Positions 1 through 64,000 of a stretch of DNA of 64,000 nt are shown piece after piece (within the stretch, counting starts at the first letter, position 1; each line of letters starts with the position of its first letter). The position numbers were made by a program, and so were the translations under genes. Origin of the DNA: Polytrichum commune (taxonomy: Eukaryota > Streptophyta > Polytrichopsida > Polytrichales > Polytrichaceae); assembly GCA_950295325.1 (NCBI GenBank), contig OX485804.1:68550033-68614032 (forward strand), in the 5' to 3' direction. The notes beneath the pieces are model-generated. The model worked only from the letters and a program-made list of their open reading frames with translations, made no database searches and was not told the origin of the DNA.

Positions 1-261
1 CGATAGAGTTGGACAGAGTTGGACAGAACGCCAAGAATCCCGCGCTTCTCTACCAGCTCTCCGCTTCTCTGCTAGCTTTCCTGCAATTTTTGTGTACGTC
101 AAATCAATACACGTATCACTCAAGAAACCGTTACAATCCGTTGTGGAGCTATTAGTGCCAGGTGGGTTCTTCGTAGGGCAGTCCCGGGCTGTTGTTCAAA
201 ATCATTCTCCCGCCCTCCTCAACTCGCAACCTTCCCTTGGCCTCAATATTTTCCTAATGAT
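1..261. other. Window edge, no supported gene
   Basis: Short stretch before the duplicated block. An 86-codon open frame exists on the plus strand, but it starts at a non-ATG codon and runs into the repeat, so I do not call it. Nothing else is recognisable. Confidence 0.4.
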
Positions 262-956
262 CGGCAATCTCCTCCCTCCCAATAGGGTTATAAATGAAAC
301 ATGCAATGTTTACATTCAAAACATCCCCATCTTGGTACACGGTTTTCTTTAGTTGTAGCATATATTTTATAAACCATGGGTTTGCTTCGTACATACTTTT
401 TGCATTCCGTTTAAAAAAACAATTGCCTTACAAATGACAATAATTCATCCTTGACCTTTGTTGTTTGCAATGCAAATACACTCATTTCATGTATGGATGT
501 GCTGACACTCTAACCTCCTACTTTCTGTTCCAATATGTAAAGGGAATGAGCTTCAAAATTGCTCATGAGCCCCATCGCCTATGAAAAATATCCGTTCCAA
601 AATTACGCGCCAACCTTCATTGGTTGCTAAATGAACTAGGCTCTTGATCCCTTTGAAGTAGTAGAGTAGCTGAAATTATAGACTATAAAACAACAATTGT
701 TGCAGCCTGCACATAAGGTCTTTGCATTTCCTACATGTTTGAATGCAACATAGCAAACTACGCACCATCCCACCTAAACACTCAGAAGAAGAAAAAAATC
801 AACGATGTCTAGCAAACATATTATGATTGATTTCTTGAATTCAAGATCTCGCTTGTACTCTCAAAGATGTTTGCGGATGGTTTTTTTTTACAACATTTTT
901 GCACCCATGCATTTTTTAATATGGGCATGCGTAACTTGTGAGTTGTTGTCTATCTA
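262..956. repeat. Dispersed ~695-bp duplicated block, copy 1
   Basis: This block is almost base-for-base repeated at about 27751-28444 in the same orientation, with only scattered substitutions and one 1-base indel. Similarity stops abruptly on both sides. Read on the minus strand it contains exon-like open stretches, for example MYEANPWFIKYM and later SLVHLAPN, so it is probably part of the coding region of a transposable element. The nearby AGTCAT-rich sequence and CACTA-like ends suggest it belongs to the CACTA-like element ending near 4077, but that link is inferred. I cannot name the protein. Confidence 0.8.
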
Positions 957-1164
957 TCTCCTTCTCCTCTATGTCCCACAATTATATTTGCAGAAGATCC
1001 TCTCGTGATCTCAGATTCATTTCCAAATGTTCCTATGCAATTGAAAGGGGTCTAATTTCTTTTTTTGTACACGACAGTCTTGTGAAGGACATATACAAGT
1101 CCATGGCTGACAGTTGGATTATTGAGAATTTTATTATGAATGGATTTGATCACGTCTATGCCTA

Positions 1165-4077
1165 ATCAACTTATGACTAGTTATAGTGCTCAGTAAAACA
1201 AATAGATACCTATCAATAATAATTAATGTAGTAAACAATAGAGAAACACCTAAACCTAACCGAGGATGTGTGAGTAAGACTAGTCATACATGTAGGATAA
1301 CCATGACTAAATGTAGTCATTCTCTTTATAAACCGATGACTACATGTAGTCATCAAGAATAAACAATCTAAAACCTACATGCACGTGGATGACATGCAAG
1401 ATAAACCCTAAACCTTAATACATATGCCACCTATTAAACACCTAAACTGTAAATCCAAAACCCCCATTTAAGTTGCCATTGCCAGCCATTACAGCGTTGG
1501 CGTGTCCGCAAGTTCCTCCCTTAATTGCTTATAGTTGGAGGGTTTGTGTCTAATTTAATCTTGTGAAGATTGAGCACAAATGACATAATCAAAATGATTT
1601 AAGTTGGCAAAGAAATTTTTACGTTGGATGCTAAGTACTAGTCCTATATTATCCTATAGCGTCCTTATAAACTGTCCCTTTAATTTTTGACAATAATATT
1701 TACAATCTCCCTTGCACATTGAAGATCTTTTTCATTAAAACCATTGCCTATCCTATCCCCGTGGGTTACTTACCCTATTACCATGCAATTTCCTTGTAAT
1801 TCCGTGGCCGAGTACCTATTTCCGTATCCGCTTCCCTCTTTGCTCCAGGTCGTTATTCTTTGACCTTCATTTGTCCTTTGGCATTCTTTCTTTTGGTCTA
1901 GTATGCTTGGTCCTCTCCTTCATCTCCTTAGTTGAAATTTTATTGCTATATTGAGGTGTGAAGCTTGCTTATAGGTGTCTCTAACCTTTAAATCAATTAT
2001 TGTCTCAACATTGGTCTTCCATTGCAAGGAAAATGCCTCAAATACCTCCACTCTCGTTGTCTTCCTTTGTACATGTGATATTGAGGCCCGTAGCCAATTT
2101 ACTGGATGAGCATGTAGAAGAGGTATTCCAAGGAATCGCTAGAATGCCACAAATATCAAGTGTTGTTTTGGATTGAATGTCAATCTTGTTGTTTGACATA
2201 TTTGAGGATTCTAAAAACGTCCCTATTCTAGGCAAGTAAAGGTGAATTCCTCATAGTGACCGTTCCAAACTATGTTGTGGACCTACTTCTACTTGATATT
2301 CCATGTTTGATCTAGTACTAGACCAAGGAAGGAGGACCTTTGCATCGAAGGGAGTAGGGACAACGACAACAACGAGATGACAGAATGAGACGAAGAGCGT
2401 ACACCGCCGCCGAGTCAACGACCCGCAGCAAAGGTGCATAACCCTAAATCCAAAATCTTTAAAGAATATGACTACGATTAGTCATTAGTTTAAACAATAT
2501 CACTAAAATTAATTATTACTTTAGAAAACATGGTAAAAATTAGTCATTTCTATAGAAAATGTGACTAAGCATAGTCATCTAAGTCATAGCTATGATTAAT
2601 TATAGTCATTAGTCTAGAAAACATTACTACGGCTAGTTATGTAGTTGGTCATTGCTAGTGGTTGTGTATTCACTTGTGAATCACCCATGTGTATAAGAAA
2701 AATGCTAAATACAGAGCTTCAAATTTAGGAGATAAGAAGATGATCCTAGACAATATCGGTAATCACATGTTCATTGACATGGTTTTTTCATGAGGTTTTG
2801 ATGTACATAATCATTGGACTACAGGTAGTCGCAACGGATAAAGAAGCTCCACCGTCTTCCACATTTCCAACATGGGATGTTATGCAAGTAATGGGTTATA
2901 GAAAGAGAGAGGATGAAAATGTGTTTGCACACTGAAAAAACATTAAATGTAGAAGGGGATACATTGCATGAAGTTATAATATATGAAGGTTGTGTGTCTC
3001 TAGAGGTGCAGAGGAGCCACGACGATGAATATGACTTCTTCATGATTGTAGAGTTGGATAACCCTCCCATCAAGAAGATTGGAGAAGTTGTAAGGAATTT
3101 TATAATGTAGTCCACCGAATTTCTATGCCATGCATGTATAGAGTTGTAGGTAAATATAGGAAACATATTTTGGGTAGAGGATGGGTAGTAGTGTATATCA
3201 TTTGTAATGAGTAGTTTGAATATGTTTAGTGGATGACATACATATGTACATGAGATGTCTCATAGTAAAGTATTTGTAGACATTGACTATGCTTTGCCAT
3301 CACTTATAGTAAAATATTTCAATATATTGACTATACAAATTCATCTTTTGTAGTCCATTATTTGAATATGATGACTATGCTCAATCATATTTTGTTGTAA
3401 ATTATTTAAATATAATGACTATATTTAGTCATATCATGGAGTAAAATGTTTGAAGATGATGACTATACTTAGTCACCTTGTTTGTACGAATAGCATAATT
3501 GTCATGAATATAACTTTCGATTTTTTTTAAAGATATTATTTATAATCACATGAAATAACTACATTTAGTCATCAAAATTGAAATGCTTACTACTAGACCA
3601 AAAATAATGACTAATCCCTCAGAATGTAAAGCGCCAAAGATAACTAATTTTAACAAACAATCATGTATCATATGACTATTTTTTAGTCACAATATGACTA
3701 ATAGTAGTTGTTAATGGACGAATGTACTTTTCATATGAGTTCACATAGTGAAGATTATGTTGTCATATACATACATAACATGAATAATTTTAGTCAAAAG
3801 TTAGAATTACACATAACTAAATATAATCGTATAGGTATGACTAAATATAGTAAAAATGACAAACGGTTGAGGGGCAACCCAAAACAAGGTCCCAAAACCC
3901 AATGGAGAACGCGCCATGAGGAACAGAAATTGTCCGATATGACCCTAGTCATTTTGTCTAGAGCGACTAGTCCGATATGACCAAGTTGAGGACTAAAAAT
4001 AATGCTAGTCATCAATGCATTTTCTTACCTATATTAGTCATAAACCCCAATCATTTTTCCGTGTTTTCCTTGTAGTG
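1165..4077. mobile_element. Right portion of a CACTA-like element
   Basis: Many copies, in both orientations, of short motifs built on GACTA...AGTCAT (about 1285-1360, 2465-2640, 3280-3480, 3560-3990) look like subterminal repeats of an En/Spm (CACTA) element. The segment ends with the reverse complement of CACTACAAGGAAAACACG, matching the left end found at 26172. CACTA termini are diagnostic of this superfamily. No intact transposase is visible; the short ORFs inside are not convincing. The left end of this copy lies outside the window or is lost. Confidence 0.6.
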
Positions 4078-4263
4078 AGAAAATGTCAATGTAATCTCTA
4101 GATAATATTCAGTCTCAAGAATTCTTTCTCTATGAGGATAGTCAACATCACGCATCCGTGCCAAACATGACTTGACCCTCGACTGACATAACCTTTGTGT
4201 TGTTGTCTAGTTCTGCTGGTCATTTCTATCAATGTCTTTCATTTTTAAACCATGTTCCTCAGT

Positions 4264-5633
4264 CTAAAACTTCTCGAACATTAACTCTATATGTTGGTGG
4301 AGATACAAATCTCCACCAAGTTGTAGTGTCCTTGTTGCTGAAAGCAGTTGATTGATTATATTTTTACCATTGTGAAGATAATTTTGGTTGTGCAATATCC
4401 TAGCATCCCCCTTCTCGTCTAAGGAGGTCGTAAATATCCACATTTCCCACCCTATGTCAGGACAAGTCCCAACAATGCTTTTGAAATCTGCCAACATTAA
4501 TTGTCTCCTACGGAAATCACCATCGCTAGAATGTCTCATTATACAACCCACACTAGTGAGGTGGTAGTTCACTACACTAAATAGGTAGATTAGTGTTAGA
4601 TGAAGATTAGTGTTAGATGCAATAGTTACCTAAAACACTAATTTTCAACTGATATTACAATTAGTGTTTGAATAGGGTTTGAACAAATTATACCTTTTAC
4701 GAGGTTCTCATATTCTTCTTCCTTCAATTCTTCATTCCAAGATTTACAAAATATCATCTAACACTAAATGCGCTCATGTAAATATTTAAAGTTACTACTT
4801 GGTACAAATAGTGTTAGAGTTGACATTTAGTGTTCTAACACTATAGAGACAATTTACATTTAGCGTTTTCATCGACTATTAGTGTTTCCAACACTAATCT
4901 ACCTATTTAGTGTAGTGAGATGTAACTTTTTGGGGTTGATAGTGTGGGTCATATAGTGACACATTTGGTGGTATCCATCCTCACCACATCCTACAACAAA
5001 TATGAAACCGGAGACACAAACATGATTTTCAGATGACCTACAGAATCCAACAAGAGTATCCTACTTAGATTTCCATGTCACTTTTCCTTTCACTTTTGTT
5101 TCATAACCAACAAGGATAACCGGGACATGGCTAACGATGTTGTAAGCCAACTTAGCATCCCGGTATATTTCTGCCATTATAGAAAATATCTTGGCATGCT
5201 CACCAAGTATAAATTGTACCATTTTCTTTGCATCTTTCTTAACCGGGCTGTAGCTTGGACCCGCAAAATGAAAAATAAAATAAAAATAGATCCACCATTC
5301 GACGACCACCGTAAACCTTCATAACTTTGCCTAGATATGTACTATTATCATTGTACCGGTTTGCTTTGGCATCCCAATATATATTTTGTACAACAATAAT
5401 AAGAAAGTCTCATAATGATGTTTCCCACCAAATGCACCACACATATGAGCGTTGTTGATACTAGTGCAAAGTTTAATTACATTATGCTCAGAGGAAGCAT
5501 CAGGATGATTAGAATGAACACTAACCCCAAATGTTTGTGTTGGCCTCCCTCTTCTTCCACTGGAAATTGTATTTGGGCGTTTTGTGTTGGCCTCAAATGC
5601 TTCGACTGCCCCCATGCACATTGTGGATGCCAA
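4264..5633 (-). pseudogene. Degenerate antisense ORFs, split by a MITE
   Basis: Three minus-strand open stretches (5633-5331, 5309-5061, 4572-4264) run in the same direction and read like protein, for example KKDAKKMVQFILGEH and DIGWEMWIFTTSLDEKG. They are broken by stops and by a 348-bp inverted-repeat insertion at 4570-4917. I do not recognise the family. A decayed transposase-like gene is the likeliest explanation, given its position beside a CACTA end. No reliable start or splice sites could be assigned. Confidence 0.35.
4570..4917. mobile_element. Short inverted-repeat element (MITE)
   Basis: Both ends carry the same 28-bp inverted repeat, CACTACACTAAATAGGTAGA and onward to ..TTAGTGTT. 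The interior is AT-rich with TTAGTGTT motifs. If the outer CAC/GTG is excluded, TA flanks both ends, which would fit a TA-duplicating MITE; alternatively it is a mini-CACTA. It has no coding capacity and sits inside the degenerate antisense ORFs. Confidence 0.75.
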
Positions 5634-5639
5634 ATGATG

Positions 5640-5999
5640 CTGTAAATTCCATCTTAAGTTGTTTTTTGGGGGGCACAGTGTGAGGCCAAACCTCCCACCC
5701 TTATGCGTCCTAGTCCGGGTGAGGGCGTGGGGCTCACATTCATAATAATCCTAGGTTAATCTTTTCAACATCATTCATCCCCATTACATCACACATCCAT
5801 TTGGTCACACCATTTATTCCATGTCATGCGTACAAGCGTTGACAAACGCTTTTCTCCATGATTGTTCTCTTAACACACCCTATCCAAATCCCACACAAGC
5901 TCACCCCCAATTCCATGGGTAACTAATGATTTAACCATTCCATTATATTAAGCTTAGGTACTTAGCTTAGTTAAATCCATCTCCTCCAACCTTAAGCTA
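5640..5999. other. No gene seen
   Basis: C-rich, AT-mixed intergenic sequence with no sustained open frame and no recognisable motif. It leads into the minisatellite that follows. Confidence 0.4.
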
Positions 6000-6725
6000 G
6001 TTCGACTTGAACCCCAGCTTCCTCCGAAGCCTAGAGCTAGTTCCGCTTGGAACCGGCTTACTCCCGAAGCCCTGAGCTTCCTCAAAGTGAAATCAGCTTA
6101 GCCTCCGAACCTGGGCTTCCTCCGAAGTGAAATCAGCTTAACCTCCGAGCCCGAGCTTTCTCGAAGTGGAATCAGCTTAGCCTCGAAGCCTGTGGCTCCC
6201 TCAAAGTGAAATCAGCTTAGCCTAGCTTAAACCATTCTACAATTAAATCCCAGCTCCTCCGAAGTGAAATAAGCTTAACCTCCGAGCCCGAGCTTCCTCG
6301 AAGTGGAATCAGCTTAACTCCGAAGCCTGTGGCTTCCTCAAAGTGAAATCAACTTAGCCTAGCTTAAACCCAGCTCTACAAACTAAATCCCAACTGCTAC
6401 AACTAAATCCCAGCTCCTCCAAAGTGAAATCAGCTTAACCTCCGAGCCCGAGCTTCCTCGAAGTGGAATTAGCTTAACTCCGAAGCATGTGGCTTCCTCA
6501 AAGTGAAATCAGCTTAGCCTAGCTTAAACCCAGCTCTACAAACTAAATCCCAGCTCTTTCGAAGTGAAATCAGCTTGTCCTCCGAGCCCGAGCTTCCTCG
6601 AAGTGGAATCAGCTTAACTCCGAAGCCTGTGGCTTCCTCAAAGTGAAATCAGCTTAGCCTAGCTTAAACCCAGCTGCTACAACTAAATCCCAGCCGCTAC
6701 CAACTAAATCCCAGCTCCTCCGAGG
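6000..6725. repeat. Minisatellite, AGCTTA / CTCCGAAG units
   Basis: Irregular tandem repeat. A unit containing CCTCCGAGCCCGAGCTTCCT, then CGAAGTGGAATCAGCTTAAC, then GTGGCTTCCTCAAAGTGAAA recurs near 6142, 6272, 6439 and 6580 at spacings of 130-167 bp, with shorter partial units before. It is followed by an 11-base C run (6773-6783) and a CA microsatellite. No coding frame persists through the units. Confidence 0.85.
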
Positions 6726-6729
6726 TTGA

Positions 6730-9700
6730 GCCTCTTCCGCTCAACAATCCAAGAGAGAGCCACACTCTACCACCCCCCCCCCCACACACACACACAAAAC
6801 CTCCCAAGAGAGCTTAACCCCTCAACCCTCTCCTACATAATAGGACCTTATCCTATCCACTAAACCCTCACCCCCTAAACCAACACGAACATGTCCTAAA
6901 TCAAACGTTTAAACCCAAGGCCCTTCCCCTTGCCTCATCACACAACACTCATTTAACCAAAACAACTCCTAATGCCACTAAGCCTCTAATTAACCACACT
7001 AAATAAACCTAAGGCCTAAAACATAACTCCACACCAAGCCTCACTCTTTTTAATACTTTTAGTTGTTTCAATAACGACGACAATTGCAATTCTAGGTCAA
7101 TTCTAAACATAAAACAAATATGAGCAACCATTTTGGGCTCATACATAGGTTAATCAAGTCCCTACAATAGAAACATTTGATCGTCATCCAAAAACTTTTT
7201 GGGGTTGATTCCTTGAACATCCCGAGGACTATGAAGGTTTTGTGTGCAACATCCGAAGATGAATAATGTGAACAAAATTTGATGGAGATTTCATATCGTC
7301 CATTATAAAGAGAGAATACACAATTAATATGAACATGCTAAAAATGTTTAGGGGTTAAAACATGACGTAGATAAAAATGATGGTTTAATTTCAAGATTGC
7401 ATTTTTACTAGTTTTGTGGCATGGTGTTCTTGTGTTAACATGCTTTTGTCGTCGATTCACACTAAATGTTGTATTGAGTTCATATGGTATTTTATGCCAT
7501 TGTGGTAACTTTTCTAATGACACTTCCTATGAATAAATTTACAAATATTGTCATCCCAACTTACTTTTAGTTCATCCAAATGCCAATTATTGAAATAAAC
7601 TTTGGTATACTAAGCATACTGACATTTTTTTGATGAAACATTGTCATGGATGATTCAAATTTGGATGAAAGTTTGCAGAGGGCCACTTTATACTTGGGGC
7701 CAGATTGAGGGCCGACCCAAACTCTAAACATTTGGCCCGATAGGATCGCTTGATTTCATCAATCATGCCCAAGGGTTTTATACCAGGGTTGGGCCACTCA
7801 CTTATCCAATGTGGTGTCTTAGGTGACATAATTGTGGCGCCAAACTTTTGGGCTAGCTTGAAGATATCGGGATGAGCTTTCCTCTGTCCAAACTCTCAGC
7901 ATGAGTTGGATTGGGCTTATCCATTGGATACTGAACATCTCTACAGTAAGTCTATAAAAAGAGTAACTCTCTTCACTACATTTTGCTCTCAAGAACATCG
8001 AGACCCAAAATCGGGCCTCATCACTTTGCACATGAAAAGGTTGGGCCCGCAAAAAGTTGATAATGTTGAGCCGGATTGAGGGCTTAATTGCACATAAATT
8101 GGGCTGGCCCCAAGCCGTGCATAAATTGAGCCTTAGGAAGAGACAACATTAGCAACATCGTAAATCTACACTGCCCAAATTTCTCTTACAAGGAATGACA
8201 AATAGTGTTATGTTTATATTTAGTGTAGGTGACAATACACGGGCAGTTTACAATCAATATTGAGCAAGAAAAATTGAATTGGTGACACTGTATACAATAT
8301 TCACAGAACCCAACTTTCATACACCTCTAGTATGTACACTTACCTCTCGCAACATAGAACTTGAGAATCTTGTGGGAACTTCACCCCAATTCTCCTGAAT
8401 TCCAACCATCTTCAATATCTTTTAACCCTGCATTCCCCCCACTTATAGGGATGTCCATGACACCATTAACTTCATTGAAATTCGTATGAATAAATTTTAT
8501 TTTACGATCGTTCGCCATTTCCTCCCCTCAAATATCAGACATAGAATACTCGGAAAAGTTGGTTGAGGATAGGACACACATGAGTGGTTTTTACAAGTTC
8601 TTGAAACCTCTTATCTTAGTGGGCATTAGTTCTTGATTACCCCTCGGGTTGCGCTAGTTCTCCTGAGGTGGTTGTTCTAGTTTTTTTTTTGCAATTCAAT
8701 CTTCAATTTGTGTCAAAAAAAGGAAAAGGAACCTCTTGTTTTAGTGTCACATTCTATGATGTTCATGCAACTTGACAAACTTTAGTGTCACCATCAAGCT
8801 GCATTCATGGTGCACTCTAACCTCCCTAATATCGATCATGCATGTGGCAATCCAAGTGCACGTGTCATGAAGGAGGTATGTAGCGTTCACATGAATGTGT
8901 GATAATAGAGAATTAGTGTAGCATGTGACATTATGGAATTACACAAAGTCAACACTGCAACAAAGACAACCATGACTTGACGTGATGTATGTGGCTTGAA
9001 TTCTTTGATGGATCACTTTAATGTCAAAACCCGTGGTATATGGGAGGGAAATGTGACAACAATGAGGGAGATATAAACTGAGCGCATCCGCTCCCTAGGC
9101 TTTTGGGATATAAGAGAGGGTGTGACATTACGGAGGATGATATTATGGAAATTAGGGTATAAGTCATGTGGCCCACGATAATAAACATTCAAGTGAAATA
9201 AACATGTGTTACTAGAAGAATAATGTGTCTACAACAATTAATCTAATTTTCATTGTTGTTGGTCAATGATGAATGGACTAGGTAACTCTTCAAGAATGGG
9301 GTTGATTAAGTGTTCATCTTCCAATGATCATTGGACATGCTACCAATATACTTGGAGAACAATAGTGCTTACCCACATACAATATGTCTATGAAGAGGTT
9401 ATACAATCAACTTATAACTTATTTGATCTCAAGAATAATATTTTTGACCTTGTTGTAGGTGGGTAGTTAGGATCCAATTCTTAGCTCAAGGACCCAATAG
9501 TTTCCAACTTCCCCAATTTCCTTGGAGAAGGGACAATAGTGGATAGTTGGTCCAATCTGGGTTCTTTTGAATCATAAGATTTAGCATTCGATATACAATG
9601 GAAATACATGAAATGCAACTTCAAAAAAACACACACACACACACTATATACATATATTGTTCCAATTTTTGAGCATGACATTCATAGAGGAACACACGTC

Positions 9701-10278
9701 TTCAGTGTTCAAGGAAAGAATTTGAAAAAGAATTCATTTGTACAATCACATCACACAACTCTTGTGACTCCATGAGTGTGTACATGATCTTAACAAAATA
9801 CAAGAGAACAATATAGTCCTATCTTAACAATAACTTAGCCTCAAGATGGAGAGCAAAACTCAATGAAGCCCACGAGCACTCCAAGCACCTCCAATCTATA
9901 AACACTTAAAACCCAATCTGCAAACCCTAACAAGAATGGATGAGGTTGTCATTGAGAATTATTACCATACGACAAGAGTGGATGAAAGTGTGAGTTCGAT
10001 GAAACTAACACATCTTTTGTCAAGTTTTTTTCTAAAGCTTAGGGCCCCCTTTTGTAAATCTACCTTTATTTCATATTTCTTGATAGTCTTTTTGGATGGA
10101 CACACTGGAGAAATGTACGAATACCTCTCCTTTATGTATGCTATGTACGCTAATACCTCAACTAACACCCCTTCTTACACTCACGTTCATTCGTACGTAC
10201 TATGAAGAGTCCACCCCCCGGGGGTAAGTGACACTCTCACGCATGTGACACTAAATACCATAAATGGTGCACTTCTTC
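6730..10278. other. Long intergenic stretch, no supported gene
   Basis: AT-rich sequence with a CA microsatellite near 6782-6797 and near 9630. A GGCCC/GGGCC-rich patch at 7670-8110 resembles part of an old transposable element but has no recognisable termini. All ORFs are short, mostly lack ATG starts, and show no protein character I trust. Confidence 0.4.
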
Positions 10279-13200
10279 TCATGATAATCGTGTCAATCCC
10301 AATTCTTTGCAAACCTTATTGCAATTATGGCTTGCAGAGAATAATTTGAATCCCTCTGATCCAAGGTTGGTGTGTGTGTCGATGTGCTTATGTGTGAGAA
10401 ATCGCATCACATCGGAACAATGGATAACAGGATCACTGAGGCGTAAGTACTCATCTTGTCTGTGTACGTTTTCCCGGATCTCAACACCTAGTGGGTTGAC
10501 TTGAATCATCAACAGAGTGTCGGATATGTGATGTGTCCAATGTGTGAATGCTTGCAAGATGTCGTCAAGTTGGTGCGTCGCGTTTGGAAGGCCCTTTGGG
10601 TCTTCCACCACATTGTAGAACTTTGTGTTCTCTCCGGAGCCAATGCTCAGAGTAGTCACTTTAAGGACCTCCAACTTTGTTCTAATCTTGTGTTGCTGAG
10701 CTATCCTGTGGCCAAAATGCACTTGAAACTGTGAGTATTGCAATCTAATAATCAGCAAACACAAGCACATCCAGAGGCGAGCTTGGAGATGCTCCAATTT
10801 AATACGTAAATCATTAACGCTACGATTGCAGTCACTGATGCAATAACTGATAAAAACTTTATGTTGAAATCATAGAAACTGTTTATTAAATATGGGATCG
10901 AGGTTTTCAAGAAAGAGAAATGGACACAATCAGGTCAAGGCATTCATAGTCAACTAGGTCCATTTAACTGCTCAGTAGGGTCAAGTGATGCTAACATGGA
11001 TGGAATCTATATTTTCTAGGCGAAGAGAGTTAAGGTTTATATGGTGAAAGCTTGTGATTGATTACTCTCATAAGAGTTTTGACAACTGTCATAACCAAGA
11101 ACTAGCATTTAGATGAGTTAACTTACGAGTTAACCTATAAATGGGTTTTGTGTTACCCTAAACTTTACCGCTTCAAAATTTGTAGCACTTTCCATATTCA
11201 TGAGAATTTTGAAAAAAAGAAAAGAAAAGAAAAAGCTTTTTCCTTCAAAAATGTTCTCTTCGCAAGAAAAATGATTCCCCACTATTACTCTTCCTAAACA
11301 GATGCAAACTCCTTTATTTTATCAGTTACAGATGCCTCAACCTTATAGGCCCCCCTTGATGCTTATGAATGCAGAGAGGGTCACATGGTTTTATTTTAAC
11401 AAACTTACTCATTGAATGCTGCGGCCATTCGAGCAGCAACTGAGTGCACCTCCATCCGTGCCAAATAATGATCCCCCTTGTGCCAGTCTTTAATGAAACT
11501 TGTGAGGCTATGGTCGTTCTCCACTGGGGTTTTGAACCTATACGCAACCGCATCCCTACAAGTCCACAATGCGCCCACTGTCAAGGATATGGAACTTGAT
11601 CCATTCAACACTCCAAGAGTCAAACTAGTTTATGTTGGTAGCCTGAAATTAACTTTTGCTTGCAGAAATAACTAAGCTTGAATCTATACTGAAGCCACAA
11701 CAATGACTTAATCGTAGCTTGAGTTTCCACTCACTTGGGAGCTTCTCCTGGCACTGTCACCCTTGCAAAGTAAGGCCACATTGCTGGGTGATCATCTTTA
11801 AAGGGTTTCTCGGCAATCTGCACTTGCACTTTCTCCCGCCCTTTCATGTAAAGCAAATCTTTGTTTTCTTTGATTGTAGTTATCAGGTCCTTCAGTTCTG
11901 GATACCATCTGCAATATTGCATTTGACATTGTTCAATCGCAAGCTTGCAAAAGACAAGGTTGTCATGTGACAGGCCACCCCATCACCAGAATGGGGGAAT
12001 TATAATAAACTATTATATAATATGAGAAAGAAATTAGCTGATCACATTGCTCACACATTAGTTGTGTGATTGACATCCCAGTCGACCTCCCAGGTTGCGT
12101 TTTGGCCGACGAGTCAACCAACCAACTTCTCCAAGAAGGGGAAAAAGAATTCCAATTCAATTTACTCTACTTGATCTCGACACATGGTTGTTACAGTCAA
12201 CCAAACTGACTGGGGGACACATTCCAAAACAAACGACCAATAAATCCTAAGAAAAACCAATTTCTTCTCATAACATTGTTGAACTACTATCCGTTGTTCC
12301 ATTCTAATAATATTAGCAACAAAGTTCACCGAGTAATGAAGTGAAATATCAAACATACTCTGGAATCTCCAGTGAATTTGCAAACAGTTGAAAAAAATAT
12401 ACAAACACAAATCTTACTTGTGTTCGAAATAGGATTGACACTGAATCTGGTTAGAATGGCCAAACTTCCCGATTGGTAGTGGATGCTTATCAATCTGTTC
12501 GGGAAGGTACTTGGTGATGGGCGGAAGCAGAGGCTTTGTTAGTGGGCTGAGCACCACAGCTGTGGTCATGGACTTCAAATCTTTAAATTTCTTGTCCACA
12601 ATTTTCAACGAGCCTCCAAGTGCTCTTTTGACGTCTTGTTTCCGCATGGAATGTTGCGGGGGAAAATTGTCGTCTGTGATGTGGATTACCACTCTGTTTG
12701 TCGCCTTCCAATCAAGTATAGCCAAGTACTCCTCGAATTTGAAATTTCCTCCAAAGTAGGCTTGCGTTAGGCTCCTATCACTATTATATGCCCCAGCCCG
12801 TGACAAAGCCCTTCTCAAAAGATTGTTAGGCTCAGTGAACCTGTGAGTGAAGTCGCATGGCTCAACATCAAACTTGACAGATTTGTGATACGTGTAGTCT
12901 CTGTATGGAGCAAAGGCTATGCGCAACTTCCATCCCTGCTTCTTATTCTCAGATGCCATTCTGTCCACAATCGTCTGAATGAAGTTGATGTGTTGCTGCA
13001 AAACGAAGTGAGTAACATACTTATCACAACCTGTTTCCACAAAATTGAAATGTGGCTCTGGAATTTGAATACTGGTCTCAGATCAGTGTAGAGACACTAG
13101 AGTAATCCATAAAGTGCCTCAGGAGGGATGAAATTGTGGGTTTGATCCTTCTTTGAGAAAACTTTCTATTAAGAGCTCACTAGCTCATCGTGTTTCAGAG

Positions 13201-15633
13201 CCTATTTTGAAAGTTGGGTGTAAATATCGGGACCTCCTCTTTCCACTTTTCAAACTTTGAGAGAATTTTAGGACCTAAAAAAGGGTATGCACATGGGACC
13301 TGTTGTTCTAAATCCTAGATAGACTTATGCAAGGCTAGCTTGGCCCACCCAGCCCAGTAGGATAAGCTAGAAAGTCGGTGAAATAGCCTGACGCCACCCC
13401 TTCTGGATGATAATCTAAGCATTAAGAAAACTTGGGTGACGTTGTATTAATTCTCATAATCTCATGGTTTGGGACTAAACCCATGGTTTCATTCACTTTA
13501 CTCTATGAATAACTCTATTGTACCAAATAACTATGCAATTTGGACACACATTTCATTGGCTTTCACATTTCACACATTTGTCTTTCATGGTGCCCTCTAC
13601 TGTTGTGTTCGGTACTCAAATACAAAATTTCAAGATGAGATCTTCAAAACTTATCATTGAAAGTATTGCTTAAAAGGTAATGGCAAAATTTAGTTTTGCA
13701 CATAGATTTCTTGACCTTGAATATTTTTGAAGTTGGATTTTTTTTTCTTTTTTCGTATTCCTTGATTTCATTATAAACTTGAGGACACCGTTATAAAATT
13801 TGTGGAAAATCATTAATTCATGGTAATATTATCATGGTTTAGACAAATTTTAGACAGTTACGTGTTCGATATATCTACTTGCACACTACTTGCAGCGACT
13901 TCTAAAACATGTAGACATTTCTTGAAAAAACAAATTGTCAACATAAATTGCTTGGCTTTGTAGACCAATGTGTTTTTCAAATGTTTCTAATCTTTTCCTT
14001 CACAAAATTCAAAGTTAGTATATGTTTTTGAATCACTTACAATCCACAAAATACACCTAACAATCCAACATTAGTGGACCCTCAAGTGCATAGTAAAAGG
14101 CTCTTTCCTTGAATTGACTTTGCTAATTATGTAAGTTGCATATTCAACCAAAAAAAAAAAAACTTATCTTATCATGTAAACTCTTCACGGTTTTTGCAAA
14201 CTCTATGAATGTTTTCATAACATTTTGAGTTACTTAACCACCCTACAAGTACACAAGCTTGAATCCTCTAAAAAGCCCCTTTTAGGCTCAGATACCGTAA
14301 GGTAGATGTGCCTAAATCCAACATAGCAATAATTTGGACACCTATATTTTGAGTGGTATGTGGTTAGGTGTGGATTTAAGAATGGACACCAAAAAGACAT
14401 TTGTTTCGAAGGGATTGGACTAGCTACATGCTCAAAATCATGTTAATCAATCTTGGTTCATTAGTCAACATGATTGGGGGGAACTTATATGACCATTAAA
14501 TGAGCACGATAATTAATCTTCACTTTGATAATGAATGAGATATTCATACAAGCTTCAAAATAATGAGGCAAATGGCTATGGGCGCGATTTGGGTTTGTTA
14601 ATCATCACGAGTTGATTGTACGTTTTGACCCTATGAAATCTTGTTGATATGTCATGTCCTCATTGGACAAGATCACATCGAATATGAGTTGTAGCACACA
14701 GCTACAATGAGATTATCATCACTACGCCTTATATCGTACACGTGTCGCCCTGCTACAGGCTGTAACAAGGTGTCTTGGTATATCTACCTCATTGCTCCTG
14801 CAACTTGGTAGTACCACAAGGTTGCCTTGTTATAGCTTGTAGTAGGACTCTTTGCGTACAACATGTAGTACATATCCTATGAGAAGTGGGTGCCGAGAAG
14901 AAGCATCCAAATAACACACGTTTACCTTATCTTACTCATGAATCACTGGTTTTTGTTTTGCAGGTAAGTCCTTGGAAATTTGAATGAACATAAGGTAGAG
15001 GGTGCTAAAACCAACACCTTCAAATCTTGCATAGTAGACAAATATGGATTCTAAGAATTGTTCACCACCTTTACGTCAAGCCTCCCTTATGATTTTGAAT
15101 CATCCACCCATAAAACTTTGAACCCTTATAACTTTTGCATACAAAACCCAAAGAAGGCATACTTTGGTGCGTTGGAATCCCCTCTCATTTGCCAACAATA
15201 AAATTTTATATTTCTATGATTCTAGTTATAGTAACTGAAGTCAGCGCTTAAAGTGACGGTTTTAGCACCCTCTACCACCTTAAGTACATACCTTCATCGT
15301 TTGTAAACCCCTGCCGCGTACATTTGCATCCACATGCACCAAAAATGCAACATCCAACTGCCGACCTTGAACAATCTTCTCCTTGATTGTTGCCTTGCGC
15401 ATGATTGATTCCTTTTCTCGCTTCAACTTCTTGGCCTCAGCGTTTCTCCCTTCAAGCTCAGCCTCAAGGGTTTTGATTCTGTCGCTCTTCTTCTGCACCT
15501 CACCTTTGCTATCCCGAAGCTGCTCCTCTAATTTTTTCCTCTTCTCAATCTCCGAGTCTGCGCTCGCCTTACAAGTAGCCTTGTCCCCCTTTTGAGTTCC
15601 AGGAGCCGGATTACTTCCCGACGCCGGAGCCAT
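10279..15633 (-). CDS. VWA / alpha-kinase protein (VwkA-like), five exons
   Basis: Proposed exons (minus): 15633-15292, 12995-12418, 11908-11735, 11624-11409, 10705-10279. Donors are GT, acceptors AG, and every phase agrees, giving about 578 residues. The start is the ATG of MAPASGSN; the open frame extends upstream without an ATG. Residues ~25-85 are a charged coiled coil. A von Willebrand A-like domain follows (QLDVAFLVHVDA, then LRIAFAPYRDY, GGNFKFEEYLAILDW, VVIHITDD). The C-terminal ~240 residues match the atypical alpha-kinase fold: GALWTCRDAVAYRFK, YLARMEVHSVAARMAAAFNE, LSDPVIH, NLGSEGF and the zinc-binding CNKVC. This order is that of Dictyostelium VwkA-type kinases. Oddities: the VWA metal site (normally DxSxS or DxTxS) reads HVDAN, and the kinase segment usually containing an Asp before QG reads MIQVNPLG, so ATP chemistry may be lost. 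Fold assignment is confident; activity is doubtful. Confidence 0.75.
13100..15240. other. Large intron 1 of the alpha-kinase gene
   Basis: The interval between proposed exons 1 and 2 is 2.3 kb of AT-rich sequence with no recognisable gene. One 63-codon plus-strand ORF near 13469 shows no protein character. The donor (AAG|GTATGT) and acceptor (TTCGTTTTGCAG) are both good matches to plant-like consensus. Confidence 0.55.
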
Positions 15634-17075
15634 TATGGGAGTAGCTGTGAAGTTTACTTTGCTAATTTCTTCCTCAAGAGCCTGGACGGATGAATCTGAG
15701 GAGAATCTGTCGGTGACAAACTTGGTCCTGTCACAATTTCCTCCAAAACTGTGTGTTGGAGTGATTTTCCTGTCAAAATTTGTCCCAAACTGCAAGGTAA
15801 TGGGGAATTTGTGTACTGCCAACGAAAGACTATATAGACAACATAACTTGCACTCAGAATCTCAGACTTAGCTGCATCAAAAAATAGTTATTGCTCCATT
15901 GCTAAGATTCCAAACCAGAATTGTGATGGTTCCTCAAGTTGGACGTTTTGAAATTTGAACCGAGGAACCCAACTTGTAACCCGTTAGTACCTGAATTATC
16001 TTTGCATTATCAATTTTATGTCGCCTCAATTTCTTAAAACCCACACTTGTTGGTAGCACCTGCTTCTGCGACAAAATCATGTACAATGTCAGAAAAACAT
16101 TCTTACCATCCATGAGTGACCACTACAAGAACTACATACTGACAGCCACATTCTTACCATCCAAGCAAAAGAAAACTGCCATACTTGATGAAATAAGCAT
16201 CGAGAACAGAGTTAATATCACATCCAACAAATGCTGGTCTTACTCGTACTAAGCACATGTCCCATGTCAAATTAGAGACATGTATAATCCACAAGTAGCA
16301 ATTCAAATAAAATGTGCAATTTCTCGCCAGGTTTTCCAATTAAGTACTCAAGAAGCAAGGTTTTGTGCTCCTCGCTGAAGCTTAACCTTCACCGACCTAA
16401 TCTTACGTTACGTTACCTGACCTGACCTTACAAACCAAGAGCAATCACACACATGGGATAGATCAAAACGGTGCATCTGACATTACTTTAAATGAAAGAT
16501 TATTTCATATTTTGACGGGTGAAGAATCCCCCCCTTCCGAGATTCAACTAGCACATATTAGTATTTCCATATTAACCTACTCACTACTGCAACTTGACAA
16601 GTGCAAGGCTACCTATGTGTGACTTCTCAGCCCAAAGATCAACTAGGAAGGATTTGTTCAACAACTCCTTTTACCTTCCTATCATACAATAGACAGTCTT
16701 TTACCCCACCAACCAGACTCCCGAAGCAGATGAAAACATAAGAGCATCAATCCAACATAGGAATCATGCGAGTGGGGACAGAATTCGCTGATGAAGAAAA
16801 CGAGACATCCATCATCCAAGCATCACAGATCAGTACATGCGAGCAGAGTATGGTTTGAGTCTGCAAAAATTCTGGTCGGGATATCTCGAGAAAGGGTTTC
16901 AGATGAATTTGACCTCCCCACCCAAGACATGTATAGAGTCAGTTGAATGTCTAGTTTTGACTGTTTTGAGAAACCCGGGAACTGCCACGTCAAGTCTACT
17001 GATCACTAGCAGTGTCTGCAAATTGCGTGTCAAGTACTTCTTTAACTGTCTGCAGCTAGGTATAGTGTTGTCTGT
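15634..17075. promoter_or_regulatory. Upstream region of the alpha-kinase gene
   Basis: The open frame continues about 60 codons upstream of the chosen ATG without another ATG, which may be 5' UTR or an upstream exon end. Beyond about 15900 I see no gene and no clear core promoter motif. GACCTGACCTTAC-like short repeats near 16410 are the only structure. Confidence 0.3.
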
Positions 17076-17084
17076 ATCACAATG
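17076..17084. repeat. 9-bp target-site duplication, left (ATCACAATG)
   Basis: ATCACAATG immediately precedes the fold-back element and is repeated exactly after it at 18376-18384. A 9-bp duplication is characteristic of Mutator-like transposition. Confidence 0.8.
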
Positions 17085-18375
17085 GGCGGACGTTAGGTTA
17101 AGTTCCCCCCACGAACTTTTCGGGGGAGGAATATTCGGGCAGGGGCAGCCGCCTGTCAATTTTTTTGGACCCGACCGAAAATTGCTGCCCGCCCGCCCGA
17201 CTTCGAAAAAATTATTGTCCTTACATTTTTGAAGGCCACTTATCCATAAATACATTGAGTGCACTTCATTTTGCACTTCATATTGAGTGCCCTTCATTTT
17301 CAAGGTCCCAAATCCAATATATATGTTCACTTCCATTGAGTAAATAAGCAATTGATTGGATTTCATTTTCAAAGTGAAACCGCCAATAAAGCATGTAATT
17401 AACTTGGAAGTTAAAAATATTACAAAATCCTCATTAGCACTGAGGTTATAATTTTTGTGACTTACAATTGAAAGGGACATTGTCATTCTAAAATGAAAAT
17501 AAAATTAACGAATTATTTTTTATATGTTAAAAATTATAGTCTAGTTAATACCTTCTACTTTCATAAAGTATTCATATGCATTTAAATTAATTAAGTGTGA
17601 TTGAATGTAACTAAGTCGAATTAATATTTATTAATCATAATTAATCATAATTAAATCATAAAATAAAATATGCTTACCAAATTAATTAAGCCTAATAAAT
17701 TATAAATTATACTTACTGGAGTTAATTCCATTAAATCAAGATTAATTCCAGTAAGTGCATTTTATAATTAATTAGGCTTAATTATTTTGGTTAGCATGCT
17801 TTCTGATTTAATTGGGCTTAATTAGAATTAATCAAGATTAATCAAAATTAATTAGACTTAGTTGCATTCAATCACACTTAACTAAAATCTTTATGAATAC
17901 TTTATGAAAGTAGAAGGTATTAACTAAATATTGTAAAATATTGTAAAATATTTAAACATAATTAAAATAAATCATTAATTTTAGTTCCATTTTAGAATGA
18001 CAAAGTCCCTTTCAATTGTAAGTCACAAACATTATATCCTCAATGCTAATGAGGATTTTGTAATATTTTTAACTTCCAAGTTAATTACATGCTTTATTGG
18101 CGGTTTCAATTTGAAAATGATATCCAATCAATTGCTTATTTACTCAATGGAAGTGAACATATATATTGGATTTGGGACCTTGAAAATGAAATGCACTCAA
18201 TATGGGATTTGTGGATAAGTAGCCTTCAAGAATGCAACGACAATAATTTTTTTGAAGTCGGGTGGGCGGGCAACAGTTTTTGGTCCGGTACAGAAAATTT
18301 GACGGGCGGCTGCCCCTACCCGAATATTCCTCCCCCGAAAAGTTCGTGGGGGGGGGGGGGGACTTAACATCCACC
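17085..18375. mobile_element. Fold-back Mutator-like element (non-autonomous)
   Basis: A 1,291-bp element whose two halves are inverted copies of each other. The outer arms (about 17085-17520 and 17980-18375) start GGCGGACGTTA and GGTGGATGTTA when each is read inward. The inner part also pairs, for example the segments around 17545-17580 and 17893-17930. A 9-bp duplication flanks it. Long inverted arms plus a 9-bp duplication fit a Mutator-like (MULE) non-autonomous element. A 195-codon antisense ORF across the left arm is a by-product of the repeat. A run of 13 G lies next to the right end. Confidence 0.85.
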
Positions 18376-18384
18376 ATCACAATG
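18376..18384. repeat. 9-bp target-site duplication, right (ATCACAATG)
   Basis: Exact second copy of the duplication flanking the 17085-18375 element. Confidence 0.8.
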
Positions 18385-18486
18385 CTTTTGAAGTTTCCAA
18401 CAATATCCATTTGTTTACGGCCCATCATATCACAGATTCCTCCTCGTGCAACTTCAATACCAGTGCGAAGCCACAACATTATTCAG

Positions 18487-19099
18487 GGTGGACATTAACC
18501 CTCCCCCCCATGAACTTTTTGGGGAGGTAGATTCGGGCAGGGGCAGCCCCATAAAGAAATCCAAATTTTCTGGACCTGACCGAAAACTTCTATCCGCCTG
18601 CCCGACTTCAAAAAAACCATTGCCCTTGCATTCTTGAAGGTCCTTTATCCACAAATCCCATATTGAGTGCACTTCACCTTCAAGGTTCACAATCCAATAT
18701 ACATGTTCACTTCCTTTGAGTAAATATGCAATTCATTGGGATTTCATTTCAAAGTGAAACCGTCAATAAAACATGTAATCAACTTGGAAGTCAAAAATAT
18801 CACAAAACTCACAATATCGCTGAGGATATAAATAAAACCTCACCATTGAAAGATTAGTGACTTACCATTGAAAGGGTCTTTGTCATTCTAAACTTAAATT
18901 AAACTTAATTTTTTTAGTATGTTAAATATTATAGTTTAGTTAATACCTTATATTTCCACAAAGTATTCATATGCATTTAAACTAATTAAGTGTGATTTAA
19001 TGTAATTAAGTCGAATTAATGCTAATTAAGACTAATTAAATCAAAAAGTATGCTTACCAAATCAATCAAGCCTAATTAATTATAAAATACTTACTGGAA
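18487..19099. mobile_element. Second, truncated copy of the fold-back element
   Basis: Begins GGTGGACATTAA and follows the left arm of the 17085 element in the same orientation for about 600 bp, with roughly 15-20% difference by eye. It ends in unrelated sequence shortly after CTTACTGGAAT, so only one half is present. It lies just 102 bp after the target duplication of the first copy. Confidence 0.75.
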
Positions 19100-20680
19100 T
19101 GACCACATAATTATCTAAGCGATGATAATGACCGAATCACAAAATTAATACCAAATTGTGGCTCGAAAGGATATTGTTGAAGTTTCAATACACTAAAGAA
19201 GAAAATGACATGTGTAAGGGAAAACTCTTAAAATTTATGGAAACACTTCGACATATTAACTGTGAAACAAAACGATATTTAAGGCTTGACGCATATGTGG
19301 TAGCAATTTGGAATGACACAGAAATTGGCCTGAACATATGCAAATTTGGCAAAATAAAATTATACTCATTCTATCAAGTATAGCTATTTGTGAGAGGATT
19401 CTCCAAACAAAATGCAATCAAAAGCCACTTGCGTAATAGGTTGAACTTGAAGACCCTTGATGCTCTTATGCGGGTCTCTCTTTGTGGGCTTAAAGTGGAT
19501 GCAATGGATTGGGCTACCATCTTGAACATTTGGACAAACGTGCAAGACCGAAAGATACTTGCGCTCAATTGATAGTTTTTTTTATTACAAATCAAGATTG
19601 TATTTTGATTATTCAAAATATCAATTTTGTTAAAATATTTTGTAACCCAAAATTGAGGTGACATTTTAAAATAAAATGTTTATGTCAATTGACATTCATT
19701 TTTGTTCTTAAAAACGTCACGTGACACTTTGGATTTGAAGTTAAACGTCAAATGAAATTTGTCAAACATACACATTGGATAGTAGCCTCAATTAGTTCCT
19801 GGATAATAATGATGAATAATGACCATGATCTTATTAAAGATGGAGCCTAGATCTAGCCTAAGTTCGGCTTGATTGCAGGGGCAGACTGGCAATCTTCTTG
19901 ATATACCAGCCATACCAGGGGGTCCAACCAGCCCCTAGCCAACCAAGCTGGTGCGAGCTGCCCCAGAGCTAGTGCCACCTATACAGGGAGGATGGGACAA
20001 GCTCCCATCCAACAATGGCTGAAGTGTCGACTTGTAAATGGAATGTCCATCAACTTCTACAATTGGCAAAATCTTCCCGGCTCCATGTACTAAGGTTACC
20101 TAATCCTTCGCTTGGTTGAGTAGGTCCGTTATGACATCACGAGTCTCTCCTACCAAGGTGGATACTTGCAAACCATTGTCGACGACATTGTCTTCAAAGG
20201 AATCTCTTATTTGGGGTGAATGTACAAAATCCACTGACGCCACAAATTTTGTATGTAACCGGTACCACAATACCTAGGAGTCCCCATCCTCTCCTAACAC
20301 AGTTCTTGTAGTAGGTTTGTAATCAAAAATCTTTGGATCCGCTTTCTCCACTAGCCATGGCTTCTCATACCATATTTGTTTTTTTTGCTAGGCATTGTGT
20401 ACTTGGAGCCATGTTCAAACACTGGAACAGAGCATGGGCCTCTTTCAATCCGTCTTGTAGGGCGGCTATTGTTCATCACAAATCTCGAACAACAATCGGA
20501 AATGGAAATGGAAGCTTGGACATCAACCGGCCGTAGTGGAGATCAAACCACCTTAAACACTGGTTTCGTTAAAAGTGCAATTCAATATGTAAAAGTGCAC
20601 ATGAACAAATTATTGCAAATGCATAGATTTCAATGAAAATATGACCATATTATAATTGTATTGGCTATAAAAAAAACCAA
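19100..20680. other. No supported gene
   Basis: Short plus-strand ORFs near 19156-19383 and 20333-20636 are the only open stretches. Neither shows a recognisable motif. The 19156 frame has moderately protein-like composition but no support beyond that. Confidence 0.35.
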
Positions 20681-20689
20681 TTATGGCTT

Positions 20690-20840
20690 CACAAGGTGAG
20701 GCATATATATGCCCCACCTCCTTAAAACTTAAACAAAAACTAATTACAGCTCTACGGGGTGTGGCATATGCCTCACCCCTTTAAAACTTGAAAAACCCAG
20801 TTAAGGCTCCACAAGGGGTGGCATATGCTTCATCGCTTTA
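20690..20840. repeat. Palindrome family C, degenerate array
   Basis: Three degraded copies of a GGGTGAGGCAtATGCCTCACC-type palindrome near 20694-20721, 20758-20781 and 20815-20835, about 62 bp apart, separated by a repeated TTTAAAACTT...AATTA spacer. Same family as the array at 21945-22215. Confidence 0.7.
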
Positions 20841-21944
20841 AAATATATAAGGGTAAATACCAAATACGGAAAAATATAACATAAACAACTTCCCGTTACC
20901 CCTAAATTAAAATGACCAATACTTGAATTGAATATGAACAAATATGGACATTGATGTAAATATGTTTTTATAATATATATTATAATAAATTGTATTTTAA
21001 AATTGTATTCATAAGATTTATGTAGATTAAATTAAATATTTATAGAAATTATATTTTATTTCCAAAAAACCAGCCCACCTAAAAACATTCAAGTGTAAAT
21101 TCTTAAATTTGTGCATGATAGACCAATATAAAGTTTGTTCACACATATAAGATTAAAAAATAAACGTTTGAGCTAACCTAAAATTTAGGGTTAGGTCAAG
21201 TTTTTCAGCCGCCGGTCTTCTCCACCGCCGGTCTTCTCCAACACCGATCTACTTCGGCGCCTCTTATTCCTACAACTCTTACTCCAACACCTTCTTGTTT
21301 CTCTCCAATGGTACCTCTTCACTCCTTCTTCTAATTGTTATTCCTCAAAAGTTCTGAAGTTTTTCTAGTACTGCATCATCTAAACTATTGCTGCAGATTT
21401 TTGATATTTCAGCTCTCTATCATCTTATTGCGTTCAATCCACTCTCCAATAACTCTAATGTCTTCCTTAAGTTTGCAGCTCAACTGATCTTCGACTCTAC
21501 TTCAATTTATATAGGCGCTTCAACACCAACTCTTATTCAATATTCAAATATCATCGTATTTTACGTTTATTTTCAACTTTATTCAGAGTGTACTTCAATT
21601 CAACAGTCCATTCATGTACTTGTTTAACTCTTCAATTTTTTGGGAATCATATCTAAATCCGATTTTGTTTTTCAAAACAACATAATTTGTTAATTATTAC
21701 AAAAGATTACAATATACTTAGTACATGTACTTCATAATATGCCTCATCCTCATTTTTCAAACTCGAGAATATGTGATCCTTACCCTTATATAAACCTTCA
21801 AAATCGGTATAACTCATCTGTATTGCTGAATTTTGTTTTCCTCATTCTTGATTGCAAAATATTGTATCACTTCTTTTCCTTTGAAGTTGAGGAACATATC
21901 TCACCCTTATGAAATAAAATTGTATGTTTTGAATTTGTTTTTTT

Positions 21945-22215
21945 GGGGTGAGGCACATGCCTCACCCTCCTTGAGAAATCTGAATTTCTCCTTAAGCTTG
22001 TGCTTAGAGGTGAGACATATGCCTCACCCTTATGAAACAAAATTCTATGTTTTGAATTTGTTTTTTTGGGGTGGGGCACATGCCTCACCTTTCTTGAGAA
22101 ATCTATATTTCTCCTCAAGCTTGTGTTTAGAGGTGAGGCACATGCCTCACCCTCCTTGAAAAATCTAAATTTCTCCTCAAGCTTGTGCTTAGAGGTGAGG
22201 CACATGCCTCACCCT
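21945..22215. repeat. Palindrome family C, five-copy array
   Basis: Five copies of GGTGAGGCACATGCCTCACC (perfect 20-bp palindrome apart from the central bases) near 21947, 22009, 22069, 22132 and 22193. The spacing is a regular 60-63 bp. Spacers alternate TTGAGAAATCT..TTTCTCC..AAGCTTGTG with TATGAAA..TTTTGAATTTG. A 112-codon antisense ORF and a 108-codon plus-strand ORF across it arise from the repeat and are not called. Confidence 0.9.
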
Positions 22216-22469
22216 TAGTGAAAAAATCGAATTTTCTTGTGATTATGTAAAATGTAATGGGTTTGGAGGATATTTTTATGTCTTTATAATGGTTCATGTG
22301 TGCTTGTAGGAAGTGAGGTTGAAGGTGATATCATACGGGACAAAAGGGGGGGGCCTTTCAGGGCCCCCCAAATAAACATTTGAAGCCTTCGAATGTTTTT
22401 AAGGATTATGGATGGTTTCTCACACGCGATGACAAACATGTGCTCCTAAAGATTTCTACTTATCCGTAG

Positions 22470-22796
22470 ATGGAAAATAAAGTATGGTATTCTAAAGCAT
22501 GGTCCAAAGGAAAAATTGTAAACGAAGATGGATATTTTTGGAATGAATGTGCAAAATTATGGACTGATAGAAATATGAAGTTTTTCAGACGTGAGACGAT
22601 TTCTTCTGTAAATGCAGAAGATCATGTTAAATACAAATATGTTGAACGAAGTCTTGAACTCAATCATGATGAAGAACTTGAAGTAAATGCTAGTATACTT
22701 GGAGCAACAAAGTTTATAGAATATGCATTGGTACATCTAGATGTACCAATAAATATGTTTTCTCTAGGTTTAGGTTTAGACTCTTTGGATGGTTAA
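22470..22796 (+). CDS. Possible small exon or ORF, unknown
   Basis: An ATG-initiated 108-codon frame with balanced, soluble-protein-like composition (NEDGYFWNECAKLWTDRN..EVNASILGATKFIEYAL) in otherwise AT-rich sequence. I recognise no family. It lies 250 bp after the family C palindrome array. It could be a terminal exon of a gene whose upstream exons lie near 21.2-21.9 kb, but I could not assign splice sites. Weak call. Confidence 0.3.
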   Translation: MENKVWYSKAWSKGKIVNEDGYFWNECAKLWTDRNMKFFRRETISSVNAEDHVKYKYVERSLELNHDEELEVNASILGATKFIEYALVHLDVPINMFSLGLGLDSLDG

Positions 22797-22799
22797 AAC

Positions 22800-25700
22800 T
22801 ATTTTAGTTAATATTCATATTTTATTATATAGATATATATAGTTTGGAAAGAAAAATGTTTGTTATATTATATATTGATATTTCAATATAACATGACACA
22901 AGTATGTTGTTATTTTCTTTGGAACCATCAACTTTAATATTATTAATTCTATGGTGAAGCAAGTGTTGTGTCACTTAGTTTCAATGTATTCTTATGTGTT
23001 TGGTCCAAGGGTGAGGTGTATGTGTCGCACTTTTCATTAGGTTTACAAATAATGTATTTTAACCTATGCACAAACGGATGTGTTTTATTCCTTTCATTTA
23101 TTTCTTAACCTAAATTTCTTTACTAAAAAAGTGAAACACAATATAAATATTATGGTCAAATAATGTATAAGCCTTGTCTTGGAATTATTTGAAACTAATA
23201 ATATTTGAAAGTATTTGGTCAAAGTACGAATTTATTGCGCAATCATTCCAAAAGCTGAGAATAAAATATTAAAAAATAATCCCCCAAAAAAGTGCACATG
23301 CTAATGTGCACTTTTAACGAAACCAATGTTCTTAGCCGTACAACATGCCGGTTATCAATTAGTATAATAAGATACTACATAAGGTTAATTAGCCACGATT
23401 AGTAAGCCAATTTGGACTAGTAGGTTATGAAGAGGGCAAGTAAACATTAGTGAAACTATTAGGAAACTAGTAAGTCACATAGCAAGCCACTTAGGATTAG
23501 TGGACTTCAAGGTGGCAAGTAACCATCTAGGCCACATAGGTAAGGTAAACGAAGGTGGACGTAAATAAGGGCCAAGAAATGATTTCTTGGTTAGCCTTAG
23601 GAATCTTCTCATACCTAGATAATATATATAGGTAGATTTTAGGCTACAATCTACTACATCTTGAATGTAAAAGAAAATGAGGATTATATGAGCTCTTTCC
23701 GAGGATGTCCAGAAGAGCTATCTACATTTTTTTAAAGAAATTAAAGATATGATAAATTAAGAGGACGGCACATGTTCGGCACCTCCTCTCACTATATATA
23801 GAGTTAGGATTAGCGTTAGAAGACCTTACCTTATTCACGTCGATAGGCTATACGAGAGCTAGGTCCTTTGTATCCTTTACCATTTTGGAATATACGAGCT
23901 TCAAGCTCAACCTTCTTCATAGTTATTCAAGGTGGAGGCAAAGTAAAGTTTTAGCTTAGACATAGTTAAGTTAATTGATTGTGAATGCAACTTTAGATGT
24001 CCTATAGCAACTCACATGAGGTGAGAGATTACATAAGTTAGAGAGAGGTAGCTTATGTAGCAAATTGATTTGGAAAGCTTGACATAAAAATTGAGAGACA
24101 ATTATGAAGGAGTGACTTATGGAGTCAAGCATATGATGAGGAAATTTGATACTCACATAAGAAGATAATAGACACGAGAGTAGATAGGAGTTATGTCAAA
24201 GTGATTAAACAAAAGTAAGTGAGACTTGAAGGGTTCTAAGTGCGAGTGTTAACAATTGAAATTGAGAGATTACAGATGTGAGAAGATTGGTTGATACACA
24301 AGGCAACTATAAAGAGTAAGAGAAAGAGAGGTGATGAATGCAAAATTGTATGCGAACAACTATTGCATGATAACTAACCTTCACATAATTCTTCTCATTC
24401 TTCCTATCTCAATTATCTTAATACAAGAAAGTTGCTTGGTAATTGATAATTTGAAAGAACCCCATGATCAAATTAATTCAATTACAAGTATATTATTATT
24501 CTACGATATAAGCGGCTATCACTAAGTATCAATGAACTCTATATACCTTAGGTTAATGAATCATAACTTGATTGTTTTTGGAATATAATACGGGAAGTTA
24601 TGAACAAGGAATGAAGTGTGATGAGTTCTTTATTCACTTTGATTTGACTACATGATGATATTACTTTAACCATTGATCGGTTATGTTATGAATATGCTAA
24701 AAATAGGACACAATCAATTATATATTATATGCTAAAAATAGACAATGTCTAATTATATCTGCAATTGATATATATTACTAGTGTGCTAAAAATAGACTGC
24801 ATATGAGATAGTGGCGAATCCATAATTAATTGTGAGATTGACAATTCGAGAAATAGAAAGAAGAAAGAGTATTGGAAAGAAGCGCAAAACGGTTACTTTG
24901 CCGTTTGAAGAAGGACACTTGGACTCTCGTAGGAGGTTGTTTAGTTACATTGAAGACGGTCACTTGGCCACTTGAGGAAGATAATCTGGATACTTGAAGA
25001 AAGTTACGTGTGACTTGGATACTTGTCACTTGAAGAAAAAGTTACTTGTTACTCGGTACTCAACGACTTGAAGAAACTTACGACCATTTGGATACTCGAA
25101 GAAATATTATTAAGAGGCTGCACTAAAAATAGACTGTAATTTATATCATTGAGGAACCAAATGACACACGAGGAGAAGAAGATTATTAAAATAGAAATGA
25201 CTAAGTTGAGTTAATAACTCAAGGATGCCTCCTCAAGAGTTGATAAGAAAATGGAAAATTTGTAGAGGCATTACTACACATGTGAAGAAGAAATCTCCTT
25301 TACATGGGAAAAGAGTATCTAACAACCACTTCATTATTGTTAAAATACTATCCACACATGTTTCAACGGAAAGAAGTTCCGGTAATGGAAACTAACAATT
25401 AGGAAACTAAAGATAAGACTTGCAAGAGAGGAAAAAAAAAGGTTTTGGAACGAAAGGTAACTTGGCTTTAATTTATTGAAGATGGTTACTTGGTTACTTA
25501 CCAAATGTAAAAGAAAGGACAACCACGAGACGATAATAACGCACGACGAGGAAATTAGGTAGTTAGGTCATCAAAATCCGGACGATGCTCTAAGTCATTA
25601 CGATACGGTCAACCCTAGGAACAAGTGGAGGTAGTTGAGCTCTACAGCTATCAGATTGGCATGTGAAGCTATCGCCGTATAATCGCCCAAATTGCGCCAT

Positions 25701-26171
25701 TGTCTCCATGTTGAAGCTTATGAAGTGTTTCCCAAACATTATCCATCTTATTATATTATTTTTGAACACTAATATGTTCTTACCATATTTTACAGCAAAG
25801 ATATGATTCAAGGTATTGGTGGTGTTAACCACCAATTTGTGGAAGTCATATACACGCTCTTGCCCGTTCATACCCACAAATTTTGAGAAAAACAACTCTC
25901 ATGAGTTACTTCCCGTCAAATGGAGCGGAACAACTAGTTCTGGGTACTTGCCTCTAAAATGGAAAATTAAAATAATAACAAAATGACACAATAATTGGAT
26001 GTCCAAAAAAAATTGTAAATTCACAAAAAAATTTGCCTCTACCAATTTTTGTGAATTCCCCAACACACCATGATCTCCATTGTGTAGCCATAGTCTCCAA
26101 ATTCAGAAAACAAAATGACAATTTGCCACACAACACAATCCGTGAACAAAGGTCTAATATGGAAGAACAAA
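22800..26171. other. AT-rich intergenic, no supported gene
   Basis: No sustained coding frame. Short direct repeats are present: GCTAAAAATAG recurs near 24694, 24730, 24783 and 25124 (as CACTAAAAATAGAC), and ACTTGAAGAA-type units recur through 24890-25090. These look like remnants of an old repeat. Confidence 0.4.
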
Positions 26172-27540
26172 CACTACAAGGAAAACACGAAAAAATGACT
26201 ACGACCATATGACCGGATATGACTATTGGTTTTAGGGCAGTCATCTTGAACCAAAGTGATGACTAAAAGTGACTGTAGTCATCATATGACTAGGTTTTTA
26301 GTCATATTGGACATGACCTAGATGTAAACCGTGTATAGAACGTGTTGGGTACATGTTCTCTCAATATTTTTTATTTTCATGATAGTCATAGCGGACCACA
26401 TCACTAAGATTAGTATTTAGCTGACTGTGATTTTCGGGTCCTAATAGTGAATGGTTTTTATATTGCATTTGGACTTCCTTCGTACTTATTCATGTCGTGA
26501 GTCATGGGTCTTTGATCATTTCAGCAAATGTTTTTATGGCAATGCCATTTTTGTTGGTTGTATACTGTATTTTGACAATACAATCATTTTTAACTTATTT
26601 GTAATGCTTTTGAGTTCCACTACTTTTACACAACATCATACTTTATTTCTTGGCTTTGCAATATGCAAATACATAGTCTATACAGTCACAAAAAGAATGA
26701 TATACACCTATACCTACTTTGCCATGCGACGTCCCTTGCTAATGTCATACAACATGATCTTCCAAATTTGGATGTTCTTCCACAATGTGCAACGCTCGGT
26801 TCAACATCTACCATAGTTAGAACCCTGCATTCCCTCAATACAGGGGTACCAGGTGTTGTGTCAATGGAAGTGGATATGGGCCATGATGTTCTTCGGATTT
26901 GCCTTACTACAGACTATGCATTTCAGGTCTTCTATCTATCTTTGATGATATTCTTGAGCTTTGTGGATCTCTTCGTTAAATAATCTTCCACTCGTTTTTT
27001 TGTCATCTTTTAAAAAAAATTACTGCATATGAAGGGGAAATGCAAATGAATCTGCTGAATAAGGGATCAATCGATCAAATTTGAAGAGTGTGAATCATCG
27101 GCACATGCATTTGATACTAAAAAAATCGTAAAGCAATTTAAGAGAAGAAGCATTGCAATTAAATGCATTGTTCAAGAACCCTCGCATAATGAAGTTATTT
27201 ATTCCTCTTGGACCTTTAATAGCTCTACCTCCTCGAACTCTTCTTCTTTCATGGAAGTGGCAACTTCGTCATCCTCGAGTCCATTGCGGTAGAGTTGTTG
27301 TTATACATGCCTAGACACTATGTTATCATTTGTACAACTTTGAGTTCTTCATGTTTGTTTTCAGTATTTGGAGATTCCAATAATTATGTTCAAATTTTGT
27401 AGTCATAGAGTAAAAAATAAGGTCTACATTTAATTATCCACATGCTTTCAAAGTTTGTAGTCTTAGAGTCCAAAACAATGACTACATTTTGTCATCCGTA
27501 TGGAAGTTGGCTACAACAATTCGTTTTAGAGAAGACATCT
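26172..27540. mobile_element. Left end of a second CACTA-like element
   Basis: Begins CACTACAAGGAAAACACG, the inverted counterpart of the terminus ending at 4077, followed at once by GACTA/AGTCAT subterminal motifs (26195-26310). The same motifs return near 27400-27500. It runs in the same order toward copy 2 of the 695-bp block. The right end is not found, and similarity to copy 1 stops at 28444. A 121-codon plus-strand ORF near 26451 is not convincing as protein. Confidence 0.6.
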
Positions 27541-27750
27541 AAAGTCTGGAATTGCTAACTCTACCTAAACTATGCCAAATGAAGCAGTGGATCCGTACCT
27601 CACTCAAGGCCACTATAGTGGTTCAATTTATTGGGTAATGTGTGAATAGTTCATATCCCTCTTTAATTTCTCGTGTTGCTACATCATAGCATATTCTTAG
27701 GCTTTGGGGTTCCATGGTGTAGGCAACGACATATAGTACCATTGCACATT

Positions 27751-28444
27751 GGCAATCTCCTCCCTCCCAATAGAGTTATAAATGAAATATGCAATGTTTA
27801 CATTCAAAACATCCCCATCTTGGTACACGGTTTTCTTTAGTTGTAGCATATATTTTATAAACCATGGGTTTGCTTCGTACATACTTTTTGCATTCCGTTT
27901 AAAAAAACAATTGCCTTACAAATGACAATAATTCATTCCTGACCTTTGTTGTTTGCAATGCAAATACACCCAGTTCATGTATGGATGTGATGACACTCTA
28001 ACCTCCTACTTTCTGTTCCAATATGTAAAGGGAATGAGCTTCAAAATTGCTCATGAGCCCCATTGCCTATGAAAAATATCCGTCCCAAAATTACGCGCCA
28101 ACTTTTGTTGGGTGCTAAATGAACTAGGCTCTTGATCCCTTTGAAGTAGTAGAGTAGCTGAAATTATAGACTATAAAACAACAATTGTTGCAGCCTGCAC
28201 ATAAGGTCTTTGCATTTCCTACATGTTTGAATGCAACATAGCAAACTACGCATCATCCCACCTAAACATTCAGAAGAAGAAAAAAATCAACGATGTCCAG
28301 CAAACATATTATGATTGATTTCTTGAAATCAAGATCTCGCTTGTACTCTCAAAGATGTTTGCGGATGGTTTTTTTTTACAACATTTTTGCACCCGTGCTT
28401 TTTTTAATATGGGCATGCGTAACTTCTGAGTTGTTGTCTATCTA
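27751..28444. repeat. Dispersed ~695-bp duplicated block, copy 2
   Basis: Near-identical to 262-956. On the minus strand a 61-codon frame (27882-27697) continues past the block edge into unique sequence, again suggesting an exon of a mobile-element gene. The block ends at TCTATCTA, immediately followed by CCGGGGAGCGC, which is absent from copy 1. That is a probable breakpoint or insertion edge. Confidence 0.8.
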
Positions 28445-28861
28445 CCGGGGAGCGCTATCATATGAGCGGTGAGCAGTGAGCGATGAGCAGTGAGCAGTAA
28501 ATAATGAGCGGATAAGGGTGAGAAAAATTCAAGAAACATACCCATCACCGTGGGTTTGGTATCCTATTACCACATACTTGTAGCTCAAACATCAACACAT
28601 GTTACATGCCGAAAACTAACTTGCTAATTGATTGCTCCAATTCATATGAACAAATGAAACAATGATGGAAGCTATAAAACAATGATGTTGTGGAAATCAT
28701 TAGGGTTTAGGGATTTTAGACAATGGTCACACAAATCAATGTCCACTCTTAGTGGTTATTTTATAAAAACAAGATAATTGCCACCAAAAAAAAAACATGT
28801 GCACATATATACCAAGTCATGTGCAAGACCTCTTCATGCACCTATATTCTATTCTATTCTA
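28445..28861. other. Novel junction sequence with GAGCAGTGAGC motifs
   Basis: Starts CCGGGGAGCGCTATCATATG and then carries about five GAGCGGTGAGCAG / GAGCAGTGAGC-type units (28461-28510). It separates the truncated CACTA-like block from the 3' end of the interrupted ParB/methyltransferase pseudogene and may be the outer edge of whatever brought that gene here. No second end found. Confidence 0.35.
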
Positions 28862-29941
28862 TTATTTATCAATGTCCTTATTATTACAAACACGAACATT
28901 ACATTCCTGTGCCTCTATATCCATGTATGTCAAGATACGAAGATCGTAATGTTTAGGTCTACTTCGCCTTGGAGGTGTAATGATGGTTGCTAACCGTATT
29001 GCCTCAGACTCGGCATACACAGGGAGAATGAATTGATGAGGGGGGGACATCGCTTCCTTCATTTTTCTACACACAATATCCAAAAATGTTAGGACCAATT
29101 GGTGGAAGACTAAGTAGTCCACAAAAAAAACCAAAATTTTAAAATCATTCAAACCAACAAACTTACGTACTCAAGCGAGATTTCCTTGGAACTTTCCGAA
29201 TAGGCTCGTCATCATCTTCGCATGCCATGCTAATTGATTGCAAGCCATGGACAATAGGAGGTGGCAACAAATCACACAAAGGGGCTAATATTGCGTCGAA
29301 AATTGCCGAGTATTTTTCGAATGTAACAAGGTGACGGCCACTCGACGGCAAGCATGAATAGATGCACCTGCAATAAATATAATCATGCACATTATAACAT
29401 ATTTTTCATGTACAGAAGACTTAAATTCTAAAACTTACAAAAAAACAAAAAAGAATATGTGTCTAACCTGTAGATGCATAAGCATCAAGGACAACATCTC
29501 CTGGTTTAGTCAATGCTTCAATAAGAAATTGCAAAGACTCTGGATCTTTCTCACGTGCTCCTCTCCATGGGATATTTCCATGCATCAATTGAGTCTTGGA
29601 CGTAGTACGATTGAAGAAGATATCTAGGGCCCCCACTTCCATTGGAGAAAGACCACCTACTTTGTTGAAAACAAATTGTGGACGGGGCTCCAATCGAAAG
29701 AACATCATGACTCGAAACCGTCGAGTCTATATACAATGTTGTATCCTTAGTATTAGAGAATAATTATTTGTCAAGATATCAAACAACAAATATAATGCAC
29801 ACATAAACAAAAAAAATACTTGAAGATTTAAGATAAGAGTGTACCGTAAGTTTTGTATCTGTTGGCAGACACAATGACAATTCATTTATTGCCCACCAAT
29901 CCTTTGCCAATGCAAATCCATATGAAGCAGCATATGCCCTA
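28862..29941 (-). pseudogene. Interrupted ParB/methyltransferase gene, 3' part
   Basis: Second half of the gene whose first half ends at 54910. Exon 8 resumes here (29937-29845 after the duplicated CCTA), then exon 9 (29726-29468), exon 10 (29367-29167) and exon 11 (29066-28862, ending TAA). Joining the halves and counting the 4-bp duplication once gives an exon 8 of 348 bp, a whole number of codons, in phase with exon 9. Exon 9 carries a typical beta-class methyltransferase block: motif X-like EKDPESLQFLIEALTKPGD, then motif I DVVLDAYASTG. Exon 10 continues GASIHACRR and then must shift frame by one base near 29345 to read SGRHLVTFEKYSAIFDAIL, the expected motif II region. Exon 11 adds a ~67-residue tail (KMKEAMSPPHQFILPVY onward). 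The shift and the 25-kb insertion mark it as broken. Confidence 0.8.
29938..29941. repeat. Target-site duplication of giant element, left (CCTA)
   Basis: CCTA precedes the left terminus and recurs directly after the right terminus at 54910-54913. Removing one copy plus the element restores GAT GTT AGG GCA TAT on the minus strand, in frame. Confidence 0.8.
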
Positions 29942-29975
29942 ATGGGGATATTAACTAAAATGAGCCAATTGGGCC
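29942..29975 (+). repeat. Left terminal inverted repeat of giant element
   Basis: Identical for 23 bp to the right terminus read inward, then similar for about 10 bp (GCCAATTGGGCC versus GACAAATGGTCC). Two direct GGGAACGTG copies follow at about 30000-30020; the right end has one exact and one similar copy. Confidence 0.85.
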
Positions 29976-30600
29976 ATTATGAGACAATTCGTACCAATGG
30001 GAACGTGCATTGGGAACGTGGTTCACGAGTAAATATCCGTGAATTGCCATCATTGACAAGGTTTAGAACAAGAGGAAGGTCATCAACATAGACTAGGGCA
30101 CTATTTCATGCACATTGGTGTATATATATAAGCTAAAATAATGCTTATTCTAGCCCACATAAAAACTTAGCCCAGTTGTCACCATGGGTGTTCACTCGTG
30201 ACCAACCAACACCCCGCAACAGATGAGCCTAGTATATCCATAATACAACATAAGTCGATACCACTAAGGAACAACCATGCGCATGTCAACAACTGTATGC
30301 AAATATAATGGGCCTAATCATAAAAGCTATCATGGGCACTTAATACTACTCAGAGAATACAAATACATCTAACCACGAGTGAACGCCCGTGACCAATCAA
30401 CGCCATGCAACACACGATGCAAGATCCATAACACATGAAGGAAGGTCTACATATCATATCCGACTACACAAATGAGGGTCAAAAAATCATTTGATTGAAT
30501 CATAGATGCCACAGTGGGTACAAAAAATGTGAACAAAGTATATGAATTGTTGTATCCACGGGTGAACACCCGTGGAAAATCTATCACCATAAAGGTCCGG

Positions 30601-31145
30601 CTATCTACAAGAGGAGTATGAATCCTTAATCATTTTCAACATCTTGTCATGAGGTTGTCTTTGAGCTATAGTACATTGCTTGCGCTTGACTTCTTCAAGC
30701 CGTTTTTTCTCCTCCATCAAAACTGTAGCTTCTCGAAGTTGTTTCACCCTTGCAGCCACATAATCAGACATGGATGAGGTGGTATTGGGTGAACTACACC
30801 TCCAACATCCAGAACTATTTCCCGAGCCCGTGGGCTCATTGGGGTGAGTGGTTTGGAGAGAAAGGTGTCTCTTCACCCGAGCGCGTGTGACCGGACCCGC
30901 AACATCGACCGGAACAGCCTCCTCAACCGCGACCGGAACAGCCACCGCAACCGCGAGCGCAACATCGTGTGTTTGGAGCATATGTGTCTACCACAACAAA
31001 CGACAAATTGATATTAGAATCCCTGGGATGAAACACAACTAAAAAAATTGGGATTCATGTGGAAAATGAATTACCTTAGGGCATGGAGATGTCACTTCGG
31101 CGAAGTCGGCGTTAGCATCCGGAGGACGTTGTCGACATGGTGGAC
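30601..31145 (-). CDS. Small unidentified gene on giant element
   Basis: Terminal exon ~30989-30601 (ending TGA in SSCR) joins in phase to an upstream exon ending CCTAAG|GTAATT near 31076 (..DANADFAEVTSPCPK). The product has an Ala/Val-rich low-complexity stretch, then a basic RARVKRH patch, then a Lys/Glu-rich helix (SDYVAARVKQLREATVLMEE and on to KKRLEEVKRKQ) that may form a coiled coil. The start is uncertain. No family recognised. It lies between the left terminus and the phosphatase-ending gene, on the same strand. Confidence 0.4.
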
Positions 31146-31669
31146 TGGCAATATAGTTCTTAGGTCGCGTTTGGAATGGGGAATGCTGTTAGGATACAAT
31201 AACATAAGAGTCCATGGAAGAAGGACATTATGTGCAAGAGGAGCCCGTCCGTTGCCCTTTAGTAAAGATGAACATGTTCAAAACATATGAATTATAGCCG
31301 ACTAAGTCCTACATATTAAAATTCGCTATGACAACCATAATTCCCAAAAACACAACTAACATTGTCCAAGTGGCCTGATACATTCATTGAATCAACTACC
31401 ACATTGCCACGGGTGAACACCCGTGGGACAATGCCAGACATTCACTGTGGTCGGAAATAGTCGGGTATTCTCTAACACCGCAGTGTTGCAAAGTAGTAGA
31501 CTCCCAGTGAGATACATTCATGACCATGACATGTTTGCATGAAGAAAATCCACAAAACCAAAACAAGTTTCAAATGAAGTTGAAAGGCAACAAAGTTTCA
31601 GATCCACTCATTTCAAATACAATGTACCGATAGTGCAAATGTGCACTATAGGCGGCCCCAATAGGGAAT

Positions 31670-34600
31670 CTACATTAACATCTGAGCCTCTGGAACCATA
31701 CGGGCAGAAGTCAGTATTTTATGTCTAACTAATGATTGCTTATAAATCAGAGAACTTGGCAGCTCTAGATTGAAGGGTCCCTGTCCTGATGGATAAGGGT
31801 TGCTCCCCACAAAATCTGGCACATACTGTTGAGAACTCAAGAGCCTTTGCAGGTAACTATGCAGAGTATCCAAGCTTTGGTTTGACATAAATGGTACAGG
31901 GTTAATGTAGCTCCCAGGAGGGTTTGGGATGCATTTGTAAGGGGAGTCATCAACAAGTAATGTAGTCCTATGACTGGGTTGCTTCGTATGCGGCACTGGA
32001 TGCGTCCGGCTCCACTCAAAAAATGCGCACAGGTCTTTCATGAAGAAGCTTGAATCAGCATTCATAGGACTAGGAAGAACTTGTCCTCTCTCATCCTTCA
32101 GAGTGTGACACAATTCTTGCCCAAACACATACTCTGGATGTCTACAACCATTGAAGAAGTGCCGGACAATTGGCTGAAGATTCTTCATAAGCTTCGACGA
32201 CCAGATGACAACATGGAAGTTTGAGAGAACAAAACGCAGAAAGCGTCCCAGTCCTCTCCTAGGTATGAGGGCACTATATGGGAGAAAGAGTGGAACCAAC
32301 TCCCCAGTTATCTGAGGGCTATGTTGTGATTCAAGAGTCTTCCTGGTGTTGACATTGTCGCACTTTGTTGACCTCACCAGGATCCCGTTCACATCCAGCA
32401 CTAACCATATCTTCTCTCTCCGATGGACAACAGTGGTTGGAGAGGTGAGGATCTGGCGATGACAAAATTGAAAGTCATTGTAAAGAATTTCTATCTAAGG
32501 AAAAAGTATATTCTACATGATTTTTATCGAATGAAACAACACGTTGGGTACACATGAGTATGCAAGATAAAAGAATGCCTCCACATTTATGGATTAGTTT
32601 TGCGAGATCGAGGAAAATATCGTACCGAAGGTGGTATTCCGGCAGTGGCTGTATGACCTGTGACCACATGCACACATGACTTATGAGATCCACACGCTCA
32701 AACCCATAATCTCCCACGGGTGAACACCCGTGGGCACAATATCAAAAGTCCCTTATATAAATATTACTCGAGAGATAACAATTTGTATGGAAATTGAAAA
32801 GTATAAACAGGTGGTCCCACGGGTGTTCACCCGTGGGACCAATTGCATTCAAATAACACTATATATGATACCTTGAGCTTGGCTTAGGGGGGGATCCCCA
32901 CCATGTGCAGGGTCGTCATGAGAACTCGGTGGAATGACATCCCGTTCTGCCGCAACCAACACCTGTTGCAAAGACACTTTTAGAAATCTTGACGAGTTTG
33001 CTTCCACCGCCAAACACAATATAGCATTGGAAAGGGAGTATGTATTACCATTTCGGACGATGCCGGTTGACCCTCAGCAACACGTTCGACATGAGGGCTT
33101 GAGGACTCCGCAACTGCAACATCGACTTCCCTCCTTGGAGACTCTGGCACTCCAGTAATGTCAATGATCTCCAACGTAGAGTCCACAACACTGCCGGCTT
33201 GAGCGGCCGAGGACCCCGCGAATTGACCTCGTTCATCACGATGTTTGGGAGCTTCGAACGCTGTCCATCTCTTTCTCATTTTCTTTAATGCAGCGGCATG
33301 AAGAATATGTTTCACCTTCACTGCTTCACAAAACGCTGGTGTGGAGAGATAAGCGAACATCTTGTGATAATCGTACGACGTGTACAAATGCGCAAGATTC
33401 AATCGCACGTTCTCGGGCACATCTACCAAGTATTTGTCCACAAATGGGGCAAAATGCACCTTGTCCTTCCCATCCGATTCCTTGCCCATGTCAGGTCTCC
33501 CAGCAAACACCGGGTGAGGGTCATCAACAAAGTTGAGTTTCACTCTGTTGTACCCAGGCTTCCCATAATCCTCATCCTCGGAATCATCCGTCATGTAGTC
33601 CGCAAACGTCCCCCGAATCCGATGTGGAACTCGATCTCTCACCTTCACCCTCACGTCTAGTTCTACGCATCTTTCGGGCACATCGTCATCACTATCCAAG
33701 CATATGACTTCGGTTCGAATAACCTCCTCTGCTTCATTGGATGGTGCCGCTACAGTAGGCTCTTCTGCAACCACAACACCAGGTGAATCACGATTTGATC
33801 GCCCATGTCCTAGCACCTCGAGAACGGCAGCGGCAACGTCCTCAACAGGTGAGCTGACGTTCAAATCTGTGTTTGTCCCTTCAACATGCACAGCTTCAGA
33901 CATGATTGCATCCCGCGGAACATCCGCTTGGCCAGATTCAACCTCGCGATAAAGACCAGAATGCTCCGTTGCCTCCGAAGACCGCGAGTGATCTCCAACT
34001 CTAGCAGGACGTAGAGATGACCTTCCCCTTCGAGGAGCTTTCATTTTCTTTCTTGCAGTCGGTTTCGATGCAGACCTTGCAGCAGGATTAGCTGACTGCG
34101 GACGCTCATCCTCCTCATATTCTTCCATAGGTTGAACATCTAGTTGTTCTTGACTTCGTCTAGATGTGTCAAACTGTGCAAACCCGCGGCCGGGTGTAGA
34201 TGGGATCCCAGACGAGAAAGATCCCACAGGGTGATGGACACTGTGCTCGGCTTGTGGACGACCAACTTCCTCTAAGTTGGAAGCATCCTCTTGCCGCTCC
34301 TCCTCACCCTCCCCCTCCCCCTCCCCCACGGGTGAACACCCGTGGGGAACCTGCTCCGGGGACATGGCCTCCAAAGAGGCCTCCGCCATGGCTGACGCCT
34401 TGTAATTGAAGGCCTCCTCCTCCACCTCTGCCATGACCTCAGCCATGGCCTCCGCCAGTGCGTCGTCCATGACCACCTCTTCTTCCTCTTCCTCTTCCTC
34501 TTCCTCTTCCTCTTCGTCGGCCACTTCCTCTTCCTCCGCAGACTCCCCTAGGACAACAACTGGGTCATCTTCCTCCTCCACCTCTTCCTCCTCCACCTCT

Positions 34601-37600
34601 TCCTCCTCCTCCTCCTCCTCCTCTTCTACGTCCTCTTCATTTATGTCATTCGCACGCTTTCTTCCAATCTCGCGCTCAATGATGGAATCCACATCGATAC
34701 GCCCTTCTTCCTCTTCCAAATCCTGGGCAGCGAATTTTCCTTCCTCATTCCACCTTTGTATGCTCCAGTCAACTGCGGCAATCATCTTCGTCTTCGCCAC
34801 CTCTAGCATCTCTGCCGGCACAATATTCAACACCTTCATACCCAATGCCTGCAAAAACCAAGGCATGAGATAAATAACTTCTCAATCAAATTAGTCTACA
34901 TCCAAAAGCGAATAGAATTAAACCAATAGTCCCAACTATTTGTCTACCAACTAATTGTCAGGAAAGCTATCGAGAAGGTGGCTATCAACCAAGTGGATAT
35001 AAAGCAGGTGGATGTCTAGGCCCACGGGTGTTCACCCGTGGGCCTCCCAACCTGGTTTATGGTTAGGTTATCCAAAACACCATCCAAACCAACGATAATA
35101 TTCAGAAATTCAAGAACCACTTAGGGGAAAAGATGCTCATTACTTACATGTGCCACTATGTGCGCCTTATTGCCTCCACAAATATTGAGAAAAGAAGACC
35201 CCTCAAGACATGAAGGCTTGATGATATCTATGTAGGTCTGCATCCTCAACTCCCCCTTGAATAAACACTTGGCCTCCTCATTGGAATACGCCCTTTTCAC
35301 TGAATAACGTTTATATCGCCCCGGGTCATGGACGTCCAACATCTTCCGGCCTCCACAGAGCCGCACAGCCACCTCCGAACTTGATTCGCCCCTATTCGGA
35401 AAAATGCAGTTTGTAACCCGAAGAGCATTTGATTCGAAGAAGCAATCGCGAGATGCAATTTTCTCCTCTTTAGTGCCATGGTATAAGGCGTCACAAAATC
35501 TGGCGTTGCTCGGAAGGTGCGCCTTCAGCACATTGTGAATGAAATGCCGATCCGGATATTCTGAAATCACAGTCCACAATTGGGGGGAGTTTAAAATGCC
35601 TGGGAAATCACGACGAAGACCTTGCAGAGTGGAATCCATACACTCCTTCACACGCCCCCCAGTGTCTTTTCCCGCCTGGACTCCGGGGAGAAACCTTGTG
35701 TCCATGTACGCGTGCAGGACTGGTGCAAGCACTGTCCCACCACTGATCTTGTAGTTGTTGTCAATAGACAACACGACATGCTCGGGTGTAACCTCGGTGT
35801 TATGTGTACCTAAAATGTTCCTCACTCCTTCTTCAAACCGGTCCGGAATAGGTACTCTCTTCCTTGTGGGGTTCATAGTGCCAAGAAGGTACTCCGCTCC
35901 AAGCAAGTCTACAAGTCGTTCTCGCTGGAGTTTACCAAACTTATTCGCATACTTCCATACTCTCCAACAATCACGATCAATGGTCTCTTTCTGATCGATG
36001 TGGACAATGGAGTCGGGTCTAGACACTGTGCCATCGCGATATAAGTTTCATTCTTCTTTTTCCTGTTCATCGCCCAATCGCGCACAGTCTTCAAGGTATG
36101 TCGAGGGTGTTCCTCTCCATCTCTGGTGGTGAGGATTTGATTCGCTGCCATGTCGAGCTCCATCTCTGTCAAGCCCCGAAATTGTTTCAGGTCGTTCTTG
36201 ACCACCTTCTTCGACTTAAACCCCTTTGTCTCTTTCATAAGAGCTCCGGTCTTCGGGTCTACATAGTCACCACTCTCGTAATCCTTGAATATCCGCTCCC
36301 ACTTCCTCCATATGTCATCGCCCAATACAGGCAAGACGTGCTCCATGATCAGGTTGGTCTCCTTCTCCACGCGGAACGTCCACATGACGCACGTAATAAA
36401 TGCCTATATCAAACACCGGCAATGTATCAATCTCTATGAAAAAAACCTCCATGTATTTCCAGCAATCACCAACAACATGATAGTCGCCCACGGGTGAACA
36501 CCCGTGGGAGTCACAGAAATGAGAAATTCAAAAGTCACAGGTTTGAAAAATACCTTCCACTTCTTAAAAGCTTCCGTGTTGCTGGCCTTCTCGCGTACAG
36601 TTCGGTCAGGTCTTCCTCGCCTAATCCAGGTCTTCCTAGCGTGCTGAATGCACTCCGTAAATGACGGAAAGTGCTTCCTGTACTCACTATCCAGGTTCAG
36701 AACACCAGAGAGGTGGAACAGAGGGTCGTCATCACCTTCAGGGGCCCAGACCACATTACAAGGCCATTTCGAGAAAAACCTCTTCACCTCATCTGTGCTG
36801 CTAGGGTCATTCACATACTCGAGACAGGCTGCTAACGTGTGCTGTCCATTTACCACGTGGAATGATTTGTCCTTCACCTCCTCAAAATTGAATGGTTTAG
36901 TTCGCCTATCCGAAGGAACGATTGTCAAGAAGTTGGGATGAATCTTCGGAATGAAGGCATAGTTGAATAACCATGTCTTGATCTCCTTCAAATGCGCCTC
37001 GGATATGGGTCGGCAATTATACCCTGCATCTCCCCGCTCTATATTGTCAATATTGACATAGCCATTCACGCCTTCACCGAATATCCACACCCTTTGGTAC
37101 TTGTTCTTGAACAACTCCATATCCATCAACCTGTCTCCAACCGATTTGTCTGGAGGCCCATGCATTGATCGCTTGGGAATCTTCTCGAGTTCAAGAAATG
37201 GACTATCCTCAGGTGTTTTCTTCTTGCCTCTCTTGGAGACAACATCCTGGCCGTCAGTGTCTTCGACAATCAGTGGTTGTCCTTCATCGGGTCTCGTCTT
37301 CTTCCTAGACGAGGTGGCACGTACATCAGCAAGATCCTTCCTCTTGCCATCGCGGATTTCCTTCTTCTTCAAAGATGCTTCCAACCTTGCCGCCTTTGCC
37401 TCCTCAACTATAACCTTCACTCGTGCTAGAGCAGACTTGTAGTCCTGCTCGATCATTACTGACCTCTCCTCCACGGACTTCGTGTGCACATTGGTCTCGC
37501 AATATAGTATACAATAGGTGAGGAAATCACCGTTCAGTAAGCAGATGTTCTCTCCCTCATTGTTGAGCTCTTCATTCACATCCGCATATGAGAAAGTCTC

Positions 37601-38651
37601 CACGAGTGCTGCAACCTTGAAGTCCTTCTTCCGTTCAGGCGACTTGCACATTATCAATACCCGGCTCCCATCCGTTTGAATGTCCAGTACATGTTTTGCC
37701 TTCATGTACTTTCTCCATGTGGAATTGGGCCCAGTCCTCGTGTAAAGCGAGAGCACCGTTGTCTCTCCGAAACCACTATACTGCATGAACCATTGCAAAT
37801 CTGGGCCCAAAACTTCAACATCGTAATTCACCCGTCTGCCCACACCTCCCGATACTGCAGAAGACAATGCACATGTAAGTACTCAGCATAGCCCAATATT
37901 ATCACGGATTCTATAACTCATATAACATTGACGTGCACATAGGTATTGTGGTTATACCTTTACGGGCTGTTTGCTTAGTTCTTGCCATCTCAATTGAAAT
38001 GAGAGAACACTTCGACACCTCTATGTACCTGAATGAAACACCAACTGTCTATCACATGTTTATGTCTAAAACCTTCAAATGCTTACAGAGACACACCGAA
38101 TTTGTCTACATAGAAAATCAAAAAGACATTTATCAAACAAAATCTCCCACCCAGGTGAGTGCAAAGGCTCACGGGTGAACACCCGTGGGCACTCCTAACC
38201 AGGTGAGGGCAAAGGCCCACGGGTGAACACCCGTGGGCACTTTCAACCAGATGAGGGGAGAGGCCCACGGGAGGGCTGATTTTTCACAAAGTTTTAGCTC
38301 ATCCACGTCCAAAAATCTTGAATTGAAAGGCAAAAAAAATCTCAACCCGTCCCGAAACCGGTAATATCTATACAAGTTAAGTCTCCCTCAAGTTGGTACA
38401 AAATTAGGAAAAAAGAACAGAAAAAAACGAAGATGTCGACATGTGACCAAGGACATGTTAGGGACCTTGTGAAGAATCACCACTGCCCACGGGTGTTCAC
38501 CCGTGGGCCTCTCCACCTTGTGGGTGCAAAAGCCCACGGGTGTTCACCCGTGGGCACTTCAAATATCCACTTTCAGATAACCGCGTTCACACTAACAGAA
38601 AAACTGGGATTTATGTAATGGACACTCACCAGGGTTCTTTGGGGGGACCAT
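31670..38651 (-). CDS. ParB-like / methyltransferase-like / FCP1-phosphatase fusion
   Basis: Proposed exons (minus): 38651-38630, 37854-36554, 36403-35148, 34848-33049, 32962-32872, 32657-32626, 32452-31670; about 1,760 residues. All junctions are GT-AG and in phase, except one apparent 1-base loss near 36020 inside exon 3. Domains in order: a leader region with a basic coiled coil; a ParB-like fold (RPISEAHLKEIKTWL, FHVVNGQHTLAACLEY, about 36840-37030); a permuted methyltransferase-like region with SIDNNY where a DPPY motif is expected and EGSSFLNICGGNK as motif I, continued across an intron by ALGMKVLNIVPAEMLEVA; an acidic linker rich in Glu runs; and a C-terminal NIF/FCP1-type HAD phosphatase (WLVLDVNGILV, VVIWSSK, LLVDDSP). 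The nucleophile motif DVNG retains its first Asp. Fusion of the phosphatase rests on one 32-bp exon and could instead be a separate gene. Methyltransferase motifs are degenerate. Confidence 0.65.
32980..34848 (-). other. Acidic linker exon of the fusion gene
   Basis: The 1.8-kb exon 5 encodes motif-I-adjacent sequence, then long Glu/Asp tracts (34430-34640), then a disordered Ser/Pro/Arg-rich region and a final ordered part (LAHLYTSYDYHKMFAYLSTP, about 33370). The repeated TCC/TTC codons on the plus strand create a meaningless Ser-run ORF there. The exon ends at GAAATG|GTAATAC near 33049. Confidence 0.6.
34325..34346 (-). repeat. Family A palindrome inside coding exon
   Basis: A perfect family A copy lies within exon 5 and is read in frame as PHGCSPVG. 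It neither stops nor shifts the frame. It is the only copy found in coding sequence and sits in the disordered acidic linker, where an insertion would be tolerated. Confidence 0.85.
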
Positions 38652-39600
38652 GTCAAAATTCTTTCAATACGAATGTGGTTTCCTGCACAAAACAAAACAC
38701 AAGAGCTATTGTTTCAAACTATGCCTACATGTGCAATACATTCATACTCTCAAACATCTCAATAGGTAAATTCTGCCCTCACATTCTTCTTGCAATCTGG
38801 TCTCACATTTTTATGAACATAACCTCTTGTCATTCATCTTGCATTCTGATTTGAGCATTTTTCTCACATTTCAATCAACTCTTCACACCCAAGCATCACA
38901 CAACTCACATGCAAATCTCTAGTATTTTTGGGTTTGAAATTCTTCAAGCAATTCAAACCCTAGTGCACCAGAAATTTGAAATGCAAGCAAGAGGAAGAAT
39001 GCAAGCAAGAGGAAGAATGCATGCAAGAGGAAGAATGCATGCAAGAGGAACAATGCAAGCAAGAGGAAGAATGAAATTGAAAGAGAAAGCAAAAGAGTGA
39101 AAGAGAGTGCAAAACATTGAAAGAGTTCAGAAACTTACAAGCTTGTGGGTTCTCAATTCTTCATGATTGGAACTTCCCTCCACTTGCTTCAAGGTCGCCT
39201 TCCTCTTCTCCACATCTCACCTCTACCACATGCTGGATTGAGCAAGAAACAACTATGTTCACCAAGAAACTATCACATATTCCAAGAAAATGCACACTGA
39301 ATCTATTCCAGGGTTTTCTTGAGAAGAGAATCAAGACAAGGAGTACAATAATTGAATGAAGAGAAGAGAATGAAGAGAATGAAGAGAAGCAAAGCAAGTT
39401 CAGAATTGTGGGAGAAGAGTTTTGCAAGAGCATTCCAGAAAAGTGGAGAGTGGTGAAGGAAAGAGAGAAAGAATTGGGAGAGGAGAATGAGAGAGAGGGA
39501 GAGAGAGGGAGAGAGAGGGTGCGAAATGTTGCCATAATGACGAGCGGGTGGAAGTCGCATGTCACATAATGCCTCATTAGTACGAAGGGACATGATGGAG
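38652..39600 (-). promoter_or_regulatory. Probable 5' region of the fusion gene
   Basis: Upstream of the ATG at 38651, the minus strand shows a long pyrimidine tract (CTCTCTCCCTCTCTC, about 39490-39520) and CT-rich stretches at 39100-39430, typical of plant-like promoters or 5' leaders. An 18-bp tandem repeat (AGAGGAAGAATGCAAGCA, five units, 38982-39072) lies between. The antisense ORFs here are low-complexity and not called. Confidence 0.35.
38982..39072. repeat. 18-bp tandem repeat, five units
   Basis: GCAAGAGGAAGAATGCAA-type units repeated about five times with few changes. Confidence 0.9.
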
Positions 39601-39689
39601 GAAATCTCGGGACGCGAAGAGATATGCGATTTGGCGGCTAAAGTACGTTTTGAGGAGGGATGGGCGGTATGATGGTATTAGGACGTAGC

Positions 39690-40190
39690 GATAAAAAATT
39701 ATTGGTACTTTGTAAGGTTCGCCCTATTTGTATGATAATTATTAGTACTTAGTAAGATATCTAAGTATTAGTGAGATAATTATTAGTACTTAGTAAGATA
39801 TCTAAGTATTAGTAAGACAATTATTAGTAATTAGTAAGATAACTGCGTATTAGTAAGATAATTATCAGTACTTAGTAGGATAACTCATATTAGTAAGTTC
39901 ATTATTAATACTTATTAAGATAACTCATATTAGTATGATTGATATTATTTTTATTGTTAGTAAATTGTCATATTCACTCTATTGTTAATATTAGTAATAT
40001 TAGTAAAAATGATTTATAGTGATTAATAGTAATTACCAGTAATAGTAACTAATAGTGACTAGTAGTGAATAATAGTGAATGCTAGTGCTTCATAGGTCAT
40101 TATAGTCATTAATAATGTTTAATAGTGATTAATAATTATGAATTACTAATGGCTGACTAGTAGTGATTTATAGTAATAATAATAATCACT
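39690..40190. repeat. AT-rich short-period repeat (TTAGTA units)
   Basis: TATTAGTACTTAGTAAGATA and variants repeat from 39690 to about 39960, passing into TAGTGAATAATAGTGA-type repeats to 40190. Non-coding, simple-sequence-like expansion inside the giant element. Confidence 0.8.
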
Positions 40191-40199
40191 TTCAATCGA

Positions 40200-43100
40200 T
40201 AAATGGTAATAGTATTGATAATGCTTAAAATAGGTTCATATTATAACATAGATTCCATACTTTAACATTCTACTCTGTAACATAGATTCCTATTATAACA
40301 TACCAAAGTCAATTGCACATTCTCATAATATGCGTGTAAGATGCTCAATCGCGCTTGACATCAAGCATAGCTATGATTTCCAATTCCTTATTGATGAAGT
40401 CGTGAGCATCCATAATAGGCCCACTTTCACCTTAGCCCATGAACTCAAGTTCGATTGTTCTCTTGTTTTCTCTTGGACTATGAACCATTAGAGTTCCAAG
40501 AATTCAAAATTTTAAATATAACATATATTATGGCAACGAAAATAATGGCATGACATAAGAAGCGGCCATGGATACTTATAAAGCATCAAAGTTGCTGGCC
40601 ATTAGAAATCATCACACATAATACTTGCCGCGCATAATGGGTACATGCCCACCTCCCATACCCAATAAACCCTACTGGATAGGTAAATACTACTAGGAAT
40701 GAACATAAATCGTTTAACATAAAAAAAAAATTTAGGCAATTTTAGCATAAATCTCTTTGTGGCTTTGCCCTCACCCCCATGCATTGAGAATCACTTCATA
40801 ACTTGGTTTTAAAGTCATTCTCCTAGCGTTTATTCTTGTAATTGTATCTTAAGTTATATTATTACTAGATTCATTATGTGCTCTTCATTGGCTAAGATTT
40901 TTGACGTTCATAGTCGACATCTAATATGAACACACATGCTTGCGATAACACAAATTCAAGAATGACCTTCTCAAAGGCACTAGAGTTATCATTTATCCCA
41001 CTCAAATTTTTGGGTGGGGGTTGGTTGTTTTGCATGCAACACATATGGACTTAGCCAAAATTAGCGGTCAACTAAAGAGAAAGGACTTTGGAAACTAACA
41101 TATTGAAGTACAAGGTGATATGCAAGGCCGCGGGAGACATCGGAATCGAAATCATATTGAGAGGATGACAAAGGAGGTGGCCAACGAGTGGGCCACATCA
41201 AGCACCACATGAATCTCGAGCAATATTAAGATTGCATCTCCATAACCATACCTCATCGATTAAAGGGAATTCTAAATGATGGCATAAGATTTACGGAAAT
41301 GAGAACTTGAATAGGAAATGGGTCAAACACTTCAATGAATGAATTCATGTAAATCATGTGTACTCTATGAATTGAATGGTTTGTGGAATCTCGTAAAGAT
41401 ACTTTAGCGAGGAGTAGGTTAGGAATACATAAAGTCTTGAGACTCTTTCAAATTGAAATATTGAAATATAATTGAATAGAGGAAGAATAATACGTAGGTC
41501 ATTCAATCCATGAAAGAGATAAAAATAACTCCATAAGTTATTAGAGATGAGAATGATTTACATGCATGAACACTTAGCTTTGACATTAATGTCTTAGGGA
41601 CTCGGGGGGGGGGTGGGGCACTGGCGAAAAATGTAGGAACTACGTGCGATAAAATATAGGGTCTTGTATAAAAATTTGGCGTAAAATTTGTAAAATTATT
41701 AGATGTAGTATAGGGTGCTTTGGGATTGTGAAACATGATTATATGTAATATAGCATTTGACAAAACATGATTAAATTACCTAAGTGGTACATATAAAATA
41801 GCATGGACAAAAAGCGATAGTTTCAAAAATTAAATACTTTGCCACCAAAATATGGCATGTTCTATATAGGAAGGGTTCAAAAGATAAGGGTGAAGGTTGG
41901 TACTAAGTGGGGCAATTGTTGGCAACCCATTGACTTGATGAAACGTGCAGTCCAGAACGGAAATAGAGAGACGCTCTTCCCAACTACTATGGCTTACCTC
42001 CATTGGTTAAAAAAACAGCTGGGTCTCAACAAATATAAGTATGTTGAGAGTGATTGTGTGTGGGTTGATGTGGATGCTATTCTCTCAACAGTGTCTCTAG
42101 TAACAATGAATCAACTAGCAAAATCTACACCTTAGATGAGGTAGATGCAAACTCATTGAATGAGTTCATTTCAAATAAAAAATAAAACCTGTTAAATTTG
42201 TACTATCTCACACATGTGGAGATATAATTTGGAGAAAGGGTTGAATGATCATTAGTATACCTTGAAATCTGTAGTAGCCATTTCAGTTCGATTACCCTCA
42301 TATCTCCCACATGTGTAAATGGTAGCCTAGCTAGTTTAGGTGGATTTTGCTTGCATGGCGTGGGATTTTCTACCAATGTGTAGGATTGGAAGATCAAGGC
42401 ATCAATTGTAGGGCTTCTGCAAACCTTGTAAATGTGACTTTGAGACACATGTGGCTGGCCTGTTCCCTAAGACCTCAAGGTTTCTAACTGTGTTATCCAA
42501 CACAACTTTCATTCGTTGGCTCGTGTTGCTTAATGACATGTAATTGCAATCTTTTGTTGTTATTGTTTAGTGTTTTGCTTTGCCCGGACTTCAGTGTGAC
42601 CCTGAACCCTAAACCCTAGTAAATGTTTGTTTCTCTTACTTTGTACACGTGCTTCTAACGAGAATTCTACTGTATCATACACTTTAAGGAATGGGGGCAA
42701 TCAGGGGGGAAAAATTGCATATAAGTAATATAGGGTACCATAAAATCAACCATCCAAGAATTTATAATTACCAATAGGGTGCAAATAATCACAACAATTT
42801 ACCATTATTTCAAAAATTAGCATCCCTTATAATCCTTTCTCATAGGTAAATAGCCCCCATTTTAATAGATCATTATCGCAGGTGTATGCAAAATATACAA
42901 GGGAATGCCCCCCCCCCCCCCCGAGCTTAGGGAACATCAACTTGAATTCTAAAGGCACTGACTCACTTAAGAATTATTGGACAAGGATATCATATTGAGA
43001 TTGGAAATTAGTAAACATATGATCACAGATCCTCAACATAGTTCACATGCCAACCCATACCCCATTGTATGCCAGACTATCTCTTCATATGTGAACGCTA

Positions 43101-43559
43101 CATGAGGTATAACTTAGAGCCATGTCATGATGATGGATGAGTTCATCCATTGACCTTCTCATGTTAGCAACTTGTGATGCAACATTGTCATGGATGATTG
43201 CTATATTGTCTATTGTGATATAGTGATAACGTACATGTTCATATTAAACGGTTTTGTTAATTCCCACTACATTCCCAAGGGTAAGATGCTTAAGCTCACT
43301 ATTGGCAAGTGTCATGTGTTTCATTTTAATATTTAAGAGGAATACATCCTTAAGCATACTAATGGCATGTCATGTCAAGATTTTAATAAGTGCACTCAAA
43401 CACCCAGTGTCATGTGACGACACTTACGGTGTTGTTGTTAATCTGCAATATAACATAGCATACCCTTCAAAATAGGGGTTTCCATTACTGTGGGTTTTTC
43501 ATCTGTATATTTGGATGAAAATCCAATGTAAGGCAACGAAAGTACAATAATATTACAGT
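40200..43559. other. Interior of giant element, no supported gene
   Basis: AT-rich. A 98-codon plus-strand frame at 41839-42135 (MPPKYGMFYIGRVQKIRVKV start) is the only one with protein-like composition and has no recognised family; I do not call it a gene. G/C runs occur at 41604-41613 (10 G) and 42908-42922 (15 C). TATAGGGTGC / ATAGGGTACC motifs recur here and near 43.6 and 47.5 kb. Confidence 0.4.
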
Positions 43560-44060
43560 GGGCCACACTAAAAATGAACAACATGACTTAGAATAATATA
43601 AGGTTTCAAAAATGGCAATGGACATCTTTAAACTACTATAGGGTATGGAAGAATATGTAATTTGGAATTATATGAAATGCAAGGCTTTTTCTATTAACCC
43701 AAGGTTGAAAATGCTAATGAAATAAATAACCCTAAACCCTAAACCCTAAACCCTAAACCCATTAGTGTGGTAGTCCACTTAGTGTTGGACCTTACTAGTT
43801 GCTCGCCATCTATTTGTGTCCTACTCATATGCAATTAGGAGTCTAGCAACAACTAATTCTCTTTTATCGCGCATCCATGTGCAAACAACCACTATTTTAT
43901 ATGGGGTTATTACTTTCAATTTTTTCTTCACATGCTATGATTATGTAGTTTTCTTAGTCGGGTTAGTAGAAAAGGGCCTTGCATTAATTACAAATCCAAA
44001 TAATCGATTTGTTCCATACCCTATAGTACTTTAATGATGCCCAGTGTCATTTTTGACACC
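43560..44060. repeat. Inverted repeat with telomere-like loop
   Basis: Sequence at about 43630-43710 (CTACTATAGGGTATGG .. TGCAAGGC..TTCTATTAACCC) returns inverted at about 43940-44035. The loop holds 33 bp of CCCTAAA repeats. Related copies lie near 47490-47680 (direct, also ending in telomere repeats) and 49495-49700 (inverted). This looks like a non-autonomous repeat family. Confidence 0.65.
43728..43760. repeat. Interstitial telomere repeat (CCCTAAA)
   Basis: About 4.7 tandem copies of CCCTAAA, the plant-type telomere unit. It is embedded in a repeat family and followed by ordinary sequence, so it does not mark a chromosome end. Confidence 0.95.
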
Positions 44061-44084
44061 CCATATTATATTTGCTTTAACATG

Positions 44085-44260
44085 GGCGGACGTTAAATAC
44101 CCCCTCACGAACTTTTGGAGGTATCTAATCTGGGTTGGGGCAATCTTGTAGAGAAAATTTCTAAACCCGACCAAAAATTGCATTCTTGAAGGCCGCTTGA
44201 CTACAAATCCCATATTGAGTGCACTAAAATCCGCTTGACTTACCATAAATAACTTATATT
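44085..44260. mobile_element. Third fragment of the GGCGGACGTTA fold-back family
   Basis: Starts GGCGGACGTTAAATACCCCC, then CACGAACTTTT, CCCGACCAAAAATTG, GCATTCTTGAAGG and CCCATATTGAGTGCACT, matching the arms of the 17085 element with internal deletions. It shows the same family inserted inside the giant element. Confidence 0.75.
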
Positions 44261-47200
44261 TGTCATTCTAATGATAGATTAGTGCAAGTGTTTATAAGAG
44301 AATAAGGTATAAATAAATGATATGTTATTTGGAATTAGACTCGTGGGACAATGTTATAGATGGGGTATATATTACTGAGAAAATCATAAGTTTCTGACTA
44401 TAGCCTATCTGAATTATTTAATAATTTATCCTCATCACATATTGTATTATCTTTCAAATCACATAGTGTATAACCGTTACTTTTAAATAAATATAATTAT
44501 ATGATACTAATACTAATACTAATACTATTATGCAAATACTAATAATAACAATACTAATACTAATATTGAATTGAGTTTTTTAGTTCACCAATTTATCATA
44601 AGGTGATATATATTATTGTGCCATATTACAAATGTTTGAACAATCACACATGTGCAAAATAAATGAATTATGAACAAAAAGATGTCTATGACAACACTTC
44701 ATAATTATATATTGCACACATTGATATCTTACAATATTTATCAAAATAACCATGTGAAATTCAAAGCCACATCATGGCCTTGGAAACATCTCATGGGAGG
44801 TTGGAAAATAGGCTTAGAGCATCCAAGGCCACATCATTGCCCCTTGCCAACAAATTAATATTTATAAAATAACTATGAGGGAGAAAGTAGGTCTTACATG
44901 CCAACTCGGAGGTATTTCACTAAAGTAAGCTCCATCCGAGCTTCTTGATGGACTCATCCGATTTTTGTTACCGGATGACTTTACTTGAGTGCCACGAATC
45001 CCCGGCCATTTCAAGTGGGCTTGTACGGTTAAGGTATTTGTTGACTTTCATATTTACGGCCTCGAATGTCCTTCCCAAAGTGCACATCTAAGGGTACTCA
45101 TGTAAGTATAACCATGCTATCACATAGAGCCTTATTATAACCTAACATAGTCAATCGCACACTCTCAAAATATTTTCGGTCATTGTAGGGTCGATAGTGC
45201 ACATGGATTGACAACCTAAGTACCAAAGTACTAAATTTGAGCAACAACAAATCCCACATGGATGCAACATCTATGGCTACACGGTCCAAAATTGAGCTTT
45301 TATATTCTCCTTAAAGGTGATTTCAAAAATACTTTATGGCAAGTCCACAAGTCATACCCATGGATTGGAGCATGACATTATGGAAAGGTTACTTAAAGGT
45401 TACTCAAAGGTATTTGACCCCGATTTTAAAGAGTAGTTTAATAATCTCTAAATAGAAATCTCTAGTCCTATTGTTACCAATGCTTTCGACTTCCCCTCCC
45501 TTGGTCTCCCTCCCCTTAGTAGATGTTGTATTGAATCATCCCATGATACCTACCTATGGTGCAACAATTAGAGTTTATTGCATTGAGTACTGACTGTTGT
45601 TTTGAGAGCTCACATGCTACATAACTAAATAAATTCATTTTTTATTTTAGCAATTAGTTAAAAAAGACAATTAGTTAACAAAGATAATAAATTCATTTTT
45701 TTATTTTTTTTCCCAAAGCGGGTCACGGGGGCTTATGAGTGGGGCTATGTGCGTACATGCACATGAAGGTTTTACAGGGGCATGGGCATATGGTTTGCAA
45801 GGGTTAATGTATGTGGTTGGGTTCATGCAAGATATGAACCCAAAATGATTCATACGGACTGGTGTAATGGGTCAGGATGGCACATGCCCAAACTAATAAG
45901 GTATGTGGGGCTCATTGATAGTTGTAGTTTGAGGAGGGAAACTTGACTAGGTTGGTATTCTAGCACATGGAAATTGATTTTCATTTGAGCGGAGAAACCT
46001 TGGTTTTTATATACATTGTTAGTGTGAACCATAATTTGTTGTATTTACATTGAGAGTTCATGATGCCATGTTCTTACTATTCAAACCTTGCCCAAAGTTT
46101 TCTTAATTTATGGAGATTTTGTTTTTCATTTTTCTAGCATCCCATGATTAAAAATCAATCAGTCTAGTCAATCAACAACTAAAGTGCGTCAGTACAAGGA
46201 TGGCCACGTTTCAACTTGTGTTTTGGGCAACGAGCCGAATCTGCTACCCCCCCCCCCCCCCAACCACCATTGCCACTCCACATGGGAGTGCTCAGTCCAA
46301 AAGATGCTTGAAGATACCGGCAAAACCTTCACCAACGTTAGAGAACTCTATTTTGTTTCACCAAAACGATTGGTACATGAAAGTGTGCCCTAACTTGGGC
46401 TAGACTAATTTGGGGTCAATTCAACTAAATAGGGTTTCCAATAAACTTTGAAAAATAACCTCCTTACTACATACTAGTTTAAAGTTTCATTGTTGGATGA
46501 ATGAGAGTAATATGCTCGTATGCGATAATCCCATTTCGTTGGCCAAAAAAACATTGATATGTATATAGGGCCTCACATTAGAAGCCCAAGCCCTTGAGGA
46601 TGTAAATGCTATCACAAATTCCCCATGCGTAGGCAAAGCCTATCAATCCGAGGGCAAAGACAAGAAAACATGCTCACATACAAGCACACCCAACATTCAT
46701 CCAAAAACATTTTATTTAAAAATTCAATTGGTTTGACACCGTAATTAGCTTCAAAGTTACGGAATTAGTCTAAACCAAGGGGGTTTAGTTTTATATTTTC
46801 TGTCGGATCGATGAGAGGTACTCTTGAATGTGAGGTTTTTCTCCACATATGGAAGAGCACATCCTGAAAAGGGGAAGAAATTTTTATTAGGAAAAATTGA
46901 GTATGTTTGCTCTATAATGTACATGAGTTTGGGGGTGGTGGGGGGGGGGGGGGGGGGCTCATTATAGGGCTTATTGCCTTCCTTTTGGAAGCCGGGCTAT
47001 GTTGGGTGCAACTATCTATTTGGGGCATCCAAGTTTGGGAAGAGGGGGTTGACATTGCAACCATTGTATCTCATTGCATCTATTAAGGGGTTGTATGTGT
47101 TTGTTTTGTATTGTTGTTTCAATGTATGTGTTGTGGCATAAGGTTTAGGTTAAGGAGTATATGTCCTCTAGCTGCATTGGGAGTTCTAATCACACACGTG

Positions 47201-47479
47201 GTGTCCAAACTAAGTCTACCCAAACATGTGCATTATCCAAGGACATGTCAAATGATTGGAGTCGCGTTTTTCTACAGCCTTGTCGATCGGTCAGCCTTAA
47301 GCCATCATTTCGACATGGGATCTCAAAACGGTCATCCAAAGGGCATAAGTGGTGGGCCCATAAGTATATAGCGTAAAACCTAGGAAGTGCAGCTAGAAAT
47401 GTAGTGGACACATACCGGGGGGGGGGGTTGTGATGTATTGGAGTAGAAATATACGTGCGAAAAATTGAGAGGGTATATG
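44261..47479. other. Interior of giant element, no supported gene
   Basis: AT-rich, with (ACTAAT)n-like triplet repeats near 44500-44560 and long homopolymers at 46247-46261 (15 C) and 46940-46957 (18 G). No sustained coding frame. Confidence 0.4.
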
Positions 47480-47489
47480 GGGACGTAAA

Positions 47490-47680
47490 ATGAACAAAAT
47501 GATTTAGAATAATATAGGGTGTCAAAAATGGCGTTGGACATCTTTAAAGTACTATAGGGTTTGAAATAATAGGTAACTTGGAAATATAAGTAATGCAAGG
47601 CCCTATCCTACTAACCCAGAGCTGAAAATGCTAAGGAAATAAATAACCTTAAACCCTAAACCCTAAACCCTAAACCGGTT
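47490..47680. repeat. Second copy of the telomere-ended repeat
   Basis: Parallels 43565-43760 for about 190 bp (GAACAAAATGATTTAGAATA..), ending in about 26 bp of CCCTAAA repeats at 47651-47676. The copies differ at roughly one base in six, so the duplication is old. Confidence 0.75.
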
Positions 47681-47767
47681 TATAAATGGATCAACATCTC
47701 TAGCGTAGTGCTATAAATTTGATGATTTCCCCAGTGTAAATAGGGCATTGACGCCCGAGTTGGCCAC

Positions 47768-47798
<31 letters not shown>

Positions 47799-47832
47799 CA
47801 TACATACATACATATAGACACACACACACATA
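47768..47832. repeat. TA / CATA / CA microsatellite
   Basis: Consecutive (TA)n, (CATA)n and (CA)n tracts. Confidence 0.95.
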
Positions 47833-48264
47833 TTTGTGGCAAAGGAACTCTATGGTATGTTGCTACATGTCCAACATCATGATTGATAAGAATGACAAGT
47901 GATGCTAAAAGTTGAAAAATGGGTTGTGCAAATCAAAGAGGTGCCATGAAAATGGATTCTCTCTCCCTCTCTCTCTCTCTTTGGTGGCATTTTGCATGTT
48001 TCAGTCAATACATGCAAATTCATTTTGTAACATGTGGCGCTTTCAAGTCAAAGATGGATTAACCCTAGGCTTGAGCTATTGGGAGAAGGGTCGAATTGTC
48101 AAATTGTGTATAATGCCATAGTAGGAGTCTAGGTAGGTATTGAGTCATCACATCCTATATCATACTATTAATGGGGGTGGGCGAGGCAAGGTTGTGGCAA
48201 GTTGACAAGGCTGGGCATGGTCACAAATCATTGGTGCTAAATTTGAGGTCACATGAGAAAGTTA

Positions 48265-48465
48265 TTAAATGGGCATCTTGGATAACTTAACTTGATAAAA
48301 CCACCACAAGCCATTGTGAACCGTTGATGATGAGGTTGAGGTTGTTTGGGAAGAGTGTTCAACAATCATCTTGGATAACTTAACTTGAAAAAACTGCCGT
48401 GAACCATCGGGGTTTAGGTTGAGTTTGAGGTTAAGGTTGAGATTGTTTGGGAAAGGTGGTCCACT
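48265..48465. repeat. ~100-bp tandem duplication
   Basis: ATCTTGGATAACTTAACTTG ... GGTTGTTTGGGAA occurs twice in tandem (about 48270 and 48372), with a partial third near 48523. Non-coding. Confidence 0.7.
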
Positions 48466-48469
48466 TAAC

Positions 48470-50455
48470 TTCATAATTATAAATTCAAGGTTTTATGTTT
48501 TGATGTAATAATTCTCAATGGTCATCTTCGATAACTTAAGTACATGATTGTGACCTTAGGGTTTTGATGTTTAATGTTTCAAAGTCGTGAACAAAACCAA
48601 GAGGTTTATAAAGGAAAGTGACACATACTCCTTTGGTAAGATGAATCCACAAAAGTGCAAACTCAAATTCATGATTTAACAAAGCAATTTAGCGATAGGT
48701 TCTTCCAATTTCATTGGAAATATGAACCAAGTTCATTATTTAAACAACCAATTTCAGTACATGTTGTGAACAATTTCATGATTTGGTACCCATATTCAAA
48801 ACTTCACAAAATCAATTTTAGGAAATGCATAACTCTATTTCACAAAGAACATTACATCATGTATAGGATTATCCTAGTAAACAAATTGCTCCCTATTCCG
48901 CACAACTATACACTACACTCCAAAAACGTTATGCGCTTTGCTCACGCTACCAACACTCTTCCCATAATCAAACCCCCAACTACACTACGTACACTCTCAA
49001 ACCCATGAGATTACGCACTCCAACTATGTTGGGTATGAGTTGTTTGCTTTGATGTACAATAATCAAAGACCAAAGGAAAAATGACATTGCTTGCTTCTAA
49101 CTCCAAGGTAGTGTAATGAAGACCAAAGAAAATTTGACATCAAGGCTAGAGGCTTCCAAGTAAATACAAAACAATGAGAAGGCAAAGAATGCGAAATGAG
49201 GCGGCGAGAATTTGAGAAATAAAAAAACCATAAAGTGTGAACTTGATATGGAAGATTCACAAAGTTGATAAAGATAAATGTCCACTATCATGAAATTGAG
49301 GTGTGCCACATGTCAAGTCGGTTAAGAAGAATGATCATGGGGATACAACAAAACATTTGCTCATGAAATACAACATTGGACAATGGGGTGGAGCGAGGCA
49401 AGTTGACAAGGCTAGGAAAGTATAAGTATCTTGGGGGGGGGGCAGTGTGTTAAAAAGTTAAGGATATAGGTGCGAACAACCATTATTTTATAGGGGGGGT
49501 GTTACTTTCAATTCTCTTATTTTTCTCACAATGATGCTATCATTATGTAAATTTCTACTTTGGGTTAATAGAAAAATGGCTTGCATTACTTATAATTCCA
49601 AATTACCTATTATTCCATACCCTATAGGACTTTAAAGCTGTCGAGCATATTGGTTGATACCCTATATTACTCTTAACTCCATTTATAATTTTTAGCCCCC
49701 ATGTTTTTAAAATACCCTATCATTTGTTCGCACGTATATTGCTACTCCAACCAATGACTACCCCCCCTCGAGAGAAGTATATGAAACTATTCCGAAGTTG
49801 CAACACAATGGGCCACAATGCTAGTTGCTCTAAAAGGAGCAGGCTAGTGTTGAGCTTCAAACCTTGAATTTGGGTGCAATCATATTCCCAAATTAGACTG
49901 CAATCATGAAAGATAATAGTAGCTTTGACCGGGTTATCCTTGCACCTTGCCCACAAAATAGGCATCCTATTCACAATTATAAAATATAAAGGAACTATAA
50001 CTCTGGTGAGAGAATCCCATGTCGTTGTTAACTCTTGCGGATGAAACAATACCTAACCTTCATACTATTCATTTTGCAAGGGTGCCCATCATAAGTGGTG
50101 GACCTGTTATGTGTGCACATGTCCTTATGTAATTTTGGCATGAGTATGCTTGGTAGTGGTATGAGGTGTATGCAAAGGTTATCCAATGATCATTGGTACC
50201 GCAAAGACTCTCCTTCGCCTTGTAACAAATTTTCACTCCATGTACATACGATGTAGAACCCCACTACCGAAGGTCATCATTATTCAATATGAGGAAGGTT
50301 AGAACGTGATTAGCTAATAGCGATAGGAATTGGAGGGAATGACGTCTATGTACTTACGAATTTGGAGGGAATGCCTTGTACTTCCTCATGAGAAGTTGAT
50401 GGCCATGCTCACGACCTATATAAAGGCCACCATTTGGAGGGTCATTTCTTTCTCC
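48470..50455. other. Interior of giant element, no supported gene
   Basis: Contains G runs (49433-49442 and 49493-49499) and a diverged inverted copy of the telomere-ended repeat family near 49495-49700. Short ORFs have no recognisable motifs. Confidence 0.4.
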
Positions 50456-51435
50456 TCATTTGAGTCCACCCCCCTTCACCCTTGAGGAGCAACCATGGAG
50501 AGCGTGCCTCACATGAGTGAAGAGGTTGGTTTTATAACCCCAATGTGCATCCACTTTCCCACGGGTGCACCCGTGACAACACTCTGGCCGTACCCCTCCT
50601 GTACGGCCAGTCTGCCACGGGTGTTCACCCGTGGGAGACTCTGGCACCCGGTTTGGGGCCCCCACGGGTGTTCACCCGTGGGAGACTCTGGTACCGGGTT
50701 TGGGGCCCCCACGGGTGTTCACCCGTGGGAGCTTATGGTTTTTATTTCGGTTATCCTAGCATATGTCAGAATAGAAGTTATCCATATGCTCATGTGTGTG
50801 ACAAACTTTCTAGTAGTAGATGTCAGCATGGTAGCCTCCCACGGGTGAACACCCGTGGGAGAATCCGGCACCAGCATGGAAGCCCCCACGGGTGTTCACC
50901 CGTGGCAGTTCATGATTTGTATTTTAGTTCTCCCTACATATGTGTGGTTATAAGATAGGCATGTATCATGTGTGTGACATACTCAATAGTTGTATATGCA
51001 ATTATGCTTATTTGTAAATTTCCTGCTGAGTATGTGAAATATGTTGTCAATGGGTAATTGGTACATATTATTACGAGTTGGGAGTTTCGTGATGCATTAT
51101 GATAAATGATGACGATGATATTCGTTAAACTGGAATGTTGACACTATCCTGAATGGCAACTATTTCGCTAGCACTTGGGCCAGCAGATGTGACACCTACA
51201 TGCATAGTAATAATTGTACACAAGTAAGTGTTAGGGGTGATAGTTTTGGTGTTTGGGCTTTGTGGAAACTGGTAATAAGGGTCATTCTCCCAATGGGGAT
51301 ATGATAAGTAACACATACTTCACTTGAGTTGTGTGAAGTGAGGTGTAAAGCTCACCCCTATATGAATGTAAATATTCTCTTGAGATGTCAATGTTGTCCC
51401 CCACGGGTGAACACCCGTGAGCTTCTGGTCAATGT

Positions 51436-54415
51436 GTGTTGACATACTTTGATATCGATGTTCAGATTCCACATTACATTGGACTGTCGAGGACGGACTT
51501 GAAGGGGAAGGCCGTTGTGCTCTTTGATGATGAGGGCCATGCTTTGTGTGATGGATTGATTTGCAACACAAATCCGTTGGATTGTGTTGACAATAGCATC
51601 CTAGGGGCTGAGGATGTTGGAGTTATTATCTTGAACCCAACTGACAATGTTATTTCGCAAGATTGGGAGAATACGCTGCACCGATGGCCACTTTCACTCA
51701 CCAAATTTGAAGGACATACATTAGCGGAAATATTGTTGGTCCATCATAATGCGACCCGCGAAGTTCAAAGTCATCGGCGCTTGCTTGGAAAACGCCAATA
51801 CAACACTGTGAGGATGTGTGCACCTCGGCCACCTGGGAAGAAAATTTGGGGAGCCACTGAGGAGCATGCGCGGATGTTATCAGCGGTGGATTGTTGTTCC
51901 GAGCATTGTTGCCAGGTATTCCCAAGGCCTTTGTTGATGAGTATTCGGGAACACTACTTCGCATTGCCATTCAATGCTCGGAAGCTCATAGCCCTGTCGG
52001 TGTTCCAATCGATCCAGAAACATGAGCACAACGGACGTGAAATGGTGCAGTTGGAAGGGAGAACAATATGCACTCGAGCATGGATGAACATCTATATGAT
52101 ATCAAGGGCACAATATAATAGGAACAAGGCTGAAAGCTTGATGGGGGTTAGATCTCGAGATCATGGAAATACAGGAACTAGAAAACCACGGGCGAATACA
52201 GTGCAAGCACGAGCCACCCTTGGAGTATTGGTTGAGGGTAGGGCGGACGCCATGCCCCATATGACTCGGACTCTTCCAACTGGTGAGAAGATAGGGACGG
52301 AGATGCTCCCTGTGGGAACAACGTGGTGCAACCTATTGCAGGAAGTGAACAACTTGGACGGAGACCTAGGGTACACGCCTATCTCCACGTCCACCTTCAG
52401 CCGCCTACATCGACAACATTTCAAGCAGTATGTTATAAAGAGCCCCGGCGACAACTTCTCGCGTTGTGGAACTTGTGCAGCATTCAAGGATTTGTTGCGA
52501 ATACACACAAAGAACACAACTGGTCACTTGGCCATCTCGAATGCTAGCCTTCGTCATCTAACATTGCAGGAGGCTCATAGAAACAGTTACTATAAAGATA
52601 GGATTTTGTCAAAGTATGCTCCCAATGAGGTGCTTTGTATAATCCATGACAAAATGGATTATGGGAAAACGGCTCTTCCCGTCTTCGCGCACAAAAACAA
52701 ACGTGTTGACAAATACGAGCGATTCCCCATATCCATTGCGGGGATGATTGCACATGGTCACTCAGATGTGAATTATGCGCATTATGTCCTTGATATGTAC
52801 CCATCCGATGCCAACTTCACTATCACCTCGATGATGAAGTTGCTTTGTCAACTTGAGGTACAACCTGTTTGCTCTAGTAGACACATTCCGATTTCGTCCA
52901 TAGGTGATCCTTTACACGACGCATTGGTGGTTGGTGTAGAGAAGTGTTCAGGAGTACTTCCCTTGCCACCGCCCGCAAGTATTCCTCCTACAGGTTTGCC
53001 ACCCCTCCTCCTTGTTCAAATGGACAATTGTGCGAAGGACAACAAATCAAAATACAACATGTTGTTTTGGTCAGCTCTGACTGCAAAGGGAATTTTTCGG
53101 GAAGTCAGGGTGTCTTTCCTTATTGTTGGACATACGCATGAGGATGTGGATGCAATGTTTGGGAGGTTTGGACAAAGGCTGAAGATTGAGGATTGCCATA
53201 CACTCCCAGACCTCATGGCATCGTTCATGGCTGCTGGGGAACCCACTATTGTCCCGTCCTTAATCCACGAGGTTGCAGATTTCAAGGAATGGGTGAAGGG
53301 ATACTACAATGAGTATGGTCAAGATCGACTTATTGGGCATTCCAAGGCGCACCAATTCCGTTTTTATGTAGATCCTCAAGGAGTGCCATTGATGCAGTAC
53401 AAAGTGTATTGTACAGATCCAAGTTGGGTGCCTGATGGAGGAATTGCTCTTTGGAAGGTGGACCCTATCACAAAGAAGACCATGGTCCCAACAGGTTAGT
53501 GGGTCCCTTGTTTGTATTGCTTTGGAAGTGCACTAGAAAATACATGGTGTGAAGTATGTGGCCCACGGGTGATCACCCGTGGGCAGTTAGTCCGTGGTAT
53601 TGCTCCGAGCTCATTGTATGTTTGTTTTTGTAGGGTGCCCCCGTCCCGTTCCAAAAAGGGAGATGAAAGATTCCGTGAACATAAAGCTTGGGGTGCAAGG
53701 TTTTATTAAGTATTGGAAGGATACGGCAGATCAAGATAGTTCGGGTCAATATATGGAGTCCATTGCACCAACAATTTTATATTGGGAGAATGTGCTTGCG
53801 GCTATGGATCAACCTTTACTCCCAACTCCATCTGAACGTAGCGAGCCATTCTGGCCAGCTACACGGTTCTCCATTGCACCAACCCTCCATGTGGATAATG
53901 TGCATCTACTTGAGGAAAACATCACTGATTATGCTTACGTGGGGCCAGCTAGTTCTCGACCTGTTGAGACCTTCCGTCCCGGCGCACATATCAGGATTGG
54001 CCATTATGTGTTACTACGTCCTAGTGAGGATTGTCCTAATCCAGTGTGGATGGGACGAGTGATTTCTGAGCCGAATTTGGCACATATCGGTCCTAATCCT
54101 CGTTCCATTGAGATTGTCTATTATGTACCGGTCCTTGGCCAAAGGAACAAGAAGACCTTAGACGAACGTTATGAGGAATGGGACACGGCAAAATCTTTTC
54201 GATGGACGAGGCTCAAGGACTATGCACCACAACATCAATCCCTAGATTGTGTTGTGGCATCATGGGCAAGACAAAGGAATGCGTCCGATGACAATGTTCT
54301 CATCCCAGCTCGGCAAATTCTTTTCGCAAAGGATAATTTAGATCGATGCACTAGAGGTGAGAAAATGACTGATGGAGATACTTTCGAGGATGGGGTACCA
54401 ACAGAAGACCTCTAG
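51436..54415 (+). CDS. Putative DDE transposase, DUF7869-like
   Basis: Exon A 51436-53494 and exon B 53634-54415 join through ACAG|GTTAGT...TTTTTGTAG|GG with phase preserved, giving at least 946 residues. The listed start is only where the open frame begins after a stop; no early ATG exists, so at least one 5' exon is missing, possibly near 50493. The core reads IIHDKMDYGKTALP (Asp ~405/408), LLLVQMDNCAKDNKSKY (Asp ~530) and VGHTHEDVDAMFGRF (Asp ~570), spaced like an RNase H-fold DDE/DDD catalytic triad. The last two resemble the eukaryotic DUF7869 family from memory, not from a search. The C-terminal ~200 residues (GHYVLLRPSEDCPNPVWMGR onward) look like a BAH- or Tudor-like chromatin module. 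It is the only transposase candidate in the giant element and points toward the right terminus. Confidence 0.7.
53495..53633 (+). other. Transposase intron carrying a family A palindrome
   Basis: 139-bp intron. The 22-bp palindrome at 53562-53583 (centre AT, hence fully self-complementary) occupies its middle. Confidence 0.75.
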
Positions 54416-54874
54416 ATTAAAGTTGCCTTGCTCATTCCTGGGTATCTACGGGTGGACTCTCATGGGTGGGCTAGATGGTTGACACCATCTAGCATGTTTG
54501 GAGCTCAATTTTAATTTTGTGAGCATTAATTAGAGAGCCGTAGACATTGACATTTGTCCCACGGATGTTCAAACTACCACTTTTAAAGGCATCTTTTTTT
54601 GTGAATTTTCATGTGCATTGTCATATTAGCCAACATGTTTAATATGTGGGAGTCGTCCAATGTCGTCCAATGTTTAATAGTCCACGGGTGTTCACCCATG
54701 GAGTGTAGGCACAATCCTTTTGTCTTCCTTGATGGGATCCTCCATATTACAATTGATTGTTTGCCCGGTTTCATTGGAACACTTGGTTTGTGGAGGCTAA
54801 AACCTCTACGGGTATTCTCTCGTACAAAAAAATCAATCATTGCGTTCCCATCACGTTCCCCACATTAAAATGAG
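54416..54874. other. Subterminal region of giant element, right
   Basis: No gene. Contains degraded family A palindromes and GGGAACG-like motifs leading into the right terminal repeat. Confidence 0.5.
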
Positions 54875-54909
54875 CGGACCATTTGTCTCATTTTAGTTAA
54901 TATCCCCAT
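54875..54909 (-). repeat. Right terminal inverted repeat of giant element
   Basis: Reverse complement begins ATGGGGATATTAACTAAAAT then GAG, identical for 23 bp to the left terminus. Confidence 0.85.
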
Positions 54910-54913
54910 CCTA
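54910..54913. repeat. Target-site duplication of giant element, right (CCTA)
   Basis: Second CCTA. It lies within exon 8 of the interrupted gene. Confidence 0.8.
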
Positions 54914-56099
54914 ACATCATCCCTGACAATTTTAAACTCCGGAAGAAATAATAGCAATGGAGCATCATCTGTGAGAAAACCATCTGCAAACTCAAACAAA
55001 GCCTCTATGTCTTTTGAATTGTGTGCATTCCAAGTGGGAATTAAATCTGGAGGAGAAGACACATTCGGAACATGTAGACCCTCTGGCAAATCTGCAATGA
55101 TAAGATCAAATCCACCAAATTTACAAATTTTGGACGAAACACAAGTCTTGCGAGTATGGCCAACCTATAAATCAAAATGAAATACATTAGAATTCCATAA
55201 AGAAGAAAGAATTATTTTCAAACACAAAAATTGCAAAAAAATAAGAAATTAAATAATGTTGTTCAAGCTTACTAACCTTTTTGACAAATTCAAACGCAAA
55301 CATCAACATTGGATTGTCGATTGCACCATTCTTCAACATATTGGAGATAGACTCGTTCTTCACAAACGTAGAAACCTTGTGTATATTGGATCCATCAGAA
55401 GCTTCAACAACCACATGTTGAGATTGAAAGACAGAATTTGAAGGTGTTGAAGCAATGACAACTTGGGGTGGACTAAGAGTTAATGCAATATCATCAAGGT
55501 GCAAATCAACATTGCGTGTACTGGTTTGTGGTATTGATGCAGATGGTGGCAGTGACGGCGACGGTACAAAAACTTTCGCAGGTACAGAAGGATTCGGTGT
55601 AATATGCGCTTTCCGTTTACGCTTACCTCCTCTCCCAACATGTTGTTGCTCTTCATGAGGCTCTTCCTCCATTGGTTGTGATGGCTCCATTGACAACCTA
55701 AGAGTTTTTTCTTCGGCGGAATAGAAATTTGTTGGACATTCAATAAACCATGGACAGTGAACCAATAAATCATGAGTCCACAATGTTAATTGAAAGGCCG
55801 AAAATATGCATTGGTCACTTAACCTATCAGCCCATGAGTTCAAGAATGAAGGCAATGCTTGCAATAGAATTGCTTTCCGGGATTCAAGCTCCCTTTTGAG
55901 GTACCTACACAAATTCAATAAGCAAATTCAGATCGATATCACCAATAGAAATAAAATTTATTACTTCAAAATAATCAAGTGTAGCAAAATACCTATATAT
56001 CACACGTTTCACTGCCAATTCGGCCTCTTGATTCTTCATCAATATTGTAGATTTTACAAATGATGGTGAACCACGTAAAATTAGAGTATATGCTTTGTT

Positions 56100-56102
56100 T
56101 CA
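56100..56102 (-). other. In-frame TGA within exon 6
   Basis: Both sides stay open in the same frame (..YIEKWRCLL, stop, NKAYTLILRGSPSF..). Splicing around it would need unsupported sites. A C-to-T change at a CpG would explain it. Confidence 0.75.
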
Positions 56103-57784
56103 GAGAAGACAACGCCATTTCTCAATGTAATCTCCAATTTGGAGGACGTTGTCCCAAACCACATCACCCAATTGTGGTAGAATGCTATGAAATTCAATGA
56201 TGGCACCCTCCTCCAACTAAAAATTAAGATCCACACATAAAGCGTTATTGTCAAATAATTATCTTAATAAATATAAACGCTATATAAAAATTATGATGTT
56301 TTTTAAAACATAAATGCATTTACAATTATAAGTCATAATATTACCTGAGCCCAAAATGATGCTTTCACCAACCACAAATCAAGGTCATTATCTATAAAAT
56401 TGGGAGGCAAAAAACGCAAAGCCTCGCGTGTCATCGGAGAAGAATTCCACCACTTCAACCATTTCACTTTATACTTGCCATCTACCGGAGTTGTTGCAAT
56501 TTTTTGCAATTTCTCCAAGGTCATTTCTAGTTTAGGATTAGAACTCCAATGCCCATTTACCTGAAAATAATGAATATTCTGTTAAATACTAAGTACAATC
56601 TAACAAAACATAGTACATAAAACAAATGAATAATGTAAAGACTTACCTCTTTCACAAAATCAATGCCATTTGCGGGATCCGCAACTGCAAGTAGTTTATT
56701 AAACTTCTTTGACCTATAAGCCCTCACTGTTTTCCTCACCGCATTTGCTATAGCTTGCAATTCAAGCCTAGGAGATCTTTGGGCCAATGGAGTATTGTCC
56801 CTATACTCACGACATGCCTCTTCTAATGCTGCCACAACATTACGCTGAAAACAACATGTTTAAAAATTTAGTATAAAAGAATAATACAACTTAATGTAAG
56901 AACATGAAATTGATGTAGACATTGAGATGTTAGAGATTCACCTTGTAGATGAAAGCTGCAAAAATATCTGCAGTAAGAGGATACCATGTAGTCAATGGAC
57001 GTTTCTTTTCGCACTTAGCATAATCCTCAGGGGACAAAAGATTTTTAAATTCTTGTAGCTTCAAAGACCCAAAGCTCCGAATGCGATGGATTTTATGAAC
57101 CAAATTGGTCTTCACGTGATCATTCTCCGTGGATCTCTCACTCTACAAAATAAAATTGTAAATATAAGATTCAATTCGACAAAAACAAAATTGCATTTGA
57201 TCCAAAAAAAATATCAAATTAATGGATTTTAGGCCTTACCTATTGACGTCATTCATGGCATCCAAGAGAACACCAGTGGCATCCATCGCATTAAGGCATA
57301 TACAATCCACACTATAATGCCATTCCGCCTCATTAGCATGAACTTTATCTATGTGCCGTCTCCATGCTGTAACTCGGTGGTTACCCTCCCATACCCAAAA
57401 CATTTTACCTTTAAAAACCTTCAAATCCTCATCTCGGGAAAGTGACTGCTCAAAAACATCGTTCAGTTGCTGCCATATCGGATCCCAAGAACTCAACTTG
57501 TCCTCTGTTACAGATAAACTCTCCCCACGATCGTTGACGATAGAAACATATAAGACACGATCACCTTCTCTATATCCATTGAGAAATTCATTCTCCAACA
57601 ACTGAACATCAAATTCTAGAATTGGCCTAACCAAAGGCAATGGCTCCAAGCGGCATATAGGAATGGATAAACGAGATTTAGAAAGAGGTCGAATTCGCAA
57701 GCCATTGATGATGGAGTTGAAATCTGTTTTCTCCAACTTCTTTTTTGATGCTTCTACAATGTCGGTGTCCGCCAATATGTTATC

Positions 57785-59160
57785 CTACATATGAACAACA
57801 AAATCAAAACTTAAAATAAGTGAAAAAATCATCTATTCTACTTTCAAGCAATAGGCAAAAAAAATAAAAATAAAAGCCATAATTGTGATATAGACATGAA
57901 ATTAGTGAAGAACAAATTTCAATACTTCAAAGAAAGTTGTGGAATAGGGGTTTCGGTACCGAAACCCCTATCCACAACTTTCTTTCAAGAATAAACATAG
58001 GGAAAAATCAGGACATTCGATATGGCCTCAACATGAAATTATTGAAGGAAAAATATATTGTTTGAAAGAAAAGTTGTGGAATAAGGGTTTCGGTACCGAA
58101 ACCCTTATTCCAAGATTTAGTTTGAAGAAACAAATATGAAAGATAAAGAGGGCAACGACTATAGTATGTCATGAAATTGATGAAGAAAAATTTGATTTTT
58201 AAATGGAAGTTGTAGAATATGGGTTTCGGTACCGAAACCCCTATTGCAGAACTTTCTTTCAAAGAACAAATATAGGGGAAAATAAGGACATTGGATATGG
58301 CATCAATGTAAAATTATTGAATAAAAAAAATATTGTTTGAAAAAAAAGTTGTGAAATAAGGGTTTCGGTACTGAAACCCTTATTCCAGGACTTACTTTGA
58401 AGAAACAAGTATAAAAGATAAGGAGGGTAGCGGCAACAATATGAACATGAATTTGATGAAAAAACAATTGATTTTTGGGAAGTAGTGGAATAGGGGTTTC
58501 GGTATTTCGGTACCGAAACCCCTATTCCAGAACATTCTTTCAAAAAACATGCATAGAAGGAAATCAGAACAACGGCCAAACATCAACACGAAACAGACCA
58601 GGAAGAGGTAGTTTTTTGAAAGGAAGTAGTGGAAGAGGGGTTTCGGTACCGAAACCCCTATTCCAGAACATTATTTCAAAAAACATTCATAGAAGAAAAT
58701 CAGAACAGCGGCCAAACATCAACACGAAACAGACAAGGAAGAGGTAGTTTTTTGAAAGGAAGTAGTGGAAGAGGGGTTTCGGTACCGAAACCCCTATTCC
58801 AGAACATTATTTCAAAAAACATGCATAGAAGGAAATCAGAACAGCGGCCAAACATCAACACGAAACAGACAAGGAAGAGGTAGTTTTTTGAAAGGAAGTA
58901 GTGGAAGAGGGGTTTCGGTACCGAAACCCCTATTCCACTACTTCCTTTCAAAAAAACAAGGGTAGAAAAAATGAGGACAGCGGCTAAGGAGTGAACATAA
59001 AATATGTTCATTTTTGTAAATGCTTTGAGAGAAATGTTTGGAATGGGGGTTTCGGTACCGAAACCCCTATTCCAAACATTTCTCTCAAAGCATTTACAAA
59101 AATGATTATGACCACTGATATTTGAAAAATGCTTACAGATAGAATGAAAAAGAGACGTAC
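57785..59160 (-). other. Intron 1 of the interrupted gene
   Basis: 1,376-bp intron, GTACGT donor and TGTAG acceptor, phase 0 on both sides. It is almost entirely the family B palindrome array. Confidence 0.75.
57930..59105. repeat. Palindrome family B, nine copies at 136-bp period
   Basis: GGTACC centres at 57956, 58092, 58228, 58367 (GGTACT), 58509, 58645, 58781, 58917 and 59054; spacing is 136 bp with small deviations. The core GGGTTTCGGTACCGAAACCC is perfectly palindromic. Flanking arms extend pairing in some copies: about 27 bp in the first, about 36 bp in the eighth and about 47 bp in the ninth. In others the two arms are of different types, as if halves had recombined. Short antisense and sense ORFs across it are repeat by-products. 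Confidence 0.95.
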
Positions 59161-59860
59161 ATGTTGTTCTGGAGACGGGTTTGATGAAGGGGTTGCTAAC
59201 TCGACGTCCATGCCTACCGTCGCTTCATTATCGCTATCGGACATTGTGTACACAGTAGCGGATGTGGGTGGTTTGTTCGCTGGTTGATGAAGGAGCTCGT
59301 TGGTCGAAGCAACCGCGTTTGCCATGGTTCCTCCGACTGGTTTCTTCATTGGCGCTCCACTTGGAGCGTTTGCCTCCCTCTGCACTCCGTCTAAACCCTA
59401 AACCCAACCCTTACGAAATGACATTCTTTCGTCATGGCCGTTCCAAAACGTCCATTTTTCCTAAAGCGTCTGGCCAAAATTATCCCTATTTTTAGATTTT
59501 TTTCTTCGCCCCATGTTCCCCCCGGGGAGTGGATCGAATCGGAAGAAAAATCTCCCATGTGAGTGAATTAGAGTGGAAAAAATTCCTTGTACATAGTTGT
59601 TTCAAAATGGAGAAAAAATTCTTTATGATTTTTTAGGTTTAGGTTTTCATGTTGCCTTATCACATTGTTTTGAACGTGGTAGCCACTAATCTGCATACAA
59701 TGTTTTTTATTGACAACAATATCGTTTTATGTGTTTTTTTTTGTTTTCAAATCACTTACAATCAGATTTTGCGTAAGAAATACAATTTCTATGTTTGGTA
59801 TTTTACAACTTCAAGAGGTGATATCAATTGGAAAATTGCCTTATCTATAGATAACAACCA

Positions 59861-60148
59861 TCAAATACTCACCGGTGCATTGTAAATGGAAGTGCATTCT
59901 CCTTCTTGGTCTGCGTCAAACATATCGTTGGTAGTGTTGCTCACTCGTTTGTCATCATCATTTCCAAAAATGAGGGGTTGTTCGCTATCTTGCGTCTCGA
60001 TTTCAACATTCTCATTCTCTTTTATTGCAGGAAATTCTAGTACGCATGCGGTGTCTTCGATGTCACATAAAGTGATCCTACATATTTGTCGTTCCATTTT
60101 GGCCCTATGTAATTGTTTCTTGCTAGAAAACTTCAAACCCTTCTTCAT
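59861..60148 (-). CDS. Small acidic ORF, unknown
   Basis: 95-codon minus-strand frame. A basic start (KKGLKFSSKKQLHRAKM) is followed by an acidic, polar stretch (ENVEIETQDSEQPLIFGNDD). The composition is protein-like and the frame could be an exon, ending with a donor-like CACCGGTGAG near 59870. No family recognised. It lies 0.5 kb upstream of the interrupted gene on the same strand. Confidence 0.3.
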   Translation of the reverse strand: MKKGLKFSSKKQLHRAKMERQICRITLCDIEDTACVLEFPAIKENENVEIETQDSEQPLIFGNDDDKRVSNTTNDMFDADQEGECTSIYNAPVSI

Positions 60149-60516
60149 TCTTCCTTCTTTTCTTCTTTCCCAAAGTCGTGCACCCTTCTTTTTGCATGGC
60201 TAAGTCTTCTTTTGTGCACACTTCGTCTTGTTTACAAAGAATGTTATGATGAAATTATAATCCACACCCACTAGTAGATTGGGTTCTGTATGATTAGGTT
60301 TTGAAATGAGATATTTGTTAGGGTTTGTTTTAGGGTTCTATGTTTGGTCTATAAATATTTTTTTGGCTGTTATTATGTGATGTCTATCTATGTATTATTA
60401 GACGTTATGATGTCATGTATTTCAATTTCATTCAATATTTTATTATACACCATTCAATATAAAGAGCCCGTTACGTTCAATACTATTGTATAGTGCATCT
60501 ATTGCATTCCATCTCT

Positions 60517-61740
60517 ATGGCTACCATTAGAGCTCATAGATCCTTTGTTCCATTCACGTTGCCACTTCAAGATGATGGTCACGTAGGTGTCTTAGAGGAT
60601 CTTCTCAGTTTGAGGTTCAATCTCCAGACGGGAACCATGTATTTAGAGCAGGAGATGTTTTCTGCGGATGGACAAGTCCGTGAAACTATCTTGGTCCAAA
60701 AGAATAGAACTGACGAGGTTCTATGTGGATTTTAGGGCCTGGTTCGTTCAGAGTGATAGGTCTTTCTGAATCCCAAATGCAAGCTTCAACTGTTGTATTG
60801 ACAAACCAATGTGGCGCATCCACAGTTCAAATGCCAAATGTTCCAAATGTTAAATTGGAGCCTGCTGATAATATTGTGTGTTTATTATCAGATTCTGATG
60901 ATAATATTTGTGCAACCGTTGATATGTCGGACACATCGTCATTTCCTTTTAAAAATACTCCTTCTCAAGTCCCTTTGCATGCATCCAAATCGTCATGCAC
61001 TCCTTTGTCCAAGAAGTTTACTTGTCGCGACACACCTTCTCAACGTCCTCCACTACACCCTTCGTCTTCATCTATAGGGTTGACGATCATTGATGCCTTG
61101 AAATTCACTAAATCTAGGAAAAGGTCAAAGTCGGATCTTGCCTCAATTGATTTTGATAATATAGTGGTTCGCGATGTTAAGTACTTACCATCTTCTTTCG
61201 ATGGTGATATTTTATTTGTCTTACCCCCTGTACCACTTGGAGTTCCAAGTGCATATGGCCGCTCAATGGATGGCATGGACAAGATGTGCGATGGTCACCC
61301 TTGGTGTACCACCAAAACCACGAATATCCAAAACGACTTTGGATTGTCATTTAGACGATCTACTTGTGCAGGTCATCTCCAATGTCAGAATGATCACTGC
61401 GATTACATGCATCGCAATGGAGGTATGCGCAATACCACCGAGTGGGCAGGTTCAACTCATCTCCCATTTGTTGTGGGTGATGTAGCCCCTACTAGATCCA
61501 CTTTTGAATGTAAGGTATGCCGATCACCACCTGTGTGTATTGCTTTGTGTCATGCTCGCATACTTTATGTCCACTCCACATCTTCTGAGATGTCAAGGGC
61601 TTGCATTCATCTTGGTGTGTGTAGATAAGTTTTTAGATTGGGTTCCAATTAAGAAAACCACACAGGGAAGACCAAATGAGTGTCAGGTGTTACATCTAGG
61701 GATCACCATTGAGTTAGTTGATAAATTACAAGAGAATTAA
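60517..61740 (+). pseudogene. Cys/His-rich ORF, frameshifted and truncated
   Basis: Starts MATIRAHRSFVPF. The first frame stops at TTTTAG (60732), but the next frame continues at once (GPGSFRVIGLSESQ), as if one T were lost from a T run. The second frame then stays open to 61628. The C-terminal part is rich in Cys and His (CDGHPWCTTKTTNIQNDFGL, CAGHLQCQNDHCDYMH, FECKVCRSPPVCIALCH), suggesting zinc binding. After CIHLGV the frame breaks again and a third frame continues (DKFLDWVPIKKTTQG) to 61740. I do not know the family with certainty; the style is that of mobile-element proteins. Likely a decayed copy. Confidence 0.55.
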
Positions 61741-64000
61741 GATGTATTTAGGACAACAAACACAGGGAAGAAGACTTCTAGAGCGAGTTTTAGGATTGAT
61801 TCAATTAAGGTTGAGAGTCACTCACAGCAGTACATGCAATTGATCAGTCACTCCCTCACAACCCACTCTCATCAGTAATATCACTCTTATAATGTGTTTT
61901 GCAATTCAGGGAGTCACAGCTCAGCAATTGTCATTTGGTTACGCCATAGTCCTAGAAAACCCCAAGGCATGAACTCCTTGAGTGAACCATAGTCTCTTCA
62001 GTAAAGTAACCAAGTACCAAAAGGCCACACCACAATTAGTAAGAATATCATGTTCACAATTGACTCCTCCTATGGTTAAGTGATTGATTTAATAAAATTA
62101 AATAAAGACCACAGAAATGAATTATTTCCTTAGTCAGTTTTAGACTTAACACTATCACAGTGGAATTGAATGCATTAAAATAAATTATTAAAATTAACAA
62201 AAGTCTAACGTGTGACAGTAACCTAGTGACCGAGTCTAAGTGAAGTGAACTAAACCGGACCGGGACCGTAAGAGTCTAATCGGTAAGACCATAGTCTGCA
62301 CGGCACGGCCATAGTCTAGTCACCAGTAACAGTCACAAGTAACCAGTGTCAATTCACGTCTCATAGAGAGGGCCATAGTCTTAGTAACTAGTAACCAGTA
62401 GCCAGTAACTAGTAACCAATAACCAAGTCAGCGTCTTGTTCTCGGACTTGGAGGTGGCACCTTCTCCTTATATGCTTGCCTTACCAGTCTCTCCCAAACC
62501 ATATGGGTTAAAGGGGCTTACCTCTTCGCCGCAACTACACCGCCTCTCTTCACGATCAGTTGCGTCGGCTTCACCAAGGTAATTTGCAGGGTGATCTCTA
62601 TCGCCTTCTTTATATTTCGAGATTAATCTTGTAATCCCGCAGACTCCATAGCTTAAAGTTCCTCCTTTCTTTAATCCTTGGGTTGTTGTGTTGATCAACC
62701 TCACTCCATAATTGGGGAGATTTTCGGACACAATCGACTGAGTCTCGAGAATCTGCAAGTCTCACCAGTTACAGAATGACCTCCTTCGATTTTTCCTTGA
62801 TTGAATTGGAGAGTATTCTGTGAATCCCTCTGGAGCGTCCGGTGATTCTTTTGCAGTCTTGAACTTCAACTTGTTATTTCCCAAACTCACTGAATCATCT
62901 GTAACTACCTACTGGTTCTCTCCGATCATTATTTCCATGATCTCAATCTCTTCTCGAGGTTTAAAACGCACAGCGAACTGGTTAGGATTCTCCCCTCTTG
63001 AACTACTCAACTGGGCATTCCTAAAGTTACAATCTTCCTTTCACAGGTTTTAGATCTCAACGTGCACACTTATTGGAATCATGAATTATGTGAGAAGTTG
63101 TTGCTTAGGCATTTGCTCTGACTTCACATCAGATAGCTCAAGTTCGCCACAGCCAAGTCACTTGGCCGATCACACCCAAAGAAAAGTAGTGTCACTCCTA
63201 CAAGTTTCATTCACTTCACTACCAAGGGAGACGACACACTACTCGCCATTACTTCTCACTGTACTCATAAGATTAAGGGTGGTTACTTCACTCCTTTCTC
63301 AAGAGGGATTCACCGCACCATCATACTCAAACTCAAACAGATATTAGAATTATATATCCGAGGTTCTCTCAGACTGATTCTGCAAGACCACTTCAATGGG
63401 TGGACAATTATTCTCGATTAAAGTAGGTGTTCACACTTCTGAAACCTACGAATATGTTGCAACATCAACTGCAGTAGCACGGTGACAGAAACTCCCTCTG
63501 ACATTCTATGCACCAGACAGAGGGACACTTACAGACTATCCCAATCTCCTTTGACAGGATTCAAGACACAATCCGTGTATCTTCTCAAACAATCTCCTTT
63601 CACCGGATTACATTGTTAAAGCACCTCCTCGTACTTAGATACATTCACCACACGATTTATTACAACTAGAGGCTTTCAGGACAATTCATGGAATTCCATT
63701 CACTTCAATGAACCCGGAAGGATCGCTTCCTTCTCAGAAGAGACTCTACATTCCCACAAGCAATTCTTCTCAATTCCCTTGAGAGAAACAACCACACATC
63801 AAGACTCACTCCCTTCACAGGAATAAGGTATCATAAATTCAATCTGGATTCTTCCCGAACCAGGAAAGTACAATTTTGATGTAAACGATTCACGACAAGC
63901 ACCAACACAACATATTTAATCCTCACACACACAAGTAATAATATAGCTTCACGCTTATGATATTATGTAGGGTAAAAATATACATTCAAAAGGGCTTCAC
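61741..64000. other. No supported gene; short repeats
   Basis: CAGTAACCAGTA-type short repeats at 62320-62430; otherwise no structure beyond short ORFs without recognisable motifs. Confidence 0.4.

Follow-up and report, generated by a model that had tools for sequence, protein, structure and literature searches.

The window, a 64,000-nucleotide stretch of the Polytrichum commune genome, contains a complete giant transposon, the family-A element, which moves as a 25-kb unit and generates 4-bp duplications. We regard it as a likely case of a recently mobile giant cut-and-paste transposon, with Sola-1 as its most likely affiliation, whose ParB-like protein binds palindromes specific to its family. 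The private palindrome, treated as a detail in the original prediction, is the most novel aspect of the element.

A 25-kb element that moves as a unit

The element, its termini and the gene that it interrupts are as follows.

29942-54909, no strand: complete giant transposon, family A, 24,968 bp, defined by terminal inverted repeats (TIRs), target-site duplication, 34 paired copies and empty sites
29938-29941, no strand: left target-site duplication, CCTA
54910-54913, no strand: right target-site duplication, CCTA
29942-29975, plus: left TIR, 34 bp
54876-54909, minus: right TIR, 34 bp
38900-50500, no strand: AT-rich central region with internal repeats and without family-A palindromes
54914-57784, minus: interrupted target gene, ParB-like family E
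57236-57784, minus: ParB-like exon of the target gene, family E
about 54914-55166 (right half) and about 29850-29941 (left half), minus: broken exon of the target gene

The two termini are 91% complementary over 34 bp, and the first 23 bp are identical, as had been noted along with the CCTA duplication seen at both junctions. A 20-bp terminus matches the genome at 343 positions with up to 3 mismatches, compared with 62 for a reversed control. For the 92 terminus sites that have at most one mismatch, neighbouring termini no more than 45 kb apart face inwards (+/-) in 34 instances and are arranged -/- and +/+ once each, and the spacing is 24.7-25.6 kb in 18 of the 34 inward-facing pairs. Both flanks were compared for 20 family-A/B copies of our choosing: 18 have perfect 4-bp duplications, representing 17 different sequences, and the other two agree by eye at 3 of 4 bases. 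Mispaired copy ends, used as a control, have 4 bp in common in 2 of 380 combinations (the ends of two copies were then 20 bp off). Copies C and D are flanked by GAAT/GAAT and TAAG/TAAG duplications (by eye) and have inverted termini of 31 bp (perfect) and about 29 bp (imperfect), respectively; the 4 bp flanking copy D2 do not match. Copy B is 20 kb long and largely lacks the central AT-rich region (38900-50500 of the window copy).

When joined, the flanks of the window copy keep an open frame on the minus strand. A query of 344 bp of joined flanks gave 40 scored matches among 77 candidates in the genome, of which 38 cross the junction uninterrupted and 25 are nearly full-length (query ≤6 to ≥338), the best (98%) lying at C3:58780214. 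The flanks are thus two halves of one exon, as originally proposed; the empty sites anticipated in related strains were found instead within this genome, at further copies of the target gene. An assembly artefact or segmental duplication rather than transposition is vanishingly improbable, and was rejected given the duplications of 17 sequences, perfect in 18 of 20 copies, and the presence of empty sites. The pairing of the termini, the 4-bp duplications and the empty sites together bear out both the giant (~25 kb) TIR transposon with coding passengers and the inverted terminus pairs predicted to lie elsewhere in the genome.

Conserved genes and probable relationship to Sola

The element contains the following open reading frames (ORFs).

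31670-32494, minus: NIF-type phosphatase ORF, 274 aa (Pfam PF03031, E 4.6e-11)
32980-34881, minus: acidic low-complexity ORF, 633 aa
35121-36403, minus: conserved 'MT' region (window copy ORFs 35909-36403 and 35121-36047)
36434-37882, minus: ParB-like ORF, 482 aa, with GQH motif (HMM family)
51421-53499, plus: main exon of the transposase candidate, DUF7869, 692 aa (Pfam PF25273, E 2.4e-46)
53591-54415, plus: probable last transposase exon, a 274-aa ORF (splice inferred by eye)

DUF7869 is the sole domain match of the transposase candidate, and a Pfam scan of the 53591-54415 ORF gave no domain match. The candidate has 67 genome matches, some at loci split into pieces, and no relatives in the phages or viral_contigs collections. 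Families A, C and D all retain aspartates D410/D413, D535 and D575/D577 (numbered in the 692-aa ORF), which may be catalytic; single-sequence structure models (pLDDT 38 and 32) were too poor for use.

A single ParB-like/methyltransferase-like/phosphatase gene had been proposed, and here there are at least two genes, in which the NIF phosphatase (by Pfam) and the ParB-like protein (by motif and HMM) are retained and the methyltransferase label for the MT region is unsupported, with no Pfam or PDB match. The MT region does contain a conserved NxxGGxK stretch that by eye alone resembles a SAM motif. Its frame is broken in the window copy and in A2 and open in A3, B and C, and in copy C one ORF spans both the MT region and the acidic part, so the ParB-like/MT gene probably has the acidic ORF as its 3' portion. 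The ParB-like HMM family is present at every element family examined. Locus L067 has a degenerate ParB-like gene accompanied by few C-type sites. Canonical ParB has a recognisable domain model, whereas neither Pfam nor NCBIfam gives a ParB match for these proteins, and the assignment is at the motif/HMM level. One of 10 members matches the ParB-like phage family phrog_1033 (E 0.13); the alignment gave one chance-level match to solved structures (E 0.32) and 39 pattern matches in viral_contigs, none of them confirmed.

Ratios of dN/dS among subfamilies A, B and C range from 0.12 to 0.31 for the four genes where calculable (transposase candidate between subfamilies, 0.13-0.22; ParB-like ORF, 0.20 for A-B; NIF phosphatase, 0.27 for A-B and 0.31 for A-C), and judged by these ratios the passenger genes (NIF phosphatase, ParB-like and MT region) are under purifying selection. 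The order NIF(-), MT(-), ParB(-), transposase(+) is kept in the distant family D, where identities are 37% for NIF, 24% for ParB and 38-51% for the transposase. Neighbourhoods were counted for 59 of 67 transposase, 67 of 92 ParB and 118 of 143 NIF matches plus distant DUF7869 matches, those left out being mainly short or second pieces. Among the close ParB matches listed, 49 of 51 have a close NIF match within 30 kb (random mean 0.48) and 42 of 51 a close transposase match (random mean 0.56), and 7 of the 53 distant NIF matches listed lie within 20 kb of a distant DUF7869 match (random mean 0.53); none of the 16 distant ParB matches listed is near a transposase or NIF. The protein-coding cargo of the original prediction is real, and its genes resemble conserved functional components of the element rather than cargo acquired by capture; random capture was rejected on dN/dS and conserved gene order.

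Sola (Sola-1) is the most probable affiliation of the element, as judged from published descriptions of Sola. Sola elements are characterised by 4-bp duplications, a DDD transposase and variable inverted repeats in the descriptions given by PMC10741241 and PMC9033089, and the former reports TIRs of 11-1124 bp, a range that includes those of families A (34 bp), C (31 bp) and D (about 29 bp). Sola elements with 4-bp duplications, some larger than 15 kb, are said there to occur in the moss Physcomitrella; most Sola elements are 2-9 kb in these descriptions, compared with 24,968 bp here, and the passages considered mention no passenger gene set or palindrome code. PMC12477816 describes giant DNA transposons in the brown alga Ectocarpus, among them a 21.5-kb Sola-1 family. 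The Ectocarpus element Sola1-1_Ec32 resembles our elements in giant size and in carrying a ParB-like gene and the transposase on opposite strands, an arrangement shared by A, B, C and D (likeness at the motif/HMM level). According to the authors of that study, proteins of this sort may bind their own element and modify it. Sola1-1_Ec32 differs in having one 1104-aa ParB plus DNA methyltransferase protein, the methyltransferase domain being undetected in family A by Pfam and PDB, and the main text of PMC12477816 contains no word beginning 'palindrom' and no 'phosphatase'.

The new superfamily originally put forward is not established, because the 4-bp duplications, the candidate aspartates of DUF7869 and the opposite-strand ParB-like gene match the giant Sola-1 of Ectocarpus as described. 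A superfamily of its own would fit a transposase whose sole domain match bears a name, DUF7869, that was not found in the literature searched, and Sola is known here from descriptions rather than from sequence comparison; against the duplications, the TIR lengths, the aspartates and the gene arrangement we consider it somewhat unlikely. Starships are likewise giant elements with several genes, but their classification centres on a tyrosine recombinase (PMC12134995), and family A has instead the DUF7869 candidate, TIRs and 4-bp duplications. No tyrosine recombinase domain was found in the nine element ORFs scanned, a scan that could miss an intron-split gene. Polinton/Maverick elements encode a protein-primed DNA polymerase and a retroviral-type integrase, neither of which was found in the same nine ORFs, with the same proviso for intron-split genes.

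Family-specific palindromes

30183-38552, no strand: left group of 13 palindromes, consensus CCCACGGGTG-NN-CACCCGTGGG
32715-32835: two left-group palindromes upstream of NIF
38170-38552: four left-group palindromes upstream of the ParB-like ORF
50616-54700, no strand: right group of 8 palindromes, 6 of them upstream of the transposase ORF
57947-59067, no strand: palindrome GGGGTTTCGGTACCGAAACCCC, 7 copies, upstream of the family-E ParB-like exon

The private palindrome family noted originally holds up: at a threshold of ≤2 mismatches in the inner 16, all 21 matches in the window lie inside the element, where 0 are expected. Palindromes also occur between the ParB-like and MT ORFs, and the two right-group sites not upstream of the transposase ORF lie just after it and near the right end. 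Exact sites genome-wide number 819 for type A, 3737 for type D and 9231 for type J (0 in each control), and there are eight half-site types across the element families. The GGGGTTTCGGTACCGAAACCCC copies are exact over the inner 18 bp and spaced mostly at 136-137 bp; family E is rated weaker, as this is a tandem ~136-bp array, its palindromes are absent from the left flank, and neither flank has a transposase or NIF match. The left flank carries another palindrome, GGTGAGGC, in 3 copies.

In all eight stretches, covering seven palindrome types, the ParB ORF has an array no more than 1.2 kb upstream, and the same holds for the transposase ORF, at a distance of up to 1.4 kb, in all four stretches that include a transposase; since ORF starts are not gene starts, these arrays could sit in 5' introns. 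Only 15 of 173 sites fall inside listed ORFs, compared with 51.5 expected, in a count that took 3997 (H) and 3790 (I) as assumed ORF starts in place of stop-to-stop positions (3316 and 3763), set the end of the H MT at 7400 and left acidic ORFs off the list; 6 of 34 type-C sites are inside the long MT/acidic ORF of copy C. A further stretch (L068), chosen by its adjoining transposase alone, contains, as predicted, a ParB-like gene (E 3.4e-52) along with a palindrome of a new type.

Between A and B, 4 of 342 palindrome bases differ, compared with 180 of 798 within 25 bp of palindromes, 1060 of 5599 in other noncoding sequence, 1010 of 8182 in ORFs and 11 of 38 at the 2-bp palindrome centre. Across eight families, ParB identity and half-site difference are correlated (Mantel r -0.84, 0 of 20,000 permutations as extreme; without family E, r -0.875, p 2.5e-4). 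Shared descent alone yields some such correlation, and the co-variation does not single out ParB as the binder, since all element genes diverge together. Alignment paired few sites with a site of another type: 2 of 19 from A to C (one with a single C-type arm, one degenerate), 0 of 10 from H to G, and 3 of 9 from I to H, where both arms have changed, in tandem units.

TnpA sites of CACTA elements are a parallel for sites bound by a transposase, and the palindromes could be sites at which the transposase or an unrecognised element protein assembles the ends. At both ends, some do fall in the outermost 1 kb (30183-30574 and 54683-54700), and co-variation fits any of the jointly diverging genes; even so we think this unlikely, given that the main arrays lie upstream of the ParB, transposase and NIF ORFs rather than being concentrated at the ends, and that the ten-kb stretches G, H and I, picked by ParB alone, have their array upstream of ParB. 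Near-perfect inverted repeats of 20-22 bp, partly in tandem arrays, might also act as DNA or RNA structures (a replication origin, terminator, hairpin or small-RNA source) rather than as protein sites, but this is quite improbable, as the half-site sequence itself is conserved while the 2-bp centre is free, and sites are mostly outside listed ORFs.

A possible private address code

In the reading that we favour, the DUF7869 protein would be the transposase joining the two element ends, and the ParB-like protein would bind the family-specific palindromes, whose arrays precede the ParB-like, transposase and NIF ORFs; by this binding the element may regulate its own genes and stay distinct from its relatives. 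One guess, from the family to which the NIF phosphatase belongs, is that this enzyme targets the transcription machinery of the host.

VANDAL elements belong to another, Mutator-like superfamily with duplications of about 9 bp, longer than the 4 bp of family A. By analogy with them, the likeliest benefit would be a shield against host silencing, as VANC provides for VANDAL. In the Arabidopsis VANC/VANDAL system, as set out in PMC5735166, an element-encoded protein and a family-specific short motif in noncoding arrays co-evolve; the giant elements share family-specific motifs in noncoding DNA, and differ in that the VANC21 motif is 9 bases in one orientation and theirs are 20-22 bp palindromes. 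The main alternative to anti-silencing would be KorB-like autorepression. KorB/ParB of plasmid RK2 acts at dispersed operators. This ParB protein is needed for both partitioning and transcriptional repression (PMC5577506); it belongs to a bacterial plasmid, and the likeness is by description, not sequence.

Fungi, algae and some animals are the best-known hosts of giant DNA transposons, and here one plant genome holds dozens of near-identical ~25-kb copies and many relatives. We lean slightly towards a private address code in this group of giant plant transposons, in which a family-specific ParB-like protein and its own operator arrays at gene starts would provide self-only regulation or shielding. 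If so, a counterpart of VANC would have evolved independently, built from a ParB-like protein and parS-like sites in a eukaryote. Such an operator code would bear on the means by which elements of very large size are coordinated and protected, and on what keeps related selfish elements that share a nucleus from acting on each other. With up to eight natural protein/site pairs, it would also reveal the way in which a ParB-like protein shifts its DNA specificity.

Copies, boundaries and insertion site

Features of the window (C2:68550033-68614032 in the genome assembly)
29942-54909: giant TIR transposon, family A; 34-bp termini, CCTA on both sides
39725-39928, 43571-47676 and 49552-49767: repeats in the AT-rich center, mostly missing in copy B of the ~20-kb subfamily
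57236-57784: ParB-like exon, family E, with a GNH-type version of the motif
57947-59067: tandem array of a further palindrome, ~136 bp spacing, upstream of the family E exon

Termini, palindromes and gene matches were searched for in 407.8 Mb of genome sequence in 64 contigs. Three loci in it match PF17538, the C-terminal domain of LEAFY, a protein typical of land plants and related algae, which places the genome in a plant lineage. The inverted termini of the window element are 34 bp long and match at 91%, with the initial 23 bp identical, and a CCTA duplication is present at both outer edges. The 20-bp terminus has 343 matches at ≤3 mismatches in the whole genome versus 62 with a reversed control, and the 92 sites with 0–1 mismatch form 34 neighboring +/− pairs ≤45 kb apart, 18 of them spaced at 24.7–25.6 kb; same-orientation neighbors within 45 kb are limited to one −/− and one +/+. 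Both flanks were taken for 20 hand-chosen terminus pairs, and 18 of these copies have perfect 4-bp duplications of 17 different sequences (TGTA is seen twice), with the remaining two agreeing at 3/4 bases by eye. The transposase candidate has at least 67 genome matches, certain loci being split into pieces, and at least 28 (the window's own included) are 98–100% identical over 691–692 residues; both are lower bounds, with 64 of 2204 first-look candidates scored. The original prediction of a giant (~25 kb) TIR transposon, to be sought genome-wide by its termini, is thus borne out by paired termini, 4-bp duplications and empty sites, and transposition is close to certain.

Three subfamily B pairs (C6:40285727, C7:40433055, C3:27773165) are 19–20 kb long, with one terminus starting ATAGGG rather than ATGGGG and transposases 94% identical. 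At C1:19773860-19882354 one + terminus is followed by two − termini with numerous palindromes, an arrangement consistent with nested or chimeric copies. The AT-rich center of the window element contains 41-bp tandem repeats, larger direct and inverted repeats, and CCCTAAA-type runs, which may be nested insertions carried along.

The flanks had been read as two halves of one exon, and 38 of 40 scored genome matches to the joined empty site are continuous through the junction; the target is therefore a multi-copy gene, one member of which received the element. Of the two matches that do not cross the junction, one is the right flank in the window itself and the other a partial copy; the joined exon has 25 near-full-length genome matches without the insert. 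Empty sites are thus present as target-gene matches in the same genome, not in the related strains originally proposed. The interrupted exon is apparently part of a further gene of ParB-like type: strand and order suggest that it forms one gene with the ORF at 57236-57784, and one giant-element-type gene thus seems to be interrupted by a different giant element. Neither flank within the window contains a transposase or NIF-type phosphatase match. A further repeated palindrome, GGTGAGGCACATGCCTCACC, is present in three copies in the left flank (21947-22213) and possibly marks a further element family.

Gene content and distant relatives

Genes of the element
Minus strand: NIF phosphatase (Pfam, E 4.6e-11)
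Minus strand: acidic ORF
Minus strand: conserved region once labelled methyltransferase ('MT')
Minus strand: ParB-like ORF
Plus strand: DUF7869 protein, the transposase candidate (E 2.4e-46)

The ParB-like region has no relevant match in Pfam, NCBIfam or PDB, nor the MT region in Pfam or PDB; the name 'ParB-like' derives from a region with a GQH motif, a weak PHROG match (E 0.13, one of ten members) and an Ectocarpus parallel. The MT frame is broken in the window copy and interrupted in copy A2, and is open in A3, B and the related family C. Nei-Gojobori dN/dS values between subfamilies A, B and C are 0.19 (A-B) and 0.13 (A-C) for the transposase, 0.27 and 0.31 for NIF, 0.20 for ParB-like (A-B, with A-C saturated), and 0.19 (A3-B) and 0.12 (A3-C, unreliable as dS >2) for MT. 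Values between near-identical A copies are higher (0.29–0.83) and rest on few changes.

Family D (C6:22398001 onward, ~15.5 kb) has the same gene order as A: NIF, MT and ParB on the minus strand and transposase on the plus strand. Identities to A are 37% for NIF, 24% for ParB and 38–51% for the transposase, with MT detected by HMM. With boundaries set by eye, the inverted repeats of family D are its own and its duplication is TAAG; family C ends in a perfect repeat of 31 bp flanked by a duplicated GAAT; and copy D2 has no matching duplication. Among the matches listed, a close NIF match lies ≤30 kb from 49 of 51 close ParB matches (random mean 0.48), a close transposase match from 42 of the same 51 (0.56), and a close transposase match from 42 of 65 close NIF matches (0.57). 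None of 16 distant ParB matches lies close to a transposase or NIF match in those lists, although one of these loci, L062, contains a NIF-like stretch.

Palindrome types and signs of function

Half-sites of the palindromes by family or locus
A and B: CCCACGGGTG
C and locus L066: CCCACGGGCG
D: TTTACGAACG
G (G, H and I are 10-kb stretches picked by their ParB-like gene): GTTCCTCTCG
H: CTTCCACTCG
I: CTTTCACTCG
J (locus L068): GTTTGGGTCG
E: GGGGTTTCGG

The private palindrome family, CACGGGTG-NN-CACCCGTG, occurs 21 times in the window at ≤2 mismatches (18 exact), always inside the element, and is absent from shuffles. Genome-wide, CCACGGGTGNNCACCCGTGG has 819 exact sites (control 0), and 42 of the first 50 listed fall within three stretches of contig 1 bounded by TIRs, with eight outside. 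Palindromes of the other families were found by a scan without prior sequence; when ten stretches were each Markov-shuffled 10 times, the top count in these 100 controls never exceeded one. The G palindrome has 2–3 copies per 10 kb with exact 8-bp arms and 6–11 at ≤3 mismatches. Counted across families at ≤3 mismatches, with J outside the table, each type is confined to its own family except for A/C and H/I cross-matches and four G-like sites in H. L068 was selected solely by an adjoining transposase and contains a new palindrome in 25 exact-arm copies, plus ParB-like and MT genes. Exact D sites number 3737 genome-wide (control 0) and exact J sites (GTTTGGGTCGNNCGACCCAAAC) 9231 (control 0), the latter suggesting that related elements form a sizeable part of the genome.

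The window copy, in which the sites were selected, differs from copy B at 4 of 342 palindrome bases (1.2%), versus 18.9% in other noncoding sequence, 12.3% in ORFs and 22.6% within 25 bp; the 2-bp palindrome center is changed at 11 of 38 bases. Across eight stretches palindromes are rarer in listed ORFs (15 of 173 versus 51.5 expected), a list outside which the acidic ORFs fall; A has one additional palindrome inside the acidic ORF, and C has 6 of 34 inside a joint MT/acidic ORF. Measured from the ORFs, each of the eight stretches, which cover seven palindrome types, has an array ≤1.2 kb upstream of its ParB-like ORF (the array upstream of the E exon being outside this count), and all four stretches with a transposase at hand have one ≤1.4 kb upstream of the transposase ORF; some of these arrays may sit in 5′ introns.

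Palindromes of different types are hardly comparable site by site. ParB-domain identity and half-site changes are 81% and one for A-C, 73% and one for H-I, 72% and two for G-H, and 64% and three for G-I, with remaining between-type pairs at ≤45% and ≥4 changes; A3, B and F show the A-C pattern again, at 75–79%. The Mantel r between identity and half-site difference is −0.84 (0 of 20,000 permutations as extreme), and part of this covariation would be expected from shared descent alone.

Relationship to known systems

The original prediction of a giant transposon with coding genes holds, whereas a new superfamily is not established, as the duplication and termini fit Sola. As described in PMC10741241, Sola elements have a DDD transposase and 4-bp duplications, are mostly 2–9 kb with some >15 kb, and are found in Physcomitrella; the window element shares the 4-bp duplications, and its transposase candidate may be of the DDD type. 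The brown alga Ectocarpus reportedly has giant DNA transposons as well, among them a 21.5-kb Sola-1 family whose ParB-like gene runs opposite to the transposase (PMC12477816). The closest functional parallel is VANC/VANDAL (PMC5735166), in which a protein encoded by the element and motifs specific to each family, arrayed in non-coding DNA, evolve together. The element is not assigned to VANDAL because its duplications are 4 bp. Among the literature matches listed there is no report linking palindromes to ParB-like transposon proteins, the main text of PMC12477816 has no word for palindromes, and passages of PMC6431247, PMC10294476 and PMC4455052 leave placement and novelty unaltered. The new part is the operator-like palindrome code. 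From sequence comparisons, self-recognition through a putative ParB-like binder is likely, and may serve anti-silencing, autoregulation, or the organization of a long element.
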